Shown: in pieces, positions 1 through 63,694 of the stretch
Layout of the letters: each line of letters begins with the position of its first letter
How positions within the stretch are numbered: position 1 is the stretch's first letter
Assembly (NCBI RefSeq): GCF_000311725.1
Contig: NZ_HE978515.1
Location: forward strand, 404,631 to 468,324
Source: Robertmurraya massiliosenegalensis JC6
GTDB lineage: Bacteria; Bacillota; Bacilli; Bacillales; Cytobacillaceae
Direction of reading: 5' to 3'
Length of the DNA stretch: 63,694 nt
The notes under the pieces: generated by a model
Seen by the model: the letters and a program-made list of their open reading frames with translations, nothing else
Database searches by the model: none
Told to the model about the DNA's origin: nothing
Made by a program: the position numbers and the translations under genes

Positions 1-49
1 ATCACAAGAGGAGTTTTTTACATTTCAAAATCTAGTTTATCAAGTACAA

Positions 50-1270
50 TTATGTGTTTGTAGTATACTCTGCTACATGCTGTACGACAAATTCTTTAAA
101 CCTTCGCATTCCTTCTTCGATCGTTTCCATGTCTGTGGCGTACGACAAGCGAACATAATTTTCCATTTCAAAACTACTGCCAGGGACGATAAGTATTTGC
201 GCATGCTCTAACAATAATTGACACAAGGTGTCGTCACTGTCAATCGTCACTCCAAAAGCACGTTTTCCAATCAATCCTTCTACACTTGGAAATACATAAA
301 ACGCTCCTTTTGGCATTGGGCATGTTATTCCCGGTATTTCGCGTAACAATTCAACGATACGTTTTCTCCGTAAATCATATTCGTTTCGCATCTTTTCCAC
401 CGGTTCTTGACTACCTTTCAAAGCTTCGATCGAGGCGATTTGAACAAAGGTTGTAGGGTTACTCGTCAAATGACTTTGAATATCAAACATCGCTTTCGCA
501 ATCTCTGGAGATGCAGCAGCATAGCCCATACGCCATCCTGTCATCGCAAAAGCTTTCGAAAAACCATTTACGACTATGGTTCGCTCAAATATGTCCTGAC
601 CAATGCTTGCAATACTTACATGCTCTTCCCCATCATAAATCAGCTTCTCGTAAATCTCATCTGAAATTACCATTAGGTCATACTTGACAATCACTTCAGC
701 GAGTTTTTCTAACTCACTTCGTGTATAGACAGAACCTGTTGGATTAACAGGTGATGTTAATAAGACCATTTTCGTTCTATCAGTAATGTTTATTTCTAAT
801 TCTTCAGGAGTAAGTTTAAATTCGTTTTCTGGCTTTGTTTTTATTAGATTGGGCATTCCCCCTGCCAGTTTCACTTGTTCCCAATAACTAAGCCAAGCGG
901 GAACTGGAATAATCACTTCATCTCCAGGATTTAAAATGGTAAAAAAAATATTTGATAAGGAATGTTTAGCTCCAGCAGATACGACGATTTGAGTAGGTAA
1001 GTATTTCAAACCGTTTTCCTCCCACAGCTTATCGCTAATGGCTTGACGAAGCTCCATAATCCCACCAGCAGGAGTATATTTCGTTTGCCCTTCATGAATG
1101 GCTGAAAAAGCCGCTTCACAAATATGTTTAGGGGTATCAAAATCTGGTTCCCCGGACCCAAAAATACAAATATCCATTCCTTGCTTTCGCATATCTCGCG
1201 CTTTCATCGTCAACTCTAAAGTTTTTGAGCCTTCTACCCTGGCTGCCCTATCAGATAACTTCGAATTCAT
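50..1270 (-). CDS. PLP-dependent class I aminotransferase (aspartate aminotransferase family), copy 1
   Basis: A 406-residue fold-type I aminotransferase that would move an amino group between an amino acid and a 2-oxoacid in the cytoplasm. The family signature GEPDFDTP is near residue 40, NPTG near 176, SDEIYE near 203, and the PLP lysine lies in NGFSKAFAMTGWR (K239). The start was set at 1270 because GGGAG sits seven bases before that ATG; an in-frame ATG at 1300 has no such site. It is the last gene of the operon dctP-dctQ-dctM-dehydrogenase-aminotransferase. A paralogue lies at 13964-15163. The substrate is not readable; the neighbouring 2-hydroxyacid dehydrogenase suggests a 2-oxoacid intermediate. 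Confidence 0.9.
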   Translation of the reverse strand: MNSKLSDRAARVEGSKTLELTMKARDMRKQGMDICIFGSGEPDFDTPKHICEAAFSAIHEGQTKYTPAGGIMELRQAISDKLWEENGLKYLPTQIVVSAGAKHSLSNIFFTILNPGDEVIIPVPAWLSYWEQVKLAGGMPNLIKTKPENEFKLTPEELEINITDRTKMVLLTSPVNPTGSVYTRSELEKLAEVIVKYDLMVISDEIYEKLIYDGEEHVSIASIGQDIFERTIVVNGFSKAFAMTGWRMGYAAASPEIAKAMFDIQSHLTSNPTTFVQIASIEALKGSQEPVEKMRNEYDLRRKRIVELLREIPGITCPMPKGAFYVFPSVEGLIGKRAFGVTIDSDDTLCQLLLEHAQILIVPGSSFEMENYVRLSYATDMETIEEGMRRFKEFVVQHVAEYTTNT

Positions 1271-1306
1271 AACAACTCTCCCATTTTTAAGTTTGTTCAT
1301 GTTTGA

Positions 1307-2269
1307 TTATTTTCGAACTTCCTGAGGATACACGCGATAAAGCAATTCCTCACCAGCCAAATATCTTTTAATATTCGTCATAGTGACATCTGCCATCCTC
1401 ACAAGCGCTTCATAGGTTGCACCACCAATATGTGGTGTTGCGACCACATTATCTAATAACGGCAACGCATTTTGAGGTGGCTCTGCAGAAAAGACATCCA
1501 ATCCAGCACCTTTAATTTGTTTCTGATTTAATGCTTCCATTAAATCAACTTCATTAATTAATCCACCACGAGAAACATTGATGATATAGGCTGATCGTTT
1601 CATCAAACGGATTGTATTCTGGTTTATCAACCCCTTATTTTTCTCCGTTAATGATGTTGATATAATGATGTAATCAGAAGTTGTTAATAGCTCTTCTAAT
1701 GTTACAAATCGGACATTTAGTTCTTTAGCTGCAAGCGGATCAAGGTAATGACCATAAGCGATTGCCTCCATACTAAAGCCCATTGCTCGCTTAGCTACCG
1801 CTTTGCCGATTGCACCAAAGCCAATGATCCCGATCTTTTTCATGTAAATTTCATGGCCAACCGATAACTCCCAATGATTACTCTTCATTTCATGATCTTT
1901 TTTGGTAATATTTCTTGAAGTTGCCAACATTAAACCAAATACGTTATCGGCTACCGATTCTGCATTTTGTCCAGGAGAATTTGTAACAGCGATTCCCTTC
2001 TCATAAGCATAGTCAATATCAATATTGTCATAACCTGCACCATATTTAATGATATATTTTAACCTTGCTCCAGCATCTATTACTTCTTTATCAATTTTCA
2101 CCTTAGCAACAACCAAAATATCGGTATTAGCAATCTCTTTGATGATTTCAGCTTTCTCAATCCCACGATCAGGATAAAGAGTCTCCACTTCCCCTAACTC
2201 TCTTGCCGCTTCAATAAAAGTAGGATACGCTTCATAAAAAGGGTCACGAAGCATAAATAAAATTTTCAC
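1307..2269 (-). CDS. D-isomer specific 2-hydroxyacid dehydrogenase, copy 1
   Basis: A 320-residue NAD(P)-dependent dehydrogenase that would interconvert a 2-hydroxyacid and a 2-oxoacid. The Rossmann motif GFGAIG is near residue 150, and the catalytic Arg (NVSRGG), Glu (SAEPP) and His (TPHIGG) of the D-2-hydroxyacid / phosphoglycerate dehydrogenase family are all present. The chosen start is GTG at 2269, ten bases after GGAGG and giving the usual family N-terminus (VKILFML). An in-frame ATG at 2320 overlaps the dctM stop by one base and is the alternative. It sits between the TRAP permease and the aminotransferase. A paralogue lies at 12918-13967. Confidence 0.88.
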   Translation of the reverse strand: MKILFMLRDPFYEAYPTFIEAARELGEVETLYPDRGIEKAEIIKEIANTDILVVAKVKIDKEVIDAGARLKYIIKYGAGYDNIDIDYAYEKGIAVTNSPGQNAESVADNVFGLMLATSRNITKKDHEMKSNHWELSVGHEIYMKKIGIIGFGAIGKAVAKRAMGFSMEAIAYGHYLDPLAAKELNVRFVTLEELLTTSDYIIISTSLTEKNKGLINQNTIRLMKRSAYIINVSRGGLINEVDLMEALNQKQIKGAGLDVFSAEPPQNALPLLDNVVATPHIGGATYEALVRMADVTMTNIKRYLAGEELLYRVYPQEVRK

Positions 2270-2319
2270 GATTCTCTCTCCTCCGTATATCTCCTTGATG
2301 ATGATGAATTCATCTCCCA

Positions 2320-3618
2320 TTAACCAACCATTAATTTAGGAATAAATGTCACGATTTCAGGTACAGCTGTTATCACGATAACGATGAACAACATGATGAC
2401 AAAAGATGGAAGGCTATATTTTGCTATCTTCCCTACATTGATACCTGTTAGCCCGTTAATAACAAAGAGATTAAATCCAACAGGTGGGGTGATCTGTGCA
2501 ATCTCAATTAGGATGATTAAGAAAACGCCAAACCAAAGTGGATCAAAACCAGCTGCTATAATTAAAGGCAGTGCTAATGGCAAACTCATTAAAATCATCG
2601 AGAATCCATCTAAAATACAGCCAAGAATGATATACATAATGACTAAGATGATAATAAGTTCGTATTTTGAAAGACCCAGTGTACCGATAAATTCAGTCAA
2701 TTTTGCAGGAAGACCTAAATATCCAACGGCCACTGACACATAAGCTGCTGCTATAACGATTAGCATGATCATACAATTCGTTTTAATTGATCCGATCACA
2801 GCGTCCCAAAAATTTTCCTTTGTTAAGCTTTTCGTTAAAACTCCGATGATAACTGCTCCTGCGACTCCAATTGCTGCTGCCTCAGTCGGCGTGGCCCATC
2901 CTAAATAAATGCTCCCTAGAACCAATGCCATTAAAAAGAGGACAGGCACAATAAGAGGAAGTGCCTTAAAACGATCGGACCATGAATAGGTTTCCCCTTT
3001 AGGTGCAAGATCGGGATTAATAAGACATCGTATGACGATATAACTTCCAAATGCTAAAGCCAACAAAAAACCTGGAATAACCCCAGCAATGAACAATTGG
3101 CCGATACTAACATTTGCAGATATACCATAAACAATCATCAGCATACTTGGCGGAATTAAAAACCCTAAAGTGCCTGCTCCTGCAAGACTTCCAATGCTTA
3201 GAGAAGGATTATAGCCTCGCTTTGTCAATTCCGGCATTGTAATTTTCCCAACCGTTGCAGTAGTCGCAGCAGATGAACCACTAACTGCCGCAAACAAGGC
3301 GCTTGCTACCACATTGACATGAAGTAATCTTCCCGGCAAAAAAGACATCCATGGAGTTAGTCCTTTGAACAAATTAACACTAATATTACTTCTAAAAAGA
3401 AGTTCTCCCATAAAAATAAATAGTGGTAGAGATACCATCGTTGCGCTGTTTGTTTCGTTCCATAAAATATTGGTTAAAACATTTAATGCAGGGGTGTCGG
3501 TAAAAAAAAGAAAACTAAAGAAACCCACTAGAAAAAGAGAAAGACCTACCCAAATACCACTACCTAAAAACAAAATCAACAATCCTAATATCGTTAAAGA
3601 TATAACTCCTACACCCAT
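2320..3618 (-). CDS. dctM: TRAP transporter large permease subunit (DctM family)
   Basis: A 432-residue polytopic membrane protein, almost entirely hydrophobic segments, with family stretches such as FIFMGELLFRS, AAVSGSSAATTATVG and GFLIPPS near residues 67-158. In TRAP systems this subunit carries the substrate and couples uptake to the sodium gradient, working with the small membrane subunit and the extracellular binding protein, which are the next two genes upstream (3658-4215 and 4343-5365). Length is normal. TRAP substrates are usually carboxylates or keto acids; the exact ligand here is unknown. Confidence 0.93.
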   Translation of the reverse strand: MGVGVISLTILGLLILFLGSGIWVGLSLFLVGFFSFLFFTDTPALNVLTNILWNETNSATMVSLPLFIFMGELLFRSNISVNLFKGLTPWMSFLPGRLLHVNVVASALFAAVSGSSAATTATVGKITMPELTKRGYNPSLSIGSLAGAGTLGFLIPPSMLMIVYGISANVSIGQLFIAGVIPGFLLALAFGSYIVIRCLINPDLAPKGETYSWSDRFKALPLIVPVLFLMALVLGSIYLGWATPTEAAAIGVAGAVIIGVLTKSLTKENFWDAVIGSIKTNCMIMLIVIAAAYVSVAVGYLGLPAKLTEFIGTLGLSKYELIIILVIMYIILGCILDGFSMILMSLPLALPLIIAAGFDPLWFGVFLIILIEIAQITPPVGFNLFVINGLTGINVGKIAKYSLPSFVIMLFIVIVITAVPEIVTFIPKLMVG

Positions 3619-3657
3619 CTTTGATGCACCCCTTACGTTAAATAATAATGATCCTTG

Positions 3658-4215
3658 TTATCGACCTAATGCTTCAAACTCATCAAACTCGCTTTTCGCT
3701 TCGTCCATCTGCTGGATGTTTCCTGATTTTAACTTTTGTAGCGATTGGATCATTTCAGATAAAAACTGTAAAATCATTAATAATGATCCAATTGGAAGGA
3801 TCGATTGCGGAATCATCAAATAAGTTTTCGAAATTTGCATCGATTGTGTACCTGAAATTACTGAATCCATAAAGAATTGAAAAGTGGCAACTAAAATAAT
3901 TGAGAAGGCTACTAATCCTATGATATAAGTATATAAGTCTAAATATATACGACCTTTTTCACCTTTTAGGACTTTGGAAAGAAATGCCATCTTTATATGT
4001 CCTTTCTCTTTTAACGTATAGGCAAGTCCTAAATAGGTCATCGCAACAAGAAAATAACCGGTGTATTCTGAAGTGATGTAAATTGTACTATTAAAAACGG
4101 TTCGAACAATCGTCTCCGTTATAATCAAAAGGACACTCAAAATCATGAGAATCCCTGCTATGTTTGCAAAAAATTTATTGATTCGATGAACCATCCTCAC
4201 AAAGTTTTCCATCAT
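3658..4215 (-). CDS. dctQ: TRAP transporter small permease subunit (DctQ family)
   Basis: A 185-residue protein with four predicted membrane helices (about residues 15-37, 45-70, 93-115 and 132-155) and the DctQ-type stretch YTGYFLVAMTYLGLAYTLKEKGHI in the second-helix region. It partners the large permease. It lies between dctP and dctM on the same strand, 39 bases from dctM. The C-terminal 25 residues are acidic and lysine-rich and probably cytoplasmic. The stem-loop at 4306-4332 lies between it and dctP. Confidence 0.88.
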   Translation of the reverse strand: MMENFVRMVHRINKFFANIAGILMILSVLLIITETIVRTVFNSTIYITSEYTGYFLVAMTYLGLAYTLKEKGHIKMAFLSKVLKGEKGRIYLDLYTYIIGLVAFSIILVATFQFFMDSVISGTQSMQISKTYLMIPQSILPIGSLLMILQFLSEMIQSLQKLKSGNIQQMDEAKSEFDEFEALGR

Positions 4216-4305
4216 CCATTCCTCCTAAGTAGGATTCTCCATTTAAAAATAAGAGATTGTCAGCATCAAAACAGAATTTTAGGATATCATGACTTTAAAA
4301 ATATC

Positions 4306-4332
4306 AGCCGTTAAAAAGGTGATTTAACGGCT
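4306..4332 (-). promoter_or_regulatory. Intercistronic stem-loop between dctP and dctQ
   Basis: AGCCGTTAAA and TTTAACGGCT form a perfect 10-bp inverted repeat with a 7-base loop just after the dctP stop. On the transcribed strand it is followed by GATATTTTTA, a weak U-tract. Such hairpins often protect the upstream message or partly terminate, raising binding protein over permease; that role is inferred here. Confidence 0.6.
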
Positions 4333-4342
4333 GGCTATCAAT

Positions 4343-5365
4343 TTATCTACCTACTTCTTGATAGAATTTTTCAACTATTTCTTTTGCTTCATCTGGAGCC
4401 GTTTTTAACCACTCTTCTCTAATACTCTTCGTTGCTTCGCCAATATCACTTAATAATTGGTCGCTAGGTTCTAAAATCGTGATTCCATTCTCTTTTACAG
4501 TTGTAAGCATCTCTTCATCTGTTGCTTTTACTTCATTCCAAATTTCTTCTTCCACTTCCTTGGCTGCCTGAATAATGGCATCTTGTGTTTCTTTATCTAA
4601 TGCGTTAAATTTGTCTAAATTAATTGTAAGAGCATTTGAACCAGCCAATACTCCAGCAGGGACATGATATCCTAGAACTTCCCAGAACTTACCATCCACC
4701 GCAGATACAGATGAAGTTAGCACTGAATCTATAACACCTGTAGATAAACCAGAATACACTTCACTGAAAGCCAACGGTGCTGGCGTACTGCCAACAGCTT
4801 GCACCGCAAGAGTACTCATTTCATCAAAAGATCTCATTTTCAACCCTTTTAAATCAGCTAAAGATTTTACTTCATTTTTTGTCCAAAAGCCTGATAATGG
4901 CCACGGAGCAATATAAAGTAACTTTTGATTCCATTTTTCTTCAGCTGTTTTCTCAAAATAAGGACGAGCTATGTCAAATAATATTCTTGCTTCCTCCATA
5001 TTTTGAAAGAGGGACGGTAATGTTGTTAGTCCATACAATGGCTCGTCTCCTGCAACACTTCCTAAAAGAACGTCCGATGCTTCGACTGTTCCATCACGTA
5101 CTACCTTTAACATTTCAGAACCTTCATATCCTAACTGTCCATCTGGTCGCAGTTCAAACTTAACTTTACCGTCCGTCGCTTCATTGACTTTTTTACTAAA
5201 TGATACGATTCCTTGCCCGATATGATTGCTCTCTGGGTAACCAGAATTGACAAGCCATGTAACGGATTCGCTAGAGCCAGAAGATGACTGTCCACTACTT
5301 CCACACGCAGCTAAAATACTAGATACCAAGATTAATATACTTACCAACAAACCAAATTTTCTCAT
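4343..5365 (-). CDS. dctP: TRAP transporter substrate-binding lipoprotein (DctP family)
   Basis: A 340-residue extracytoplasmic binding protein anchored as a lipoprotein. It begins with a signal peptide ending in the lipobox LAAC (cysteine 21), followed by a serine/glycine linker. The body has DctP-type motifs: GLKMRSFDEMS near 174, where the conserved arginine of TRAP binding proteins contacts the substrate carboxylate, and FSEVYSGLSTGVIDSV near 200-215. First gene of the five-gene operon, preceded by GGAGG. A candidate operator lies upstream at 5425-5439, and the iclR-type regulator is divergent. Confidence 0.93.
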   Translation of the reverse strand: MRKFGLLVSILILVSSILAACGSSGQSSSGSSESVTWLVNSGYPESNHIGQGIVSFSKKVNEATDGKVKFELRPDGQLGYEGSEMLKVVRDGTVEASDVLLGSVAGDEPLYGLTTLPSLFQNMEEARILFDIARPYFEKTAEEKWNQKLLYIAPWPLSGFWTKNEVKSLADLKGLKMRSFDEMSTLAVQAVGSTPAPLAFSEVYSGLSTGVIDSVLTSSVSAVDGKFWEVLGYHVPAGVLAGSNALTINLDKFNALDKETQDAIIQAAKEVEEEIWNEVKATDEEMLTTVKENGITILEPSDQLLSDIGEATKSIREEWLKTAPDEAKEIVEKFYQEVGR

Positions 5366-5424
5366 CTTCTACCTCCATCAAAATATAATTGTTTCCTTAA
5401 AAATTGCTCCCTCACGATTTTGCG

Positions 5425-5450
5425 TTCCAAATTTACGAATACCTATTCTA
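5425..5450 (-). promoter_or_regulatory. Candidate dctP promoter -10 and operator (weakest of three related sites)
   Basis: TTCCAAATTTACGAA at 5425-5439 matches 11 of 15 positions of TTCCGAAATTCGGAA, the palindrome seen more clearly before hyuA and before the BASS transporter operon. On the minus strand a possible -10, TAGAAT (5450-5445), lies five bases upstream, like the layout at the other two sites. It sits between dctP and the divergent regulator gene. Confidence 0.4.
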
Positions 5451-5590
5451 ATATTTGGTATAATGCGATATTATATGAATAATCAGAATGAAACAACGAA
5501 CATGTTAGATAATCTCACACAGATTTTGAATATTCACAATTTTTATATGTGAGATCATGACACAAAACCAAATAGGTAGGAGATGAAGCG

Positions 5591-6340
5591 ATGAATAAGA
5601 CGATTATTAAATCAATGGATATTTTAAATCTTTTTACAAAATATCCAAAACTAAGTTTAAATGAGATGGTAGAATTATCTGGAAAACCAAAGACATCTAT
5701 CCATAGAGTTGTAAAAACGTTTGAAGAAATTGGATTCTTTGAACAGGATGAAGAAGGCTCTTATCAATTAGGCCTCCTCTTTTTGAAATATGGACAGCTC
5801 GTGTTAGAAAGACTCGATCTTCACAAAGTTGCTTACCCTTTTATGAAATCGCTTTACGAACAAACTGGGGAGAATATTATTTTAACGATCCGTGATGGAG
5901 ACGAATCGATCAACATTGCCTCGATCGAATCTGATCAACCAGTAAAGATCCGTTCTAAAATAGGCGAACGAACGCCCCTTTACGCAGGAGCACCATCTAG
6001 AATCATCCTGGCATTCCTAGACGATGTTGAAATAAAAGAATATATAGCAAGAACCAGTTTGAGAAAACTCGCTGACGATACGATTACTGATCAAAATGAA
6101 CTTCTACGTTCGTTAGATGATGCGCGGGAAAAGGGATATTGCTACTCCTTATCAGAAATTCAAAATCTCGGGGTCGGAATTGCAGCACCGATTTTTAATC
6201 ATAATGGAAAGATCATAGCGGGGTTATCTATTGCTGGCCTGCATACTCATTTTACAGACGAGAAAACCCCGATGGTGATTGAAAAGGTAAAGGAAACAGC
6301 TAAGGAACTTTCCGTAAAACTCGGATATGAAATCAGTTAA
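5591..6340 (+). CDS. IclR family transcriptional regulator
   Basis: A 249-residue regulator with an N-terminal winged helix-turn-helix (about residues 20-43, LSLNEMVELSGKPKTSIHRV) and a C-terminal IclR effector-binding domain (about 75-245; GERTPLYAGAPSRIILAF and the SEIQNLGVGIAAPIF stretch are typical). IclR proteins bind a small ligand, often an aromatic or organic acid, and repress or activate neighbouring catabolic operons. It is divergent from dctP and next to hyu/pxp genes, so it is the obvious candidate for the shared palindromes at 5425, 12716 and 16209. The start has AGGAG eight bases upstream. Confidence 0.92.
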   Translation: MNKTIIKSMDILNLFTKYPKLSLNEMVELSGKPKTSIHRVVKTFEEIGFFEQDEEGSYQLGLLFLKYGQLVLERLDLHKVAYPFMKSLYEQTGENIILTIRDGDESINIASIESDQPVKIRSKIGERTPLYAGAPSRIILAFLDDVEIKEYIARTSLRKLADDTITDQNELLRSLDDAREKGYCYSLSEIQNLGVGIAAPIFNHNGKIIAGLSIAGLHTHFTDEKTPMVIEKVKETAKELSVKLGYEIS

Positions 6341-6383
6341 AAACAGCCCTTCATGCTTACTCTAGCATGAAGGGCTGTTTTTT
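6341..6383. terminator. Bidirectional rho-independent terminator
   Basis: A 17-bp perfect inverted repeat (arms 6341-6357 and 6364-6380, 6-base loop) starts directly after the regulator stop. It ends in a T-run on the plus strand and has an A-run on the left, so it can serve both the regulator and the converging pxpA operon. Confidence 0.93.
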
Positions 6384-6407
6384 GATTCCTTAGCAAAACT
6401 TTTACAT

Positions 6408-7175
6408 TTAGAGCCATTTTCCTAGTGGGCTGATTTCAACGCCTGCGTCTAACAATGCTTCTTTAATTTTCTTTGCAAGTGAAAGAGAACCTTGAGTATC
6501 CCCATGGAGTAACAGCGTATCCCCAACAATATCAAGATCTTTCCCATTTATTGAGGTTGCTTTCTTACGGATCACTAAATCCAGCACCTTCTCTATCACT
6601 TCGTTCTCATCTGTTATGACAGCATTCTTTTCTCTTCTTGATACTAATGATTTATCATCATTATAGCGACGGTCAGCAAAAATAACGGTTGCTGGTTTTA
6701 AGCCTTTTTTTTCAGCAAGAGCTAATAATTTCCCAGGTAAACAGATTAATATTGTATTCGGATCAAAATCATAGACGGCATCCGTGATCGCTTCTGCATA
6801 AACTTCATTAAACTGCGCCATATTGTGCAGTTGTCCATGTGCCATTACATGCTGGAGTTTGGCTCCATTTGCTTTTGCAAAGGCAAAGACAGCACCAATT
6901 TGATAAAGGACGTCCGTATACACCTCTTCATAGCTTAATATCATATCTCTACGGCCAAATCCGACGCGATCTGGAAATCCAGGATGTGCACCAATTCCCG
7001 TTCCAGTCTTAATCGCTGATTGTACCGATTTTTGGATCGTTCGAGGATCACCCGCATGAAAGCCACAGGCGATATTCGCTGAAGAAATGATTTCCATTAA
7101 CGCTTCATCATTTGCCAATTCATAGCGTCCGTATCCTTCACCTAAATCTGAACAAATATCCATTTTTATGGTCAT
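6408..7175 (-). CDS. pxpA: 5-oxoprolinase subunit A (LamB/YcsF family)
   Basis: A 255-residue LamB/YcsF protein. The family N-terminus DICSDLGEGYGRY, the metal-site-like stretches SANIACGFHAGDP and GIGAHPGFPDR, and VMAHGQLHNM are visible, as is DTLLLHGDTQGS near the C-terminus. With PxpB and PxpC it forms the ATP-dependent enzyme that opens 5-oxoproline (pyroglutamate) to glutamate. All three subunits are adjacent, in the order B-C-A, downstream of hyuA-hyuB. Pyroglutamate is the best guess at substrate, but the hyuAB context leaves a related lactam possible. Confidence 0.9.
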   Translation of the reverse strand: MTIKMDICSDLGEGYGRYELANDEALMEIISSANIACGFHAGDPRTIQKSVQSAIKTGTGIGAHPGFPDRVGFGRRDMILSYEEVYTDVLYQIGAVFAFAKANGAKLQHVMAHGQLHNMAQFNEVYAEAITDAVYDFDPNTILICLPGKLLALAEKKGLKPATVIFADRRYNDDKSLVSRREKNAVITDENEVIEKVLDLVIRKKATSINGKDLDIVGDTLLLHGDTQGSLSLAKKIKEALLDAGVEISPLGKWL

Positions 7176-7212
7176 ATATTGAAATACCCCTTTCTAATAG
7201 ACGAATTTTTTA

Positions 7213-8166
7213 TTATAAGTTGTTTAGCTTTAATACCCTGAGCCATTTTTCTTGTTTTTTAAATTCTAATTGTGCTTCCTCAACCGAAATAGGTTCAAAA
7301 TAAATGGTCTCATTTGGTTTCTTTTGAGCTGCGAATGGCATATCCACGTCAATAACTGTCCCTATCACCGTATAGCCTCCTGACATACCACAATGGGGCA
7401 TCAATAGGATAGGCGTTCCATCTCGAGGAATCTGGATGGCACCAGGAGAAATATAATAGCTTAAAATGTCTGATGTGATGATCCGGTCGAGCTTCATTCC
7501 TTCTAATCGATAGCCCATTTGATCCGAATCCTTTGATATTTTATACGGGTTAGAGGTGAAATTCTCTTTCGTCTTTTTCGCAAAAAAATCTTCATGAGGA
7601 CCCCAAATAAAACGAATAACATTTTTGTTTTGGTAGATTGGGATCCGCTCAGGACGAAGCTTTCTTCCTTTTAATCTCAAATATTTGATAGCATCGTCAT
7701 TCCCGCATACAATCCGATCCCCTTGTCTCAAGGTTCTACCTTCATATCCACCATATCCTGCTCGTAAAGATGTCGACTTACTTCCTAGTACTTCTTTAAC
7801 CTCAATTCCTCCAGCAATGGCCACATATGTATAACAACCATCCTTATTGCTTCCAAAGGATAAAATATCCCCATCTTCAACAGGCATCACTTTCCACATC
7901 GATATTGTCTTCCCATTTAATTTCGGAGAACAATTCGCTCCACTTATCGCCAAATATCCCTCTCCATGAAATCTTAATTTAGGCCCTATAAAAGCAAATT
8001 CAATGGCAGCTGTGTTTTCATCATTTCCAACGAGAATATTCCCGATTCTAAATGCCCATTTATCCATCGCACCACCAATGGAAATTCCGTATGATTGGTA
8101 CTCCTCACGTCCTAAATCTTGGATGGTTGTCAGCATTCCACTTTTTTCAATTGTTATTGATTCCAT
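7213..8166 (-). CDS. pxpC: 5-oxoprolinase subunit C (biotin-dependent carboxylase-like, KipA/YcsJ family)
   Basis: A 317-residue protein of the carboxyltransferase-like CT_A_B family. Typical stretches are GMLTTIQDLGR at the N-terminus, GGAMDKWAFRIGN near 30, RAGYGGYEGRTLRQGD near 130 and GGYTVIGTVIDVD near 275. It acts with PxpA and PxpB. Start: ATG at 8166, overlapping pxpB by 13 bases, fits translational coupling; an in-frame GTG at 8178 is possible and neither has a strong ribosome binding site. Confidence 0.88.
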   Translation of the reverse strand: MESITIEKSGMLTTIQDLGREEYQSYGISIGGAMDKWAFRIGNILVGNDENTAAIEFAFIGPKLRFHGEGYLAISGANCSPKLNGKTISMWKVMPVEDGDILSFGSNKDGCYTYVAIAGGIEVKEVLGSKSTSLRAGYGGYEGRTLRQGDRIVCGNDDAIKYLRLKGRKLRPERIPIYQNKNVIRFIWGPHEDFFAKKTKENFTSNPYKISKDSDQMGYRLEGMKLDRIITSDILSYYISPGAIQIPRDGTPILLMPHCGMSGGYTVIGTVIDVDMPFAAQKKPNETIYFEPISVEEAQLEFKKQEKWLRVLKLNNL

Positions 8167-8888
8167 TGACGATCCCACTTTTCTTGCCTAGTTTCATCCC
8201 AGTGTTTTGCTTCTTCTGGTGTTATTCTTTTGAAGTGAATGCAATCTCCCATTTTTGCCGTGGTAGGAATGCTTTTGAAAGGATTAAAAAGCTTCATTGG
8301 GGTCCAGCCAATAATATTCCATCCCCCAGGACTTTCAATTGTGTAGATCGTACACATGTTGTTGGCAATCGCGATGCTCCCTTCAGATACTTTCAATCTG
8401 GGCATAGCCCGTCTCGGTAATCCGAGAGCAGGGTCAATTTCTCCTATATACGGGGTGCCTGCGATAAAGCCTGTCAGATAAACATAGAAATCTCGATCGA
8501 GCATTTTTTCTATCACTCTATCTCGGGAGAGCCCACATTTAATCGCTATTTCGTTTAAATCTAAAGAGTACTCCTCACCAAAAGCGATAGGAACATACAC
8601 TCGTTTAGAAGTCATCGTATCGTTCTTCTCTTTACCAGGCGGATGTTTTTCGATAAAATCAAGTATTTCTGCTTCAGTAATGATAAGTGGATTGTAGCGA
8701 ATCGAGATCGTGTTCATTGCTGGGATTACTTGAAGCACACCTGCTAAAGAAGTGGTGTGAAAAAGATCATGATAAAATTTAATGTGGAAACGAATCTCAT
8801 TCGAAATCTCTTGGGGATAAGTAAGAATAAGTATTCTCTCACCCATTCTCCTTACTGTATAGGCAACGTTTTTCGCCAACTTTGCCAT
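8154..8888 (-). CDS. pxpB: 5-oxoprolinase subunit B (KipI family)
   Basis: A 244-residue CT_C_D-domain protein. Family features are YTVRRMGERILIL near the start, SIRYNPLIIT near 65-75, VYLTGFIAGTPYIGEIDPALGLPRR near 130-155 and SPGGWNIIGWTP near 195. In Bacillus subtilis the orthologue KipI was first known as an inhibitor of sporulation kinase KinA; as PxpB it is part of 5-oxoprolinase. It lies 51 bases after hyuB and overlaps pxpC. Confidence 0.88.
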   Translation of the reverse strand: MAKLAKNVAYTVRRMGERILILTYPQEISNEIRFHIKFYHDLFHTTSLAGVLQVIPAMNTISIRYNPLIITEAEILDFIEKHPPGKEKNDTMTSKRVYVPIAFGEEYSLDLNEIAIKCGLSRDRVIEKMLDRDFYVYLTGFIAGTPYIGEIDPALGLPRRAMPRLKVSEGSIAIANNMCTIYTIESPGGWNIIGWTPMKLFNPFKSIPTTAKMGDCIHFKRITPEEAKHWDETRQEKWDRQWNQ

Positions 8889-8939
8889 TCACACCACCTC
8901 CATGATCGCTAGAAAAAAAGAAAGAGCTTTCTAATGATT

Positions 8940-10592
8940 TCATGAATCGAGATCTATATTCACTCCATAATCCTTAAGCGCTGCCGCAGGTGTAATATAG
9001 CCATTTTTGAGATCATGAGATATTAAACTCTTCTCTCGCTCTGCTGGGTTTCCATATCCTCCACCACCAGGTAGCTGTAATTTAACAACCGCCTCAGGAG
9101 TTAATTTATACATCGCTTTTGAACGGGTCGCTTTCTTTCCATTAATATAAGCTTCTGCTTTTGCTCCCGATTTTCCTTCTTGCAATCCTTTTGCTCCATT
9201 ATTTAGTCTGTCAATCATACTTGCGAACGTCCAATCTTGATCCGTTCGGACAGTAAATTCAATCGTTTGCCCTAAACCACCTCTGAACTTTCCGGCTCCA
9301 CCAGAATCTACTCGAAGCTCTTTCTGGAGGAAGACTACTGGACTCGTTGTTTCAATAATCTCAATTGGCACTCCCCTTATTCCAGATGGAAAGGCCGTTG
9401 CCGATAAACCGTCTTTATTTGGTCTTGCTCCCATTCCACCTGCCGTGAATGGGGTAGTCGTAAAGCCTTCACCACTAATTGGCAAGCTCCAAACAGAAGA
9501 AGCGCCCTCTGCAATTATTCGATCTGGAATCGCCTGGGAAAGAGCACCCAATACACACTCAGGGGCAAAATGTCCGATCACATGCCTTGCAGCCGTCGGA
9601 ACAGGTGGCTCTGCATTAACAATACTTCCTTTTGGTGCAGTTACATGTACTGGTCGGAAGCTCCCTTCATTATTTGGAATATTCGCAGCAATAGCCGCCT
9701 TTAGTACATAAGTTGTATACGCTGTTACATAATATAATGAAACGTTAATCCCCTTAGAACTTGCTGGTGAAGATCCGCCATAATCAACAGTGATTTCATC
9801 ACCTACCACGGTAACAGTACATTTCAATTTAATCGGTTCATCAAAACCGTCTGTATAAATTTCATTTTCATAGACACCATCTGGTACCTTAGAAATGGCT
9901 TGACGCATTCCTTTTTCCGAACGGTTCATAATCTCTTCGCCTAGCGTGTCAATTTCCTCTAATTGAAACTCTTCCAACATTTCAACTAATCGATTTCTTG
10001 CAACTTCATTTGCAAGCACTTGTGCTTTTAAATCCCCTAATACTTCATATGGAGCACGGACATTCATCTCAATCATACGCTGAAGCGTTTCATTTAATTG
10101 TCCTTGTTCATAATACTTCAAGTAAGGAATCTGTAATCCTTCTTCAAAAATACTATCAGCTTCAGGGTTATACCCCCTTCCTCCAATATCAGCTGTATGA
10201 CAAGTTGATGCAAAGAAACCTACCAATCTATTTTTATAAAAAGCGGGTGTGACAATCGTTATATCCAGCAAATGACCTGAAATTTCATAGGCATTATTTC
10301 CAATCAGTACATCCCCAGGTTTTAGAGAATGAGGGGGAAACTTTTCGAGGAAGTGTTTCACCCCAATTGCCATCGTGTTAATATGTCCAGGTGTTCCTGT
10401 ATTAGCTTGGGCAATCATATTTCCGTTTGTATCAAATAATCCTGCAGATAAATCCTCTGAATCTGCTAAAATACTTGTAAAGGAGGTGCGAATTAACGTT
10501 TTTGCTTGTTCTTCTAATATCGTAATTAATCGATTCCACATAATTTGAACTTGAACGGAATCAAACGTAGTCTTTTTGTAATTGTTCGTCAC
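8940..10592 (-). CDS. hyuB: Hydantoinase/oxoprolinase B-type subunit (HyuB family)
   Basis: A 550-residue member of the hydantoinase B / acetone carboxylase alpha-like family. It has SFTSILADSEDLSAGLFD near the N-terminus, GDVLIGNNAYEISGHLLDI near 95-115, and the glycine-rich LPGGGGYGNPAERE near residue 515, a hallmark of the family. It pairs with HyuA (ATP-dependent ring opening of hydantoins, 5-oxoproline or similar amides). It starts with GTG at 10592, eight bases after AAGGAGG, and overlaps hyuA by 32 bases. Confidence 0.92.
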   Translation of the reverse strand: MTNNYKKTTFDSVQVQIMWNRLITILEEQAKTLIRTSFTSILADSEDLSAGLFDTNGNMIAQANTGTPGHINTMAIGVKHFLEKFPPHSLKPGDVLIGNNAYEISGHLLDITIVTPAFYKNRLVGFFASTCHTADIGGRGYNPEADSIFEEGLQIPYLKYYEQGQLNETLQRMIEMNVRAPYEVLGDLKAQVLANEVARNRLVEMLEEFQLEEIDTLGEEIMNRSEKGMRQAISKVPDGVYENEIYTDGFDEPIKLKCTVTVVGDEITVDYGGSSPASSKGINVSLYYVTAYTTYVLKAAIAANIPNNEGSFRPVHVTAPKGSIVNAEPPVPTAARHVIGHFAPECVLGALSQAIPDRIIAEGASSVWSLPISGEGFTTTPFTAGGMGARPNKDGLSATAFPSGIRGVPIEIIETTSPVVFLQKELRVDSGGAGKFRGGLGQTIEFTVRTDQDWTFASMIDRLNNGAKGLQEGKSGAKAEAYINGKKATRSKAMYKLTPEAVVKLQLPGGGGYGNPAEREKSLISHDLKNGYITPAAALKDYGVNIDLDS

Positions 10593-12690
10593 TCTGTATA
10601 CCTCCTTTTAAGCCCTTTTTCTTTATCATTAAATTCCCAAATGGATCAGCTGTCACTTTAAAGCCAGGACTCACCACTAATGTTGATTCAACATCTTCAA
10701 TAATCGCTGGCCCTTCGATCACATGGCCATTACGAAAATCAGAAAGTCTGTATACTGGTGTTACATGATAATGATTATATTCACCATAGTAAACTTCTCG
10801 CTCACCCTTTGCACTAATCTTAGCTTCAGCCGCAGCAAGACTATAATGTAAAGAAATTTTTGGCTCAGGCCCCTTTACAACTACTCTCCAGTTCAATGTC
10901 TCAATCGCAAAGCTGTTATTAGATTCAGAGTATAACTCTTCATATTTTTCTTCAAAACTCTTCTTCATGTTTTCTAACGAATTTTCATTTAGTTCCCCAT
11001 TTGGTATAGGAACACTTATCTCATGACTTTGTCCCACATATCGCATTTCACAAGTGCGGACGATTTCTGTCACATCTTTTTTAATGCCTGATTCTAAAAG
11101 TAACGTTTCCCCCTCGCTTTCCATTTCATTTAGTATGTTCATCACATAATTCCAATCAATGCTTGTTAACTGGGAATGATAACTTCTAACAAAATCAAAA
11201 GAGATCGGGGACGATAAAAAACCAAACGCCGATGCTACACCTGCTCCTGCTGGGAAAATAACTTCTTTCAAATCTAAAATAGTCGCTACATTACTAGCAT
11301 GTACAGGACCGGCGCCCCCTGTGGCAAACATGGAATAATTCGCAATTTCTTTCCCTTTTTCAACAGTGTGAATCCTCGCCGCACTCGCCATATTTTCATT
11401 GACCATTCTGTGAATTCCCCAAGCTGCTTCTACAACCGAAATCCCTAAAGGCTTTGCCACTTTTTCTTCAATCGCCATAATTGCTGCCTCTTTATCCAGC
11501 TTCATTTCCCCTCCTAAGAAATAGTCTGGATTTAAATATCCTAAAACAAGGTCCGCATCTGTTACGGTTGGGTTTTTCCCACCCTGACCATAACATGCTG
11601 GTCCTGGTTGAGAACTAGCACTTTCTGGACCTACCTTTAAAAGCCCCAGTTCATCTACATAGGCAATACTTCCACCGCCAGCACCTATTTCAATCATTTC
11701 AATTACGGGTACCTTAACTGGAATTCCGCTTCCTTTCGCAAAACGATGGGAGCGGGCCACTTCGAATTCATTCGTGACAAGCGCTTTTCCACGATCCACC
11801 ATGCTTGCTTTTGCCGTAGTACCCCCCATATCAAAGACTAAAAGATTTGAAATATCAGAAAGTTCACTATAAAAAACGGCGTTCATCGCTCCGCCTACTG
11901 GACCTGATTCTAATATCCGGATTGGATACTGACAAGCTGTATCTATCGTACATGTTCCGCCACCAGAAAGCATCATATGAAACTTCCCTGCAAATCCTTT
12001 TATTTGTAATTTCTTTTCTAATCTTCTTAAATACTTTTCAACTAGCGGCTTCACATAAACATTCGCAACAGTTGTTGAAGTTCGTTGATACTCTCGAATT
12101 TCCGGTGACACCTCTGAGGAAATGGAAATGATCATGTCAGGAGCGACAACAGCTGCAATTTCACGGATTTTTTTCTCGTGCACAGAGTTTTTGTAACTGT
12201 GTAGTAGACAAACTGCAACAGCCTCAACCTGCTGATTTTTTAGTTCTTCAAAAACCGTCTTTACTTCCTCTTCATCTAATTCAGTAAGCACATCCCCATT
12301 AGAAAGCAGTCTTTCAGTGACTGTATAGCGCAAAAATCTCGGCACCAATGGTTCTGGTTTTTCTAAAAATAAATCATAAAGATCGTATCGGCTTTCCGTT
12401 CCGATCTCCAATTGATCCCTAAATCCTTTTGTCGTAATTAATGCGGTTTTCACTCCTTTACGCTCAATGAGGGCATTAATCACTAATGTCGTTCCGTGAA
12501 CGATGGAAGATATATCTTCATATTTGAACCCATATTTCTGTATACATTGTTCCAATCCATTTAAAAAACCATTGGAAGGATCGGGATAGGTTGTTAATGT
12601 TTTTCCGTAATAGCGATTTCCTTTTTCATCTAAAAATACTAGATCCGTGAATGTGCCTCCAATATCAATACCAACCTTTAGTTTACTCAA
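10561..12690 (-). CDS. hyuA: Hydantoinase/oxoprolinase A-type subunit, ATP-binding (HyuA family)
   Basis: A 709-residue HyuA protein. The N-terminal ATPase-type signature VGIDIGGTFTDLVFLDEKG is at residues 6-24, HGTTLVINALIERKG near 65, and VFDMGGTTAKASMVDRG near 285 (phosphate-binding loops of the actin-like fold). GAGGGSIAYVDE is near 345 and ATGGAGPVHA near 460. It forms the ATP-dependent hydrolase with HyuB. It is the first gene of hyuA-hyuB-pxpB-pxpC-pxpA, and the operator-like palindrome at 12716-12730 precedes it. The substrate ring (hydantoin, pyroglutamate or other) cannot be decided from sequence. Confidence 0.92.
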   Translation of the reverse strand: MSKLKVGIDIGGTFTDLVFLDEKGNRYYGKTLTTYPDPSNGFLNGLEQCIQKYGFKYEDISSIVHGTTLVINALIERKGVKTALITTKGFRDQLEIGTESRYDLYDLFLEKPEPLVPRFLRYTVTERLLSNGDVLTELDEEEVKTVFEELKNQQVEAVAVCLLHSYKNSVHEKKIREIAAVVAPDMIISISSEVSPEIREYQRTSTTVANVYVKPLVEKYLRRLEKKLQIKGFAGKFHMMLSGGGTCTIDTACQYPIRILESGPVGGAMNAVFYSELSDISNLLVFDMGGTTAKASMVDRGKALVTNEFEVARSHRFAKGSGIPVKVPVIEMIEIGAGGGSIAYVDELGLLKVGPESASSQPGPACYGQGGKNPTVTDADLVLGYLNPDYFLGGEMKLDKEAAIMAIEEKVAKPLGISVVEAAWGIHRMVNENMASAARIHTVEKGKEIANYSMFATGGAGPVHASNVATILDLKEVIFPAGAGVASAFGFLSSPISFDFVRSYHSQLTSIDWNYVMNILNEMESEGETLLLESGIKKDVTEIVRTCEMRYVGQSHEISVPIPNGELNENSLENMKKSFEEKYEELYSESNNSFAIETLNWRVVVKGPEPKISLHYSLAAAEAKISAKGEREVYYGEYNHYHVTPVYRLSDFRNGHVIEGPAIIEDVESTLVVSPGFKVTADPFGNLMIKKKGLKGGIQSDEQLQKDYV

Positions 12691-12715
12691 GCTCGAACCT
12701 CCCTAATTACTCAAA

Positions 12716-12735
12716 TTCCGAAATTCGGTATTATA
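12716..12735 (-). promoter_or_regulatory. hyuA promoter -10 with adjoining palindromic operator
   Basis: CCGAAATTCGG (12718-12728) is a perfect palindrome around a central A, extended to TTCCGAAATTCGGTA. On the minus strand it begins right at the end of TATAAT (12735-12730), a perfect -10. A protein bound here would block transcription. The same arrangement is found at 16207-16227. Confidence 0.7.
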
Positions 12736-12881
12736 ATTCTTAAATATGGAATTATTATCATTGTAGGTTGATAAAGACAGATTGTAAATGATTGTGTTAA
12801 ATATTCTGACAAACCTTTTCTATATTTTCTGAATCGATTTTCGATATAAGTATCGTGGATAATCCATCATCTCAGGTGTAA

Positions 12882-12925
12882 ACGAATAAATGGCAACGGT
12901 TTTTGAACCATCGCCATTTATTCGT
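12882..12925. terminator. Long hairpin at the end of the dehydrogenase gene
   Basis: ACGAATAAATGGC and GCCATTTATTCGT form a 13-bp stem around an inner GGTT/AACC hairpin, overlapping the stop of the minus-strand dehydrogenase gene. There is no clear T-run on that strand, so it may be a weak terminator or an mRNA 3'-end stabiliser. Confidence 0.55.
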
Positions 12926-13967
12926 CACCTTTTAATTTTTTTGAAAATAACGTTTCTTTGTACTGAGGGTTTGCCAAATACATCGGCTCTTCTCCGTTAA
13001 GTATATTGATTACATTTTCCGCAATGGCGGTAGCAGAAATTTGATTGCATTCTACCGTTGTCCCACCGACATGAGGTGTTACGATAATGTTCGGTAATCG
13101 TAGTAAGGATAAATCTTTCGGTGGTGGTTCTGGATCAAATACATCCAAAGCTGCACCTGCGATTTTTCCTTCCTTTAATAATTCATAAAGATACTGTTGA
13201 TTGACAACAGCCCCACGTGCGGTATTAACCAAATATGCCGAAGGCTTCATAAGCGAAAGTAATGACTTGCTCACTAATCCTCTTGTCTCATCGTTTAATG
13301 GAATATGCAAAGAGACAAAATCAGATTCTGAAAAAATCTCTTCTATATTTGTCGTTAATTCTACTTGTAATTCCTTCGCCATTCTTTGTTTTTCTTCATT
13401 ATATACACGCACCCATGCCTTAACATTCACACCAAAGGGGATGATACGCTTTGCTACTTCCTGTGAAATCCCCCCAAATCCAATGAGCCCCACTGATTTC
13501 CCTCTTAATTCCAGTGCGGTAAGCAAATTGCGCGCATGATAGTTTCCTTTTTTCATTTCCTCATGAAACGAAATAACCGATTTACTTAATGCTAGTATAA
13601 ACATGACAGCATGCTCAGCTGTAGAAACTTTATTCACTCTTGGTGCGTGGACAACAGGAATCCCTTTTAAAGTTGCATAATTGACATCGATATTATCCAA
13701 ACCTACTCCAGCACCTGAAATCACTTTTAAATATGGATTCGCATCCAATACTTCTTTCGTAATTTGAGCAGGTGCTCGCAGTACAATTGCGTCTACTCTT
13801 TTTACTAGCGTACATAGATGTTCGACTCGATAATCATTTGTTTGGATCACATGTGCATATTCTTGTAAATATTGTTCTCCGTCATGATGATACATAGGCA
13901 ACACTTGTAATATGGTCGGTTTCCCTACTTTACCTAAATTCTTTCCATCGCTCTGATTTTTCTTCAT
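12918..13967 (-). CDS. D-isomer specific 2-hydroxyacid dehydrogenase, copy 2
   Basis: A 349-residue NAD-dependent dehydrogenase of the same family as the one at 1307-2269. Visible: ISGAGVGLDNIDVNYA, the nucleotide-binding GLIGFGGIS, the catalytic Arg in NTARGAVVN, Glu in DPEPP and His in TPHVGGTT. The ATG at 13967 overlaps the aminotransferase stop as ATGA, which decides this start over a longer in-frame one. The N-terminal 17 residues are a lysine-rich extension. With its aminotransferase partner it could link an amino acid, its 2-oxoacid and a 2-hydroxyacid. Confidence 0.9.
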   Translation of the reverse strand: MKKNQSDGKNLGKVGKPTILQVLPMYHHDGEQYLQEYAHVIQTNDYRVEHLCTLVKRVDAIVLRAPAQITKEVLDANPYLKVISGAGVGLDNIDVNYATLKGIPVVHAPRVNKVSTAEHAVMFILALSKSVISFHEEMKKGNYHARNLLTALELRGKSVGLIGFGGISQEVAKRIIPFGVNVKAWVRVYNEEKQRMAKELQVELTTNIEEIFSESDFVSLHIPLNDETRGLVSKSLLSLMKPSAYLVNTARGAVVNQQYLYELLKEGKIAGAALDVFDPEPPPKDLSLLRLPNIIVTPHVGGTTVECNQISATAIAENVINILNGEEPMYLANPQYKETLFSKKLKGDE

Positions 13968-15163
13968 TGTACGGCCTTTTCTTCTTTCATGAGCTGTTTG
14001 GCAAAAGCAACGATTCGATGACAAGCCTCTTGTAATACGGCTTCACTTGCAGCAAACGAAAGACGAACATAACCTTCTCCAAATTTTCCAAAAGCATCCC
14101 CTGGTACAACGGCCACTCCAGTTTCCTTCAGTAATTGAGAGGCAAATTCTTTCGAGTTCTTCCCCATATTTTTTATATCTAAAAATAAATAGATCGCTCC
14201 CTTTGGAGGGTGAATATCGAAACAGTGAGATTGATTTAAAATATCAATGACAAGGTCTCTCCTTCGGTTAAACTGGGCCTTCATTTCGTGAACATCTCCC
14301 TCCGCATTCTTTAAAGCTGTGAGCGCCCCTTTTTGAGAAAAACCGGATAAACTCGAAATATTATTTTGATGAATCCGCACTAGTCCATTGATGATCGTTT
14401 CTGTTGCATGTACAACCCCCAGTCTCCAACCTGTCATCGCATACGCCTTTGAAAAACCATTGACAGTAACGGTTCTCTCTTTCATGCCAGGAAATGCCGC
14501 AATCGAAATATGTTCTGCACCATCGAAAATGATCTTTTCATAGATTTCATCAGCAAGGACAATCAGATCATTCTTGATTGCAAATTTAGAAATAGCCTCC
14601 AGCTCTTCTTTGTTAAAAATCATTCCTGTTGGGTTACCAGGATTCACTATGACAAGTATTTTCGTACGAGGCGTCACATATTGCTCAAGAGAATTTACAT
14701 CTAGGCTAAATTCACTTTTGTCCCCAACAAGTGGAACGAAAACAGGAATTCCTCCAGCAATACGGCAAGAAGAAGCATAATTCATCCATGTAGGACACGG
14801 GATTAAAACTTCATCTCCTTCATTGATTAAAGCCATCATTGCAAGAAAAATCGCTTCACTAGCGCCAGCTGTAATGAGAATTTCATTTACAGAAGCATCG
14901 ATTTTATTTTCCTTCACTAGTTTTTCTGCAAGAATAGAGCGTAATTCGCTCAAGCCAAAGTTTGATGTATAATGCGTATCTCCATCGTTTAAAGAATGAA
15001 TAGCAGCTTCAGTAATTTTTTTGGGGGTGTCAAAATCTGGCTCACCTAGTAGAAGATTTAATGTATCTAAGCCTAATTTTTGTCTTTTTGTAACTTCCTC
15101 ATACACTTTCCTAATTTCACTGAAACCAATATTCTCTAATCTGTTAGCTAACATATACATCAC
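13964..15163 (-). CDS. PLP-dependent class I aminotransferase, copy 2
   Basis: A 399-residue aminotransferase closely similar in plan to copy 1: LLLGEPDFDTPKKI near residue 40, NPGNPTGMIFN near 170, ADEIYEKIIFDGAEHISI near 200 and the PLP-lysine motif NGFSKAYAMTGWRLG near 240. It follows the BASS transporter by 15 bases and couples to the dehydrogenase through an ATGA overlap. It could start at the first or second Met. Substrate unknown. Confidence 0.9.
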   Translation of the reverse strand: MMYMLANRLENIGFSEIRKVYEEVTKRQKLGLDTLNLLLGEPDFDTPKKITEAAIHSLNDGDTHYTSNFGLSELRSILAEKLVKENKIDASVNEILITAGASEAIFLAMMALINEGDEVLIPCPTWMNYASSCRIAGGIPVFVPLVGDKSEFSLDVNSLEQYVTPRTKILVIVNPGNPTGMIFNKEELEAISKFAIKNDLIVLADEIYEKIIFDGAEHISIAAFPGMKERTVTVNGFSKAYAMTGWRLGVVHATETIINGLVRIHQNNISSLSGFSQKGALTALKNAEGDVHEMKAQFNRRRDLVIDILNQSHCFDIHPPKGAIYLFLDIKNMGKNSKEFASQLLKETGVAVVPGDAFGKFGEGYVRLSFAASEAVLQEACHRIVAFAKQLMKEEKAVQ

Positions 15164-15178
15164 TCCCTATTCGTTTCA

Positions 15179-16168
15179 TTAGGCTAGATTTTTATTTTTC
15201 GCTAGTTTCAGAGATTTAGCTTTCGAAACACCTTTCTGCTTCCTACCATAGAGAAGGGATCCGACAATCGAAGCCATCACCTGTTGAAAGAGCATGCCGA
15301 GTACAACGGGCAGAACAACTGCTGATGGAAAATAAGTGACTGCCAGAACCGATCCTAACGCGTTATTTCGCATTCCAGAGGTAAATGTAAGGGCAACATT
15401 CGTTTCATGTTCCATTTTTAGCCCTTTACTTATTAACCAACTAAATAAATATCCAGAAGAAACAACAATAAATCCCACAATAACGGTCAACATTATTTTC
15501 CAACTGAAAGTTGCCATGTAAGCAGAGATGACACCGCCATTAAGAAACACAATGACAAAAATGCCCATTTTGGAGAAAGGGGATAACTTAGGACCCCACA
15601 CTTCTTTTATTTTTCCTTTCGTCAGCCCATTCAAGGTCATGGCTATAACAGAAGGCAACACAATCATAAAAATTAAATCCTGAACTAACTCCCCTAACTG
15701 AATCGTGAGACTTTGACCAACCAGCAATTTCAGCGTAATCGGAACTAGGAGCGGAGCAAGAAATGTATCGATAAGAATAATAGAGAGAACCAATGGGATA
15801 TTCCCTTTATAAATAGAAGTCCACAAAAAGCTTGTGATCGCCGTTGGGATGACGGCTAATAAAGTAAATCCAGTGATCATCCATGGATCACCAGGGAAAA
15901 ACAGATGGCCCAATCCCCAATTCCAGAGTGGGACCAATATATGTAAGATTAATAGTGCTATAATCAGAGGAAAAGGATGGTAGATTACATGGTTAAATTG
16001 CCTAAAATTCAACCCTAAGCTTCCTGAAAATGTCATAAAAGCAAATATCCATGCAATCAAAAAAGTAAATTGCTCCAAGCGCTCCCCCACAATTATCCCG
16101 ATGATTAAACATACTGGAGTCATGATAGGCAGAATTTTCACTAATATATTATCCAATTGACGAAACAT
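15179..16168 (-). CDS. Bile acid:sodium symporter (BASS/SBF) family transporter
   Basis: A 329-residue membrane protein with about nine or ten helices. Family-type stretches are FMTFSGSLGLNFRQF near 45, AVIPTAITSFLWTSIYKGN near 107-125 (the crossover region that binds sodium in the BASS family) and ALTFTSGMRNNALGSVLA near 260. BASS proteins import organic anions with sodium. It is the first gene of transporter-aminotransferase-dehydrogenase and would be a second uptake route next to the TRAP system. The ligand is unknown. Confidence 0.85.
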   Translation of the reverse strand: MFRQLDNILVKILPIMTPVCLIIGIIVGERLEQFTFLIAWIFAFMTFSGSLGLNFRQFNHVIYHPFPLIIALLILHILVPLWNWGLGHLFFPGDPWMITGFTLLAVIPTAITSFLWTSIYKGNIPLVLSIILIDTFLAPLLVPITLKLLVGQSLTIQLGELVQDLIFMIVLPSVIAMTLNGLTKGKIKEVWGPKLSPFSKMGIFVIVFLNGGVISAYMATFSWKIMLTVIVGFIVVSSGYLFSWLISKGLKMEHETNVALTFTSGMRNNALGSVLAVTYFPSAVVLPVVLGMLFQQVMASIVGSLLYGRKQKGVSKAKSLKLAKNKNLA

Positions 16169-16206
16169 GAAACGGGCCTTCTTTCGTTTGTCTATTTCCG
16201 AAAGTC

Positions 16207-16227
16207 AATACCGAAATTCGGAATATA
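16207..16227 (-). promoter_or_regulatory. BASS-operon promoter -10 with adjoining palindromic operator
   Basis: AATACCGAAATTCGGAATAT contains the same CCGAAATTCGG core as the hyuA operator. On the minus strand TATATT (16227-16222) runs straight into it. A further half-site TTTCCGAAAG lies at 16196-16205. The matched geometry at two separate operons is the main evidence that the site is regulatory. Confidence 0.7.
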
Positions 16228-16397
16228 AATATCGTTTTTTGGGATACTAGAAGTTTAGTATACTATTCTTCTTATGTATACTCCTTTGTCATATTATATA
16301 ACAAAGTATTTTCAAACACTTTTAAATAAGAAAAAACTCCTACAAAATGTAGGAAGCTTCGATTTGTCTCATTCGATCCAAACATCTCCCACCCTTA

Positions 16398-16580
16398 AGC
16401 GGAATTTTTCCTGTTATCTCCTCACCGGAGTCTCTTTTAGGGAAAATAACGGAAGATTTTCCGCTTATGGAGAGCAAAATCGTTTATTTTGGCATTTTTT
16501 GAGGGATTAGCAGGAATTTTTCCTGTTATTTCGACTCTTTTTTTCGATGCTTGCTCATTTAGCGGAATTTTTCCTGTTAT
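16398..16580. repeat. Cluster of short repeats (AGCGGAATTTTTCCTGTTAT)
   Basis: The 520-base gap between 16169 and 16688 holds no convincing gene. It has copies of AGCGGAATTTTTCCTGTTAT at 16398-16417 and 16561-16580, a variant AGCAGGAATTTTTCCTGTTAT at 16509-16529, and a diverged inverted copy ATAACGGAAGATTTTCCGCT at 16446-16465. Units start 48-63 bases apart, too irregular for CRISPR. Similar GGAA..TTCC runs are known as intergenic repeats in Bacillus genomes. Confidence 0.75.
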
Positions 16581-16636
16581 CATTTCATACCGATACGGTT
16601 TATACGAACATTAAGTCGTGGGGATTTGTAAAATTA

Positions 16637-16673
16637 AAAAACAGGAGCCCCCAATAAGGGAGTTCCTGTTTTA
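16637..16673. terminator. Rho-independent terminator of the MFS gene
   Basis: AAAACAGGAGCCCCC, loop AATAA, then GGGAGTTCCTGTTTT form a stem with one mismatch and one G-T pair, flanked by A-runs and T-runs on both strands. It lies 15 bases past the MFS stop on the minus strand. Confidence 0.85.
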
Positions 16674-16688
16674 ATCGTATTTAAAAAC

Positions 16689-17897
16689 CTAGTTTTCCAT
16701 TGCGTTAAGTGGTTGATTATTTCGTTGTACTCTTTTTTGCCAAATCAATGCTGTAATAAATGTCAGAACTAATAGAACTAAGCCAAGCATAAATGGATAC
16801 GTAATGTTTACATCATATAACACACCTGCTAAAGTCGGTCCCATTACATTTCCAATACTCATATAAGCATTGTTCATCCCCATCGCAAAGCCTTGCTCAT
16901 TTCCTGCCATTTTCGATATTAATGTATTCAAGACTGGACGAAGAATGGAAGTTGCCAAGAAGATAATAAGCGTAATGCCGAAGAACAATGAATAGTTCGA
17001 CGCAAATAATGAGAAGAGAAATCCTCCTGCGGCAACTCCAATAAATATCACAAGTACGGAGCCTTCTCCAAAGCGATTCACAATTTTATCCACGATAAAA
17101 AGCTGGACAATGACACTGATAATACCTGTTGAGGTAATCATCATGGCGATATCACGAGGTGATGCCCCGTATTGATTATCAACAAATAGCCCGAGCACAG
17201 ATTCGTAGGCCATTAAGCCAAAACTCATAACTAATGTAATAATTAATGGAACGAAATAAGGCATTTTAACCGAGCGAGCCATCTTTCGAATCATTGATTC
17301 TTCATCGACTACGAAATTCTGCACTTCTTCCGTAGATTTAACTTGGCTTTCTTTCAGTACGACAATCGAAAATAGAACAGCGACAACAGAAACAAGTGCG
17401 GAAATTAAGAACGGCATCTTCAAGCCGAAATCAGCTAAAAATCCACCAACTCCTGGTCCAATTACGATTCCAAGTGACATGGCTGCTGAGACAAGGCTGT
17501 TTCCCTTGGCACGCTGAGCCATCGTTGTAATATCTGCTACATAAGCGAAGATAGCAGGGACAAGTAATGCTGCACCAATCCCACCAATAACCCGTGATAA
17601 ATATAATAACCAAATTGAATCAAATAAGTAAAAAATGAACATGGACACCGTTAGACCTACTAGCCCATAAATGATCATTTTTCTCCGTCCATACTGGTCA
17701 GCCCACTTACCAGCTATCGGAGAAAAGATGAGCTGTGCACCGGCAAAAATAGCAATCATTAAGCCAGCGGCCGTCCCACCTTGATTAATTGATTCTAAAT
17801 ATGCAGGTAAAATAGGAATAATAATCCCAAAGCTCCCAATCGCAATAAACATATTTATCATTAAAATAAATAATTTTTTCCTTTGATCGTTCGTCAT
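16689..17897 (-). CDS. MFS multidrug efflux transporter (Bmr/NorA-like)
   Basis: A 402-residue, 12-helix major facilitator. Motif A (GKWADQYGRRK) follows helix 2, and the drug:H+ antiporter motif C (GIVIGPGVGGFLAD) is in helix 5, as in NorA, Bmr and Blt. It would export drugs or other toxic molecules in exchange for protons. The start was set at ATG 17897, preceded by AAGGGGTG; upstream in-frame codons run through an attenuator and are not part of the protein. It has its own promoter (18007-18035) and an attenuator in its leader (17934-17970). Confidence 0.9.
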   Translation of the reverse strand: MTNDQRKKLFILMINMFIAIGSFGIIIPILPAYLESINQGGTAAGLMIAIFAGAQLIFSPIAGKWADQYGRRKMIIYGLVGLTVSMFIFYLFDSIWLLYLSRVIGGIGAALLVPAIFAYVADITTMAQRAKGNSLVSAAMSLGIVIGPGVGGFLADFGLKMPFLISALVSVVAVLFSIVVLKESQVKSTEEVQNFVVDEESMIRKMARSVKMPYFVPLIITLVMSFGLMAYESVLGLFVDNQYGASPRDIAMMITSTGIISVIVQLFIVDKIVNRFGEGSVLVIFIGVAAGGFLFSLFASNYSLFFGITLIIFLATSILRPVLNTLISKMAGNEQGFAMGMNNAYMSIGNVMGPTLAGVLYDVNITYPFMLGLVLLVLTFITALIWQKRVQRNNQPLNAMEN

Positions 17898-17933
17898 ATT
17901 GACACCCCTTTTTTCATCCTCAACTATGCAATC

Positions 17934-17970
17934 AAAAAAAACCCCCATCCAACATTTCACTGGATAGAAG
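17934..17970 (-). promoter_or_regulatory. Transcription attenuator in the MFS leader, with possible leader peptide
   Basis: On the minus strand CTTCTATCCA, a 9-base loop, then TGGATGGGGG form a 10-bp stem followed by eight T: an intrinsic terminator only 37 bases before the efflux start codon, leaving little room for a promoter after it. A short frame (17980-17957) encodes MLEPSIQ, and its stop lies inside the loop. AAGG before that ATG can pair with CCTT of the stem, a possible antiterminator. The leader frame lacks a well-spaced ribosome binding site. Confidence 0.65.
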
Positions 17971-18006
17971 GCTCTAACATCCTTATTTCGCAAGTTAGTT
18001 GTAAAT

Positions 18007-18035
18007 ATATTACACCGATCATCGAAATTTAGCAA
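18007..18035 (-). promoter_or_regulatory. Sigma-A type promoter for the MFS gene
   Basis: TTGCTA (18035-18030), a 17-base spacer and TATA-type TAATAT (18012-18007) on the minus strand, between the sulfurtransferase stop and the attenuator. Transcription would start near 18000, giving a leader of about 100 bases. Confidence 0.7.
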
Positions 18036-18052
18036 GCCTAAAAAATTTACAT

Positions 18053-18886
18053 TTAGCCTCGTGTGATAATCTTGTTTTCAACATATGAAATCCAATCACT
18101 AAAGCTTCCTGCATAGAGTTTCACATCTGTAAAGCCCGCCTCTTTCAAAGCAATATAATTGGGTGCCGCCGTAATTCCTGAGCCACAATACACAATCACC
18201 GGTTCATCCTTTTTTAGTTCTGCAAACCTTGCTTCTTGTTCCGCTTTATCTTTAAAGTGTCCGTTATTAAAACCTTCTGTCCATACTTTATTAATAGCTG
18301 TTGGAATATGGCCGCCCCTTTTATCGATTGGTTCGACTAATCCTAAATATCGACTTTCATCTCTTGAATCGATTAACGTAACATTGTCAGAAATCGCTTT
18401 TCGAACGGCTTCTACATCTACTACCATTTCATCGTTTATATGGATATCATAATTAGCTGTAGGATATGTATGAATCTCTTCACTTACGGGGTATTCACTG
18501 GCAAGCCACTCTGTGTATCCACCATCTAAAATAAACACATTTTGATGACCAACATATTTTAACAACCACCAAAATCGTGCTGCAAAGGCTCCTTCCCCCC
18601 CATCATAAGCAATAACGATTGTATCATTTGAAATGCCAGCCTCTTGCAACATCCGCTTAAACTCATCAATATGAGGTAATGGATGTCTTCCACCATGTTC
18701 AGTCACGACACCAGATAATTGTTTTTCTACATGTAGATAAATCGCACCTGGAATATGATTTATCACATATTGAGATTGACCCATGTCTGGATTCCCTAAT
18801 TGAAATCGACAATCGACGATACGAACATTACTTTCCCGAAGTTTTTCCAATACGACATTTTTACTAATGAAGGTTTTCACGATCAT
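18053..18886 (-). CDS. sseA: Sulfurtransferase with two rhodanese domains (thiosulfate/3-mercaptopyruvate type)
   Basis: A 277-residue tandem rhodanese. The N-terminal, inactive domain covers about 1-135 (IVDCRFQLGNPDMGQSQY, IPGAIY) and the catalytic domain about 150-275. The active-site loop is CGSGITA with cysteine 234; this loop type is closer to 3-mercaptopyruvate than to classical thiosulfate enzymes. It moves a sulfane sulfur to a thiol or cyanide acceptor. Its start overlaps the preceding cysteine-rich gene by 23 bases. Confidence 0.9.
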   Translation of the reverse strand: MIVKTFISKNVVLEKLRESNVRIVDCRFQLGNPDMGQSQYVINHIPGAIYLHVEKQLSGVVTEHGGRHPLPHIDEFKRMLQEAGISNDTIVIAYDGGEGAFAARFWWLLKYVGHQNVFILDGGYTEWLASEYPVSEEIHTYPTANYDIHINDEMVVDVEAVRKAISDNVTLIDSRDESRYLGLVEPIDKRGGHIPTAINKVWTEGFNNGHFKDKAEQEARFAELKKDEPVIVYCGSGITAAPNYIALKEAGFTDVKLYAGSFSDWISYVENKIITRG

Positions 18887-19061
18887 TTCCCCTCTCTTTC
18901 TCCATTAATTTGCGCACATTTTCTTTCGGTGACCAACAATTGAATTGAAAATTCGGCTTCGTTTCATAGCCTAATCGACTACAATGATACTTCATACCTT
19001 GTTCTGTTCGAGATGCTCGAAAATGAAGACAGCTTGCACAAGCATGGAATCGATTCCCCAT
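18864..19061 (-). CDS. Small cysteine-rich protein, function unknown
   Basis: A 65-residue protein with C-x2-C, then single cysteines after about 16 and 14 residues (CASC, HCSR, NCWS), a pattern that could bind zinc or an iron-sulfur centre. It overlaps the sulfurtransferase start and follows the nucleotidyltransferase gene by seven bases, so it belongs to the same operon. No family name is recognised. The coding nature is supported by the tight spacing and conserved-looking cysteine spacing. Confidence 0.65.
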   Translation of the reverse strand: MGNRFHACASCLHFRASRTEQGMKYHCSRLGYETKPNFQFNCWSPKENVRKLMEKERGNDRENLH

Positions 19062-19068
19062 TTCACAT

Positions 19069-19800
19069 TCACCTACAATCCAAAAGATTCCACAACCACG
19101 TATTCAGTTCTTTTTTAAAGGGCTTTGGTCTAGGAAGATGAAGACATGTTTTCTCGAGTACTACCAACTCTTCTTCTACTCGCTCTATCATTTTTTGGAG
19201 TTTATGAGCAGGTAAGAGCTTCCCCTGTTTCTTTGCCTCGACTAATAAATGATATTCTTCTCCGCCATACTTCTCCACCAAAATGTACGGTCCTTTATCA
19301 ATTCCTACTTCCATCATCGACTTCACCATAGCTTCTGCCCTTAAAACTTGAATGAGCTGTTTTTGCTGTTTTTCTTCTAACTCTTCTTTTCGACTTAGCT
19401 CTCGCAGATTCCTTGTCATTAAGCTTAAATAATGTTTCACCAATGAATAACTTGAGAAATGTTCGGAAATGATCGCTTTCATAGTCCTAGAAAAATCATT
19501 TTTGTCGACATAAATGATTGGAGAATAGGCCCATTCATACATGCTTGGATTTGATTTTGCGGTCAGGTCTAACGCCTTAAAAATATCCCATCCTTGAGAA
19601 TCATATGGTACACCGATAGAGATAACATCTACTGGTTTACTTAACGAAAGATAGGAACGAATTTCCTGATGGCGATATATAAAGCGTACATCCTGATCAG
19701 AGACAGGAGAGTCTATCCTCCATGAACGACTCCCTGCTTCACAGGCAAATAATATTTCGATCTTCCATTCCTTTTCTAGTGACTTAAACCATTCTTCCAT
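19069..19800 (-). CDS. RlaP/YcgL-type predicted nucleotidyltransferase
   Basis: A 243-residue protein with the nucleotidyltransferase pattern GSRSWRIDSPVSDQDVRFIY near residue 23 (GS followed by D-x-D), followed by a helical region. This fits the RlaP/YcgL family, linked by comparative genomics to RNA-related nucleotidyl transfer but biochemically unproven. It sits 27 bases after dynA on the same strand. Confidence 0.75.
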   Translation of the reverse strand: MEEWFKSLEKEWKIEILFACEAGSRSWRIDSPVSDQDVRFIYRHQEIRSYLSLSKPVDVISIGVPYDSQGWDIFKALDLTAKSNPSMYEWAYSPIIYVDKNDFSRTMKAIISEHFSSYSLVKHYLSLMTRNLRELSRKEELEEKQQKQLIQVLRAEAMVKSMMEVGIDKGPYILVEKYGGEEYHLLVEAKKQGKLLPAHKLQKMIERVEEELVVLEKTCLHLPRPKPFKKELNTWLWNLLDCR

Positions 19801-19827
19801 TGTCTAGGCCCTCTTTTAAAGTTTTTC

Positions 19828-22800
19828 TTATTCAAAATGGGTAATCTCTTCCTCAAGCTTTATTAATGTATCTATCGGGAGATGATTGCTCAAAGTAGCC
19901 AGCATCCCTTGGTAATATTCCTTTGTATCTTCATGGATCAACTGGAGGAGAAGCGAAAATTCATGAATTAAAGCATTTTCATAATGAGACATGAGTCGAT
20001 TTTTCTCATTCTCTAAGTAAGTATCTACTGGTGCTTGTAGGATTTCTTGAAGTGACTCCTCCATAAATCGCTTTTCATTTTTTTCAAAAAATGACTTTGG
20101 ATGTTTAAAATATGCTAACGCTTTTTTAAACATCCCTCTATCCAACGCAACGAGAGTGTTTTGGAAATCCAAACTTTCTACCTGTCCGAGCTGATACTGA
20201 CTAAAAGATAAATCATCATTCAGTAATAGTAATTCCTTTGTCACTGTCTGATAGGATTCTCCCAACAACTTCCCCATGTATGTCTCAATCCTTAACGTTG
20301 TCGCTCTTAATTCTTGCGAAAAGTCGAAACCTATACTTGTGAGAAAATCCTCCAACGCACGTTCCAACGTCTTCTTCAAGTTACGTCCATCATCTCGCAA
20401 AAGGGAAGGATTGAATGACTCTATGAAAAAATCATGAAAGCGCAAGAACACTCTTTGCTTCAAATAATAAATTAATTCTTCTATTTCCTGAGTAATTCTT
20501 GGCCGTATTCGTTCTACCGTTTGATTGGAAATACTTCTTTTTGCTTCAGCCATCTCAGCATTCAGTGAAGCGATCCTTGCCTGCTTTAAATGTTTATCTT
20601 CTTTTGCTGAATGAATATAGCTTCGTAATTGCTCCAACGCTCTTTCCCACTCAGCAGTAGCTGCGTCAATGGCAATCTGGGTCAAATCATTCGAAATAAA
20701 GGCATAAAATTGTTCCTCAAACAGGTGAATCCCCGACTGTGATGAAGGCAATTGTCCGAGTTTTTCCTGGATCGCTAGTAAGCTAGATACGGGATAAAGG
20801 CTCGGATTTCGAATACCGAAGCGAACAAGCTCTTCTTTAACATAGCTTAATACCTCTTCTTTCTCTGCTCCATCGTTTGCTAAATCAACAGCATTTACAA
20901 CAAAAAACATTTTATCCATTTCAAAGGCGTCTTTCACACGGCCCAATTGAATAAGAAATTCACGATCTGCTTTTGAAAATGCATGATTATAATAAGTTAC
21001 AAACAGAATCGCATCTGAATTTTTAATGTAATCAAAGGCTACACCGGTATGGCGAGCATTGATGGAATCTGCTCCAGGTGTATCAACTAAAGTAATTCCT
21101 TTACGGGTAATCTCACAGTCATAATGCACGTCTATTCGTTCCACAAGACATGATTTTTCTTCGTTTGCCACAAAATCTTGAAAGCTCTTTAAGTCCGTTT
21201 CTAACACTTTACCTAACTGATGGCGATATGCATCAAACCCATGAAAGAATGCACGTAAGAAAGAATAATGGGTTTTCTCGTAGACATCCAATTCGATTTT
21301 ATGTTCAAGAATCTCTTTAATTTGGGTTAACGCCTCATCAAAACTATGTGCTTGTACTTCAAATACTCCTAAAGAACGGTTAATATCTTCATATAAAACC
21401 TGTGCTTGTTTAAATTGGACCTTCACCATTCCATGAGGATGATTCTCATCAATTGGCATAATTTTATTAATGGCAGCTGTCGTTGGATTCGGAGAAACTG
21501 GTAATAACTTCTCTCCGATTAAGCTGTTGGCAAAAGAGGATTTCCCAGCACTAAATGCACCAAATAATGCGACTGTAAACCCTTTTTCCTCTAATCTCTT
21601 TGCTTTATCCTTTAAGTGCGACGAGATTTTCTTAAAACCTGGTACATCCTCAAGCTTTTGCGATGTAAAACGCAATTTCCTAACTACCGCTTCCATTCGC
21701 TCCGTATTATTAGCTAGAAATGGCTTATTTTGCTCTTTTACAGCTTCGTCTTGCTTCACTGCTTTCTTTTCCACTGTCTCCTCTTCAAAGGTCGCCTCGG
21801 TAATAACCTCTGTTTCCATTTCTTCGGACAATATTGTTAATAGATCTTCTTTTTTGTATGGTTGCTTTTCACCAGTTAATATTTGCTCCATCGTGATAAA
21901 ATGGGTGGTTTGAGTACTGACAATCTCTTCTTGCTTTTTCCATGCATGAAGTATGTGGCTCCATTTATCAAACTCTTGTTGTAGACTCCGTTCTTGCTGA
22001 TGGAGTTTGCTCTTTACAATTTCTAAATAGTTCTCTTTCAATTCTCTAACGGCTTGCCTTGCAGACTTTTTTGCCAACTCAGCAACATCCGCTGTGTAAT
22101 TGAGAACATATTGGCCAGATACACGTGCACCCTTTTTCACAGCATTCGCAAGCATTTCTTTTGGGAATTTCACTGAAAGCTCTTGAACCTTAGTTAGCAC
22201 TTCCATGTCGTCAATCTCTTCTTGCTTAAACCTCTTCGAAAGAAATTCCTTTAGATGCCATGTAATTTGAGTATTGATTTTCTCTTGGAAATCAAGGGAA
22301 AATCGTTCAAGCCGTTCCGCTCTCTCTTGCTCTGTTTTTTGCTTTGAGAAGAATAACCCTACTTTAAAATCCGGATCCGTTGCTTCTAGATAGCTTTCTG
22401 CGAATGATCTTGTTTCAAATGGCATTAAGTAAGCACTTTTCAAAATCGAATCAAGTCCATCTTCAAACTCTTTTTCCTTTTCTCTCAATAAAGAAGAAAT
22501 TTGTTGTAAGGATTGACGGGCCTTCTCTACTTGCTCTGGTAGCTGCTCTTGAATTTCTATTGGAATCCCGTCTAGCTGTTCTTCGTATTTATCCAAAGCT
22601 GCTTGGTCCTTATCTTTTAGAAACTGTTGATGATGATTGACAAGATTGGTCAATGATCGATAGATAGAAGGAGCTAAAAGATTCTCTTTGTCCTCGAATT
22701 TTGAACGAATGAATTGCTTCAAACGATTGAAATCATTATAAGGATGTTTTTCCTCCCGTAAAGAGGTATAGAAAATCCGTTCAGGTTCCACACCCCAATC

Positions 22801-23481
22801 AGAAAAGGAATGTTTCACACTTTCTTTAAAGTCTTCAAAACTTAGCTCTTCACTGCGATGTTTGTCAATCTGATTAATGACTAAATAAAGTTCTTTGCCT
22901 GCATCTGTTAACTCTTTTGTAAAAAGAAAATTCAATTCTGATTGGACATGGTTATAATCCATTACATAAAAGACAAGATCAGCTAAATGTAAAGCAGATT
23001 CGGTTGCAATTCGATGTGCATCATCAGTAGAATCAATACCTGGAGTATCGATAATACATACGTCTGTTGGAAGAACATTCGTATGATGGCTAATTTCAAT
23101 CGATTGAATGGCATCGCCATCCTTACAATAGGACTTTACTTTTTCATAGTCATATGGCGCTGGGTATAAACGGGGATTGCCCTCTTTAAAATACACTTTC
23201 GCATATTCTTCCCCAGTTTTAACTTTGACTAAATTCGCACTCGTAGGAATCGGGCTTGAAGGGAGTAGATTTTCACCAATCAACTGATTAATCATACTCG
23301 ACTTCCCTGCTGAAAAATGCCCACAGAACGCAAGCGCATACTCTTGATGATGAAGCTTCATTAGCAACTGTTTTGTTTTCTCGGCTTGCTCAGTATCATC
23401 ATTATGCAAAAAAAAGTGGTGAAACATTGCTAATTTACCTGTAAGTTCTTTTAAATCTTGCTGTGAAGCCGTCTCCATCAT
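19828..23481 (-). CDS. dynA: Bacterial dynamin-like membrane-remodelling GTPase DynA, tandem fused
   Basis: A 1217-residue protein made of two dynamin units in one chain, as in Bacillus subtilis DynA (YpbR). The first G1 loop is GHFSAGKSS at residues 54-62 with DTPGIDST near 147; the second is GAFSAGKSS near 642 with DTPGADS near 805. Long coiled-coil helices follow each GTPase, and hydrophobic paddle-like regions lie near 455-475 and 1130. DynA tethers and fuses membranes and helps cells survive phage and antibiotic damage. The start has AAGGGG eight bases upstream. Length is normal. Confidence 0.95.
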   Translation of the reverse strand: MMETASQQDLKELTGKLAMFHHFFLHNDDTEQAEKTKQLLMKLHHQEYALAFCGHFSAGKSSMINQLIGENLLPSSPIPTSANLVKVKTGEEYAKVYFKEGNPRLYPAPYDYEKVKSYCKDGDAIQSIEISHHTNVLPTDVCIIDTPGIDSTDDAHRIATESALHLADLVFYVMDYNHVQSELNFLFTKELTDAGKELYLVINQIDKHRSEELSFEDFKESVKHSFSDWGVEPERIFYTSLREEKHPYNDFNRLKQFIRSKFEDKENLLAPSIYRSLTNLVNHHQQFLKDKDQAALDKYEEQLDGIPIEIQEQLPEQVEKARQSLQQISSLLREKEKEFEDGLDSILKSAYLMPFETRSFAESYLEATDPDFKVGLFFSKQKTEQERAERLERFSLDFQEKINTQITWHLKEFLSKRFKQEEIDDMEVLTKVQELSVKFPKEMLANAVKKGARVSGQYVLNYTADVAELAKKSARQAVRELKENYLEIVKSKLHQQERSLQQEFDKWSHILHAWKKQEEIVSTQTTHFITMEQILTGEKQPYKKEDLLTILSEEMETEVITEATFEEETVEKKAVKQDEAVKEQNKPFLANNTERMEAVVRKLRFTSQKLEDVPGFKKISSHLKDKAKRLEEKGFTVALFGAFSAGKSSFANSLIGEKLLPVSPNPTTAAINKIMPIDENHPHGMVKVQFKQAQVLYEDINRSLGVFEVQAHSFDEALTQIKEILEHKIELDVYEKTHYSFLRAFFHGFDAYRHQLGKVLETDLKSFQDFVANEEKSCLVERIDVHYDCEITRKGITLVDTPGADSINARHTGVAFDYIKNSDAILFVTYYNHAFSKADREFLIQLGRVKDAFEMDKMFFVVNAVDLANDGAEKEEVLSYVKEELVRFGIRNPSLYPVSSLLAIQEKLGQLPSSQSGIHLFEEQFYAFISNDLTQIAIDAATAEWERALEQLRSYIHSAKEDKHLKQARIASLNAEMAEAKRSISNQTVERIRPRITQEIEELIYYLKQRVFLRFHDFFIESFNPSLLRDDGRNLKKTLERALEDFLTSIGFDFSQELRATTLRIETYMGKLLGESYQTVTKELLLLNDDLSFSQYQLGQVESLDFQNTLVALDRGMFKKALAYFKHPKSFFEKNEKRFMEESLQEILQAPVDTYLENEKNRLMSHYENALIHEFSLLLQLIHEDTKEYYQGMLATLSNHLPIDTLIKLEEEITHFE

Positions 23482-23557
23482 TTTAATAACCCCTTGTATG
23501 TTCGTTTACTCATCCATTTTAACTGATTTTTCAAGATATTTAAATCAGATAGACAAA

Positions 23558-23585
23558 GAAAAAACCAGATCCCTTTTGGACCTGG
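23558..23585 (-). terminator. Rho-independent terminator after the 31-residue gene
   Basis: CCAGGTCC, short loop, GGATCTGG with one mismatch, followed by TTTTTTCTTT on the minus strand. Confidence 0.75.
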
Positions 23586-23595
23586 CGAACATACA

Positions 23596-23691
23596 TTATT
23601 TAGTTTCTACTTGCTTACATACATGATCTAACACATATTTCATCACAAAGGAATAGACAGCAATGGTCGAAATAATAAAAATCGAAACCAT
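23596..23691 (-). CDS. Small single-pass membrane protein (31 residues)
   Basis: An open frame starting MVSIFIISTIAVYSFVMKYV and ending DHVCKQVETK: one hydrophobic helix (residues 2-21) and a short polar tail with one cysteine. AAAAGGA lies about 12 bases before the ATG and a terminator follows the stop by ten bases, which together argue for a real gene. It lies between dynA and the bpsAB pair. Function unknown. Confidence 0.5.
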   Translation of the reverse strand: MVSIFIISTIAVYSFVMKYVLDHVCKQVETK

Positions 23692-23777
23692 ATGTAACAC
23701 GTCCTTTTAATTGAGAATAATTTTCATACTCAATGTATCATGATTCATGACGACTTTCAATAGTCCCTTCAAAATGT

Positions 23778-24347
23778 TCAAACTTTTTTCAAAAATGAAG
23801 GTAGAAAGCGATTCTGTCCCATAAATACTTTTTCATATTCCGTTAACGAATGGAGTGCTTTTTCTTCTGCTGGAATGCGGATCGATAATATCCAGATGTT
23901 TAATATTGTAAATATCAGCCCGGTTATATATGCTTCGTATAATAAGGGAATGATCATCAATTCAAGCGTCACAATTACGTAATTTGGATGCTTTAAAAAA
24001 CGGTACGGTCCCTTTCTCACGACTTGTACTTCAGGAATAACAATGATCTTCGTATTCCAATGACGTCCTAATGAATAGATTACCCATACCCTGCCAAGTT
24101 GTGTGAGAAGAAATAAAACCAATATCAACGGCCAAATTGGATGGATACTACTATTCGCTCGTACGATTTCAGTTACCAAACTGACGAAAAATAACACATG
24201 GATGATAATCATATAACGATAATGGGCCTGACCAATCTCTATTCCCCCTTGGTTCTTTAACCATTTCTCATTCCTTCTCGCAATGAACATCTCTACTACT
24301 CGTTGAAGAATGATAAATACAATCAGTAGTTTCATCATTTTACCCAC
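23778..24347 (-). CDS. bpsB: Isoprenylcysteine carboxyl methyltransferase family protein (BpsB/YpbQ)
   Basis: A 189-residue integral membrane methyltransferase of the ICMT family with about five helices. The family signature GPYRFLKHPNYVIVTLE is near residues 112-128, and a conserved EE (PAEEKAL) is near 164. In Bacillus subtilis BpsB methylates the alkylpyrones made by BpsA. Its start overlaps the end of bpsA by 13 bases, which supports coupled expression. Confidence 0.9.
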   Translation of the reverse strand: MGKMMKLLIVFIILQRVVEMFIARRNEKWLKNQGGIEIGQAHYRYMIIIHVLFFVSLVTEIVRANSSIHPIWPLILVLFLLTQLGRVWVIYSLGRHWNTKIIVIPEVQVVRKGPYRFLKHPNYVIVTLELMIIPLLYEAYITGLIFTILNIWILSIRIPAEEKALHSLTEYEKVFMGQNRFLPSFLKKV

Positions 24348-25423
24348 CTCAGTAAAAGCATTTCAGAACTAAAACCTGGTCCTAATGCTGTCGCCAAGCC
24401 CACTTCATCTTCTTTTCCGATTTCCATAAATCTTTTTAAAACATATAAGATGGTAACAGATGACATATTTCCATATTCTTTCAACACATTCGCAGAAATT
24501 TCAGTTTGAACAGGAGAGAGTGATAAGGACTGTTCATATGCTTCTAATACCTTTCTTCCTCCTGGATGAGCGATAAAATGCTGCATTTCACTCATATGAT
24601 AGCCCGATAATTTTAGAAAATGATATACGGCAGGCTTTAGTTCTCTTTCAATAATGGTCGGTATATCCTTTGAGAATACAACAAAAAAACCTTCATTCTT
24701 CACCTGCCACCCCATCACATCGAGGGAATTTTTTAAAGTTGTCGATTGCGTTGAAAGTACGGAGGGAACGCATGACTTTTTTTGAAACGCTTGTCTATCG
24801 ACTCCATCTCCTACCATTAATGCACATGCGACTCCATCAGCAAATAAGGAAGTTCCTATAAGATTGCTTTTTGAACGATCATTCTTTTGGAAGGTGAGGC
24901 TACAAAATTCGATCGCCAATATCAGCACCTTTGCATTTGGAAAAGCGAGGCAATATTCATACGCTCTTGATAAGCCTGATGCTCCTCCCCCACACCCTAG
25001 ACCCCAAATCGGAATCCTTTTTGTGAAAGGTGTAAATGGGAGTCTATTCATGATCCTTGCTTCAATACTAGGTGTTGCAACTCCAGTACTTGTAATCGTA
25101 ATGATTGCGTCTATTTCATCATAAGCAAGTTGTTTCTTTAAAAAGGTTTCACTTTGTAAGCACTTCTTTATCGCTTTGGCTCCGAATTCAACTGCATGCT
25201 CGATGAAAGTATCATTTTTTTCCGCAAATGAGTGCTCTTTCTCAAACCACTCTAACCCTTTAACGAAGTGGCGTTTTTCAATTTGTCCACTTTGAAAGAC
25301 CTTTAGTAACCTTTCGATATCTTTAAAGGAGTTGTTAAATAGATTACGAGCAAAGTTCATGATTTCTTGTTGCTTGATCACATATGGTGGGTGCACTTCA
25401 GCAACAGAGACGATTTGAGGCAT
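24335..25423 (-). CDS. bpsA: Type III polyketide synthase (alkylpyrone synthase)
   Basis: A 362-residue chalcone/stilbene-synthase-like enzyme. The Cys-His-Asn triad is readable: C144 in GLGCGGGASG, H286 in HFIAHPGGR and N319 in YGNMSS. The Bacillus subtilis orthologue BpsA (BcsA) extends fatty acyl-CoA with malonyl-CoA to long-chain alkylpyrones. Start ATG at 25423 has AGAGGAGTG upstream. It is paired with bpsB as in other Bacillus. Confidence 0.95.
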   Translation of the reverse strand: MPQIVSVAEVHPPYVIKQQEIMNFARNLFNNSFKDIERLLKVFQSGQIEKRHFVKGLEWFEKEHSFAEKNDTFIEHAVEFGAKAIKKCLQSETFLKKQLAYDEIDAIITITSTGVATPSIEARIMNRLPFTPFTKRIPIWGLGCGGGASGLSRAYEYCLAFPNAKVLILAIEFCSLTFQKNDRSKSNLIGTSLFADGVACALMVGDGVDRQAFQKKSCVPSVLSTQSTTLKNSLDVMGWQVKNEGFFVVFSKDIPTIIERELKPAVYHFLKLSGYHMSEMQHFIAHPGGRKVLEAYEQSLSLSPVQTEISANVLKEYGNMSSVTILYVLKRFMEIGKEDEVGLATALGPGFSSEMLLLRWVK

Positions 25424-25644
25424 GACAATACCACTCCTCTAGTTAAGTAAGGGTATTTTTCCCATTTTTGATAAAAACTATGTATATTTACTTCCCCATG
25501 TTTAAAGGCATAAAAAAACTTCCTCCAATTTTGAGATTGAAGGAAGTGCATGGTTTTGAAGGATTGTTGTGCTCTTTTATTATAAAGGGAATGTGTTCGA
25601 ACTTCATCACACAAACTTTTCCAATTACTATCATTGTCCATCAT
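25378..25644 (-). CDS. Possible small protein upstream of bpsA
   Basis: An 88-residue frame whose first two thirds look protein-like (charged and aromatic, e.g. NWRKFFYAFKHGEVNIHSFY), while the last part overlaps the start of bpsA by 46 bases in another frame. No clear ribosome binding site precedes it. It may be a real small gene or chance. No family recognised. Confidence 0.35.
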   Translation of the reverse strand: MMDNDSNWKSLCDEVRTHSLYNKRAQQSFKTMHFLQSQNWRKFFYAFKHGEVNIHSFYQKWEKYPYLTRGVVLSCLKSSLLLKCTHHM

Positions 25645-25709
25645 TAGGTCATTAGACCTAAATTTTCGTGTGAATTTAGTCTTTCCGTAAGTTGAAATTA
25701 TGGTAATAT
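25645..25709 (+). promoter_or_regulatory. Palindrome and extended -10 promoter before the CheX gene
   Basis: TAGGTCATTAGACCTA (25645-25660) is a perfect 6-4-6 palindrome. Downstream, TGGTAATAT (25701-25709) is an extended -10. The palindrome lies about 45 bases before the -10, a position suited to an activator or to control of the divergent frame. Confidence 0.45.
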
Positions 25710-25740
25710 TAAAAGTAATTATTTAGTGGGGGAATGATTA

Positions 25741-26199
25741 GTGACTTTAACTAAAAGTGTAACAGACATCTTAAATGGGACGATCGAATCAGTTAAAGCG
25801 GTCCTACCGTTTGAAGTAACAGTAGAAAAGCCATCATTGTTTACACAATCTTTTACCCAGCATTCAATCGGTGTTTTAATCGGAATGACTGGAGATGTTC
25901 GAGGTCGCGTTATAATTGAGGGTGAAGAGAAGACATTCGGAAAAATTGGCGAAGGCATGTTTGGAATGTTTCTCGAAGGAGAAATGCTGGAATCATTTGC
26001 AGGTGAATTAGGTAATATGCTTGCTGGTAATCTCTCCACTTCAATTTCCCAAAAAGGCTTCGAAATGGATATTACTCCCCCAACTGTTTTGATTGGTCAA
26101 ACAAAGATTTATGGTTTTGATCGAGCCCTCCTTCTTCCTATTAATATGGTAAATGTAGGCTCATTGGGGATTATACTAGCAGTTGAACTTGATTCTTAA
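25741..26199 (+). CDS. CheX-family chemotaxis phosphatase-like protein
   Basis: A 152-residue CheX/CheC-type domain. The helix EGEMLESFAGELGNMLAGNLST (residues 80-101) carries the E-x2-N catalytic pair of this family (E89 and N92), which in CheX proteins dephosphorylates CheY-P. It starts with GTG after GGGGGA. It is a lone gene, so it may act outside the main chemotaxis cluster. Confidence 0.85.
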   Translation: MTLTKSVTDILNGTIESVKAVLPFEVTVEKPSLFTQSFTQHSIGVLIGMTGDVRGRVIIEGEEKTFGKIGEGMFGMFLEGEMLESFAGELGNMLAGNLSTSISQKGFEMDITPPTVLIGQTKIYGFDRALLLPINMVNVGSLGIILAVELDS

Positions 26200-26222
26200 A
26201 AGTTTTTTAAAAAAAATATAGC

Positions 26223-26247
26223 AATAGACAAGCAACGCTTGTCTATT
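26223..26247. terminator. Bidirectional terminator between cheX-like and SDR genes
   Basis: AATAGACAAGC, loop AAC, GCTTGTCTATT: an 11-bp perfect stem between two converging genes. On the minus strand it is followed by GCTATATTTTTTTT. Confidence 0.85.
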
Positions 26248-26259
26248 TGCCATTTATCA

Positions 26260-27033
26260 TTAAAACCCTTTAATGGTCATGCCGCCATCAACAAATAACG
26301 TCTGCCCTGTAACATAATTTCCTGCCTCTGAGGCTAAAAACACAGCTGGGCCTACAAGCTCCTTAAGTTCACCAACACGATTAAGCGGGGTTACCGATAA
26401 GATCTCTTGCAAATATTCTGGATCTGATAGTAATTTTTCGGTTAATGGTGTTCTAAAGTACCAAGGACCAATCGAATTTACGCGAATATTGTATGGACCC
26501 CATTCCATTGCCAATACTTTCGTCATTTGAATCATCGCTGCTTTTGTAGCTGCATAAACTACTCCAGTCCTTAAAGCTACAGTACCAGCTACAGAAGAGA
26601 TCGAAATAATTCTTCCTTCTGTATTTGTTTCTTTCATCACTTTTCCAACTTCTTGAGACATGATAAATGCGGATTTAAGATTCGTATCCATAATTTTTTG
26701 CCACTCTTCATCTGTTACTTCTAAAGCCTTTGAGCGGATGTTTATACCGGCGTTGTTAATAAGCACATCAATTCGATCCCATTTTTCAAGTATGTGCTCT
26801 AGACTTTTATGAATTTCATCCCGGTGCGTCACATCTGTCGGAATCACTAGAGCCTCTCTTCCTATTTCTCTTATGTACCTAGCCGTTTCCTCTAAATCCT
26901 CTTTTGTTCTAGATAACAGGGCAAGATCTGCCCCAGCCTCAGCCAATCCAATGGCAAGAGCCCTACCAATTCCTCTTCCAGCTCCCGTAACTAGCACCTT
27001 TTGCCCATCCAATCGAAATGAAGGCAAATACAT
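26260..27033 (-). CDS. SDR family oxidoreductase
   Basis: A 257-residue classical short-chain dehydrogenase. TGAGRGIG is near residue 17, NNAGINIRS near 89, the catalytic serine in ISSVAG near 145 and Y-x3-K in VYAATKAA near 158. The C-terminus GQTLFVDGGMT is typical. It probably reduces or oxidises a sugar acid, polyol or keto acid with NAD(P). Start: ATG 27033, nine bases after GGAGAAGG; a GTG at 27042 is too close to that site. Confidence 0.88.
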   Translation of the reverse strand: MYLPSFRLDGQKVLVTGAGRGIGRALAIGLAEAGADLALLSRTKEDLEETARYIREIGREALVIPTDVTHRDEIHKSLEHILEKWDRIDVLINNAGINIRSKALEVTDEEWQKIMDTNLKSAFIMSQEVGKVMKETNTEGRIISISSVAGTVALRTGVVYAATKAAMIQMTKVLAMEWGPYNIRVNSIGPWYFRTPLTEKLLSDPEYLQEILSVTPLNRVGELKELVGPAVFLASEAGNYVTGQTLFVDGGMTIKGF

Positions 27034-27102
27034 TATGATCACCCTTCTCCAAATATTTCTACCCCTTTCAACATATCAAAATGAAGGCAAATAAGAAAGA
27101 AA

Positions 27103-27127
27103 ATAGCACCAGTTAATCCGGCGCTAT
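27103..27127 (-). terminator. Terminator overlapping the zinc-ribbon gene stop
   Basis: ATAGCGCCGG, loop ATTAA, CTGGTGCTAT form a 10-bp stem with two G-T pairs, followed by TTTTCTTTC. The stop codon lies in the loop. Confidence 0.8.
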
Positions 27128-27253
27128 CTCACTTGATCCATTTTGATTTTGAACTTCTATCCATATTTTGTTGAAAACCGTATTGCCACACACTCTGCAT
27201 GTATCTTTTCCATCATATAGTATTCTACAATTTTCACAGTAGTACTTTTCCAT
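27113..27253 (-). CDS. Small zinc-ribbon protein (46 residues)
   Basis: The frame starts MEKYYCENCRILYDGKDTCR and continues with VCGN. Two C-x2-C pairs (C6, C9 and C19, C22) form a compact zinc-ribbon-like knuckle; the last 20 residues are polar. The terminator around the stop codon supports it as a transcription unit. Only a weak ribosome binding site (AAGTGA) is seen. Partner and function unknown. Confidence 0.6.
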   Translation of the reverse strand: MEKYYCENCRILYDGKDTCRVCGNTVFNKIWIEVQNQNGSSEIAPD

Positions 27254-27468
27254 TTCTTATTCACTTCTTTCACTAAAGATGAAGAAAAGCAGTCCCATTT
27301 AGACAAACTTTCTAAATAATTGTAATACTCCATTTTATTTCAATTGCTAAAATTGGTGACGTTCGAGGGAACGTATTTTCACATAATAAACCACATGTTT
27401 AGAAGGGGGTAAAATTATAATATGTGAACAAAAGAGATTCTATTACAATATTAATTTCACAATTGAAA

Positions 27469-27510
27469 GTGATGTAAATCATATGGGTTCACTTACTTTT
27501 CTGCTACAAT
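27469..27510 (+). promoter_or_regulatory. Fnr/Crp-type box and -10 of the 67-residue gene
   Basis: GTGATGTAAATCAT (27469-27482) matches GTGA-N6-TCAC with one change. TACAAT, a -10, starts 29.5 bases from the box centre, placing the box at about -41.5. The same distance is found at four other boxes in this window. Confidence 0.7.
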
Positions 27511-27544
27511 TCCTTTTAAAGAGTTGAGAAATGAGGATGTTTTG

Positions 27545-27748
27545 ATGGATAACAATACTGCACTTAAAATCTTAATCCAACGAATAAAAGAAGAGCATCA
27601 GGTCGCTTATCATCAATCATTTAAAGAGGACAATAACGATTATTGGCTAGGTAGACTAGCGATTACAAAGGAGTTATTAAACTTCTTTGATAAACAACAT
27701 CCACACAAATCTCAATATGACCTCACAAGCAATCTCTTTCGTAAATAA
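27545..27748 (+). CDS. Small protein of unknown function with Fnr-type promoter
   Basis: A 67-residue soluble protein starting MDNNTALKILIQRIKEEHQV; mostly helical, with NDYWLGRLAITKELLNFF in the middle. ATG at 27545 was chosen because GAGGAT precedes it; an in-frame upstream ATG has none. No family recognised. Its promoter carries the same regulator box as the terminal oxidase that follows, so it probably serves low-oxygen or nitrosative growth. Confidence 0.7.
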   Translation: MDNNTALKILIQRIKEEHQVAYHQSFKEDNNDYWLGRLAITKELLNFFDKQHPHKSQYDLTSNLFRK

Positions 27749-27802
27749 GCAACAAAAAAATCCATTAATTAACAAAATATCCGTTTTTCGGAGCATCCCT
27801 AT

Positions 27803-27849
27803 GGCTCTTGAATCCCCTTTTTTTTGCGAGGGGCTTCAAGGGTCTTTTT
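27803..27849 (+). terminator. Rho-independent terminator of the 67-residue gene
   Basis: GGCTCTTGAATCCCC pairs with GGGGCTTCAAGGGTC (14 of 15 positions, with G-T pairs), followed by TTTTT. It separates the small gene from the next Fnr-type box. Confidence 0.85.
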
Positions 27850-27887
27850 AGCATTCATAAAATGTTCACATTTACTAGCATTGATTT

Positions 27888-27929
27888 GTGACAAAAATCA
27901 CTGTGAAATTAACTTTCCACTACTAAGAT
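27888..27929 (+). promoter_or_regulatory. Fnr/Crp-type box and -10 of the ba3 oxidase operon
   Basis: GTGACAAAAATCAC (27888-27901) is a perfect GTGA-N6-TCAC. TAAGAT (27924-27929) lies 29.5 bases from its centre, so the box sits near -41.5. The transcript would have a leader of about 120 bases. The 307-base gap 27749-28055 otherwise holds only the terminator above. Confidence 0.75.
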
Positions 27930-28055
27930 AGTAGATATACGAATATTGAACAATTTGTGAAATCCTTACATCCATATGGATTATCAAAAATTGTCTAGTA
28001 TGATGTAGATGTAATCATTTACATTTTCTATTTTTTTCCGAAAGGAGTGAGTGTT

Positions 28056-28205
28056 ATGGCTAAAGCGGAATTGAAGAGCGATACAAGAACAGAGATTGAG
28101 GATAGCTCTTCTTTAAAAGGCACGTTGGCTTCCGTTTTCTTTGTCGGCTTTTTCATCATAGTACTTTGGGTTGGCGTTTACTTCTTATACTTAGATCGGT
28201 TTTAA
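28056..28205 (+). CDS. Small subunit IIa of ba3-type cytochrome c oxidase
   Basis: A 49-residue protein beginning MAKAELKSDT with one transmembrane helix (about residues 23-46, ASVFFVGFFIIVLWVGVYF). Such short single-helix subunits precede subunit II in ba3-type oxidase operons. AAAGGAG lies ten bases before the ATG, and subunit II follows by 22 bases. Confidence 0.8.
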   Translation: MAKAELKSDTRTEIEDSSSLKGTLASVFFVGFFIIVLWVGVYFLYLDRF

Positions 28206-28227
28206 AAATGAAAGGGGATTTTAGGCC

Positions 28228-28704
28228 ATGCATATCCATAAATTTGAAAAAATATGGCTGATTTTTGGGGTTACGGCTCTTCTTGTGTTCCTATCCGTAT
28301 TAGGAGTAAGTGCCTTTTACCTTGGTAATCAACCTCCTAGCTGTTTAGCTGTTATTGATCCTACAAAAGTGGATGAACACGACACATTTAAAGAGCCAGG
28401 TTTGAAAAAGGTAGAGGGAAAAGATTGGGATTATGAGCTTGTATATGTAGCTCAAGCTTTTGCTTATACTCCTGGTACAGTTGAAGTACCGCTTGGAGCA
28501 AAAGTGAAAGTAATCGTCACTTCTAAAGACGTTATTCACGGCTTTGGGGTAGCCGGTACAAATATTAACATGATGGTGGAGCCAGGTTATATCAGCGAGA
28601 TTGTAACAACATTTGATAAAGCTGGTGAGTACCTTGTTCTATGTAACGAATATTGTGGATCAGGACACCATATGATGACCTCAATGATTAAGGTGGTGGA
28701 ATAA
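28228..28704 (+). CDS. cbaB: ba3-type cytochrome c oxidase subunit II (CuA subunit)
   Basis: A 158-residue protein: one N-terminal helix (about 9-32), then a cupredoxin domain outside the membrane. The complete CuA site is present: H104 and C139-x3-C143-x3-H147-x2-M150 (CNEYCGSGHHMM). It accepts electrons from cytochrome c and passes them to subunit I. The short length is usual for B-family oxidases. Confidence 0.93.
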   Translation: MHIHKFEKIWLIFGVTALLVFLSVLGVSAFYLGNQPPSCLAVIDPTKVDEHDTFKEPGLKKVEGKDWDYELVYVAQAFAYTPGTVEVPLGAKVKVIVTSKDVIHGFGVAGTNINMMVEPGYISEIVTTFDKAGEYLVLCNEYCGSGHHMMTSMIKVVE

Positions 28705-28707
28705 TAA

Positions 28708-30363
28708 ATGCTTAAAACATCTTTAAATTTAAAAGTTGATCGTCGAGATGCCAAATTAGTAATGGCACATTTTTATGTAGCATTTATTGCCTTATTAGTC
28801 GGTGGACTTGCAGGACTCTTACAAGTATTGGTTCGTTCAGGAAAATTCGAATTACCTGCAGGAATTGGTTATTATCAAATCTTAACCGTTCACGGAGTCG
28901 TATTAGGACTCGTTTTAACCACATTTTTCATCATGGGATTTCAGCTTGCAGCCGTAAGCAAAACAGCTGGAACTTTTACAAATAAGCAAAGATTGATCGG
29001 TTGGATTGGATTCTGGATTATGACAATCGGTACTGTTGCTGCTGCTGTTATGATTCTATTAAATGAAGCATCTGTGCTCTATACGTTTTATGCACCGCTA
29101 CAAGCTCACTTTGTCTTCTATTTAGGATTGACACTTGTCATCGTAGGAAGCTGGGCTGTTGGTACAACGATTATTTTAAAGTATGCAGAGTGGAGAAGAG
29201 CAAACCCTGGACAACCGAGTCCATTGTTAACTTTCATGGCTCTTGTAAATACGATGATGTGGACTGTAGCCACAATCGGTGTGGCAGCTACTGTATTAAT
29301 TCAATTATTACCATGGTCATTAGGATTAATTGAAACCGTCAATGTCGGTGTGAGCCGTACCCTATTCTGGTATTTTGGTCACCCACTTGTTTATTTCTGG
29401 TTGCTCCCTGCTTATATGGCATGGTATGTCATGATTCCGAAGATTATCGGCGGAAAAATTTTCTCAGATTCATTAGCAAGAATGTCATTTATTCTATTTT
29501 TATTATTCTCGATTCCAGTAGGTTTCCACCATCAGCTTTTAGAGCCTGGAATTGACCCTGCTTGGAAGTTTTTACAAGTTGTTCTTACGTTTTTAGTTAT
29601 CATTCCATCGTTAATGACTGCATTTTCTTTATTTGCAACATTTGAAAGTTATGGACGTTCACAAGGGGCAACTGGATTATTTGGATGGTTTAAGAAACTT
29701 CCTTGGAAGGATGCCCGTTTTACAGTCCCATTTATCGGAATGCTTGCTTTCATTCCAGCTGGTGCAGGTGGTATCGTCAACGCTTCTCACCAAATGAACC
29801 AAGTTGTTCATAACACGATTTGGGTAACTGGACATTTCCATTTAACGGTTGCTACAGCTGTGGTACTAACATTCTTTGGTGTTTCTTTCTGGCTTGTACC
29901 ACATTTAACTGGTAGAAAATTAACGAAAAAAATCAATAAGCTTGCATTGATTCAAGGTTATCTATGGGCAATCGGAATGACCTTTATGTCTGGTGCCATG
30001 CATGCGGCAGGACTACTTGGCGCCCCTCGCCGTTCAGCCTACTCAGAATACGGTGGTGCTGCACAAGCTACAGAGTGGATTCCGTATCAAATTGCCCAAG
30101 CTGTTGGTGGTTCGATACTCTTTATTGCGATCATCTTAATGCTTTATATCTTTGTCAATCTTGCATTTTTTGCTCCAAAAGGAGAAGAAGAATTCCCAGT
30201 TGGTGAAGCTGCAAACCCTGCAGAAAAAGCACCAATGGTGTTCGAAAACTGGAAGCTATGGCTTGGAATTACCGTACTTTTAATTCTATTTGCCTACACA
30301 ATTCCACTTATCGACTTAATTCAAAATGCACCACCAGGAGCAAAAGGCTATAAGCTATGGTAA
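28708..30363 (+). CDS. cbaA: ba3-type cytochrome c oxidase subunit I
   Basis: A 551-residue heme-copper oxidase core with about 13 helices. Ligands: H62 (low-spin heme), H225 with the cross-link tyrosine Y229 in GHPLVYFW, H274-H275 for CuB, and H376/H378 in TGHFHLT for the two hemes. The His-Tyr pair argues for an oxygen reductase and against a nitric oxide reductase. B-family enzymes have high oxygen affinity and serve microaerobic growth, in line with the Fnr-type promoter. Confidence 0.93.
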   Translation: MLKTSLNLKVDRRDAKLVMAHFYVAFIALLVGGLAGLLQVLVRSGKFELPAGIGYYQILTVHGVVLGLVLTTFFIMGFQLAAVSKTAGTFTNKQRLIGWIGFWIMTIGTVAAAVMILLNEASVLYTFYAPLQAHFVFYLGLTLVIVGSWAVGTTIILKYAEWRRANPGQPSPLLTFMALVNTMMWTVATIGVAATVLIQLLPWSLGLIETVNVGVSRTLFWYFGHPLVYFWLLPAYMAWYVMIPKIIGGKIFSDSLARMSFILFLLFSIPVGFHHQLLEPGIDPAWKFLQVVLTFLVIIPSLMTAFSLFATFESYGRSQGATGLFGWFKKLPWKDARFTVPFIGMLAFIPAGAGGIVNASHQMNQVVHNTIWVTGHFHLTVATAVVLTFFGVSFWLVPHLTGRKLTKKINKLALIQGYLWAIGMTFMSGAMHAAGLLGAPRRSAYSEYGGAAQATEWIPYQIAQAVGGSILFIAIILMLYIFVNLAFFAPKGEEEFPVGEAANPAEKAPMVFENWKLWLGITVLLILFAYTIPLIDLIQNAPPGAKGYKLW

Positions 30364-30559
30364 CTATATTTTTATAAACGCTGTTTGCATATAAATTGTG
30401 GTTATTTGTAAAGACTCAGCAGTCGGTTTTTACCCTTATATCATGGTTATGGCTATACATGAAGTGTGCGACGGCACTTTTCGCTCCCTAAATCAGGCAT
30501 GTTGCTTCTTATTGCTTTCCAAGAGCAGCCATGTTTGCGATGAGAGCCTTTATAAAAAG

Positions 30560-30591
30560 AAACACTGGTTCAGCTAATTGAACCAGTGTTT
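30560..30591. terminator. Bidirectional terminator after the oxidase operon
   Basis: AAACACTGGTTCA, 6-base loop, TGAACCAGTGTTT then TTATTTT: a 13-bp perfect stem between the oxidase operon and the converging EamA gene. The 196 bases before it show no gene. Confidence 0.93.
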
Positions 30592-31494
30592 TTATTTTGT
30601 TTCACTTGATAACGCCCCTTTGTGATGAGGGAGGTTTACGATCAATACAGAAGCGAAGATTAATAGTGCTCCTACCATTTGAGACAGCCCTAATGTTTCT
30701 TGAAAAATCACAAGCCCAATCAACATCGCAACAACTGGCTCCACTGTTGCAATTACTGCGGCCCTACTACTCTCCGTTTTTTCAAGTCCCCAAGTATAGG
30801 CTAAAAAAGCTAAAACTGTCGGGATTAACCCTAGACCAGCACTAACTAAAAGTACTTTTGTCGATAAGATCACCTCTAACTTTCCCCATATTCCTGAAAA
30901 AGGAAGCAGTGCAATAGCCGCTACTAAAAATGTATATAACGTAACAGTAAATGGCTTAATCTCTTTAAGTGCAACTTTTCCAAATATGCTATATAATGCA
31001 TAACCAAACCCCGAACCTAGACCTGTTAGTATCCCGAGTAGTGTAATGGGGGTTCCTTTTTCACCCCCGACACCGACTATAAAGATACAGCCTAAAATCG
31101 TTCCAATTACAGCAATGATTTTCTTTTTATGGATCGATTCCTTTAAGAAAATAAACGACATGATTGTGACAAATGCTGGTGAAGTATAAAGAAGAATGAC
31201 AGCGATCGAAACACTCATTTCATTTATCGTAAAAAAATAACAATAATTAAAGAATGCTATACTGCAAATTCCTGTCCCTATAAAAACTGGAAGTTTACGT
31301 AACTTTACTTGCATTTCATCTCTATACGATACCATTCCGATGATTAGGAGAAAAATAGCCGCAAAAGTCACCCGTACTGTCACAATTTCCATTTCTGTTA
31401 AGCCAGCCGTTTTTAATTCACGAACAAAAATGGCAATTAGTCCCCATAATGCCGCACCGAAAGCAATCATGATATATGGCAATCCTTTTCTCAT
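30592..31494 (-). CDS. EamA family (DMT) transporter
   Basis: A 300-residue ten-helix drug/metabolite transporter with two repeated EamA halves (about 5-140 and 150-290). GVVIATVEPV-like positions appear as RAAVIATVEPVVAMLIGLVIFQE near 250. It would export or import a small metabolite. Start set at ATG 31494 because GGAGGGG precedes it; the longer in-frame start lacks a site. Its stop is at the terminator. Confidence 0.88.
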   Translation of the reverse strand: MRKGLPYIMIAFGAALWGLIAIFVRELKTAGLTEMEIVTVRVTFAAIFLLIIGMVSYRDEMQVKLRKLPVFIGTGICSIAFFNYCYFFTINEMSVSIAVILLYTSPAFVTIMSFIFLKESIHKKKIIAVIGTILGCIFIVGVGGEKGTPITLLGILTGLGSGFGYALYSIFGKVALKEIKPFTVTLYTFLVAAIALLPFSGIWGKLEVILSTKVLLVSAGLGLIPTVLAFLAYTWGLEKTESSRAAVIATVEPVVAMLIGLVIFQETLGLSQMVGALLIFASVLIVNLPHHKGALSSETK

Positions 31495-31553
31495 AACCCC
31501 TCCACTTAAAAAGGGATGACTATGAAAGGTCATCCCTAAGACTGTTGTACCAT

Positions 31554-33071
31554 CTATAAGTTGTATACCTGGCCATATTTTTCGTATAAATAGTCGACCA
31601 AGAATTGCGCATTTAAACCTTCTCCTGTTACGTCAGTTAGAATTTCCAGAGGTTTTTTCAAGGAGCCATATTGATGAATATTTTGCGTTAACCACTCCCT
31701 AATTGGTTGCAAATTCCCCTCTGCAAGTAAATGATCGTAATTTGGAATGTCCTTTAGCATTGCATTTTTAAATTGTGCTGCATACATATATCCAAGAGCA
31801 TAGGATGGGAAATAACCAAATGAACCACCTGACCAGTGAACATCCTGTAAAACACCATTTGCGTCATTATCAGGTCTTACTCCTAAATACTCTTCGTACT
31901 TGTCATTCCAAATTTGTGGCAAATCTTTCACTTCAATTTCACCATTGATAAGCCCTTTTTCAATTTCATATCGAATAATGATGTGTAATGGATATGTTAG
32001 CTCATCTGCCTCGATTCGAATAAGTGATGGTTTTGATTCGTTGATCGCACGGTAGTAATCTTCAATCGAAACGTGTTCGAATTGACCATTTGAGTACGAC
32101 TTTAAAAGATCATAGTTTTTCTTCCAAAAAGAAAAATTTCGTCCAACAAAGTTTTCATAGAATAAGGATTGAGATTCATGAATTCCCATAGAAGTCCCTG
32201 TACATAGTGGCGTTCCCACTAAATCCTTAGAAATATTTTGTTCATAGAGGGCGTGTCCACCTTCGTGAATCGTTCCAAATACAGCGACACGATAGTCTTT
32301 TTCATCATATTTCGTCGTGACCCGGACATCTCCAGGATTTAAACCAATGGCAAATGGATGAACGGTTTCATCTAAACGGCCTGCTTGGAAATCGTAGCCC
32401 ATTTGCTCTAAAATATTTAAGCTGAAATCTCTTTGTTTATCTTTTGGAAAATGCTCAAATAAGAAACTTGTTTCTGGTTTGTTAGCTGATTCAGAAATCG
32501 TCTTAACAAGCGGAATGATTTTCTCACGTAATTCTCCAAATACATTATCTAAAATCTCTACTGTTATTCCAGGCTCGTACATATCGAGCAATGTATTATA
32601 TTTATTCCCTTCATAGCCCCAGTATGTAACAAAACGTTTATTCGTTTCCACTAACTTCTCTAAATATGGTTTGAAAAGTTCAAAATCTGATCCATCCTTC
32701 GCTTCTTCCCATACACTCTCTGCCTTAGACTGAAGAATGACATATTCTTTATATTCTTCCGCCGGTATTTTCTTATTACGATCATATTCTTTTTTACAGT
32801 GTTCAGCAGTCTTACTCGTAATTTCAGAGATAACCTCTTTCGCTTCTTCTGTAGTTAAATTTGCAATGTATGCTGCCATTTCTTCAGATGTAGACATTTT
32901 GAATACTTCTGAAGACAAAGTACCAATTACTTGCGAACGTTGTTCTACACTTTTCTTTGGTGCCCCCGTACGTAAATCCCAATAAACTAATGAAAGTGCT
33001 TCATTATATGCAGTCATTTTTTGTACATAAGCGGTAAACTCTTGCTCTATTTGCTTAATTTTTTCACTCAC
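31554..33071 (-). CDS. M32 family metallocarboxypeptidase (carboxypeptidase Taq type)
   Basis: A 505-residue cytosolic zinc carboxypeptidase. The active-site HEGGH (in GTIHEGGHALYEQ) is near residue 268, the family motif DVRVTTKY near 248, and the third zinc ligand region HESQSLFYENFVGR follows. It trims C-terminal residues from peptides. The start is GTG at 33071, six bases after GGGGGGA; a longer TTG start at 33086 lies before that site. Confidence 0.93.
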   Translation of the reverse strand: MSEKIKQIEQEFTAYVQKMTAYNEALSLVYWDLRTGAPKKSVEQRSQVIGTLSSEVFKMSTSEEMAAYIANLTTEEAKEVISEITSKTAEHCKKEYDRNKKIPAEEYKEYVILQSKAESVWEEAKDGSDFELFKPYLEKLVETNKRFVTYWGYEGNKYNTLLDMYEPGITVEILDNVFGELREKIIPLVKTISESANKPETSFLFEHFPKDKQRDFSLNILEQMGYDFQAGRLDETVHPFAIGLNPGDVRVTTKYDEKDYRVAVFGTIHEGGHALYEQNISKDLVGTPLCTGTSMGIHESQSLFYENFVGRNFSFWKKNYDLLKSYSNGQFEHVSIEDYYRAINESKPSLIRIEADELTYPLHIIIRYEIEKGLINGEIEVKDLPQIWNDKYEEYLGVRPDNDANGVLQDVHWSGGSFGYFPSYALGYMYAAQFKNAMLKDIPNYDHLLAEGNLQPIREWLTQNIHQYGSLKKPLEILTDVTGEGLNAQFLVDYLYEKYGQVYNL

Positions 33072-33184
33072 TTTTAGTCCCCCCAAAACTGTAGTAACGT
33101 GTCTCTATTAAATGTAACGTGATGCAAATTTCGAAATACCAATTTATTTTATCATATTTTTCAGAAAAATAATCCTCAAAAATA

Positions 33185-33223
33185 GAAAAAGAGGGTCGTT
33201 TTTTAAACGCACACCTCTTTTTC
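33185..33223. terminator. Hairpin terminator after the minus-strand DUF2249 gene
   Basis: GAAAAAGAGG and CCTCTTTTTC are 10-bp arms around a 19-base inner region with TTT/AAA pairing. A-runs and T-runs on both sides fit a terminator downstream of the stop at 33231. Confidence 0.6.
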
Positions 33224-33230
33224 CACAGTT

Positions 33231-33470
33231 CTATATTTTTCCAATTGCTACTCTCCAAAGGTCCGGTCCTTCTTCTAAATACTCCCAAGTGAATGTGTCC
33301 GTTCTTTCGACCATAAATTGATATCTTAATGGTTTTGGGTCATGGTCATTGATTAATAGCATAAATTCCCCTTGCTGGAGGGCATCAAATGTATCAATAA
33401 TTTTCGGATGTTTTTCTTTTGGTGGAAAATTAGGCGCAATTACTTCTGCTGTAAAATCTATCATATTCAA
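33231..33470 (-). CDS. DUF2249 domain protein, copy A
   Basis: A 79-residue protein that is almost entirely a DUF2249 domain: PKIIDTFDALQQGEFMLLINDHDPKPLRYQF, with the D-P-K-P-L core near 45, and the C-terminal aromatic strand TWEYLEEGPDLWRVAI. The fold resembles TusA/SirA-like small proteins; function is not established. GAGGAG lies seven bases before the ATG. It is divergent from copies B and C and has its own Fnr-type box. Confidence 0.88.
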   Translation of the reverse strand: MNMIDFTAEVIAPNFPPKEKHPKIIDTFDALQQGEFMLLINDHDPKPLRYQFMVERTDTFTWEYLEEGPDLWRVAIGKI

Positions 33471-33502
33471 TCACTCCTCTTAAATTTCGTCCTTACATTT
33501 GT

Positions 33503-33544
33503 AGTATAGAGCTTGCAATTTTATGGTGTAGTGAACACCATCAC
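33503..33544 (-). promoter_or_regulatory. Fnr/Crp-type box and -10 of DUF2249 copy A
   Basis: GTGAACACCATCAC (33531-33544) is a perfect GTGA-N6-TCAC. On the minus strand TATACT (33508-33503) begins 29.5 bases from the box centre. A separate palindrome, ATGGTGT-N5-ACACCAT (33523-33541), overlaps the box. Confidence 0.75.
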
Positions 33545-33571
33545 ACTAGAAAATAAAATTTTTCATAACTT

Positions 33572-33613
33572 GTGATTTACATCACGATGCACCGTAGTGA
33601 AAATGATTATCAT
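33572..33613 (+). promoter_or_regulatory. Fnr/Crp-type box and -10 of the DUF2249 B-C operon
   Basis: GTGATTTACATCAC (33572-33585) is a perfect box. TATCAT (33608-33613) starts 29.5 bases from its centre. It lies 41 bases from the box for the divergent gene, so the two promoters are back to back. Confidence 0.75.
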
Positions 33614-33617
33614 TAAA
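33599..33617 (+). promoter_or_regulatory. Fur-type box overlapping the DUF2249 B-C promoter
   Basis: The 19 bases from 33599 match the Fur consensus at 16 positions, with a perfect ATGATTATCAT core, and cover the -10 at 33608-33613. An iron-loaded Fur-family repressor bound here would block the promoter. Confidence 0.6.
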
Positions 33618-33645
33618 GTATAGAAATGACAAAGGAGAGATAAAG

Positions 33646-33888
33646 ATGGATAATCACCTGATCGAATTAGATGTACGTGAAGATCTAAAAAATAAAATAG
33701 AACCTTTCCAAAAAATTATGGAAGCGACTAAAGCATTAAAAAGCGGAGATGTCTTAATTCTTCACGCCCCATTTAAACCTACTCCTCTCTTTGCGGTCTT
33801 AAAGGCAAAAGGTTTTGAGCATGTGGCTGAAGAACTAGGGAAGAAACATTGGAAAGTGACGTTCACAAAAAAGGCGGGGACAAAATGA
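33646..33888 (+). CDS. DUF2249 domain protein, copy B
   Basis: An 80-residue DUF2249 protein: EPFQKIMEATKALKSGDVLILHAPFKPTPLF covers the core, with F-K-P-T-P-L near residue 47, and KHWKVTFTKK is the final strand. It is preceded by AAAGGAGAG and is the first gene of an operon with copy C, a membrane protein and a DUF59 protein. The double Fnr/Fur-type control suggests a role when iron and oxygen are low or nitrogen oxides are present. Confidence 0.88.
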   Translation: MDNHLIELDVREDLKNKIEPFQKIMEATKALKSGDVLILHAPFKPTPLFAVLKAKGFEHVAEELGKKHWKVTFTKKAGTK

Positions 33889-34091
33889 AATTAGACAATC
33901 GTGGACTAGAGCCTCCTAATCCGATGATGAGGACCCTTCGAGCTCTTGAAACATTAGTGGTGGGGGATACATTAGAGATTATTAATGATCGCAGGCCTAT
34001 GTTTCTTTATGAACAATTAGATGAGCTGGGCTTCAAACATAGAACTGAGCCGAACGAAGATGGGAGCTTTACGATAAAAATAACGAAGTAA
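33885..34091 (+). CDS. DUF2249 domain protein, copy C
   Basis: A 68-residue DUF2249 protein (NPMMRTLRALETLVVGDTLE, then DRRPMFLYEQL and a final TIKITK strand). The ATG at 33885 overlaps the stop of copy B as ATGA and has GGCGGGG upstream, which decides the start. Three DUF2249 copies side by side suggest related but separate partners. Confidence 0.85.
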   Translation: MKLDNRGLEPPNPMMRTLRALETLVVGDTLEIINDRRPMFLYEQLDELGFKHRTEPNEDGSFTIKITK

Positions 34092-34105
34092 GGAAAGTGA
34101 GCTTC

Positions 34106-35350
34106 ATGATAGCTAAAAATATGGGACATGAAACGAATATTAAATTACCTTTTTCATTTATTCTATTCAGCATCATTGCCATTATCGTTTCTCAATTCCT
34201 TCTACTTTTCAATGGAGAAGCACTTATCAACGGAAGCTTTCGTATTCCTGCCATTTGGTCAGCTTCTCATCTATTCATATTAGGTTGGGCATTAATGATC
34301 GCAATGGGATCCATGTACCAATTAGTACCTGTAGCTTTTCTAACCCCAATTTGGAACGAGAAATTTGGGTTTATCCAATTTGCCGTAACATCAATTGGAA
34401 TTGTTTGGTTTGCTGTCACCCTTTACATCATGCCAAGTAAGGCGCTAATTCCAGGAATTTTGATGCTGCTTGGCATCCTTATGTTTCTTGTTCAAATGGG
34501 GATGACCTTAAGAAAACAGAGCAAACCAACTATTCTTACCCTTTTCGTAGGGAGCGCTTTACTCTGTTTACTTCTAACGATTGTAATAGGAATCACTTTG
34601 GTCATTAGTATGAGAACTGGTTTTGCAAGTCATTATTATTCCATTTTATTTCATAGCCATTTATTATTTGGAATTGCCGGTTGGTTTACACTATTAATCT
34701 TTGGATTCTCTTATAAAATGGCACCGATGTTTGCCCTTGCCCACGGTTATACTATGAAACTTGCAAAATATGTGTATGGTGTCTATACATCTGGGTTATT
34801 AACTGTATGGATGTCATTCATTTTCGATTCATCATGGCTTTTAAAAGGTGGATTTCTTCTTCTTTTATTGGGATTTAGTTGTTTTTTAACACATATTTAC
34901 TTGATCATTCAGAAACGGGTCAAGAAAACACTTGATCTTCCATTTCGTTTTGCCTTACTTGCGATTATCTTTGGAGCAGTAATCCATTTACTAGCATTTC
35001 TCACGGTAATAAGCGAGCGATTCTCCACTTATGCGGCACCCCTTATTATTGCATATTTAATGCTGTGGATTGCCTTTAGCATTATGGGATATCTCTATAA
35101 AATAGTTCCTTTTTTATGGTGGACGCATAAATACTCTCAGGTCATTGGGAAAAAGGATGTTCCAGCTTTAAAAGATATGATCAATGAAAAACTAGCCTCT
35201 CCGATATTCATGTCCTTTATATTAGGAATAGCACTAGTATCAGCGGGGATTGCATTAAATGGGCAAATACTTTTCTACATCGGACAGTCACTCGTTACGA
35301 TAGCTTCGCTCATATTCGGAATAGCCATTATTTTAGTCATGAAAAAATAG
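34106..35350 (+). CDS. Polytopic membrane protein, heme-copper oxidase subunit I-like / NnrS-like
   Basis: A 414-residue protein with about 12 predicted helices. Several helices carry single histidines in oxidase-like settings: SASHLFILGWALMIAMGSMYQ near 49, FHSHLLFGIAGWFTLLIFGF near 184-203, AHGYTMKLA near 213 and VIHLLAFL near 297. This resembles the subunit-I fold and the NnrS family of heme/copper proteins tied to nitric oxide tolerance, but the full catalytic ligand set is not seen. ATG 34106 follows AAGGAAAG; a GTG at 34097 is less likely. Exact family unassigned. Confidence 0.7.
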   Translation: MIAKNMGHETNIKLPFSFILFSIIAIIVSQFLLLFNGEALINGSFRIPAIWSASHLFILGWALMIAMGSMYQLVPVAFLTPIWNEKFGFIQFAVTSIGIVWFAVTLYIMPSKALIPGILMLLGILMFLVQMGMTLRKQSKPTILTLFVGSALLCLLLTIVIGITLVISMRTGFASHYYSILFHSHLLFGIAGWFTLLIFGFSYKMAPMFALAHGYTMKLAKYVYGVYTSGLLTVWMSFIFDSSWLLKGGFLLLLLGFSCFLTHIYLIIQKRVKKTLDLPFRFALLAIIFGAVIHLLAFLTVISERFSTYAAPLIIAYLMLWIAFSIMGYLYKIVPFLWWTHKYSQVIGKKDVPALKDMINEKLASPIFMSFILGIALVSAGIALNGQILFYIGQSLVTIASLIFGIAIILVMKK

Positions 35351-35362
35351 GAGGAAATGATG

Positions 35363-35680
35363 ATGAATTTACAAGAACAAATTGCCTTAGTGGAGAAACT
35401 TCGTAAGCAGTTAAAAAAAGTATTGGACCCTGAACTAAATATAAATGTTGTCGACCTTGGACTAATATATGATATTTCCTTGCTTGAAGAAAATATGGCA
35501 GAAATCACCATGACCTTAACGACGCCTGGATGTCCACTCCACGATAGTATCGTTGGCGGGGTGAAACATTGTGTATTAGAGCTTGATGAAATAGAAAAAG
35601 TGAACGTGCAACTCGTTTGGGAACCAGCATGGACTCCTGATAGAATGTCAGAGGATGGATTAAGAGCGATAGGGAGATAA
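35363..35680 (+). CDS. DUF59/MIP18-type iron-sulfur assembly factor (PaaD/SufT-like)
   Basis: A 105-residue protein with the DUF59 core: VLDPELNINVVDLGLIYDIS and the reactive-cysteine loop TTPGCPLHDSI, ending VNVQLVWEPAWTPDRMSEDG. Such proteins help insert iron-sulfur clusters. Three ATG codons in a row follow AGGAGG; the third (35363) has the best spacing. Last gene of the DUF2249 operon, so the operon may build or repair a metal enzyme. Confidence 0.88.
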   Translation: MNLQEQIALVEKLRKQLKKVLDPELNINVVDLGLIYDISLLEENMAEITMTLTTPGCPLHDSIVGGVKHCVLELDEIEKVNVQLVWEPAWTPDRMSEDGLRAIGR

Positions 35681-35708
35681 CAAGTTCATAAATTTGATCA
35701 ACGAAACA

Positions 35709-35732
35709 CCCGCATCTAAAACAAGATGCGGG
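35709..35732. terminator. Bidirectional terminator, DUF2249 operon / mmsA
   Basis: CCCGCATCT, loop, AGATGCGGG followed by TTTCTTTC between converging genes; the arms extend with AA/TT pairs. Confidence 0.9.
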
Positions 35733-35742
35733 TTTCTTTCGC

Positions 35743-37200
35743 TTACCAGCGGGCAGTGAGCATTTTTCTTCTTGTATAAAATTCCACTCCGTCTGTTCCA
35801 TTGGCATGAAGATCCCCATAGAAGGAATTTTTCCAGCCGGAGAATGGGAAGAAGGCCATTGGAGCTGGTACTCCAATATTAACCCCAAGCATTCCAACCT
35901 CAATGTTTTCACGGAAGTAACGTACATGGCTACCATTTTGAGTAAATAAGCATGCTCCATTTCCAAAATCAGATTTATTGGTAAGCTCGATCGCTTCTTT
36001 TAAACTGTCAACACGGACAATGGAAAGAACCGGTGCGAAAATTTCTTCTTTCCATATTTTCATAGAAGGGCTTACGTGATCAAAAATGGTTGGTCCAACG
36101 AAGTAGCCTTTTTCATGGTAAGCCTCATCTTTACGCCCATCCCTTATAAGGGTTGCCCCTTCTTTCTCCCCAATTTCGATATACTTCGTTGTACGCTTCT
36201 TATTCTCCTCTCTAATTACCGGCCCTAAAAATACATCTTCATTCAATCCATTACCAATCTTTAATTGATTCGCCTGCTCATTCAATTTTTCAACAAGTTC
36301 TTCAGCAACAGAATCAACTGCTACAACTACAGAACAAGCCATACATCTTTCTCCTGCTGAACCGTAAGCTGCCCCAATGATTTCTTTGACAGCTCCATCA
36401 AGGTCTGCATCTGGCATAACGATCGAATGATTCTTTGCTCCAGCCAATGCTTGAACCCGTTTCCCTTTTGCTGTCGCAGATTTATAAATATATTCAGCAA
36501 CAGGCTGTGAACCAACAAATGATATTGCCGGTACATCTTGATGGTCAATTAAGCTGTTCACAACATCATGGGCTCCATGAACAATATTAAGAACGCCTGC
36601 CGGTAGACCTGCTTCATCGAAAAGCTCAGCTAAACGGTTAGCAAGGATGGGGGTTCTTTCTGATGGTTTTAAAACGAATGTATTGCCACAGGCAATCGCA
36701 AGTGGAAACATCCAGCAAGGAACCATCATCGGAAAATTGAATGGCGTGATTCCACCAATGACTCCTACAGGATAGCGATACATACCTGATTCAATATTGG
36801 TTGCGATATCTGGAAGCTGTTTTCCCATCATAAGAGTTGGAGCTCCTGCTGCAAACTCTACACACTCAATGCCACGTTGAACTTCACCAGACGCTTCTTT
36901 AAAATTTTTCCCGTTTTCTTGAGTGATTAATTTCGCTAGTTCATCCCAGTTTTCGATTAGTAATTGTTGATATTTAAATAGAATTCTAGCCCGCTTAGGG
37001 ACGGGCGTTTTGCTCCATGTTTTGAACGCTTCTTTTGCAACTTCTACTGCTTTATCAACATCTTTGCGTGTTGAAATCGGCGTCCGTGCCAGTTCCTCTC
37101 CAGTCGCAGGGTTTGGTACAAGCTCATACTTTTCCGTATTCGCTTCTACCCATTTTCCACCAATATAGTTTTTTAATATTTTGGTTGTTATCGTAGTCAT
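35743..37200 (-). CDS. mmsA: CoA-acylating methylmalonate-semialdehyde dehydrogenase family (MmsA/IolA)
   Basis: A 485-residue aldehyde dehydrogenase. The N-terminus [10 protein letters not shown], the MmsA-type [11 protein letters not shown] with the catalytic cysteine near residue 283, [16 protein letters not shown] near 135 and the C-terminal [18 protein letters not shown] mark the MmsA/IolA subgroup, which makes acetyl- or propionyl-CoA from malonate or methylmalonate semialdehyde. The start is ATG 37200 after AAGGGG. It follows the alcohol dehydrogenase by 90 bases and is probably in the same sigma-54 transcript. Confidence 0.9.
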
Positions 37201-37289
37201 CCACATATTCCCCTTTCTTAGAATTTGAAAATAAATCATAGATTAAAGCTGCTTTCGCAAACACAGCTCCTTAACCTCTGTTTCCTTTT

Positions 37290-38486
37290 CTATACTTGCT
37301 TAATTGGAGAAGAAAATTGATAATCATAGCACCTATAGTACAATTCTACAAGTTCACGCTGGGAAGGAACTCTTGGATTATTACTCGGACTCCCGCTATC
37401 AAGAGCGTCATATGCCATTTTATCTACAGCTGTCCGAAAAGCCCCTTCATCCATTCCCCAGCCTTTTAAATTAGGAATATTTAATTTTAAGCATAAGTCT
37501 TTAATTGATTTCACAGCTACATTTGCTGCTTCTTGATTCGAAAGGTTTTCATTATTACCTACAAATATTCTCCCGATGTCAGCTAAACGCTCTACACATT
37601 CATTTTGGCTAAATTCTAATACAGCCGGTAAAAGCATCGCATTTGAAATCCCATGTGGAACGTGAAACAATGCCCCAATCGGACGGCTCATTCCATGCAC
37701 TAGGCATACAGAAGCATTTGTAAATGCCATCCCTGCTTGAAGAGAACCAAGACTCATCGCCTCTCGAGCATCGACATGCTCTCCATCATTGTAAGCGGTT
37801 AAAATATTTTTCACGATTAGCTTCATTGCTGATAGTGCCATCGTATCCGTCATCGGATGGGCCTTTTTTGATAGATAGGCTTCAACCGCATGGCTTAAAG
37901 CATCGATTCCTGTTGCCGATGTAACACTTTTAGGTGAGGAAATCGTCAATAATGGGTCAACGATTGCTACCCGCGGCATAAAGACAGGCTGCTTAATCAT
38001 CATTTTGACAGAACTAGAAGTGTTCGTGATAACAGTTACATCCGTTGCTTCTGAACCAGTACCCGCTGTTGTCGGAATCGCAATATGAGGAATGGCTTGA
38101 TGTTGGGCTATTTTCTTTCCCCCCATATAATCACCAATATAACCACCATTTGTTGCTAGCACGGCAATCGCCTTCGCTGTATCAATACAACTGCCGCCTC
38201 CTAGAGAAATAATGAGATCACAGCTTTCTGTCTGAAAAATCACCAGACCCTCCTCCACGTACTGGTCAGTTGGTTCAGACGCCACCCCGAGGTATACCTC
38301 ACTCTGTACGCCTTGCGATTGTAGATTTGATATGCACTCGCTTACATATCCGAGCTGATTCATGATCTGATCGCTGATAATTAATGCCTTTTTTCCTCTT
38401 AGTGCAGCCTCTGCTCCTACTTTTTTCATAGAATCTCTTCCATAAAAAACAGCTTCTGGTGCACGAAAAATGGCTGATTTCTCCAT
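37290..38486 (-). CDS. Iron-containing alcohol dehydrogenase
   Basis: A 398-residue group III dehydrogenase. ISLGGGSCIDTAKAIA near residue 94 binds the nucleotide, TTAGTGSEATDVTVIT near 139 is the first family signature, and the metal ligands lie around DALSHAVEAYLS near 195 and VHGMSRPIGALFHVPHG near 263-280. It oxidises an alcohol or hydroxyacid to an aldehyde that the MmsA enzyme could then handle. A -24/-12 promoter precedes it. Confidence 0.92.
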   Translation of the reverse strand: MEKSAIFRAPEAVFYGRDSMKKVGAEAALRGKKALIISDQIMNQLGYVSECISNLQSQGVQSEVYLGVASEPTDQYVEEGLVIFQTESCDLIISLGGGSCIDTAKAIAVLATNGGYIGDYMGGKKIAQHQAIPHIAIPTTAGTGSEATDVTVITNTSSSVKMMIKQPVFMPRVAIVDPLLTISSPKSVTSATGIDALSHAVEAYLSKKAHPMTDTMALSAMKLIVKNILTAYNDGEHVDAREAMSLGSLQAGMAFTNASVCLVHGMSRPIGALFHVPHGISNAMLLPAVLEFSQNECVERLADIGRIFVGNNENLSNQEAANVAVKSIKDLCLKLNIPNLKGWGMDEGAFRTAVDKMAYDALDSGSPSNNPRVPSQRELVELYYRCYDYQFSSPIKQV

Positions 38487-38521
38487 AAGACTTCACCCCT
38501 TTTGCATTATCACTTTTATTC

Positions 38522-38539
38522 TTGCAAGGAGTATGCCAA
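38522..38539 (-). promoter_or_regulatory. Sigma-54 (-24/-12) promoter of the alcohol dehydrogenase operon
   Basis: TTGGCATACTCCTTGCAA on the minus strand has the invariant GG and GC exactly ten bases apart, the rule for sigma-54. It lies 36 bases before the ATG. The sigma-54 activator gene is directly upstream. Confidence 0.88.
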
Positions 38540-38580
38540 CTTCAAAATCTAGTGATATCAATCTTCTAACTTTCGGATTG

Positions 38581-38629
38581 TGTAGATATAACACTATAGT
38601 TGTAGATTTTTTGTAGTGAATCCACTACA
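38581..38629. promoter_or_regulatory. Candidate upstream activator sites
   Basis: TGTAGTG-AATC-CACTACA (38612-38629) is a perfect 7-4-7 inverted repeat, and further TGTAG half-sites lie at 38581 and 38601. The block is 45-100 bases upstream of the -24 element, where enhancer-binding proteins usually bind. Confidence 0.6.
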
Positions 38630-38630
38630 C

Positions 38631-40439
38631 TTATGATATCCCATGCTTTTTAATTTTTTGATATAAAGTGGTGCGATGAATACCAAGGAGTGCTGCAGCT
38701 TTTGATTTATTGCCACCAGCCTTCTTAAGTGCATCAATAATCAGTTCTACCTCTTTTTTGTTACCGAGGTACTTTGCTTCTTCAATCGACCCTATTGTAG
38801 ACGATTGCTTCATTTTTTTATTTGTGGAATATTCCGTCTTTTTTACGGATTCTGGGAGATGATGTGCGTCCATCACTTTCCCATCAACAAGTGTTACGAG
38901 TTGTTCGACCGTATTTACTAATTCCCTTATATTCCCTCTCCAAGGATAAGAGATTAATTCGTCAACCGCTTCTGATGTAAAAGTTTTCCCCGGCATTTCG
39001 TAACGCTCACAGATTTCCTTCAAATAATGAACAAGTAAAACAGGAATATCTTTTTTACGTTCTCGAAGGGGAGGAATGTGTAACTGAATGATATTTAGTC
39101 GATAATATAAGTCCTCACGAAATTCACCTTTTTCAACCATTTGCATTAAGTTGCGGTTTGTTGCAGCAATAACTCTTACATTGATCTGATATTTTTTCAC
39201 CCCGCCAACTCTTTCTGCTTCCTTTTCCTGAAGAACACGTAACAACTTTGTTTGCATCACAAGTGGCATTTCTCCCATTTCATCTAAAAAGATCGTTCCA
39301 TTCTGAGCTAATTCGAATTTCCCTGGCTTCCCACCTTTTTTCGCACCGGTGAAAGCTCCATCTTCATACCCAAAGAGTTCAGATTCAATTAACTGCTCAG
39401 GAATAGCACCGCAGTTAACGCTTATAAATGGACCAGTAGAAAATGGACTAAGGTGGTGAATGCTTTTAGCAAACATCTCTTTTCCTGTCCCACTTTCCCC
39501 TGTAATAAGGACCGTCGCTGCTGTTCTAGCTGCCTTTCTTGCTAGACGCTTCACTTCTGTAATCCCTTCACTTGTGCCAATGATTTGATCAAGTGTCATT
39601 CGACTATCTCGTTCCTGCTTTTTCGTTAAAGTGTCCGATTTTCTCTTTTCGTTTTTCTGTAACTTTTCATAAATTTTATAAACCTCTGATACCCCTTCAA
39701 ATATCAACATCCCAATGGCGCCAACAATCTTATTATTTCTCCAAATAGGAATTCGGTGCACGACCATATCATGTCCCTGAATATTTTGAAGAACGCCTCG
39801 TTCAGCAACACCTGTTTTCACCGTTTCATGAAGATGTGTGTTATCAATGACCTCTGTAACATGCCTTCCAATCGCTTCTTCTCTTTTAATCCCAGTAAAG
39901 CGACTATATGCCTCATTAAATTCCTGAACAATTCCATTCTCATCTACAACAGCAATTCCTTCATAGGCACTTTCCAAAATAGCTCCAAGTACTCCATCAA
40001 CATTTTGTTGCTGTTTCAATTGATATGTATATTTAGAGAGTCCATCAAGCAAATCTCTTGTCGTTAAAACACCAAAGAATGTCCCATCGTCGTCGATTAC
40101 TGGTAAGTGATCATATGGAAGCGAAATGACGTCAAGAATGGAATCATTTGGCCGAATTTTCGGCAAATTTATCTTTGGAATACTTCTGACAAAAGTATCC
40201 CCACTATTCCCCTGTGCAAAATAATTCAAAAGTTTCCCTGAGCTGATAATTCCAATAAAGTGATCGTTTTCATCAATGACAGGCAAATAGTCTAAATGAA
40301 ACTGAACGATTATATTTGCTGCTTCTCGCAAGCTTTGTCCTGGCGTCATAAAGTATGGACTTGGAGTCATCCAATTTTTCACACGAAATAATTCATCCTT
40401 GTGTAAATTCTGTTCTTTTTCAGAAACGAACACGTGCAT
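38631..40439 (-). CDS. Sigma-54-dependent activator with CBS pair, PAS and AAA+ domains
   Basis: A 602-residue enhancer-binding protein: two CBS repeats (about 25-140), a PAS domain (about 148-255), AAA+ ATPase (about 285-520) and a Fis-type helix-turn-helix (about 575-600, NKSKAAALLGIHRTTLYQKI). Walker A is GESGTGKEM, and the sigma-54 contact loop GAFTGA is intact, so it should open sigma-54 promoters. CBS domains often bind adenosyl nucleotides, giving an energy-linked input. Its target is very likely the adjoining -24/-12 promoter. Confidence 0.92.
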   Translation of the reverse strand: MHVFVSEKEQNLHKDELFRVKNWMTPSPYFMTPGQSLREAANIIVQFHLDYLPVIDENDHFIGIISSGKLLNYFAQGNSGDTFVRSIPKINLPKIRPNDSILDVISLPYDHLPVIDDDGTFFGVLTTRDLLDGLSKYTYQLKQQQNVDGVLGAILESAYEGIAVVDENGIVQEFNEAYSRFTGIKREEAIGRHVTEVIDNTHLHETVKTGVAERGVLQNIQGHDMVVHRIPIWRNNKIVGAIGMLIFEGVSEVYKIYEKLQKNEKRKSDTLTKKQERDSRMTLDQIIGTSEGITEVKRLARKAARTAATVLITGESGTGKEMFAKSIHHLSPFSTGPFISVNCGAIPEQLIESELFGYEDGAFTGAKKGGKPGKFELAQNGTIFLDEMGEMPLVMQTKLLRVLQEKEAERVGGVKKYQINVRVIAATNRNLMQMVEKGEFREDLYYRLNIIQLHIPPLRERKKDIPVLLVHYLKEICERYEMPGKTFTSEAVDELISYPWRGNIRELVNTVEQLVTLVDGKVMDAHHLPESVKKTEYSTNKKMKQSSTIGSIEEAKYLGNKKEVELIIDALKKAGGNKSKAAALLGIHRTTLYQKIKKHGIS

Positions 40440-40592
40440 TTCCTACTCCCTCCAAATTTTTGTCATCTTACTAAAATTATAACATGATTAATCAGACAAA
40501 AGCTTTGTTCCAAATAAACGATACCACTTAAAAAATCCCTTTTCGTATTAGCTGGAATCATCGTCTAATTCGAAAAGGGATTCATTATTTCA

Positions 40593-42515
40593 TTAAATTT
40601 CTGCTACTTCAACAGGTAGAACTTGCTTTACTTTTTCCAACACATTTCCCTTTAAATCATCGTCGATTAAGATATGGACCATGCCTTTATCTTCGTGTGA
40701 GCGAATTAGTCGCCCTATTCCTTGGCGTAGACGCAACAGCATATATGGCATATCCACTTCTTCAAATGAATCCTCGCAACCTTCACGCTTTGCTGTAAAT
40801 ACAGGATCATGTGGTGGGAATGGCAAATCAAATATGATAACATTCTCAAGGGAGCTACCTGGAATATCAAGTCCTTCCCATAGATGAGTCGCACAAAGGA
40901 CAGATTCTTCCTCATTTTGAAAATGGGCAACTAAAGTACTGATTTCGGCATCTCCCTCAAAATAAATCGGAAACTCTGTCTTTCCAGCTGACATCGTTTT
41001 AAATTGCTTCAAATCTTCTTCGGTTGTGAACAAAACGAGTCCTCTACCATTTGATGCACGAAGTTGTTCCAATGTATACTCACACTTATCTTGAGGATTC
41101 TCTCGATTAAATGAAGGCATCTTGATCACCATGTTTTCCTCATAGTCAAATGGGGACTGAACTGAAAAGGAAAGATAATCATCAATCCCTAAGCTCTTCG
41201 CCATATATTGGAAGGAACCATTTTCTGATAAAGTAGCCGATGAGAAGATAAATGGTTTCTTTTGCGAAAAAACATCCTCACGCATAATGTCTTCAACCAT
41301 TCTTGGCATGATCACAAGTGTTCTTTCCTCACTCGTTTCCTCAAACCAAATAATGCCTTTTAATTCTTTTAAAAATAGAGATAAAGAATACGTAATTTGT
41401 TCTAAATACTCCTCAACAATTTTCAAATCGTATTCGTTAATGACATACATTTCACTTTCAAACACAAGCTCTTCTTCAAGCTCCATAAGTAGGTACTGCA
41501 GTTTTTTTGCTTGCGCTAGAACTGCTGGAGTCTTTGTGATCATTTGTTTTTCCGATTCGCTGTTTTTGTTTGTCGCTTTTGATATTTCTGCAAAGAAACG
41601 CTCATTTTCCATAATCGCTTCATCGATAATATGAAGTGTTTTTTCACGTACATCATTTTCCATTAATCTCGTTAAGAGGGTTTCCAATGTTAGCTCTGAA
41701 AGCCGGTACGTCAGGGCTTTTTGGCTAGCATATTCAAGTAAATGACCTTCATCAAACACAACAGATGAGCTTTCTGGTAAAAGCGGCAGCTGGCCTTCCC
41801 GTTTTCGCGAATTTCTTGTCCATATATGCTCCATATAAAAATCATGGGAGCATATAATTAAATCAGTAGCGTTCCGATAATAATCGCGGTGTAATGTTTG
41901 GCCACAACGATGCCTCATTTCGCATGAAAAGCAATCTTGCAACGGATCCCAACCAATATTGATCCATTCCTCATTCGTTAATTGCGGATAATCCTTTCGA
42001 TCTCCATAATGAGTAAATGCCTGCATGGAATTATCGCGATGGACAAATGCTGGGAGCTGGTCATATACTTCGCTATAGGGCTCTCCCTCCAAAACTGACT
42101 TGTCCAATTTTTTCAGACATAAATATTGATCTCTTGATTTCGCTAATCGAACATCTATCGTTAAATTAAGTGCTTTTTCAAGTCGAGCAATGTCGCCTTC
42201 TTTTTTGACAAGCTGTTCAATTAAATTTTCATCGGCACAGGCAATGATAGCAGGCTTATTCATATAACGTGCATAACAAATCGCATAAAGAAGATAAACG
42301 ATCGTTTTTCCTGTTCCGACTCCCGCTTCTGCAAAAATTACTTTTTTCTCCTTAAAAGCCTTTTCTAATTGAAAGGCCATATACACCTGTTCGTCCCTGA
42401 GTTCAAAGCCTGCCTCAGGTAAGATATCGTAAAAGACATCCCCAATCCATTCTCCTAGTTTATCCATAAAGGTTTCTGTCTTTGAAACCGTAAAAGGCAA
42501 TTTAGTCTTTTGCAT
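40593..42515 (-). CDS. DinG/XPD-family ATP-dependent DNA helicase (YpvA-like)
   Basis: A 640-residue superfamily 2 helicase. Walker A is AEAGVGTGKT near residue 66, the DEAH-type box is FDEGH near 250, and four cysteines (YLCLKK, then CFSC and HRCG near 150-200) could bind the 4Fe-4S cluster of XPD-like helicases. The C-terminal RQGIGRLIRS is motif VI. Start ATG 42515 has GGAGG six bases upstream. Likely role in DNA repair or replication. Confidence 0.88.
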   Translation of the reverse strand: MQKTKLPFTVSKTETFMDKLGEWIGDVFYDILPEAGFELRDEQVYMAFQLEKAFKEKKVIFAEAGVGTGKTIVYLLYAICYARYMNKPAIIACADENLIEQLVKKEGDIARLEKALNLTIDVRLAKSRDQYLCLKKLDKSVLEGEPYSEVYDQLPAFVHRDNSMQAFTHYGDRKDYPQLTNEEWINIGWDPLQDCFSCEMRHRCGQTLHRDYYRNATDLIICSHDFYMEHIWTRNSRKREGQLPLLPESSSVVFDEGHLLEYASQKALTYRLSELTLETLLTRLMENDVREKTLHIIDEAIMENERFFAEISKATNKNSESEKQMITKTPAVLAQAKKLQYLLMELEEELVFESEMYVINEYDLKIVEEYLEQITYSLSLFLKELKGIIWFEETSEERTLVIMPRMVEDIMREDVFSQKKPFIFSSATLSENGSFQYMAKSLGIDDYLSFSVQSPFDYEENMVIKMPSFNRENPQDKCEYTLEQLRASNGRGLVLFTTEEDLKQFKTMSAGKTEFPIYFEGDAEISTLVAHFQNEEESVLCATHLWEGLDIPGSSLENVIIFDLPFPPHDPVFTAKREGCEDSFEEVDMPYMLLRLRQGIGRLIRSHEDKGMVHILIDDDLKGNVLEKVKQVLPVEVAEI

Positions 42516-42548
42516 GAACATCCTCCATTATTCTTCTCTACCCACAAG

Positions 42549-42584
42549 AAAAAAGACTAACTCTGAATCGGTATAGAGTCAGTC
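42549..42584 (-). terminator. Terminator between the 58-residue gene and the helicase gene
   Basis: GACTGACTCT, 10-base loop, AGAGTTAGTC then TTTTTT on the minus strand (one mismatch). Only 33 bases separate it from the helicase start, so the helicase is either fed by read-through or has another promoter inside the hairpin region. Confidence 0.75.
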
Positions 42585-42615
42585 CTTTGACTGTATGTCT
42601 TTTATGTTAAACAAC

Positions 42616-42792
42616 TTATCCATTAATCCGTGATAAAGAATATGACAACGCACGTTTCAATTCTTCTTTCGCATTCACAAGTTCTTCGATTGCTGGTGAT
42701 TGGAGCTCTTCATTTTGCTCATTTCCAAGAGCTTCAATCGAGTAAGATAAAGCACGTTCAATCGTATTAAAATCAATAGTAGAATATCTCAT
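42616..42792 (-). CDS. Small conserved-looking protein, function unknown
   Basis: A 58-residue acidic helical protein starting MRYSTIDFNTIERALSYSIE, with a repeated ALSYS motif near residues 14 and 49. GGAGGAG lies five bases before ATG 42792, which decides the start over a longer frame. It sits between rlmL and the DinG-type helicase. Not recognised. Confidence 0.65.
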   Translation of the reverse strand: MRYSTIDFNTIERALSYSIEALGNEQNEELQSPAIEELVNAKEELKRALSYSLSRING

Positions 42793-42856
42793 TGCCACTC
42801 CTCCAAATCCAATTAATGACAATAGTATTCTATTCTATCAATGCTTGGTTTATACC

Positions 42857-43999
42857 TTAATCCTTATTTCTTGGTGGTCTTTTCCCCCAATATTGGTAGT
42901 AATCCGTTTTAATGAAGCCATTGAATAGCTTTCTTTTCTTTGTCGCTGGTTTTCCGTAGCAAGCTTCAAAGTTTTCATTTGAAGTAAGCATGTAGACAGA
43001 CCATGTATCATATGGAGCAAAAGCTTGTCCCATCTCGCGATACATTTTTTCCACTGCCTCTTTGTCGCCAAGTCTCTCCCCATAAGGCGGGTTACCGACA
43101 ATGACTCCATAATCCTTTGTTGTTGTAAAATCTTTTACTTGCATTTGCTTAAAGGCAATCAAATCAGCAAGTCCAGCTTCAATTGCATTTTCACTAGCAA
43201 TTTTGACCATTCGATGATCGAGATCTGTTCCGGTAATATCGATAGGCTGGTCATACTTGGCGAGATCTTCCGCTTCCATTCTCCCTTCTTCCCACCGTTT
43301 TTCTGATATCCAACCCCACTGTTCTGAAACAAACTCTCTATTGAAACCAGGAGCGATATTTTGACCTATTAACGCAGCTTCAATCGGCAGCGTACCAGAT
43401 CCACAAAATGGATCAACAAAAGGTCGATCAGGGCTCCAATTCGTTAATAGCACTAAAGCTGCTGCCAACGTTTCTTTAATGGGTGCTTCCCCTTGTCCAA
43501 TACGGTAGCCTCTACGGTGAAGCCCCGCACCACTGCAATCAATGGTCAACAGCGCTTTATCTTTTAATAATGAGACTTCGATTTTAAAAAGTGGACCATT
43601 TTCCTCAAACCATGTCGTTTTTTTATATTGCTTTCTAAGTCGTTCTACAATCGCCTTCTTTACGATCGCCTGACAATCTGACACACTGAACAGTTTTGAT
43701 TTGACTGATTTCCCTGAAACAGGAAATTCAGCATTTTCAGGGAGAAATTGTTCCCATGGCATTGCCTTTGTTTTTTCAAACAGCTCATCAAAGGTCGTTG
43801 CCTTAAATTCACCTACTACTAATTTAATTCTATCTGCAGTTCTTAACCATAAATTGCTCCGAACAATGGCAAGCTCATCACCGTGAAAATTAATTCGCCC
43901 ATTGTCAACCTCGCAATCATAACCTAGTTCTCTAACTTCCTTTGCCACTATTGCTTCTAACCCCATTGCAGATGTGGCAATTAATTGATATTTAGACAT
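42857..43999 (-). CDS. rlmL: 23S rRNA guanine-N2 methyltransferase (RlmL/YpsC family)
   Basis: A 380-residue SAM-dependent RNA methyltransferase. An N-terminal THUMP RNA-binding domain (about 45-155) is followed by the methyltransferase fold: VDPFCGSGTLPIEAA near 190 and the catalytic NPPYGERLG near 307. It modifies 23S rRNA. It ends with a basic tail (KRPPRNKD). Neighbours gpsB and ypsA follow the usual Bacillus order. Confidence 0.92.
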   Translation of the reverse strand: MSKYQLIATSAMGLEAIVAKEVRELGYDCEVDNGRINFHGDELAIVRSNLWLRTADRIKLVVGEFKATTFDELFEKTKAMPWEQFLPENAEFPVSGKSVKSKLFSVSDCQAIVKKAIVERLRKQYKKTTWFEENGPLFKIEVSLLKDKALLTIDCSGAGLHRRGYRIGQGEAPIKETLAAALVLLTNWSPDRPFVDPFCGSGTLPIEAALIGQNIAPGFNREFVSEQWGWISEKRWEEGRMEAEDLAKYDQPIDITGTDLDHRMVKIASENAIEAGLADLIAFKQMQVKDFTTTKDYGVIVGNPPYGERLGDKEAVEKMYREMGQAFAPYDTWSVYMLTSNENFEACYGKPATKKRKLFNGFIKTDYYQYWGKRPPRNKD

Positions 44000-44009
44000 T
44001 TTTTCACCC

Positions 44010-45797
44010 TTATTTTATTTGATCTTCATCCCAATATTCAAGAAAGTCGAGCAGTTCCTCAAATGGGAGTGGTTTTGTTATATAAAATCCTTGTATATGA
44101 TCACAGCCTCCTGCTTTCAAGAAGGATATTTGTTTTTTGCTTTCTACACCTTCCGCAACCACAGATAAATTCAATCGATGGGCAATCGATATAATTGCCT
44201 CTACGATGCTTGAATCATCATGATATTTATTAATATTCTTAATAAAACTTTTGTCTATTTTCAGTGTATCCAACGGAAAGCGGTTTAAATAACTTAAAGA
44301 GGAATAGCCCGTCCCGAAATCATCAATCGAGAGCTTAATTCCCAATTTTTTAAGTTTAACCAGTTTGGTAATTGTTTCTGAGGCGTTCGGCATAATCATA
44401 CTCTCTGTTAATTCAAAATCAACTGAATGTGGATGGACGTTTGTATGCTGCAAAGTCGTTGCCACTGATTTCAAAAAATGATCTTGATTAAAATGAAGTG
44501 CAGATATATTAATACTTACCATCATTTTAGAATGTCCACGTAAATGAATCTTTTGTATATCCGAAAACGCCTGATTCATCACCCATTCACTTATCGGTAC
44601 AATTAATCCTGTTTCTTCTGCCAATGGAATAAATTGAGATGGTGGAATAACCTCTTGATTATGTTGTTTCCAGCGAATTAACGCTTCAATCCCAATAATA
44701 TTTCCTGTCTTTAGATTAATCTGTGGTTGGTAGACAAGGAAAAATTCATTTTGTTCAAGAGCCTTCCGCAGATGAACTTCCATTTTCATTTGTTTCGATT
44801 CGTCATTATGCATCTCTTCATGATAGAGTTCAAACTGATTTTTCCCATTGGATTTTGCTTTATACATTGCTTTATCCGCATTTCGTAACAGTGTTTCGAG
44901 CGAACTTCCATCAAGTGGGAACAAACTGATTCCAATGCTGGTCGTTACATACACTTCATGATGATTGAGAATAAATGATGAAGAAAGAGCTTCTACGACA
45001 TCTTCTGCTACACTGACAGCTTCTTTTGGATGTTTAATATTTGAGAGGACGATGACAAATTCATCTCCACCAAGTCTTGCGATTAAATCCTTATTCTTAA
45101 TTAAACCTTTTAGCCGAAAAGAAACTTCCTTTAAGAGCAGATCCCCATAGTTATGTCCGAGGGTATCATTTATTTGTTTAAACCGGTCCAAATCTAAAAA
45201 CAAAACAGCTAACTGCTGATTATACTTTGATGCCGTTTCAATTAGGCTGTTCAAATGCTTGTTCAATGTGTATCGATTCGCAACTCCTGTTAGAGAATCA
45301 AAATGAGCAAGTTGCCTTAGTTTTTCTTCTGCATGCTTTCGATCGGTAATATCTGAGAAAACGGCAACAAAATTTGTCACCTCGCCCAACTTATCCTTAA
45401 TCGAACTGATCGTAATCCATTCGGGATAGACATCCCCGTTTTTCTTTTTATTCCAAATTTCCCCCTGCCATTTTCCAAATGTCAAAACACTATTCCACAT
45501 CTCCTGGTAGAAGCTTGGACCATGAATTCCCGATTGAAACATACGGGGGTTATGTCCAATCACTTCTGCTTCCAAATAACCTGTTACACTTTCAAAAGCA
45601 GGATTGACAGCAAGGATATTCCCTTTTATATCTGTAACAATAACACCTTCACTAATGTTTTCTAATACTTTGGCAGCGATTTGCCTTTCAGTTTCAACGT
45701 CTTTTTGTTTTGGCATCTCCTTAATAATAGTATCATTCATCGAGTAATAACCAGTTTTGTTCTCAGCCACACAAAAAACCCCCATTGCTGAATCCAC
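44010..45797 (-). CDS. PAS-GGDEF-EAL cyclic-di-GMP protein
   Basis: A 595-residue sensor: PAS with PAC (about 40-160), GGDEF (about 165-325) with ARLGGDEF intact, and EAL (about 345-590) with EALIRW and DDFGTGYSSLSYL intact. Both synthesis and breakdown of cyclic-di-GMP are possible. No membrane helix is evident, so it is probably cytosolic. The start is uncertain: GTG 45797, ATG 45785 and ATG 45740 all lack a good ribosome binding site. It lies ten bases upstream of rlmL. Confidence 0.9.
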   Translation of the reverse strand: MDSAMGVFCVAENKTGYYSMNDTIIKEMPKQKDVETERQIAAKVLENISEGVIVTDIKGNILAVNPAFESVTGYLEAEVIGHNPRMFQSGIHGPSFYQEMWNSVLTFGKWQGEIWNKKKNGDVYPEWITISSIKDKLGEVTNFVAVFSDITDRKHAEEKLRQLAHFDSLTGVANRYTLNKHLNSLIETASKYNQQLAVLFLDLDRFKQINDTLGHNYGDLLLKEVSFRLKGLIKNKDLIARLGGDEFVIVLSNIKHPKEAVSVAEDVVEALSSSFILNHHEVYVTTSIGISLFPLDGSSLETLLRNADKAMYKAKSNGKNQFELYHEEMHNDESKQMKMEVHLRKALEQNEFFLVYQPQINLKTGNIIGIEALIRWKQHNQEVIPPSQFIPLAEETGLIVPISEWVMNQAFSDIQKIHLRGHSKMMVSINISALHFNQDHFLKSVATTLQHTNVHPHSVDFELTESMIMPNASETITKLVKLKKLGIKLSIDDFGTGYSSLSYLNRFPLDTLKIDKSFIKNINKYHDDSSIVEAIISIAHRLNLSVVAEGVESKKQISFLKAGGCDHIQGFYITKPLPFEELLDFLEYWDEDQIK

Positions 45798-45897
45798 TTT
45801 GCTGTATTTTTACTATTCAATCTCTATTAAATCATAGATGCGGAGTTAATATAAAAGATATGTATGTCATTTATATTAAAAAGTCAAATTTTTAATA

Positions 45898-46058
45898 TAC
45901 AGAACAAAAGCGCAAGCGCCTTGAACATCGCCGTACATAACTGGAAGGGCCTCGACTGAGATATAGGAAACCTGAATTGCGATAGCAATTCTTGGTTGAC
46001 TTATCGTAGGGAGGGGAACTGAAGTTTGTTAGGCGATAGGCGCTGAAGCTAGACGTAG
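45898..46058 (+). repeat. Bacillus-type intergenic structured repeat
   Basis: About 160 bases running from AAAAGCGCAAGCGCCTTG to TAGGCGCTGAAGCTAGAC. The ends can pair (AGCGCC with GGCGCT), and a perfect hairpin GAATTGC-GATA-GCAATTC lies at 45974-45991. Elements with these end sequences recur between genes in many Bacillus genomes; their role is unknown. It fills most of the gap between the GGDEF-EAL gene and rnpB, where no gene is seen. Confidence 0.65.
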
Positions 46059-46112
46059 ATACACTTCGTAACAAAGTTATACACAACTGCGAAATCTATA
46101 ATTTCCTAAAGC

Positions 46113-46144
46113 AATAAGAAAAGCCCCCCAAAGTGGAGAGCTTT
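46113..46144 (-). terminator. Terminator of rnpB
   Basis: AAAGCTCTCC, loop ACTTT, GGGGGGCTTT: a 10-bp stem with two G-T pairs, then TCTTATT on the minus strand, about 40 bases after the RNase P RNA end. Confidence 0.8.
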
Positions 46145-46181
46145 CCAAACAAGTCATTTTCACTTTATAATAATGTATTAA

Positions 46182-46610
46182 AGTCCTTAATAACGTTCTG
46201 TAAGCCATGTTTTGTTCCTTCGTACTGCAAACGACCTTCGTCTTGTACTCCGGTGGTAATCATCTATCTACAGATTACAATGAACCTGTCCTTCTTTCTC
46301 GTTCATTTCCTTAAAGAAGGTGCCCCTACCATAATTTGGGTTTCTCGCTCGTGGGGTTTACCTCGTTCCACCCTACTCATTTCTGAGGAGGCTCCGTCAC
46401 TGTGGCACTTTCAAGGTATTCATGCCATATCATAAATGACTTAGGCATTTTCCCTGCCGTCAAAAAAGAAGAAGCAAGGCCTCTTCCTTAATGCCCTAGC
46501 TTATTTTTTCGCTAGGCACGAACACTACAGACATCTCAGCCTGTGCGAGCATGGACTTTCCTCTACAATTCGCCAAAACTTATTGCAGCGATTACCCGAA
46601 CGTTATTAAC
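46182..46610 (-). ncRNA. rnpB: RNase P RNA, Bacillus (B) type
   Basis: The catalytic RNA that trims the 5' leader from tRNA precursors. On the minus strand it begins GTTAATAACGTTCGGGTAAT and has the universal core GAGGAAAGTCCATGCTCGCA, then CGTGCCTAGCGAAA, GAAAGTGCCACAGTGACGG and GGTAAACCCCACGAGCGAGA, ending CATGGCTTACAGAACGTTA. The two ends pair perfectly over 11 bases (TTAATAACGTT / AACGTTATTAA) as helix P1. About 429 bases, close to the 401 of Bacillus subtilis. It lies next to gpsB as in Bacillus. Confidence 0.96.
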
Positions 46611-46673
46611 TACAAGCATTATTATATGAAAGAATGAAAAGAATAGCAATGGAAATTATTGTTTCAATTTCTA

Positions 46674-46994
46674 TCAGTCGTACAGCTTGCTTCCAAACAC
46701 ATGCTTCTCTAAATTCGATAATCTCTTTAATATATCGAAGTTCGTTGTACCCGTTGTTTGTGGTGCAGGTGCAGGAGCTGGACGCTTGGCCGATTCCTCC
46801 GCAAGCCTTTTGAGCCTGATGTTTTCTTGTTGCAGCTCTTCAATTTCTGCTTGCATCGTTTCATAATCCTTGATGATAATATCTAGAAATTTATCTACAT
46901 CTTCAGGTTTATAGCCTCTCATTGCTGTTTTAAACTCTTTTTCCAAAATTTCTTTTGCCGTTAATTTAATTTTATCTGAATGCAAATTATTCAC
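46674..46994 (-). CDS. gpsB: Cell-division coordinator GpsB
   Basis: A 106-residue coiled-coil protein of the DivIVA/GpsB family. The N-terminal membrane-contact and PBP-binding part is [28 protein letters not shown] (residues 10-38), followed by a coiled coil to about 70, a Pro/Ala linker (APAPAP) and a C-terminal helix [17 protein letters not shown]. GpsB moves PBP1 between septum and side wall. Length is slightly longer than the 98 of Bacillus subtilis. Confidence 0.95.
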
Positions 46995-47086
46995 CTCTAA
47001 ACGCCAATCGTTATCATTATTTTTTCAAAAATATGCAACTTTGTCAATTTTTCTTTTCTATTTTGGCATTTTCTACCGTCTTTTCA

Positions 47087-47650
47087 TTAAAAATCGCTCT
47101 TTTTCATCTGTTCTTCTTCAACAATGGCTTGAAGATCGTAAAAATCAATTAAATGAATGTCATAAGGTTGATTCTCTTGATATTTCCGAGCGGTTTCATA
47201 CAAAAATTTAGGACTCCCGTCTTTTTCAGAATCGTATAAAAGAATTAGGACATCACTCTTTTCCACTAAGAACTGATTTTTCAAACGAAACTGCCAAGGA
47301 TTTTCGTACTTTTTTTTCGTAATCGAATCTACAAAATCGGCTTGAATCAGGATAGACTCATACCACTCTTTTTTCTCGTCCTTCCAGTTTTCCTCTTGAT
47401 TCAAAAATGGGGTAATCACTGCAAGTTTTAAATCGTCATATCCCTCAAGCTGTAGGTCAAAAACAACTTCTGCTGCCCAAAGTTCAGTCCCTAGCTGGCC
47501 ACTAACGATAACCCACTCTAGTCCTTCATCAAGTTGTGAAAGCAATTGTTTTTTTATCGCTAATTTAATGTATTCAATGCTAGGATCATTATGACTAAAT
47601 AATCCAAGCTCATGTGGCTTATATCCCGAAATAACCGCTACCTTACTCAA
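47087..47650 (-). CDS. ypsA: YpsA, DUF1273/SLOG-family protein
   Basis: A 187-residue protein starting [18 protein letters not shown] with [18 protein letters not shown] near residue 48 and [20 protein letters not shown] near 150, which fit the SLOG nucleotide-binding fold. YpsA influences cell division in Bacillus and Staphylococcus and is normally next to gpsB, as here. Confidence 0.93.
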
Positions 47651-47809
47651 TATATTAGAAACTCCTTATGTAAAAGCTCTTTACAAATTACTTGTGCTAC
47701 AAAATAACAGTGAAAAGAGCTTGCTTATTCCATCTGTGGTACGGTGCTACGTATAAATCGGAATCGTCGGCATTAGGACTATTCCAATCCGTATTGAAAG
47801 ATCCTATGT

Positions 47810-47837
47810 AAAAAAAGATCCTAAAATCTGGATCCTT
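47810..47837 (-). terminator. Terminator after the 29-residue gene
   Basis: AAGGATCC, 8-base loop, GGATCTTT then TTTT on the minus strand; three bases after the stop of the small membrane frame. Confidence 0.75.
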
Positions 47838-47840
47838 ATT

Positions 47841-47930
47841 TTAAAACAACGCATAGTGTTTAATATTAGAAAAAATAATCGCTGTTAGACCAATGACAAT
47901 AAAAAACAAAAGTAAAATCACCTTTTGCAA
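47841..47930 (-). CDS. Possible small membrane peptide (29 residues)
   Basis: TTG-started frame MQKVILLLFFIVIGLTAIIF then SNIKHYALF: one hydrophobic helix and a short polar tail. A stop codon lies three codons upstream, so the start must be this TTG or the GTG at 47921. A terminator follows at once. The ribosome binding site is weak (GAAGAG). Nothing else is seen in the 380-base gap 47651-48031. Confidence 0.4.
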   Translation of the reverse strand: MQKVILLLFFIVIGLTAIIFSNIKHYALF

Positions 47931-48031
47931 TGCTCTTCACTCACTTTAATTTTTATTGATTAGCAAGCTCTTGTAAGCTAACCACACAATATATATTGTA
48001 ACTGTGTCGAAGTGAATAGACAACTAGGGAA

Positions 48032-49303
48032 TTAGTGGTTTTTTCTTCGCCGCTGTTTTTTTGTAATTCGTTCAATCCGTTTTTCTACTTCGGCAAATAT
48101 AGTAGTATCCTTCTCTTTCCACAACGCCCTTTTTTCTTGCAAAATACAAAGGGCTTGCTCAGAATATGAGAGAGCTTGCTGCAAATTCTTTTGTCGATGC
48201 TCAAAGTATTTCGCTAGCTCAATACTAGCCTGTACTGCCATATTTTTGCTGTTAGCATCGGCAAGTTCTTGCCAAAGAGCAACCGCCAAATCCCATTGCT
48301 TTATTTTTTTGTGTTCCAAAGAGAGGGCCCATTTTGCCTTTAAAGCATTATCTTCTGACCCTTCTGCAACTAAAGAAAGATTTTCTAATGCACCTGCTCT
48401 TTCTCCTAATGAGGCATACCAACGTCCCACCTCGTAGCCTTCTGAAACTGTTCTGGATTGATCAATATTTAAAAGCTGGAAGGTGATATGAGTATACAAT
48501 GTAATAAGAGACAATATATCCATTTCATTATGCTGCAAAACACCAAGCATTCCATCTGGATTACCTGTTTCAACAAAATCAAAATAGATCATCGGTGCAA
48601 GATAACCAGGTACATCTTCCTCCCGTTCAATTCCAAGTACTTCTTTTTCTACAATTGATAGTTTAAGCCTGTCTAATTTATGTTTCCATAATCGTCTCGC
48701 CCCATGAAATAAATCAAAATGGCCAAAGGATGGTAGCTTCGGTACAAGTTCTCTTATTAGTGTATGTCTTGTTTTCACCTGTGGCCAATCGAATGCTTTG
48801 CCATTATAGGTCACGAGTGTTCGATAATCGATGCTCTCAAGAAAGCTTTGATACAAGGGTACCTCTGCTCCTGGATGAGGAAGGAAGTGCTGCCGCAAAA
48901 TAACCTTATCATTTTTAACTGAGGCATAACCTAGTAGAAAGATCGTATTCCCCGTTCCGCCACCTAACCCTGTTGTCTCTGTATCAAAGAAAAATAATTG
49001 TTCATGACAATAACCATTAGCGGACAACGGATGCTGAACAGACGTTTGATTCCAAGCTTGAACCGCTTCTAGAAATTGAGCAAAAGTATATCTCCCATAC
49101 TTTTGTTCCAACGGATATTCCTTTTCACGGATCAAACAAAAATCACCATCATAATAGTAAGGGCTAACAAAATTTCTTTCCCATTGCTCTTGATGTGGAA
49201 CCATTCCCTCCAACTGCTCACCTTGTAAAGGAGTCTTTATTTCTTCCGTTTTTTCACTTCGTATATGCGGTTTTAGGCGATTCAACTTACTACGAAAAGA
49301 CAT
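48032..49303 (-). CDS. mrfB: MrfB (YprB) DEDDh-type exonuclease
   Basis: A 423-residue protein with an RNase H-like exonuclease domain (about 105-275; FFDTETTGLGGGTGNTIFLLGYA holds the first Asp and Glu, and LVTYNGKAFDWPQ the next Asp) and C-terminal TPR-like helices (about 300-410). In Bacillus subtilis MrfAB removes mitomycin C lesions independently of UvrABC. Start ATG 49303 has GGGAAG; a GTG at 49333 overlapping mrfA is an alternative. The C-terminus is basic. Confidence 0.9.
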   Translation of the reverse strand: MSFRSKLNRLKPHIRSEKTEEIKTPLQGEQLEGMVPHQEQWERNFVSPYYYDGDFCLIREKEYPLEQKYGRYTFAQFLEAVQAWNQTSVQHPLSANGYCHEQLFFFDTETTGLGGGTGNTIFLLGYASVKNDKVILRQHFLPHPGAEVPLYQSFLESIDYRTLVTYNGKAFDWPQVKTRHTLIRELVPKLPSFGHFDLFHGARRLWKHKLDRLKLSIVEKEVLGIEREEDVPGYLAPMIYFDFVETGNPDGMLGVLQHNEMDILSLITLYTHITFQLLNIDQSRTVSEGYEVGRWYASLGERAGALENLSLVAEGSEDNALKAKWALSLEHKKIKQWDLAVALWQELADANSKNMAVQASIELAKYFEHRQKNLQQALSYSEQALCILQEKRALWKEKDTTIFAEVEKRIERITKKQRRRKNH

Positions 49304-49329
49304 GTTCACACTTCCCTCTTCTAACTCCG

Positions 49330-51594
49330 TCACCTTAAAAATCGTTCCAGAATTTGCAATGCATCATATTTGGCATGTTCACTCGTTGGATCTGTGCCAA
49401 TACAAGATGGACAACCACTTTCACATTGGCAACGGTTAATCATTCCTCTAGCCTCTTTAAGCACACTTTCGATCCCATCATAGATTTTCTCACTTAACCC
49501 GATCCCACCAGGATAACGATCATAAAAGAAGATCGTTGGTTTCTCATTGTGTACCGCCTTCACCTGTGGCACAACATGAATATCTCCTGAATCACACATC
49601 ACAAAAATAGGAGCGATATAGCGCAAGGCATGAGCTGCACCGATTAGCCCTTGCTCCATTCTTGATTCGGATAACTCTAGACTATCCTCAATCGAGATCC
49701 ATGCAGAGCTCGTATGTAGCTCTTCCTCTGGAAGAAAGATTGGACCAGAACCGATATTTTCATGGCTATCAAATTTAATTTTTTTAAAAATCGTCGCCTT
49801 CGCCAAAATACTCACATCACCATAGGCAACTTCTGTATGATTTATCGAACGACTCTTATCGATTTCAAGCACTTTAAGTTCTACAGCAAGATTGGCATCT
49901 GTGAAATAATCGACATCTACCTCGCGAACAAAAGCCTTCTTCTCCTCCCAATCAAGCTTTTCTACTTGATATTGGACTCCTTGGTGAAGATAAATGGCTT
50001 CCTCATGCAATAGGGTCATGGCAGAAAAACGGTCCATCTCCCCTATTACTCTTACATGGGCTACATTTGATTGATCAATAATGACGATGTTTTCCTGTGA
50101 AGCCGAACGAAGACTAATATTATGAGCGGGAAAGGAATCGTTCATCCAATACCATTTATCGCCTCGTTGATAAAGGACTCTTTCTTCTACGAGATACTCT
50201 AATACTTCCTCTGTTTCGAATGCACCAAAACGCTCATCTTTTTTAAAAGGTAGCTCGTAAGCGGCACATTTTATATGATCAATAAGAATAATAAGATTAT
50301 CTGGATTGATTCTTGCCGTTTCAGGACTTTTCGTAAAAAAATAATCGGGATGCTCAATGATATATTGATCTAATGGACTTGAGCTCGCTACCATAATCAC
50401 TAACGATTCGCTATGTCTTCTCCCTGCCCGGCCTGCTTGCTGCCATGAGCTTGCAATCGAACCTGGATATCCTGTCATGATACACACTTGAAGCTGTCCA
50501 ATGTCAACGCCAAGCTCTAATGCATTCGTACTAACAACACCGTAAATATCCCCATTACGTAGTCCCTTTTCAATCGCACGTCTTTCAGTCGGCAAATACC
50601 CACCTCGATAACCACGAATGGACTTCGGGCCGAGTTGATTTTTGACTAATTCCTGTAAATAGGTTAAAAGAATTTCTACTCTTACACGGCTCCGGGCAAA
50701 GACGATCGTCTGAATCCGATTCTTCAACAACTCCCCTGCCAGTTTGCGTACCTCTAAAGTAGCACTTCTACGAATATTCAACGGCTTATTGACAATTGGC
50801 GGATTGTAAAAGAGAAAATGTTTCTTTCCGCTCGGTGCACCATTATTATCGATTAACGTCATCTTCTTCCCTGTCAGATTTTCTGCCAGCTCTAACGGAT
50901 TGGCAATGGTTGCTGATGTACAGATAAATATTGGATCTGTTCCGTAAAATCGACAAATCCTCTGCAATCTTCGAATGACATTCGCGACATGACTTCCAAA
51001 TACACCTCGATAAATATGAAGTTCATCGATGACGACATATTTTAAATTCTCGAATAAAGATACCCATTTCGTGTGATGCGGTAGGATGGCTGAGTGTAGC
51101 ATATCTGGATTTGTAATGACGATATGTCCTGCTTTACGAACCTTTTCTCGAATCGAGCTTTGAGTATCTCCATCATATGTATAGCTATTAATCATGAGAT
51201 CAGCTTCCCCAATAAGCTCATTAATTTCACTTTTTTGGTCTTGAGCTAACGCTTTTGTAGGAAAAATATAAAGAGCCCTTGCCTGAGGATTCTCGGTAAT
51301 AGCTTGCAAGACTGGTAGATTATAACAGAGTGTTTTTCCAGATGCAGTTGGCGTTACGGCAACAATATTTTCTCCACTCTGTACAGCTTCGAAGGCAGAT
51401 CTCTGATGGGTATATAATTCGTTAACGCCTCGTTTTTGCAAAGCATCTATTAAATTCTCGTTGATATGAAAAGGCATTTCGACAGTTTTAGCTTCCTTTT
51501 CTTCGATTGTATGCCAATGGACAATATTTTCTTTAACATTTTCTTCTAGCTTTAATTCCTCTAAAAAATGCTGTAGGTTTTTTCGCACCTTCAT
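49330..51594 (-). CDS. mrfA: MrfA (YprA) DEAD/DEAH-box DNA helicase
   Basis: A 754-residue helicase: Walker A TPTASGKT near residue 82, DELH (VIDELHIYRG) near 190, motif VI QQAGRAGRR near 390, and a C-terminal DUF1998 domain with a four-cysteine zinc/metal site (CQCESGCPSC near 726). With MrfB it repairs mitomycin C damage. ATG 51594 has AGAGGTG five bases upstream. It overlaps or abuts mrfB and forms one operon with it. Confidence 0.93.
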   Translation of the reverse strand: MKVRKNLQHFLEELKLEENVKENIVHWHTIEEKEAKTVEMPFHINENLIDALQKRGVNELYTHQRSAFEAVQSGENIVAVTPTASGKTLCYNLPVLQAITENPQARALYIFPTKALAQDQKSEINELIGEADLMINSYTYDGDTQSSIREKVRKAGHIVITNPDMLHSAILPHHTKWVSLFENLKYVVIDELHIYRGVFGSHVANVIRRLQRICRFYGTDPIFICTSATIANPLELAENLTGKKMTLIDNNGAPSGKKHFLFYNPPIVNKPLNIRRSATLEVRKLAGELLKNRIQTIVFARSRVRVEILLTYLQELVKNQLGPKSIRGYRGGYLPTERRAIEKGLRNGDIYGVVSTNALELGVDIGQLQVCIMTGYPGSIASSWQQAGRAGRRHSESLVIMVASSSPLDQYIIEHPDYFFTKSPETARINPDNLIILIDHIKCAAYELPFKKDERFGAFETEEVLEYLVEERVLYQRGDKWYWMNDSFPAHNISLRSASQENIVIIDQSNVAHVRVIGEMDRFSAMTLLHEEAIYLHQGVQYQVEKLDWEEKKAFVREVDVDYFTDANLAVELKVLEIDKSRSINHTEVAYGDVSILAKATIFKKIKFDSHENIGSGPIFLPEEELHTSSAWISIEDSLELSESRMEQGLIGAAHALRYIAPIFVMCDSGDIHVVPQVKAVHNEKPTIFFYDRYPGGIGLSEKIYDGIESVLKEARGMINRCQCESGCPSCIGTDPTSEHAKYDALQILERFLR

Positions 51595-51782
51595 TGCTTT
51601 CACCTCTACTAGTTATCTCTTTATTGTATCGAATAAACGTTCGTAGAAAAAGAGATTTGATTGATATTTTTATTACCAAATTTTTTCGAAGTAAATTTGT
51701 AAGAAATCAGCCTTAAAGATTTTAGAAATGAGGATGTTTTTTATGTACAATAGAGGGAGATGACTTAAATTCGAGGTGTAGT

Positions 51783-52475
51783 ATGAGACAGGAAGATATA
51801 AAAGAAATCTTATCAAAATTTACGCTTTTTCGTGATTTAAATGAGGATGAGTTAGCCAAAATCGTTGATATTTCCATTTCAAGAGAATGGAAAAAAGGAA
51901 CTTATGTGTTTATGCAAGACGATCCTTTAGAAAATGTTTATTTTATTTATGATGGCAAAATTAAAATATATAAAAGTGATGTCACAGGGAAAGAACAGAT
52001 TGTCGCATTCTTAAAAAAGGGCGAAATGTTCCCACATGTTGGCTTCTTTAGAAAAGGAGGATATCCGGCTTTTTCTGAAGTCGTGGAGAACGCAGTATTA
52101 GTTGTGGTCCCGATTTCTAAGTTTGAAAATGTTCTAATTGAAAACCCATTACTTTCGATTAAAGTATTTAAAGTTCTTGGGGAAAAAATTGTTGAATTAC
52201 AAGAGAGACTCGAATCACAAATTATCAATAATACATATGAACAAATTGTCAAGCTCCTGATTAGATTAGGAAAGAATCACGGGAAGGAATTAGAAGATGG
52301 CACTATTCTCTTAAAAGGGGAATTCACAAATAGAGATTTAGCGAATATGATTGGAACAACTCGTGAAACCGTTAGCCGAACGTTAACGAAGATGAAAAAA
52401 GAAGGTACAATCGAAGTCGATGAAAAAGGAAACTTTCTACTTAATCCAGATACGCTAATGGACGAATTAATATAA
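51783..52475 (+). CDS. Crp/Fnr family transcription regulator without cysteines
   Basis: A 230-residue protein: cyclic-nucleotide-binding-like beta-barrel (about 15-125), dimer helix (about 128-150) and winged helix (about 155-222) with recognition helix TTRETVSRTL, whose E-x2-S-R reads TGTGA-type sites. There is no cysteine in the whole protein, so it cannot carry the 4Fe-4S cluster of true Fnr; a heme or other ligand, as in DNR-type nitric oxide sensors, is possible. It is next to the hcp gene and is the likely reader of the GTGA-N6-TCAC boxes. Confidence 0.88.
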   Translation: MRQEDIKEILSKFTLFRDLNEDELAKIVDISISREWKKGTYVFMQDDPLENVYFIYDGKIKIYKSDVTGKEQIVAFLKKGEMFPHVGFFRKGGYPAFSEVVENAVLVVVPISKFENVLIENPLLSIKVFKVLGEKIVELQERLESQIINNTYEQIVKLLIRLGKNHGKELEDGTILLKGEFTNRDLANMIGTTRETVSRTLTKMKKEGTIEVDEKGNFLLNPDTLMDELI

Positions 52476-52512
52476 AAAAAATCCGCCAGTCCTGTTAACT
52501 GGTGGATTTTTT
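52476..52512. terminator. Bidirectional terminator between the Crp/Fnr gene and hcp
   Basis: AAAAAATCCGCCAGT, 7-base loop, ACTGGTGGATTTTTT: a long stem with one G-T pair directly after the stop. Confidence 0.93.
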
Positions 52513-52528
52513 TAAGAGAACGTTTTTA

Positions 52529-53818
52529 TTATTTGGCAAGCATTTCTGCCATATCTTCTTGAGCTGTTCCAATTAGCTTCAAATTAAAGGTTTCTTGAAG
52601 AACGTTCATGACCCCTTCTGAGATGAATTCTGGTGGTTTTGGACCAATTCGGATATCTTGGATTCCTAAACTGAATAACCCAAGTAGAATCGCAACCGCT
52701 TTTTGCTCGAACCAAGAAAGGACGATGCTAACTGGTAATTCGTTTATTTCACATTCGAATGCGTCTGCTAACGCTTTAGCAATCTTCACCGTCGAACCAG
52801 AGTTATTACATTGTCCGAGGTCTATATAACGAGGAATGTCCGTTCCTGGAACTGTGCCATAATCTACATCATTAAAACGGAATTTGCCACAAGAAGTGGT
52901 CAAAATTACGGTTTCTGGTGGTAATGAAGTGGCGAGTTCACGGTAATATTCTCCACCTTTACCTGGTGCATCACAGCCTGCAATGACAAAGAAACGCTTA
53001 ATCTTTCCTTCCTTCACAGCGGCTATCACTTCTGGAGCAAGCCCTAACACGGTTTCATGATGGAAACCAGTTAATAATGTTTCTTCCGAATCAATATAAG
53101 CTTCAGGTAACTCTAACGCTCTCTCAATCAATGGAGTGAAATCATCACCGATAATTTTTTGAACATTTTCAAGTCCAGCTACTTCATAAGAGAACATTCT
53201 ATCCGCATAACTTCCTTTTATTGGCATTACACAATTTGTCGTCGCAAGAATAGCACCGTTGAATTTTTCAAATAATCTTCGTTGGTCATACCAAGCCTTC
53301 CCTAGATTTCCTTTTAAATGAGGATACTTTTTCAAAGCTGGATAGCCATGGGCTGGTAACATTTCAGAGTGGGTATAGATGTTAATCCCTTTCCCTTCTG
53401 TTTGCTTTAAAAGCTCCTCAAGTGCGAATAGATTGTGACCTGTCACAATGATCGCCTTTCCTTCAACCTTATTTTGTGAGACTCTAATCGGTTCTGGGAT
53501 TCCTAATCTCTTTGTATGAGCCTCATCTAGAACTTCCATCATTCGTACTGCTGATCTTCCTACTTTCATTGCCATCTCAATATGTTCTTGCACATTGAAA
53601 TTCGAATTTGTTAATGTCATGTATAGTGCTTCATGTGTTGTTGCATCAACAAATGCATCCGTTGCTCCTAATTGATTGGCATGGGTACGGTAAGCAGCAA
53701 TTCCTTTTAAGCCAAAAATAATGGTATCCTGCAAACTCGCGATCGTTTCATCTTTTCCACAAACTCCAATGACCTTACATCCACCTGTAGGTGTTTGTTC
53801 ACATTGATAACAAAACAT
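52529..53818 (-). CDS. hcp: Hybrid cluster protein (hydroxylamine / nitric oxide reductase), short class
   Basis: A 429-residue Hcp. The N-terminal cysteines C3, C6, C14 and C20 (MFCYQCEQTPTGGCKVIGVC) hold the cubane cluster; hybrid-cluster ligands appear in VTGHNLFALEE, ATTNCVMPI, AGCDAPGKGGEYY and TSCGKFRFN. The length suits the short class lacking one helical bundle. Hcp handles nitric oxide and hydroxylamine under low oxygen. A perfect Fnr-type box sits at -41.5. Confidence 0.95.
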   Translation of the reverse strand: MFCYQCEQTPTGGCKVIGVCGKDETIASLQDTIIFGLKGIAAYRTHANQLGATDAFVDATTHEALYMTLTNSNFNVQEHIEMAMKVGRSAVRMMEVLDEAHTKRLGIPEPIRVSQNKVEGKAIIVTGHNLFALEELLKQTEGKGINIYTHSEMLPAHGYPALKKYPHLKGNLGKAWYDQRRLFEKFNGAILATTNCVMPIKGSYADRMFSYEVAGLENVQKIIGDDFTPLIERALELPEAYIDSEETLLTGFHHETVLGLAPEVIAAVKEGKIKRFFVIAGCDAPGKGGEYYRELATSLPPETVILTTSCGKFRFNDVDYGTVPGTDIPRYIDLGQCNNSGSTVKIAKALADAFECEINELPVSIVLSWFEQKAVAILLGLFSLGIQDIRIGPKPPEFISEGVMNVLQETFNLKLIGTAQEDMAEMLAK

Positions 53819-53853
53819 TGCGCAATTCCCCTCTCTCTTTACATTACGGTATC

Positions 53854-53895
53854 AATATAACTTTCATTTAGTTGCGATCAAGTGAGCCAAATCAC
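53854..53895 (-). promoter_or_regulatory. Fnr/Crp-type box and -10 of hcp
   Basis: GTGATTTGGCTCAC on the minus strand (53895-53882) is a perfect GTGA-N6-TCAC. TATATT (53859-53854) begins 29.5 bases from its centre, giving class II spacing. Confidence 0.8.
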
Positions 53896-54029
53896 ACTTC
53901 ATAAAACGTTCAGAATTTGCCCCTACACTCTTTAAAGTATCTTTCTTACACGCTTATAGAAATCATGAACAGCTCCGCCTCATCTGAATACACTATACTG
54001 ACCATTTTTTGAAAGAGGAGTTGTTCAAC

Positions 54030-54497
54030 ATGTCTTCGAAGCTTCCTAAAGAGCCGGACCATTTTCAAGATCCATTCGGTGATTTCAGAAATCTCATGAA
54101 TGATTTTTTTCACAAAAGACCAGTGAAGGGTTTTCTCCAAAGCATGGACGAATTTTTCCAACTACCTTTTAGCAACTTTCCTGTCCAAGTGAAGGAATTG
54201 GATGAGAACATCATCATTACAGCTGAACTACCTGGAGTTAAAAAAGAGCAAATCAATATTGATATTCTTGAACGTTCTATCAACATTTCCGTAAAAAACG
54301 TCGAAATGGTCATCGAAGAAGATGAAATAAAGAATACTTACAAAAAGAGTCAATCGACACAACAATTAAGTCGTAACATCTATCTCGGACATGTAATTGA
54401 CGAAAAAAATGTCAAAGCCAGTTATCAAAATGGACTATTAGAAATTCGCGTACCAAAACCAAGAGGAAAACAAATCTTTATTACTGATGGTGAGTAA
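54030..54497 (+). CDS. Hsp20/alpha-crystallin small heat shock protein
   Basis: A 155-residue small chaperone. The alpha-crystallin domain spans about 55-150: FPVQVKELDENIIITAELPGVKKEQINIDI, ending NGLLEIRVPKPRGKQ with the I-x-V-type tail. The N-terminal 50 residues are rich in Phe and Asp. It holds unfolded proteins; related Bacillus proteins (CotM, YocM) act in spore coat or stress. ATG 54030 has AGAGGAG; an upstream TTG is less likely. Confidence 0.88.
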   Translation: MSSKLPKEPDHFQDPFGDFRNLMNDFFHKRPVKGFLQSMDEFFQLPFSNFPVQVKELDENIIITAELPGVKKEQINIDILERSINISVKNVEMVIEEDEIKNTYKKSQSTQQLSRNIYLGHVIDEKNVKASYQNGLLEIRVPKPRGKQIFITDGE

Positions 54498-54510
54498 TAT
54501 TTCATATAAA

Positions 54511-54540
54511 AAAACGACCCGCACTGAGGTCGTATTTTTT
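54511..54540 (+). terminator. Terminator of the hsp20 gene
   Basis: ACGACC, 8-base loop, GGTCGT followed by ATTTTTT, with flanking A-run. Confidence 0.8.
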
Positions 54541-54554
54541 ATGTTTTTATATAA

Positions 54555-55085
54555 CTACACCTTAAATATTCCTCCTAAGCCCTTTACCAAACCAGAAACT
54601 TGATTTACTGCATTCATCATTTGGCCAGCTGTATCAATCATTTTATTAAAATCTAATGATCCATCCTGTTGTTTAAACGAGTTCATGAACGAGTTTATTC
54701 CTGAAGGTGGTCGATTCCCACCCATTCCTTGCTTTGGGTAAGGATGCATATATGGGTTCGTATATCCCATATATGGATTCATTCCTCCTTGATTTTTCTT
54801 AGGTTGAAGAGGATTTTGTAAAATAGACTCAACAGGATAGGTTTGCTCCTGTCCAAATGGTACTTCTCCTTGGGGCGGAGGATATTGGCCAGTGTTCATC
54901 TGTCCATAAGGGTATTGTTGTTGGCTTTGATACATTTGTCCATAAGGCTGCCACCCTTGATTCGCATATGGTGTGTAATAATAGTTTTGATTTCGTATCG
55001 GATTCCCGCCCCCTTGCTCCATTGACCATGTGGATGGAACACTAGCTTGATGATAAACATGATTTGAATTTACTTGACCAAACAT
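54555..55085 (-). CDS. yppG: YppG-like spore coat protein
   Basis: A 176-residue low-complexity protein rich in Gln, Tyr, Pro and Gly in the first 125 residues (QPYGQMYQSQQQYPYGQM) with a C-terminal YppG domain (about 127-176, INSFMNSFKQQDGSLDFNKM). YppG is made in the mother cell and deposited in the spore coat. It is followed by the rest of the ypp cluster. Confidence 0.88.
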   Translation of the reverse strand: MFGQVNSNHVYHQASVPSTWSMEQGGGNPIRNQNYYYTPYANQGWQPYGQMYQSQQQYPYGQMNTGQYPPPQGEVPFGQEQTYPVESILQNPLQPKKNQGGMNPYMGYTNPYMHPYPKQGMGGNRPPSGINSFMNSFKQQDGSLDFNKMIDTAGQMMNAVNQVSGLVKGLGGIFKV

Positions 55086-55347
55086 CTATATCTCCCCTCC
55101 TTACCTTCAACTGTATTTAATGACTAATTAAACAAAATAAGACTGATCCATCATGATAATTTATGATAGATCAGCCTATGTTGTGACTATTGTCGTCTTT
55201 CTCTATGTCTTTAGAAAAACTTGTCAAACAATGAGATATACTGTCGGAAGTTTCAATTTTAGAAAAATTAAAGGACCGTTTCATTTCATGATACGATTAA
55301 TCATAGAAATAGGAAAAGCATTTGTAAGAAAAAAGGGAGGAATATGG

Positions 55348-55551
55348 ATGTTGGTTCACGAGCTGAAAGAAAAGTTTTCAATCCACAAGCAGTATCAAAC
55401 TGAAGACGTCAACGAATTATTAGATTTCGCTAAAAAGGCATATGTATCGAATGAAATAACGTCGAGTGAGTATAAAAAACTAGTTCGTGAGCTTGAATCT
55501 CAAGGTGCAAAAATGCCTCAACTAGAGACCGAGAACCAATCCCAGTATTAA
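55348..55551 (+). CDS. yppF: YppF-like small protein
   Basis: A 67-residue helical protein, MLVHELKEKFSIHKQYQTED onward, with NELLDFAKKAYVSNEITSSEYKKLVRELE, the YppF family core. GGGAGGA precedes the ATG at 55348, so an 65-codon upstream extension is rejected. Function unknown; its place between yppG and yppE is conserved. Confidence 0.8.
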   Translation: MLVHELKEKFSIHKQYQTEDVNELLDFAKKAYVSNEITSSEYKKLVRELESQGAKMPQLETENQSQY

Positions 55552-55585
55552 TTTTTCAAAGGGAGAATTGTCACATTCTCCCTTT

Positions 55586-55945
55586 TTATGATCCCTTTAA
55601 CAAATCTTTAAGACTCGTTAAAATAAAACGGGCAGATTGCCAATAATTGATAAAACGGGTCCTACTCGTATCAGGGAAAAACGCTTGAACTGAGAGTAAT
55701 TCCATTTGCTCTGATGTCGACTCAATTTGTTTAACATGTAAATACTTCGGTTTATTCTCCTCAATCCACTTTACCGCCAAATGATGCCACTCTTCTTTTA
55801 CTCCGTTTACTTCATCTGCAAAAGGTTTCACCTCAAGAAAAAAGTCTCCCTTTACTTTTGTTTCTTTTACCTCTTCAAATTTATCGGAAATTTGTTCAAT
55901 ATATGCTAATAACTTTTCGGTCAACTCTAATAAAGTCTCATTCAA
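55586..55945 (-). CDS. yppE: YppE-like protein (DUF1798)
   Basis: A 119-residue helical protein with TLLELTEKLLAYIEQISDKF at the start and RFINYWQSARFILTSLKDLL at the end, matching the YppE four-helix family. The start is TTG at 55945, eight bases after AGGAGG; the longer frame would read through a terminator. Function unknown. Confidence 0.85.
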   Translation of the reverse strand: MNETLLELTEKLLAYIEQISDKFEEVKETKVKGDFFLEVKPFADEVNGVKEEWHHLAVKWIEENKPKYLHVKQIESTSEQMELLSVQAFFPDTSRTRFINYWQSARFILTSLKDLLKGS

Positions 55946-55962
55946 ACTTGTTTTCCTCCTAC

Positions 55963-55999
55963 AAAAAAATAAAGTAGCTAAAAGCCACTTTATTTTTAT
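55963..55999 (-). terminator. Terminator between yppD-like gene and yppE
   Basis: AATAAAGTGGC, loop TTTTA, GCTACTTTATT (one mismatch) followed by TTTTTTTGT on the minus strand. The yppE ribosome binding site starts directly after it, so yppE depends on read-through or on a promoter within this region. Confidence 0.75.
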
Positions 56000-56009
56000 T
56001 GTATTTCCA

Positions 56010-56282
56010 TTAGTAACCAAGTTCAAGTTTCATGTTTGAGCTTTGAGTTAAACTCGTCTTTCGTCTCTTCTCAATAAATTGCAGTGGACCATTATCAAAA
56101 GCATTTTCAAGTTTTGTAATTCGACTATCCAGGCTCATTAATCTTGAAAATTGATCATTTAGTATCTTGTTTCGGTTTTCTGCTAAATTTGTATCTAATG
56201 TTTTTTCTAATTCCTCTAACTGGTCATAAATTTCCGTTAACTTTTCAAGTAATTCTTCCTTCTGTACATGTTCCTTTTCCAT
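56010..56282 (-). CDS. yppD: YppD-like small coiled-coil protein
   Basis: A 90-residue protein starting MEKEHVQKEELLEKLTEIYD, a long amphipathic helix likely to form a coiled coil (residues 5-60), then a basic tail. AGGAGG precedes the start. The name is given from its place between yppE and sspM/yppC and from length; sequence identity to yppD was not checked. Confidence 0.65.
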   Translation of the reverse strand: MEKEHVQKEELLEKLTEIYDQLEELEKTLDTNLAENRNKILNDQFSRLMSLDSRITKLENAFDNGPLQFIEKRRKTSLTQSSNMKLELGY

Positions 56283-56466
56283 GTTACTTACCTCCTCCTA
56301 CTTATCTTCACCATTTTCCTTATTTTAAAGGTCGTTTTTTCGAATTTTCGTTAATGTATATGCACTATATTCTCCCTTCATCAAATACATCCTTCTACAT
56401 TGACAAAACTAGTTGTTATTCGGCAAAGATAGTCCTATTTCTTACGGTTTTGTCGTTAATTCGACA

Positions 56467-56496
56467 TGAATGAAATGTACGTGTTTGAACACACTA
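56467..56496 (+). promoter_or_regulatory. Sigma-G type promoter of sspM
   Basis: TGAATG (56467-56472), 17-base spacer, CACACTA (56490-56496). This resembles forespore sigma-G promoters (TGAATA / CATACTA), as expected for a small acid-soluble spore protein gene. Confidence 0.65.
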
Positions 56497-56515
56497 AAAA
56501 TGGAGGTGCTAAATA

Positions 56516-56623
56516 ATGAAAAAGAAAAAGAAGCAAACAAATGCTCAGCCGAAAAAACTTGAGGAATCAAAAGCAGGCTTTGGCGATAAGAAACTTGAAG
56601 GACCAGACAGACCATCAACATAA
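56516..56623 (+). CDS. sspM: Small acid-soluble spore protein SspM-like
   Basis: A 35-residue very basic protein ending DKKLEGPDRPST, almost identical to the SspM tail (DKKLGGPNRPST in Bacillus subtilis). Minor SASPs are made in the forespore. GGAGGTG lies seven bases before the ATG. Its place beside yppC and recU is conserved. Confidence 0.85.
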   Translation: MKKKKKQTNAQPKKLEESKAGFGDKKLEGPDRPST

Positions 56624-56634
56624 CACCCACTTAA

Positions 56635-56676
56635 GAAGAGATGATGGAGAATTGTCTAATCCTCCATCATCTCTTC
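56635..56676 (+). terminator. sspM terminator embedded in the end of yppC
   Basis: GAAGAGATGATGGAG, 12-base loop, CTCCATCATCTCTTC: a 15-bp perfect stem. It overlaps the last codons of the converging yppC (EEEMMED), so the protein tail also encodes the hairpin. Confidence 0.85.
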
Positions 56677-57684
56677 TTCCCTTTTATGAAAGTGTAACTT
56701 CCTCACGAACATTTCCTTCATTAAAATGGCTTTATGCAAAGTTTTTTGCTTTCCCTTAAACCATTTCGTAATGACGACTGGATGCCGATGGTGAATCGTA
56801 TGCGAAAACCATTTTGGCTTTATTTTTTTTAGCTTTGACCAATCTTTAAAACGTTCATCGGAATGATTTATGACTGGGAACGACTCCCTTAAAGGTGTGG
56901 TCTTGCTTCTAGGATAGTCATATAGATACTGTTCATAATCATCACGTGAACCAGTATGTATGGTTTTCTTTGCAAATTCATAGAAATATGGATAAAGGTT
57001 TTTATGAAAAAGAATGGCGGCAAGTCTTTTTCCTAAGTCAATTCTTTTATCGACAAAACGAAAACCACTTACGCTTGCACCAAATAATTCGCCGTGTATT
57101 GTAGGCAATAAGACACAACTATAATGAAACCAATCTTGGAAGGAAAATAAAGATGTACGAAAAACACTCTTTCTATAAAAGGGGTTGTCAATAACTGGTT
57201 TTTGAATCATATTTTGTTCATTAATGATTAATGCTATTAATATTCGTACATGATCTTTCGAATGCCAGTAGTACTTCCACTCTTGCTCCATAAACTTGGA
57301 AACATGAAAAAATGGAAGAAGGTGAAACATAGCCTCCTTATTTTTCGTCGAATATTGATAGAGAAGGAGTTGAGGGAACGCATCTTGAAATATAAGCCAA
57401 TTTGCTTTTTCATATGTTTGAAATAAAACGTCTCGTTCATGCTTACTAATGACTTTTGGAAACCATTTTCCTTCTAAGTCACACATATTCCATCCTGCAT
57501 TGCGAGACACCATATGAGCTAAAAAGGACCATTTAATCTCTTGATTTTCTTGAAAATAACGAAGATAAGCCTCTGTCCGCGCAATATTATCAATGTTGTT
57601 TCGCTTTACAAGGTCCTGAATTGAGTGTATTATCTTTCTTTCAGTAGCTGATAATTCAAACACTTTGACAGCAATAAAAATCAC
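56656..57684 (-). CDS. yppC: YppC-like DUF2515 family protein
   Basis: A 342-residue protein recognised as DUF2515 from its size, order (between sspM and recU, divergent) and motifs such as RTEAYLRYFQENQEIKWSFLAHMVSRNAGWNM near 36-66. Function unknown. The start is uncertain: GTG 57684 is only three bases after GAGGAA; no better in-frame start is present nearby. It is divergent from the recU fragment. Confidence 0.8.
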   Translation of the reverse strand: MIFIAVKVFELSATERKIIHSIQDLVKRNNIDNIARTEAYLRYFQENQEIKWSFLAHMVSRNAGWNMCDLEGKWFPKVISKHERDVLFQTYEKANWLIFQDAFPQLLLYQYSTKNKEAMFHLLPFFHVSKFMEQEWKYYWHSKDHVRILIALIINEQNMIQKPVIDNPFYRKSVFRTSLFSFQDWFHYSCVLLPTIHGELFGASVSGFRFVDKRIDLGKRLAAILFHKNLYPYFYEFAKKTIHTGSRDDYEQYLYDYPRSKTTPLRESFPVINHSDERFKDWSKLKKIKPKWFSHTIHHRHPVVITKWFKGKQKTLHKAILMKEMFVRKLHFHKREEEMMED

Positions 57685-57790
57685 CTCTTCCTCAACAGCT
57701 ATCTTTAGAATTCGTTATTTAGTGCTTTTTATTCAACCCAAAATAGTGGACTTCTGATATGATAAAGAGTAGTTTGTGAGGTGTTTATCT

Positions 57791-58072
57791 TTGGAATTCC
57801 ATTATCCAAACGGAAAGAAATTTATTAAACCTATATCACCTGAAGAAAAAACGAGTAAGAAAAAGAAAGAAAAGGATTTTACTTACAGCAAAAGAGGAAT
57901 GACGCTAGAAGAGGACTTAAACGAAACGAATGAATTCTATCTCTTGAGTAGAAAGGCAGTCATTCATAAAAAACCAACTCCTGTTCAAATCGTTCAAGTC
58001 GATTATCCGAAAAGAAGTGCTGCTGTCATAAATTATAGGTACAGTATAGGGCTAAATTATATTATTCAATAA
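57791..58072 (+). pseudogene. recU: 5' fragment of recU (Holliday junction resolvase), interrupted
   Basis: The first about 80 residues are Rec[44 protein letters not shown] and SAAVI. After SAAVI the frame leaves the family (13 foreign residues) and stops. The catalytic D-x-E-x-K part that follows in RecU is absent. The start is TTG 57791, seven bases after AGGTG. The break coincides with the left end of an AT-rich recombinase element, so this is an insertion, not decay. Whether a full recU is rebuilt at the far end is outside the window. Confidence 0.9.
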
Positions 58073-58124
58073 AAAAATATTTATAAACGTTGATATAACA
58101 ATGAATATAGCCACAAGAGTATTT

Positions 58125-58153
58125 CACCCCTTTATTAAATAAAGGGGTGTTTT
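58125..58153 (+). terminator. Terminator just inside the element
   Basis: CACCCCTTTAT, loop TAA, ATAAAGGGGTG then TTTT: an 11-bp perfect stem that would stop transcription coming from the recU promoter. Confidence 0.9.
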
Positions 58154-58195
58154 AAATTTATTTAAAATGATACTATTAAATCATAATTACTTTAC

Positions 58196-58224
58196 AGACT
58201 CTGTATAGACTCTAAGTAGACTCT
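58196..58224 (+). repeat. Three iteron-like AGACTCT repeats, 11-bp period
   Basis: AGACTCT occurs at 58196, 58207 and 58218, each separated by four bases (period 11, about one helical turn). All copies face the same side of the helix, as for a protein array such as an excisionase or recombinase arm-type site. Confidence 0.75.
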
Positions 58225-58275
58225 ACTACAACTACAACATTTTAGTATTTTTTTTGTAGTAGTGTTGTTGTAGAG
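58221..58275. repeat. Imperfect inverted repeat before the HTH gene
   Basis: CTCTACTACAACTACAACA (58221-58239) faces TGTTGTTGTAGAG (58263-58275) across a T-rich centre holding GTAGTAG. It starts in the third AGACTCT copy. It may be a recombinase site or an operator for the following gene. Confidence 0.6.
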
Positions 58276-58323
58276 AAGTATTAAAAAAGTGACCTTTTTT
58301 GAAAGCATAAAAATGGGGTGAAA

Positions 58324-58848
58324 ATGTTGAATAATTTTCTGACTGTAAAACAAGCTGCCAAGTATTTAAACAAAAGTGAAGAAACAATTAGGCGTTATCT
58401 ACGTAAAGGAGATTTCCCAAATGCAAAAAAAGAATCCGATACACAAGGATGGAGAATACCTATAGATGATTTGAAAAAGATTCCTTCAAAGGAAAAAAGT
58501 ACAAATTTTCAATACCCTAATGATTACTCAGCAGGTACAAGTCATGAAAAAGTTAGTGAGACAGTTGCTTTAGCTTATAAAGCTGTTACTTTAACTGACC
58601 CTTCTGAAGAATTGGTTGGGATTTTATCACATATTGGTATTCATAGAACACTTGAAATATTATTAATTATGCAACTCTCACCTACAAAAGTTAAGAATCC
58701 TCCTGCATTTATTAAAAAAGCAATAAGCAAAGGTTGGACCACTGATACCGTACCCATTAAGCAAAATAGAAATGTGGCAAGAATTCAATCCGTTCCACAA
58801 TCCCAACCGGAAAGGAAGATTCCTTTTTATAATTGGTTAGAAGACTAA
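58324..58848 (+). CDS. Helix-turn-helix protein of the element (excisionase/TnpC-like)
   Basis: A 174-residue protein with an N-terminal MerR/excisionase-type helix-turn-helix: FLTVKQAAKYLNKSEETIRRYLRKGDFPNAKK, then GWRIPIDDL (residues about 5-55). The rest is helical without known motif. It is the first gene of the recombinase set and could direct excision or regulate it. The start is ATG 58324; the following TTG is equally possible (GGGGTG upstream). Confidence 0.75.
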   Translation: MLNNFLTVKQAAKYLNKSEETIRRYLRKGDFPNAKKESDTQGWRIPIDDLKKIPSKEKSTNFQYPNDYSAGTSHEKVSETVALAYKAVTLTDPSEELVGILSHIGIHRTLEILLIMQLSPTKVKNPPAFIKKAISKGWTTDTVPIKQNRNVARIQSVPQSQPERKIPFYNWLED

Positions 58849-58887
58849 TTATATAGCACAAAAAATCAATATGCCCGGAGGAAAAAG

Positions 58888-60258
58888 ATGAAGAACATAT
58901 CAATGAATGAACTATCCAATGTCGAGTTTGTATGCAGGAAAGTAATTGTAAAAGACAAGATAGTAAATACAGTTTCGGAAAGGGAAACTGTACTTATCTG
59001 TATAAAAAGAAAAGATACTTCCTTATTACTGCCTCATCCCCTTTCTTACTTTATTTTACAAGAATTTGAGTATAAAGATGGCTCTGTTAATACATATCTT
59101 GCGTTTGCACGAACTGTATGTAGATTTATGAACTTTGTAATTTCAAGGATTCAAAAAGGTGTAGAAGACTATCAATTCCTTAGAGAAAAAGGAATATATG
59201 GTTTAAAAAGGTTTCATGGGGTTGAATTTTTGAATCATAAAACTTCTGAAAAAAGGAAAAGAAATACAGTAAAAGACTACGATTATCATTTAAGCAGGTT
59301 CTTTGTTTTCCTTCTAAAAAAAGGATGGTTAGATGAAAAGTTTACCTATCAAACAAATGAAAACAATAATGTAACTACAATATTTAATGATGTAAATGGA
59401 TTAACAAGGTATATACCTAGTAAAATTGAGACGGGTGTTATTCGAAAGGCCCATAAACTAAAAGATTTCGGTAAAAATAGATTTAGTTTAGTACCACTTT
59501 TTGTGCAAACTGCTACTGAGGTAGCTCCTGACATTGCTCTTGGCATTTGCTTTGAATTTTTTGGTGGCCTTCGTAGAGGTGAAGTTGTCAATATTACCAG
59601 AGCAAACATTCACGAAAAGCCAAGAAAATCATTAGTTATCGATATCCGAGATAACCGAAAAAAATTATTTTCAAGATTAAAAGATACGAGTAACGAATAC
59701 CCTAAACGATTAAGATATTTAGATCCATCATTGGCAAGGCAACAGATATACACGAATGAATTGGTTTGGAGAGTATATTATCAACACTTAAAACAAATGG
59801 ACATAGATTTAAAAAATGGTAAGTTAAATACATATAAAATGTTTCAGCCTTTATTTTACGACTCCTATGGACAACCAATGTCAGCTAAAGTTTTTGAAAA
59901 AAGATTTAAAGAAGTTAAAAAAGCCTTCTTAGAAAAGATTAAAATGCATGAGGATTACCTCTTGTTCAAAGAAAGTAGTTGGAGTACGCACATTGGGCGA
60001 GGTTGCTTCACTAATTTATTAATGGATTTAGGTTTTTCCGTTACACAAATAGCAATAGCAAGAGGCGATACAAATATAGATTCAGCAATGGAATATGTAG
60101 ATTCAAAACTTTCCCACGAAGCAACAAAAACAGCTATGAACTTACTGAATAATTTATCACACGAACAATATGGTATTTTTGATAAAGATATGTTAAAGGA
60201 AATTAAAGCAAGAGGGAGAATTTATGGAGAATCGAGAGTTGAAATTGAATACTATTAA
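58888..60258 (+). CDS. Tyrosine recombinase 1 of the element
   Basis: A 456-residue integrase-family protein. N-terminal SAM-like core-binding region about 55-150; catalytic domain about 195-415 with R229 in FFGGLRRGEV, H368-x2-R371 in STHIGRG and the nucleophile Y403 in AMEYVDS. All key residues are present, so it should be active. AGGAGG-like CGGAGGA precedes the start. It overlaps the next recombinase by 35 bases. Confidence 0.9.
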   Translation: MKNISMNELSNVEFVCRKVIVKDKIVNTVSERETVLICIKRKDTSLLLPHPLSYFILQEFEYKDGSVNTYLAFARTVCRFMNFVISRIQKGVEDYQFLREKGIYGLKRFHGVEFLNHKTSEKRKRNTVKDYDYHLSRFFVFLLKKGWLDEKFTYQTNENNNVTTIFNDVNGLTRYIPSKIETGVIRKAHKLKDFGKNRFSLVPLFVQTATEVAPDIALGICFEFFGGLRRGEVVNITRANIHEKPRKSLVIDIRDNRKKLFSRLKDTSNEYPKRLRYLDPSLARQQIYTNELVWRVYYQHLKQMDIDLKNGKLNTYKMFQPLFYDSYGQPMSAKVFEKRFKEVKKAFLEKIKMHEDYLLFKESSWSTHIGRGCFTNLLMDLGFSVTQIAIARGDTNIDSAMEYVDSKLSHEATKTAMNLLNNLSHEQYGIFDKDMLKEIKARGRIYGESRVEIEYY

Positions 60259-62854
60259 AAATATAAGTACATCTATAATTGAAAAAGATTACATAAATAT
60301 CGGTCAAATGGCACGGTCTCTTGGCTATAAAAAACATCCAGAGCAGAAGCAAATTGAAGAAATAATAGATTTTTGCCAACAAAATAATATTGAGGTTATT
60401 CAAACTGAAACTTTTATTAATAGAAATAAACTATTCTTTAAGTCTTCTGACGTTGACACCTTTCTTGAAAAATACATATCAGCTGATTCACTAGTAAAGA
60501 CGTATGGTATTACCTACAGAGAATTATATAAGATTCGAAACTATGGTCTTTATAAGAATATGGAAACTATTAAAATTGGCAGAAAGATTTTTCATCCAAG
60601 ACAAGAAATAATAGATGCCATAGAAATCCGAAAAAATTTAGAAACTGATAATTTTTTTAGCTCAGATGAAGTAAGAGAAAGACTTGGGATTGCAGATTCA
60701 CACCTTTTATCTACATTGAGAGATGAAGAAGGACTACAATATTATTCGTTTGGTCATGGCCGATATCACAGAAAATATTATTTGAAGGAGGATATTAAGA
60801 ACTTAGAGAAAAAGCAACAAGAATACAAAGATAAATATTATTCTTCAGAACAAGTAATTGACCTTATTGGCTATCGCCCACCTTCTCATTTTATTCTGCC
60901 TGCCCCTATTCAACCAACAATCTTATTAAAAGCAGCAGTTAGATATAAAGGGAGCCAAACGGTAACATTCTTTTACAAGAAAGATATTGATGAATATGTA
61001 AAAAGAAAAAAGAGAAAAGAATATAAGTCTCAATTAGTTAGTGATGATGGACTATCATCTTATAATTTATTGTGTTCAGCTGCAAATGTTTATTTTTCTG
61101 ATAAAAGCAAGGAGACAATGATAGCTTGGGAAGATTTTGTAGAAAAGCAATTTAAGGGGTCTTCTAGAAATACCAAATCTTTAAGAGATCTTGTTAATAC
61201 AATATTTAATTGTAAAAAGGTATTAGTTAAATATCTCAATGATAAAGAACTAAATAACTGTACTGCAAACGATATTAATACACATATCTTTAACACAGAT
61301 ATACAACTTATTGTAAAGCAGAAACTATATAGTTTTTTCAGAGATTATCATAAAAGACAAATATATTTAGGAAAGAATGTTTATACATTGAAACATCTGA
61401 TAAATCCTTATCAAATCCCAGCAATCAACAGTCCCAAAAAAGATATATATGACTATGAAGAATATCAAGGATTACTTTCTTATGTTGCAGATGTTCAAAA
61501 ACATAAAAATAAAGCAATCGATGATGCTATAAAAAAGATTAATAAACAAAAATCTGTACATTATGCTTCTATGTGGTTATATACGCTTGTTCACTTAAAT
61601 AACGCTTGGAGGGCTATGGATTTTATTACCTCCTTACCTAGAATCGAACAGGTGGTTTTAGAACGGCTAGGGATTCATTCATTAGAAGAGTTTAAAACTA
61701 AAGTCTTGGACTCTAAGGAAGCAAAACAGATTGTTTATCAGTATCAAATTAAGGATTATTTAATGAATAAAAATGGAAGTCTTAATAGATTTTATTGCTC
61801 AGATTTTTTAACAATAGCTTTTGCTACTTCTGCAATAATTTGTACACTCGTTGCAAATGAATTATATCCAGAAATTGAAAAAATAAATGATGACAATTCT
61901 AGACTTGAAAAGGATTACTTATTTTACTTTAATACAAAAAATTTAAAGCCTCTAAGAACTGCGTATAATGGGTTTTTCGATTCTTTCGCCTTTAAAGATA
62001 CTATTAAATTCGAAAGCAAAAAGATGAATAGAACTTTGCTCGTTTTTATGTATTTAATTCTTTCAAAAAATGGTTTATCTTCCCATGCACTGGAAGTTTC
62101 AAAAAGGCTTAGGTCTCACTATGATTATGAAACTACAAATATTTATCTAACAATACCAGATGAGGAGTTAGATTTGTTAGTAGATCACTTGTTTAGAAGA
62201 GGTAGTTTTGGATACATACCAAAATTGTTATCCAAAGTTGTACTAAGTAAAGAACAAGATGATAACTTTCAAAAAGAAACAGAACAAATTAAAGCTATTA
62301 AAACTGTATTTAATGGGGTTCATGGTATTGAAGCTACTAGTGGATTCTTAAATCACCTTATTTCAGAAAAGATATCTGTTGCAGATAAAATTTTAAGCTT
62401 AAATCAAAAGGAAGCAAGGAAAATTCTCTTTGAAATTAATACTAATATACTCCCTAGTAGGCAGGAAAATATAATGTGTTTGAATGGTAAAAACGGGTGT
62501 TTAAAGCCTAATAAAGATGATGATTATAATCCTTGTCATGGATGTCCGTATGCAATTCCAAATTTTTATTCAATAGCATCTCTTGTAAATAGGATTAAAG
62601 AAACTCTCAAAGAATTAAAAGAAGCTTTTGAGGATGCCGAAGGATATGAGTTTGAACGAAGAAAAAATATCAATCATTTATATATATATTTGGACGAATT
62701 TTTAAGCGCTAAGGAAGAATTCGGAGATATTGTATATGAATTCTTTGAAGGTGGAAAAAAGGAATATAACGATTATCTAGATTTAATTGATTTAGTAAAT
62801 TTTGGGGATAAACCTATTGATTATTATCTCTCATATGAACCCAAATATGTTTAA
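60224..62854 (+). CDS. Large tyrosine-recombinase-like protein 2 of the element
   Basis: An 876-residue protein. The N-terminal third has several helix-turn-helix-like units (INIGQMARSLGYKKHPEQKQ; SADSLVKTYGITYRELYKIR; FSSDEVRERLGIADSHL; YSSEQVIDLIGYRPPSHF). The middle and C-terminal part resembles a degenerate recombinase: NAWRAMDFI near 463, and a tyrosine in TTNIYLTIPDE near 644. A C-x6-C-x11-C-x2-C cluster near 752-776 could bind zinc. GGGAGA precedes the ATG. It is comparable in place to TnpB of Tn554 but much larger; the catalytic set is incomplete. Confidence 0.75.
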   Translation: MENRELKLNTIKNISTSIIEKDYINIGQMARSLGYKKHPEQKQIEEIIDFCQQNNIEVIQTETFINRNKLFFKSSDVDTFLEKYISADSLVKTYGITYRELYKIRNYGLYKNMETIKIGRKIFHPRQEIIDAIEIRKNLETDNFFSSDEVRERLGIADSHLLSTLRDEEGLQYYSFGHGRYHRKYYLKEDIKNLEKKQQEYKDKYYSSEQVIDLIGYRPPSHFILPAPIQPTILLKAAVRYKGSQTVTFFYKKDIDEYVKRKKRKEYKSQLVSDDGLSSYNLLCSAANVYFSDKSKETMIAWEDFVEKQFKGSSRNTKSLRDLVNTIFNCKKVLVKYLNDKELNNCTANDINTHIFNTDIQLIVKQKLYSFFRDYHKRQIYLGKNVYTLKHLINPYQIPAINSPKKDIYDYEEYQGLLSYVADVQKHKNKAIDDAIKKINKQKSVHYASMWLYTLVHLNNAWRAMDFITSLPRIEQVVLERLGIHSLEEFKTKVLDSKEAKQIVYQYQIKDYLMNKNGSLNRFYCSDFLTIAFATSAIICTLVANELYPEIEKINDDNSRLEKDYLFYFNTKNLKPLRTAYNGFFDSFAFKDTIKFESKKMNRTLLVFMYLILSKNGLSSHALEVSKRLRSHYDYETTNIYLTIPDEELDLLVDHLFRRGSFGYIPKLLSKVVLSKEQDDNFQKETEQIKAIKTVFNGVHGIEATSGFLNHLISEKISVADKILSLNQKEARKILFEINTNILPSRQENIMCLNGKNGCLKPNKDDDYNPCHGCPYAIPNFYSIASLVNRIKETLKELKEAFEDAEGYEFERRKNINHLYIYLDEFLSAKEEFGDIVYEFFEGGKKEYNDYLDLIDLVNFGDKPIDYYLSYEPKYV

Positions 62855-62869
62855 CGAGGAGCATAAGAA

Positions 62870-63694
62870 ATGAAAGAAAATAATGCAGTAGAAGAACTTA
62901 ATCTGGCCGCTGACAGTTCTTTTAATCTTGATGGCATTATATATGCAAAAAAGGTCTTAAATCGATTAAGAAAAGAAAAAAGCTTAATACAGGGAGAATT
63001 TGACGAAGATTTATGGATTGTTGAACATGAATTTAACAAAGGTAACTATATTCACTTAAATTTTGAGAAATTAAATTCTATAATATTCATAAAAAATTCA
63101 CCTAAACATCTCAAAAAAGTTATTAAATGCTGGACAACTTATCTATTAGATAATTACTCTTATCGAACTGTCCAAGCTACATTGAACCACGTAATAAAAT
63201 TTACAGTTGAAACATCTGGCTATAAAGCTGATAAAGTAGTTGAATTCTTAAATAAAATTGATGATAGTGACCGCGAAAATTCTACAAAGAAAACTTTTTT
63301 AACTGCAGTTTATAACTTTTTAGATTACTCCGAGTTAATGAATGTGGAAGATGTAATGGCTATATTGCAAAAATATCAGTCCAAATTAGGTCAACGCTCA
63401 GGTGTCAGAATGCTTCCCCCTCCTTTTTGGATTTTTGAATTCGATAGGATATTAAATGAATTTTTCAATAAGCTGGACACCCTTGAACCATCAGAAGAAA
63501 TAAGCAGGTTAAGATGTCTATATAGTCCGATTAGGTTATGGTGGAATCTTACAACAATAATTCCAATTCGTCCCTCTGAATTTTGTTTAATTGAACGTAA
63601 TTGTCTGTCATTTACGGAAACAATTGAAGGTAAACTTTATTATATAAAATTACCTCGAAAAAAATTAAAAAAAGTAAACAAAAAAAGTATTCAA
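62870..63694 (+). CDS. Tyrosine recombinase 3 of the element (3' end outside window)
   Basis: At least 275 residues, open to the window end. It starts with GAGGAG eight bases before ATG 62870. Residues about 80-175 look like a SAM-like core-binding domain (KWTTYLLDNYSYRTVQATLNHV-type helices), and TTIIPIRPSEFCLIER near 228 carries the first catalytic arginine of a tyrosine recombinase. The His, second Arg and Tyr would lie beyond the window. Confidence 0.8.
   Translation, partial: MKENNAVEELNLAADSSFNLDGIIYAKKVLNRLRKEKSLIQGEFDEDLWIVEHEFNKGNYIHLNFEKLNSIIFIKNSPKHLKKVIKCWTTYLLDNYSYRTVQATLNHVIKFTVETSGYKADKVVEFLNKIDDSDRENSTKKTFLTAVYNFLDYSELMNVEDVMAILQKYQSKLGQRSGVRMLPPPFWIFEFDRILNEFFNKLDTLEPSEEISRLRCLYSPIRLWWNLTTIIPIRPSEFCLIERNCLSFTETIEGKLYYIKLPRKKLKKVNKKSIQ

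Follow-up and report, generated by a model that had tools for sequence, protein, structure and literature searches.

The Fnr regulon of B. subtilis, as portrayed in excerpts of the published accounts, resembles the set described here in its palindrome (PMC8151001), in its anaerobic targets and in the C-terminal position of the iron-sulphur cluster of Fnr, where the Fnr proteins of the present genome carry their own cysteine motif (PMC8139620). It differs in that a cysteine-free regulator is also linked here and that a ba3 oxidase, hcp and DUF2249 genes are included. No description of a cysteine-free co-regulator with such a ba3/hcp/DUF2249 set was found among the titles and abstract openings searched. 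In Pseudomonas (ANR/DNR) and Dinoroseobacter (FnrL/Dnr), the oxygen sensor and the denitrification regulator likewise belong to one family and use one box (excerpt of PMC5398030), although the box letters and the phylum are different and the sharing proposed here comes from genome comparison. HcpR of Desulfovibrio and others, with which 51783 was compared by description, is also an hcp-linked Crp/Fnr regulator with the site wTGTGAnnnnnnTCACAw and an R/E/R helix (excerpts of PMC1274295 and PMC5701242). HcpR was named for Clostridia, Thermotogales, Bacteroides, Treponema, delta-proteobacteria and two cyanobacteria, with Bacillus referred to NsrR (excerpt of PMC1274295). In Thermus, where DrpA/DrpB are described with DnrT, a CRP-like factor controls a DUF2249 protein in nitrate respiration; DrpA is reported to be periplasmic and paired with DrpB (excerpt of PMC6282519), whereas here two small divergent DUF2249 genes lie beside a membrane protein gene.

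The window, the whole stretch of 63,694 nt that was analysed, contains four perfect GTGA-N6-TCAC boxes and a fifth with one mismatch (Table 1). A sequence-only reading had claimed these five boxes and a constant distance of 29.5 bases from each box centre to the first -10 base. All five were located, and in each instance the hexamer, read in promoter orientation, starts exactly 22 bases past the box, which is 29.5 from its centre. By the usual numbering the box centre is at -41.5 from the predicted transcription start, so the palindrome near -41.5 that characterizes class II Crp/Fnr sites is given by the spacing at 5/5 promoters and in relatives.

Table 1. Boxes, predicted promoter elements and genes of the window.
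Feature	Position	Strand	Observation
Box GTGATGTAAATCAT, 7/8	27469..27482	+	-10 TACAAT 27505-27510; predicted start near 27517
67-residue protein without family	27545..27748	+	reading frame compared with relatives
Box GTGACAAAAATCAC	27888..27901	+	-10 TAAGAT 27924-27929; predicted start near 27936
ba3 oxidase subunit IIa (CoxIIa, PF08113)	28056..28205	+	profile match
ba3 oxidase subunit II	28228..28704	+	profile matches
ba3 oxidase subunit I, HPLVY	28708..30363	+	422 bits to Thermus ba3 oxidase
DUF2249 protein, reverse side of divergent pair	33231..33464	-	PF10006
Box GTGATGGTGTTCAC, minus-strand reading	33531..33544	-	-10 TATACT 33508-33503; predicted start near 33496
Box GTGATTTACATCAC	33572..33585	+	-10 TATCAT 33608-33613; predicted start near 33620
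DUF2249 protein, forward operon gene 1	33646..33888	+	PF10006
Second small ORF	33849-34091		precedes 417-residue protein gene
417-residue membrane-type protein	34097..35350	+	weak COX1 match below curated cut-off
Crp/Fnr-family regulator, cysteine-free	51783..52475	+	family profile; helix TTRETVSR; conserved GEMFPHxGFF
hcp, hybrid cluster protein, 429 residues	52529..53818	-	NCBIfam NF003658, TIGR01703 above cut-off
Box GTGATTTGGCTCAC, minus-strand reading	53882..53895	-	-10 TATATT 53859-53854; predicted start near 53847

Shuffled windows contained a mean of 0.48 perfect boxes, and four or more were reached in none of 100 shuffles. A TAnnnT hexamer at spacing 22 accompanies all four perfect boxes of the window. 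Among its 16 one-mismatch boxes (32 flanks), this hexamer was found only at 27469, as compared to about 0.65 expected by chance at a TAnnnT frequency near 2%. The earlier claim that the equal spacing exceeds chance holds for the four perfect boxes and fails for 27469, which taken alone within the window is not above chance; the support for this box comes from relatives.

The whole genome contains 67 perfect boxes, as compared to 37 for a mirrored control. In the proposed genome search for boxes with a -10 hexamer at the set distance, which covered 64 of the 67 boxes, TAnnnT occurs at spacing 22 on 16 of 128 flanks, versus 1 to 8 (mean 3.5) at the other 59 spacings. Leaving out 14 Rex-like boxes, an exclusion decided after the data had been seen, leaves 16 hits on 100 flanks, where the other spacings average 2.78 and reach at most 7 (binomial p ~2e-8). 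The five window boxes are part of a genome-wide low-oxygen/nitrogen-oxide control set. What had been called a local regulon retains its Crp/Fnr-type class II character and its nitrogen-oxide/microaerobic theme but is not local, with 12 of the 16 sites of -41.5 geometry outside the window set, near genes read as YwiC-like, radical-SAM, pflB, nos cluster, NADH dehydrogenase and others.

For most of the genes, relatives keep the arrangement. Of 63 genomes, 54 have a perfect box before the ba3 oxidase, within the 700-740 bases that precede subunit II, and 43 of 51 distinct boxed promoters have TAnnnT at spacing 22 (mean at other spacings, 1.49). When aligned with the Thermus ba3 oxidase, subunit I shows the cross-link tyrosine (HPLVY) that marks an oxygen reductase (excerpt of PMC3475470); given its presence, the alternative that the enzyme is a nitric oxide reductase was rejected. 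For hcp, the box is perfect in 35 of 37 promoters of relatives and in all 47 named loci whose upstream stretch is complete, two sets that overlap, and the hexamer stands at spacing 22 in 31 of 35 boxed promoters (other spacings, mean 0.76). At the divergent DUF2249 locus the two boxes are 41 bases apart, each at -82.5 of the opposite promoter. Ten of 11 promoters homologous to that of the reverse gene have a perfect box, and all nine boxed promoters have the spacing-22 hexamer (mean elsewhere, 0.32). Of 30 forward-gene homologues, 17 have a perfect box no farther than 300 bases away, and the hexamer is present in 14 of 16 boxed promoters (mean elsewhere, 0.35); in two of the 13 homologues where the box is absent (L156, L158), it precedes an upstream Crp/Fnr paralogue instead.

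The regulator gene at 51783 and hcp are arranged tail to tail, and in 49 of the 76 named loci the 51783-type gene is followed by hcp on the opposite strand. The cysteines of a 4Fe-4S site are missing: 51783 has none, and the matched stretches of the 76 named loci have 0-2. Being without cysteine, 51783 is not an iron-sulphur Fnr. Its recognition helix reads R-E-x-x-x-R (RETVSR), its R, E and R being identical to those of the Fnr helices. R, E and R at positions 1, 2 and 6 are those of the HcpR helix of TGTGA type, and such residues fit TGTGA boxes (excerpts of PMC1274295 and PMC5701242). Nearness to hcp and a box before hcp, the other marks of HcpR, were found as well (49/76 and 47/47). Histidine 85 is present in every orthologue row (75/75) and every paralogue (14/14), and the same column, which may be that of the cAMP-pocket glutamate of CRP, has Glu in the three Fnr-type proteins and L004. 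Met82 and His85 of 51783 are invariant and are candidate residues for heme binding. Relatives with solved structures included none close (best E 1.7e-17), and a perfect box within 600 bases before the 51783-type regulator gene, of the kind that autoregulation would suggest, was found in 0 of 30 loci. The same genome encodes three proteins with a CxxCxxxxC motif: two Fnr paralogues, in which it is C-terminal, and a third that is more distant. From its sequence, 51783 is a plausible reader of the box and probably not the sole one, because of these Fnr-type proteins and because Fnr-only relatives mostly keep the boxes. Its signal is most likely NO or another gas, sensed via heme.

Relatives with a single regulator type retain boxes. 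The ba3 box is present in 41 of 44 genomes with both types (L240, L241 and L247 have both, yet no perfect ba3 box), in 3 of 3 with the 51783 type only (G009, in whose assembly an in-frame stop interrupts the orthologue, G033 and G049), in 8 of 9 with Fnr only, in 2 of 3 with a distant Fnr-like protein only and in 0 of 4 with neither, two of these judged by distant homologues; owing to shared ancestry the counts are not independent, the presence of Fnr or 51783 follows E-value limits of our choosing, and in distant genomes a 51783 match of 51-58% identity may be a paralogue. This comparison uses the best subunit II match per genome (48-100% identical); many genomes have a second copy near 50%, and matches below 60% may be another oxidase. 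A hand recount of matches of at least 60% gave 40/42 with both, 3/3 with 51783 only, 4/5 with Fnr only and 0/2 with neither, the last two (G030, G046) being of one genus.

A fortuitous likeness, with at least the 27469 box non-functional, is very improbable. That box is one of 16 one-mismatch boxes and at the level of chance, and in two close relatives (L181, L182) a like-formed box with its -10 remains with no comparable reading frame after it. However, box and spacing recur in all four genomes that carry the 67-residue gene, its own included, with TAnnnT at spacing 22 in 4/4 and a mean of 0.03 at other spacings, and the remaining four sites are far above chance. The gene occurs in 4 of 151 genomes: three other genomes of the genus have homologues 53-57% identical, which terminate in an ICRRC stretch that is absent from the JC6 copy. 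The protein had no Pfam match at E 0.01 and no NCBIfam match at E 0.001. It is scarcely credible that the boxes are read by some other factor whose palindrome is alike, for instance the repressor Rex (TTGTGAA-W4-TTCACAA; excerpt of PMC2883068); GTGAA-N4-TTCAC fits 14 of the 64 genome boxes but no site among the 16 of -41.5 geometry and no box among the five of the window, for which reason Rex sites were rejected, and an exact -41.5 would not be expected of a repressor.

It is unlikely that Fnr, responding to oxygen, is the sole reader of the five boxes while 51783 controls other things and merely lies beside hcp. The box is identical to the Fnr consensus of B. subtilis, TGTGANNNNNNTCACA (excerpt of PMC8151001), Fnr-only genomes keep the ba3 box (8/9) and the hcp box (2/2), and there is a precedent in Thermoanaerobacter tengcongensis, where hcp has a CRP-like site and lies beside Crp2, which is described as an orthologue of B. 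subtilis FNR (excerpt of PMC1274295). Against this, genomes with a 51783 orthologue and no Fnr at the limit used have ba3 boxes (3/3) and hcp boxes (2/2), G028, with Fnr alone, is without the ba3 box, and the 51783 helix carries the R, E and R of the Fnr helices. Sole reading by 51783 or a close paralogue, with Fnr using other sites, is quite improbable. In G049 the one Crp/Fnr match with either query is the 51783 orthologue, and its nine sites of -41.5 geometry include ba3, hcp, both DUF2249 sides, a radical-SAM-like and a YwiC-like gene; but in G116 and G119 the one match with either query is of Fnr type, and the ba3 box is present in both and the hcp box in G119. An idea that the ba3 box tracks 51783 and not Fnr originated from G028, G030 and G046, boxless among the first 30 genomes and all without 51783, and was dropped when more distant Fnr-only genomes were found to keep the box.

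The boxes probably form a genome-wide class II set that can be read both by Fnr and by the hcp-linked Crp/Fnr lineage, in the manner of ANR/DNR or HcpR. The geometry, the spacing peak, the footprints, the natural knock-outs, the hcp linkage and the R/E/R helix argue for two readers; G028, the lack of a perfect ba3 box in L240, L241 and L247, the absence of the forward DUF2249 box in 13/30 homologues and the class II sites of seven Fnr-only genomes (2-5 each, hardly more than the 1-3 of controls) argue against them. A Crp/Fnr dimer at -41.5 would touch RNA polymerase and turn the gene on, and such binding and activation are predicted at the five boxes. The ba3 oxidase, DUF2249 and hcp boxes would be read by two kinds of regulator, of which the iron-sulphur Fnr would report low oxygen, and the core targets of cysteine-free 51783 would be nitrogen-oxide and low-oxygen genes. 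More tentatively, 51783 may represent an unrecognised gas sensor lineage, widespread in the bacterial family and a working counterpart of HcpR/DNR, with heme at the region of invariant Met82/His85. Through one box shared with Fnr, both low oxygen and NO might then act on the genes for the ba3 oxidase, hcp and DUF2249 and on further repair genes; in many relatives a paralogue of 51783 would have entered the DUF2249 operon.

Two sensors of one family with one box make this a testable case in environmental Bacillaceae, for which G049 (cysteine-free type only), G116 and G119 (Fnr only) and G030 and G046 (neither) are natural knock-outs. The Crp/Fnr lineage often found beside hcp, a lineage not described in the titles and abstract openings searched, is likely tied to nitrosative stress, and uncharacterised DUF2249 proteins are placed in that response. 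At the fifth base of the box, T or C is dominant in the footprints; this base was dropped as a marker of 51783 versus Fnr, since, as judged by eye, most of the class II sites listed for other genomes have T or C there as well.

Each of the five GTGA-N6-TCAC boxes listed by the sequence-only reading was confirmed, four as perfect matches and one with a single change. In 5/5 a TAnnnT hexamer lies exactly 22 bases past the box in the promoter orientation, as had been claimed, which places the box at -41.5. The accompanying claim that chance could not easily produce this arrangement held for the perfect boxes, with four in the window compared to 0.48 expected, none of 100 shuffles reaching four, and the hexamer present at 4/4. 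However, boxes with at most one mismatch occurred at chance level (20 vs 17.45 expected), and the box at 27469 was the sole hexamer-bearing one among 16 one-mismatch boxes. The window alone therefore supports four sites, and the fifth needs outside support.

Boxes and genes in the window
Feature	Position	Strand	Remark
Box, small gene	27469		one change
Small gene	27545..27748	+	67-residue protein
Box, ba3 oxidase	27888		perfect
Box, divergent DUF2249	33531		perfect
Box, divergent DUF2249	33572		perfect
RNase_H_2 protein and DEAD helicase genes	48032-51603	-	adjoin the regulator gene
Regulator gene (51783)	51783..52475	+	Crp/Fnr family; tail to tail with hcp
Box, hcp	53882		perfect

The source genome (4.96 Mb, 24 contigs) contains 67 perfect boxes, compared to 37 matches to the mirrored pattern. 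Spacings of 0 to 59 were counted on 128 flanks of 64 of these boxes; TAnnnT occurred at spacing 22 on 16 flanks and at each other spacing on 1 to 8 (mean 3.5). The proposed genome search for the box with a -10 hexamer at fixed distance returned the same 16 sites (mirrored control, 4), of which 4 are inside the window. As the sites are spread through the genome, the set is genome-wide and its description as a local regulon was dropped. Sites beyond the window include ones near YwiC-like, radical-SAM, nos cluster, pflB, NADH dehydrogenase and CoA-disulphide-reductase-like genes (names read from ORF starts and neighbours, not family searches); some of the 16, such as C6:26238, C6:31024 and C7:49504, have no clear downstream gene. 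Rex sites were considered as an alternative. The Rex-like pattern GTGAA-N4-TTCAC matches 14/64 genome boxes and 0/16 geometry sites (Fisher p 0.014). Two Rex-like boxes stand 42 bases apart at C1:750442 and 750484 of this genome (G000). At C6:22000-41000 (locus L071), three similar tandem operons appear, from ORF reading, to encode molybdopterin-oxidoreductase-like proteins. Four boxes occur there within 11 kb, three at the -41.5 geometry, and two of these three are directed away from the nearest long frames.

Perfect boxes were found in 35/37 homologous hcp promoters and 54/63 ba3 oxidase promoters, with TAnnnT at spacing 22 in 31/35 and 43/51 distinct box-bearing promoters, respectively. Among 76 named regulator loci, from genomes overlapping the compared set, all 47 hcp genes with a complete upstream stretch had a perfect box. 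In G033, which lacks an hcp match, a class II box is kept at the same place beside the regulator (L334, near 2491). The small gene is present in 4/151 genomes, all four from one genus, and its 7/8 box stands at the same spacing in 4/4. In the two closest relatives (L181 and L182, near 910-1110 of the oriented loci) this box and -10 are kept with no comparable reading frame behind them; they may be either a leftover promoter or the start of a transcript without protein. The C-terminus of the 67-residue protein (27700-27748) is unlike that of relatives, whose ends carry an ICRRC stretch.

For DUF2249, perfect boxes were found in 10/11 reverse and 17/30 forward promoters, with the hexamer at spacing 22 in 9/9 and 14/16 distinct box-bearing promoters. 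The facing boxes in the window are 41 bases apart, so that each is also at -82.5 of the opposite promoter. Five other genomes of the genus have them 41 to 44 bases apart, and one more, G003, about 317 bases apart. A paralogue of 51783 lies 21-418 bases upstream of the DUF2249 gene on the same strand in 14/30 loci, and is itself preceded by a perfect box and -10 in 2 of those 14.

Six proteins of the genome match the Crp family, three of them with a C-terminal CxxCxxxxC motif; the cluster of B. subtilis Fnr is located C-terminally (PMC8139620). The 51783 protein has no cysteines. Its helix TTRETVSR retains the R, E and R tied to TGTGA boxes in PMC1274295 and PMC5701242. Met82 and His85, within GEMFPHxGFF, are invariant in 75/75 orthologue and 14/14 paralogue rows and missing in Fnr rows. 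A 35-row tree separated orthologues and paralogues from Fnr, with several long branches and unsure joins. Among the matches listed for 151 genomes, 51783 has a match of at least 66% identity across most of the bacterial family and none in a few members, e.g. G028, G030 and G046. Within the 76 named loci, the nearest record is Robertmurraya siralis (91%), and hcp lies downstream in opposite orientation in 49 (gap about 1.8 kb in L279).

Genomes lacking one or both regulator types served as natural knock-outs. With ba3 promoters grouped by regulator content, perfect boxes were found in 41/44 with both types, 3/3 with the 51783 type only, 8/9 with Fnr only, 2/3 where a distant Fnr-like protein was the sole candidate and 0/4 with neither (any regulator vs none, Fisher p 0.0002, kinship uncorrected). 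A hand recount restricted to subunit II matches of at least 60% identity gave 40/42, 3/3, 4/5 and, for neither, 0/2. The hcp box was present in 2/2 51783-only and 2/2 Fnr-only genomes, and hcp of this kind was not found in any genome with neither type. The full class II pattern, counted on both strands against the mirrored control, occurred 12-31 times in each of 15 genomes that have both types (control 1-4), 5-9 times in each of four with 51783 only (0-3), 2-5 in each of seven with Fnr only (1-3) and 0-3 in each of eleven with neither (0-3). G049 has nine class II sites, among them those of ba3, hcp and the two DUF2249 sides, as well as one each at a radical-SAM-like and a YwiC-like gene. The counts in Fnr-only genomes support Fnr as a reader of the boxes only weakly; the retained ba3 and hcp boxes are better evidence. 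One regulator type, of either kind, seems enough for box retention.

The simplest account is that a Crp/Fnr dimer at -41.5 would activate these promoters as class II. With both types present, as in the source genome, they could answer low oxygen through Fnr as well as the 51783 signal. NO is most likely this signal, because of the targets of 51783 and its place beside hcp; from the two invariant residues and analogy with HcpR (PMC12750200), a bound heme might be guessed. The Fnr-type box and class II geometry are of known kinds, as is the hcp-linked regulator, which resembles HcpR. A box common to two regulators recalls ANR/DNR (PMC5398030). In Thermoanaerobacter tengcongensis, hcp is described as having a CRP-like site and, as the neighbouring regulator, an orthologue of B. 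subtilis FNR (PMC1274295). Among the open-licence papers listed, neither this cysteine-free Bacillaceae lineage nor the set of its targets was found described.

In the G009 assembly (C4:637014, L335), the regulator orthologue contains an in-frame stop and the DUF2249 gene is apparently truncated and fused to the one that follows. One class II site of this genome precedes a gene with what we take to be a ScdA/RIC-like start. The DEAD helicase encoded beside the window's regulator has a MrfA zinc-binding domain; with the RNase_H_2 protein it presumably resembles the MrfA/MrfB DNA repair pair.
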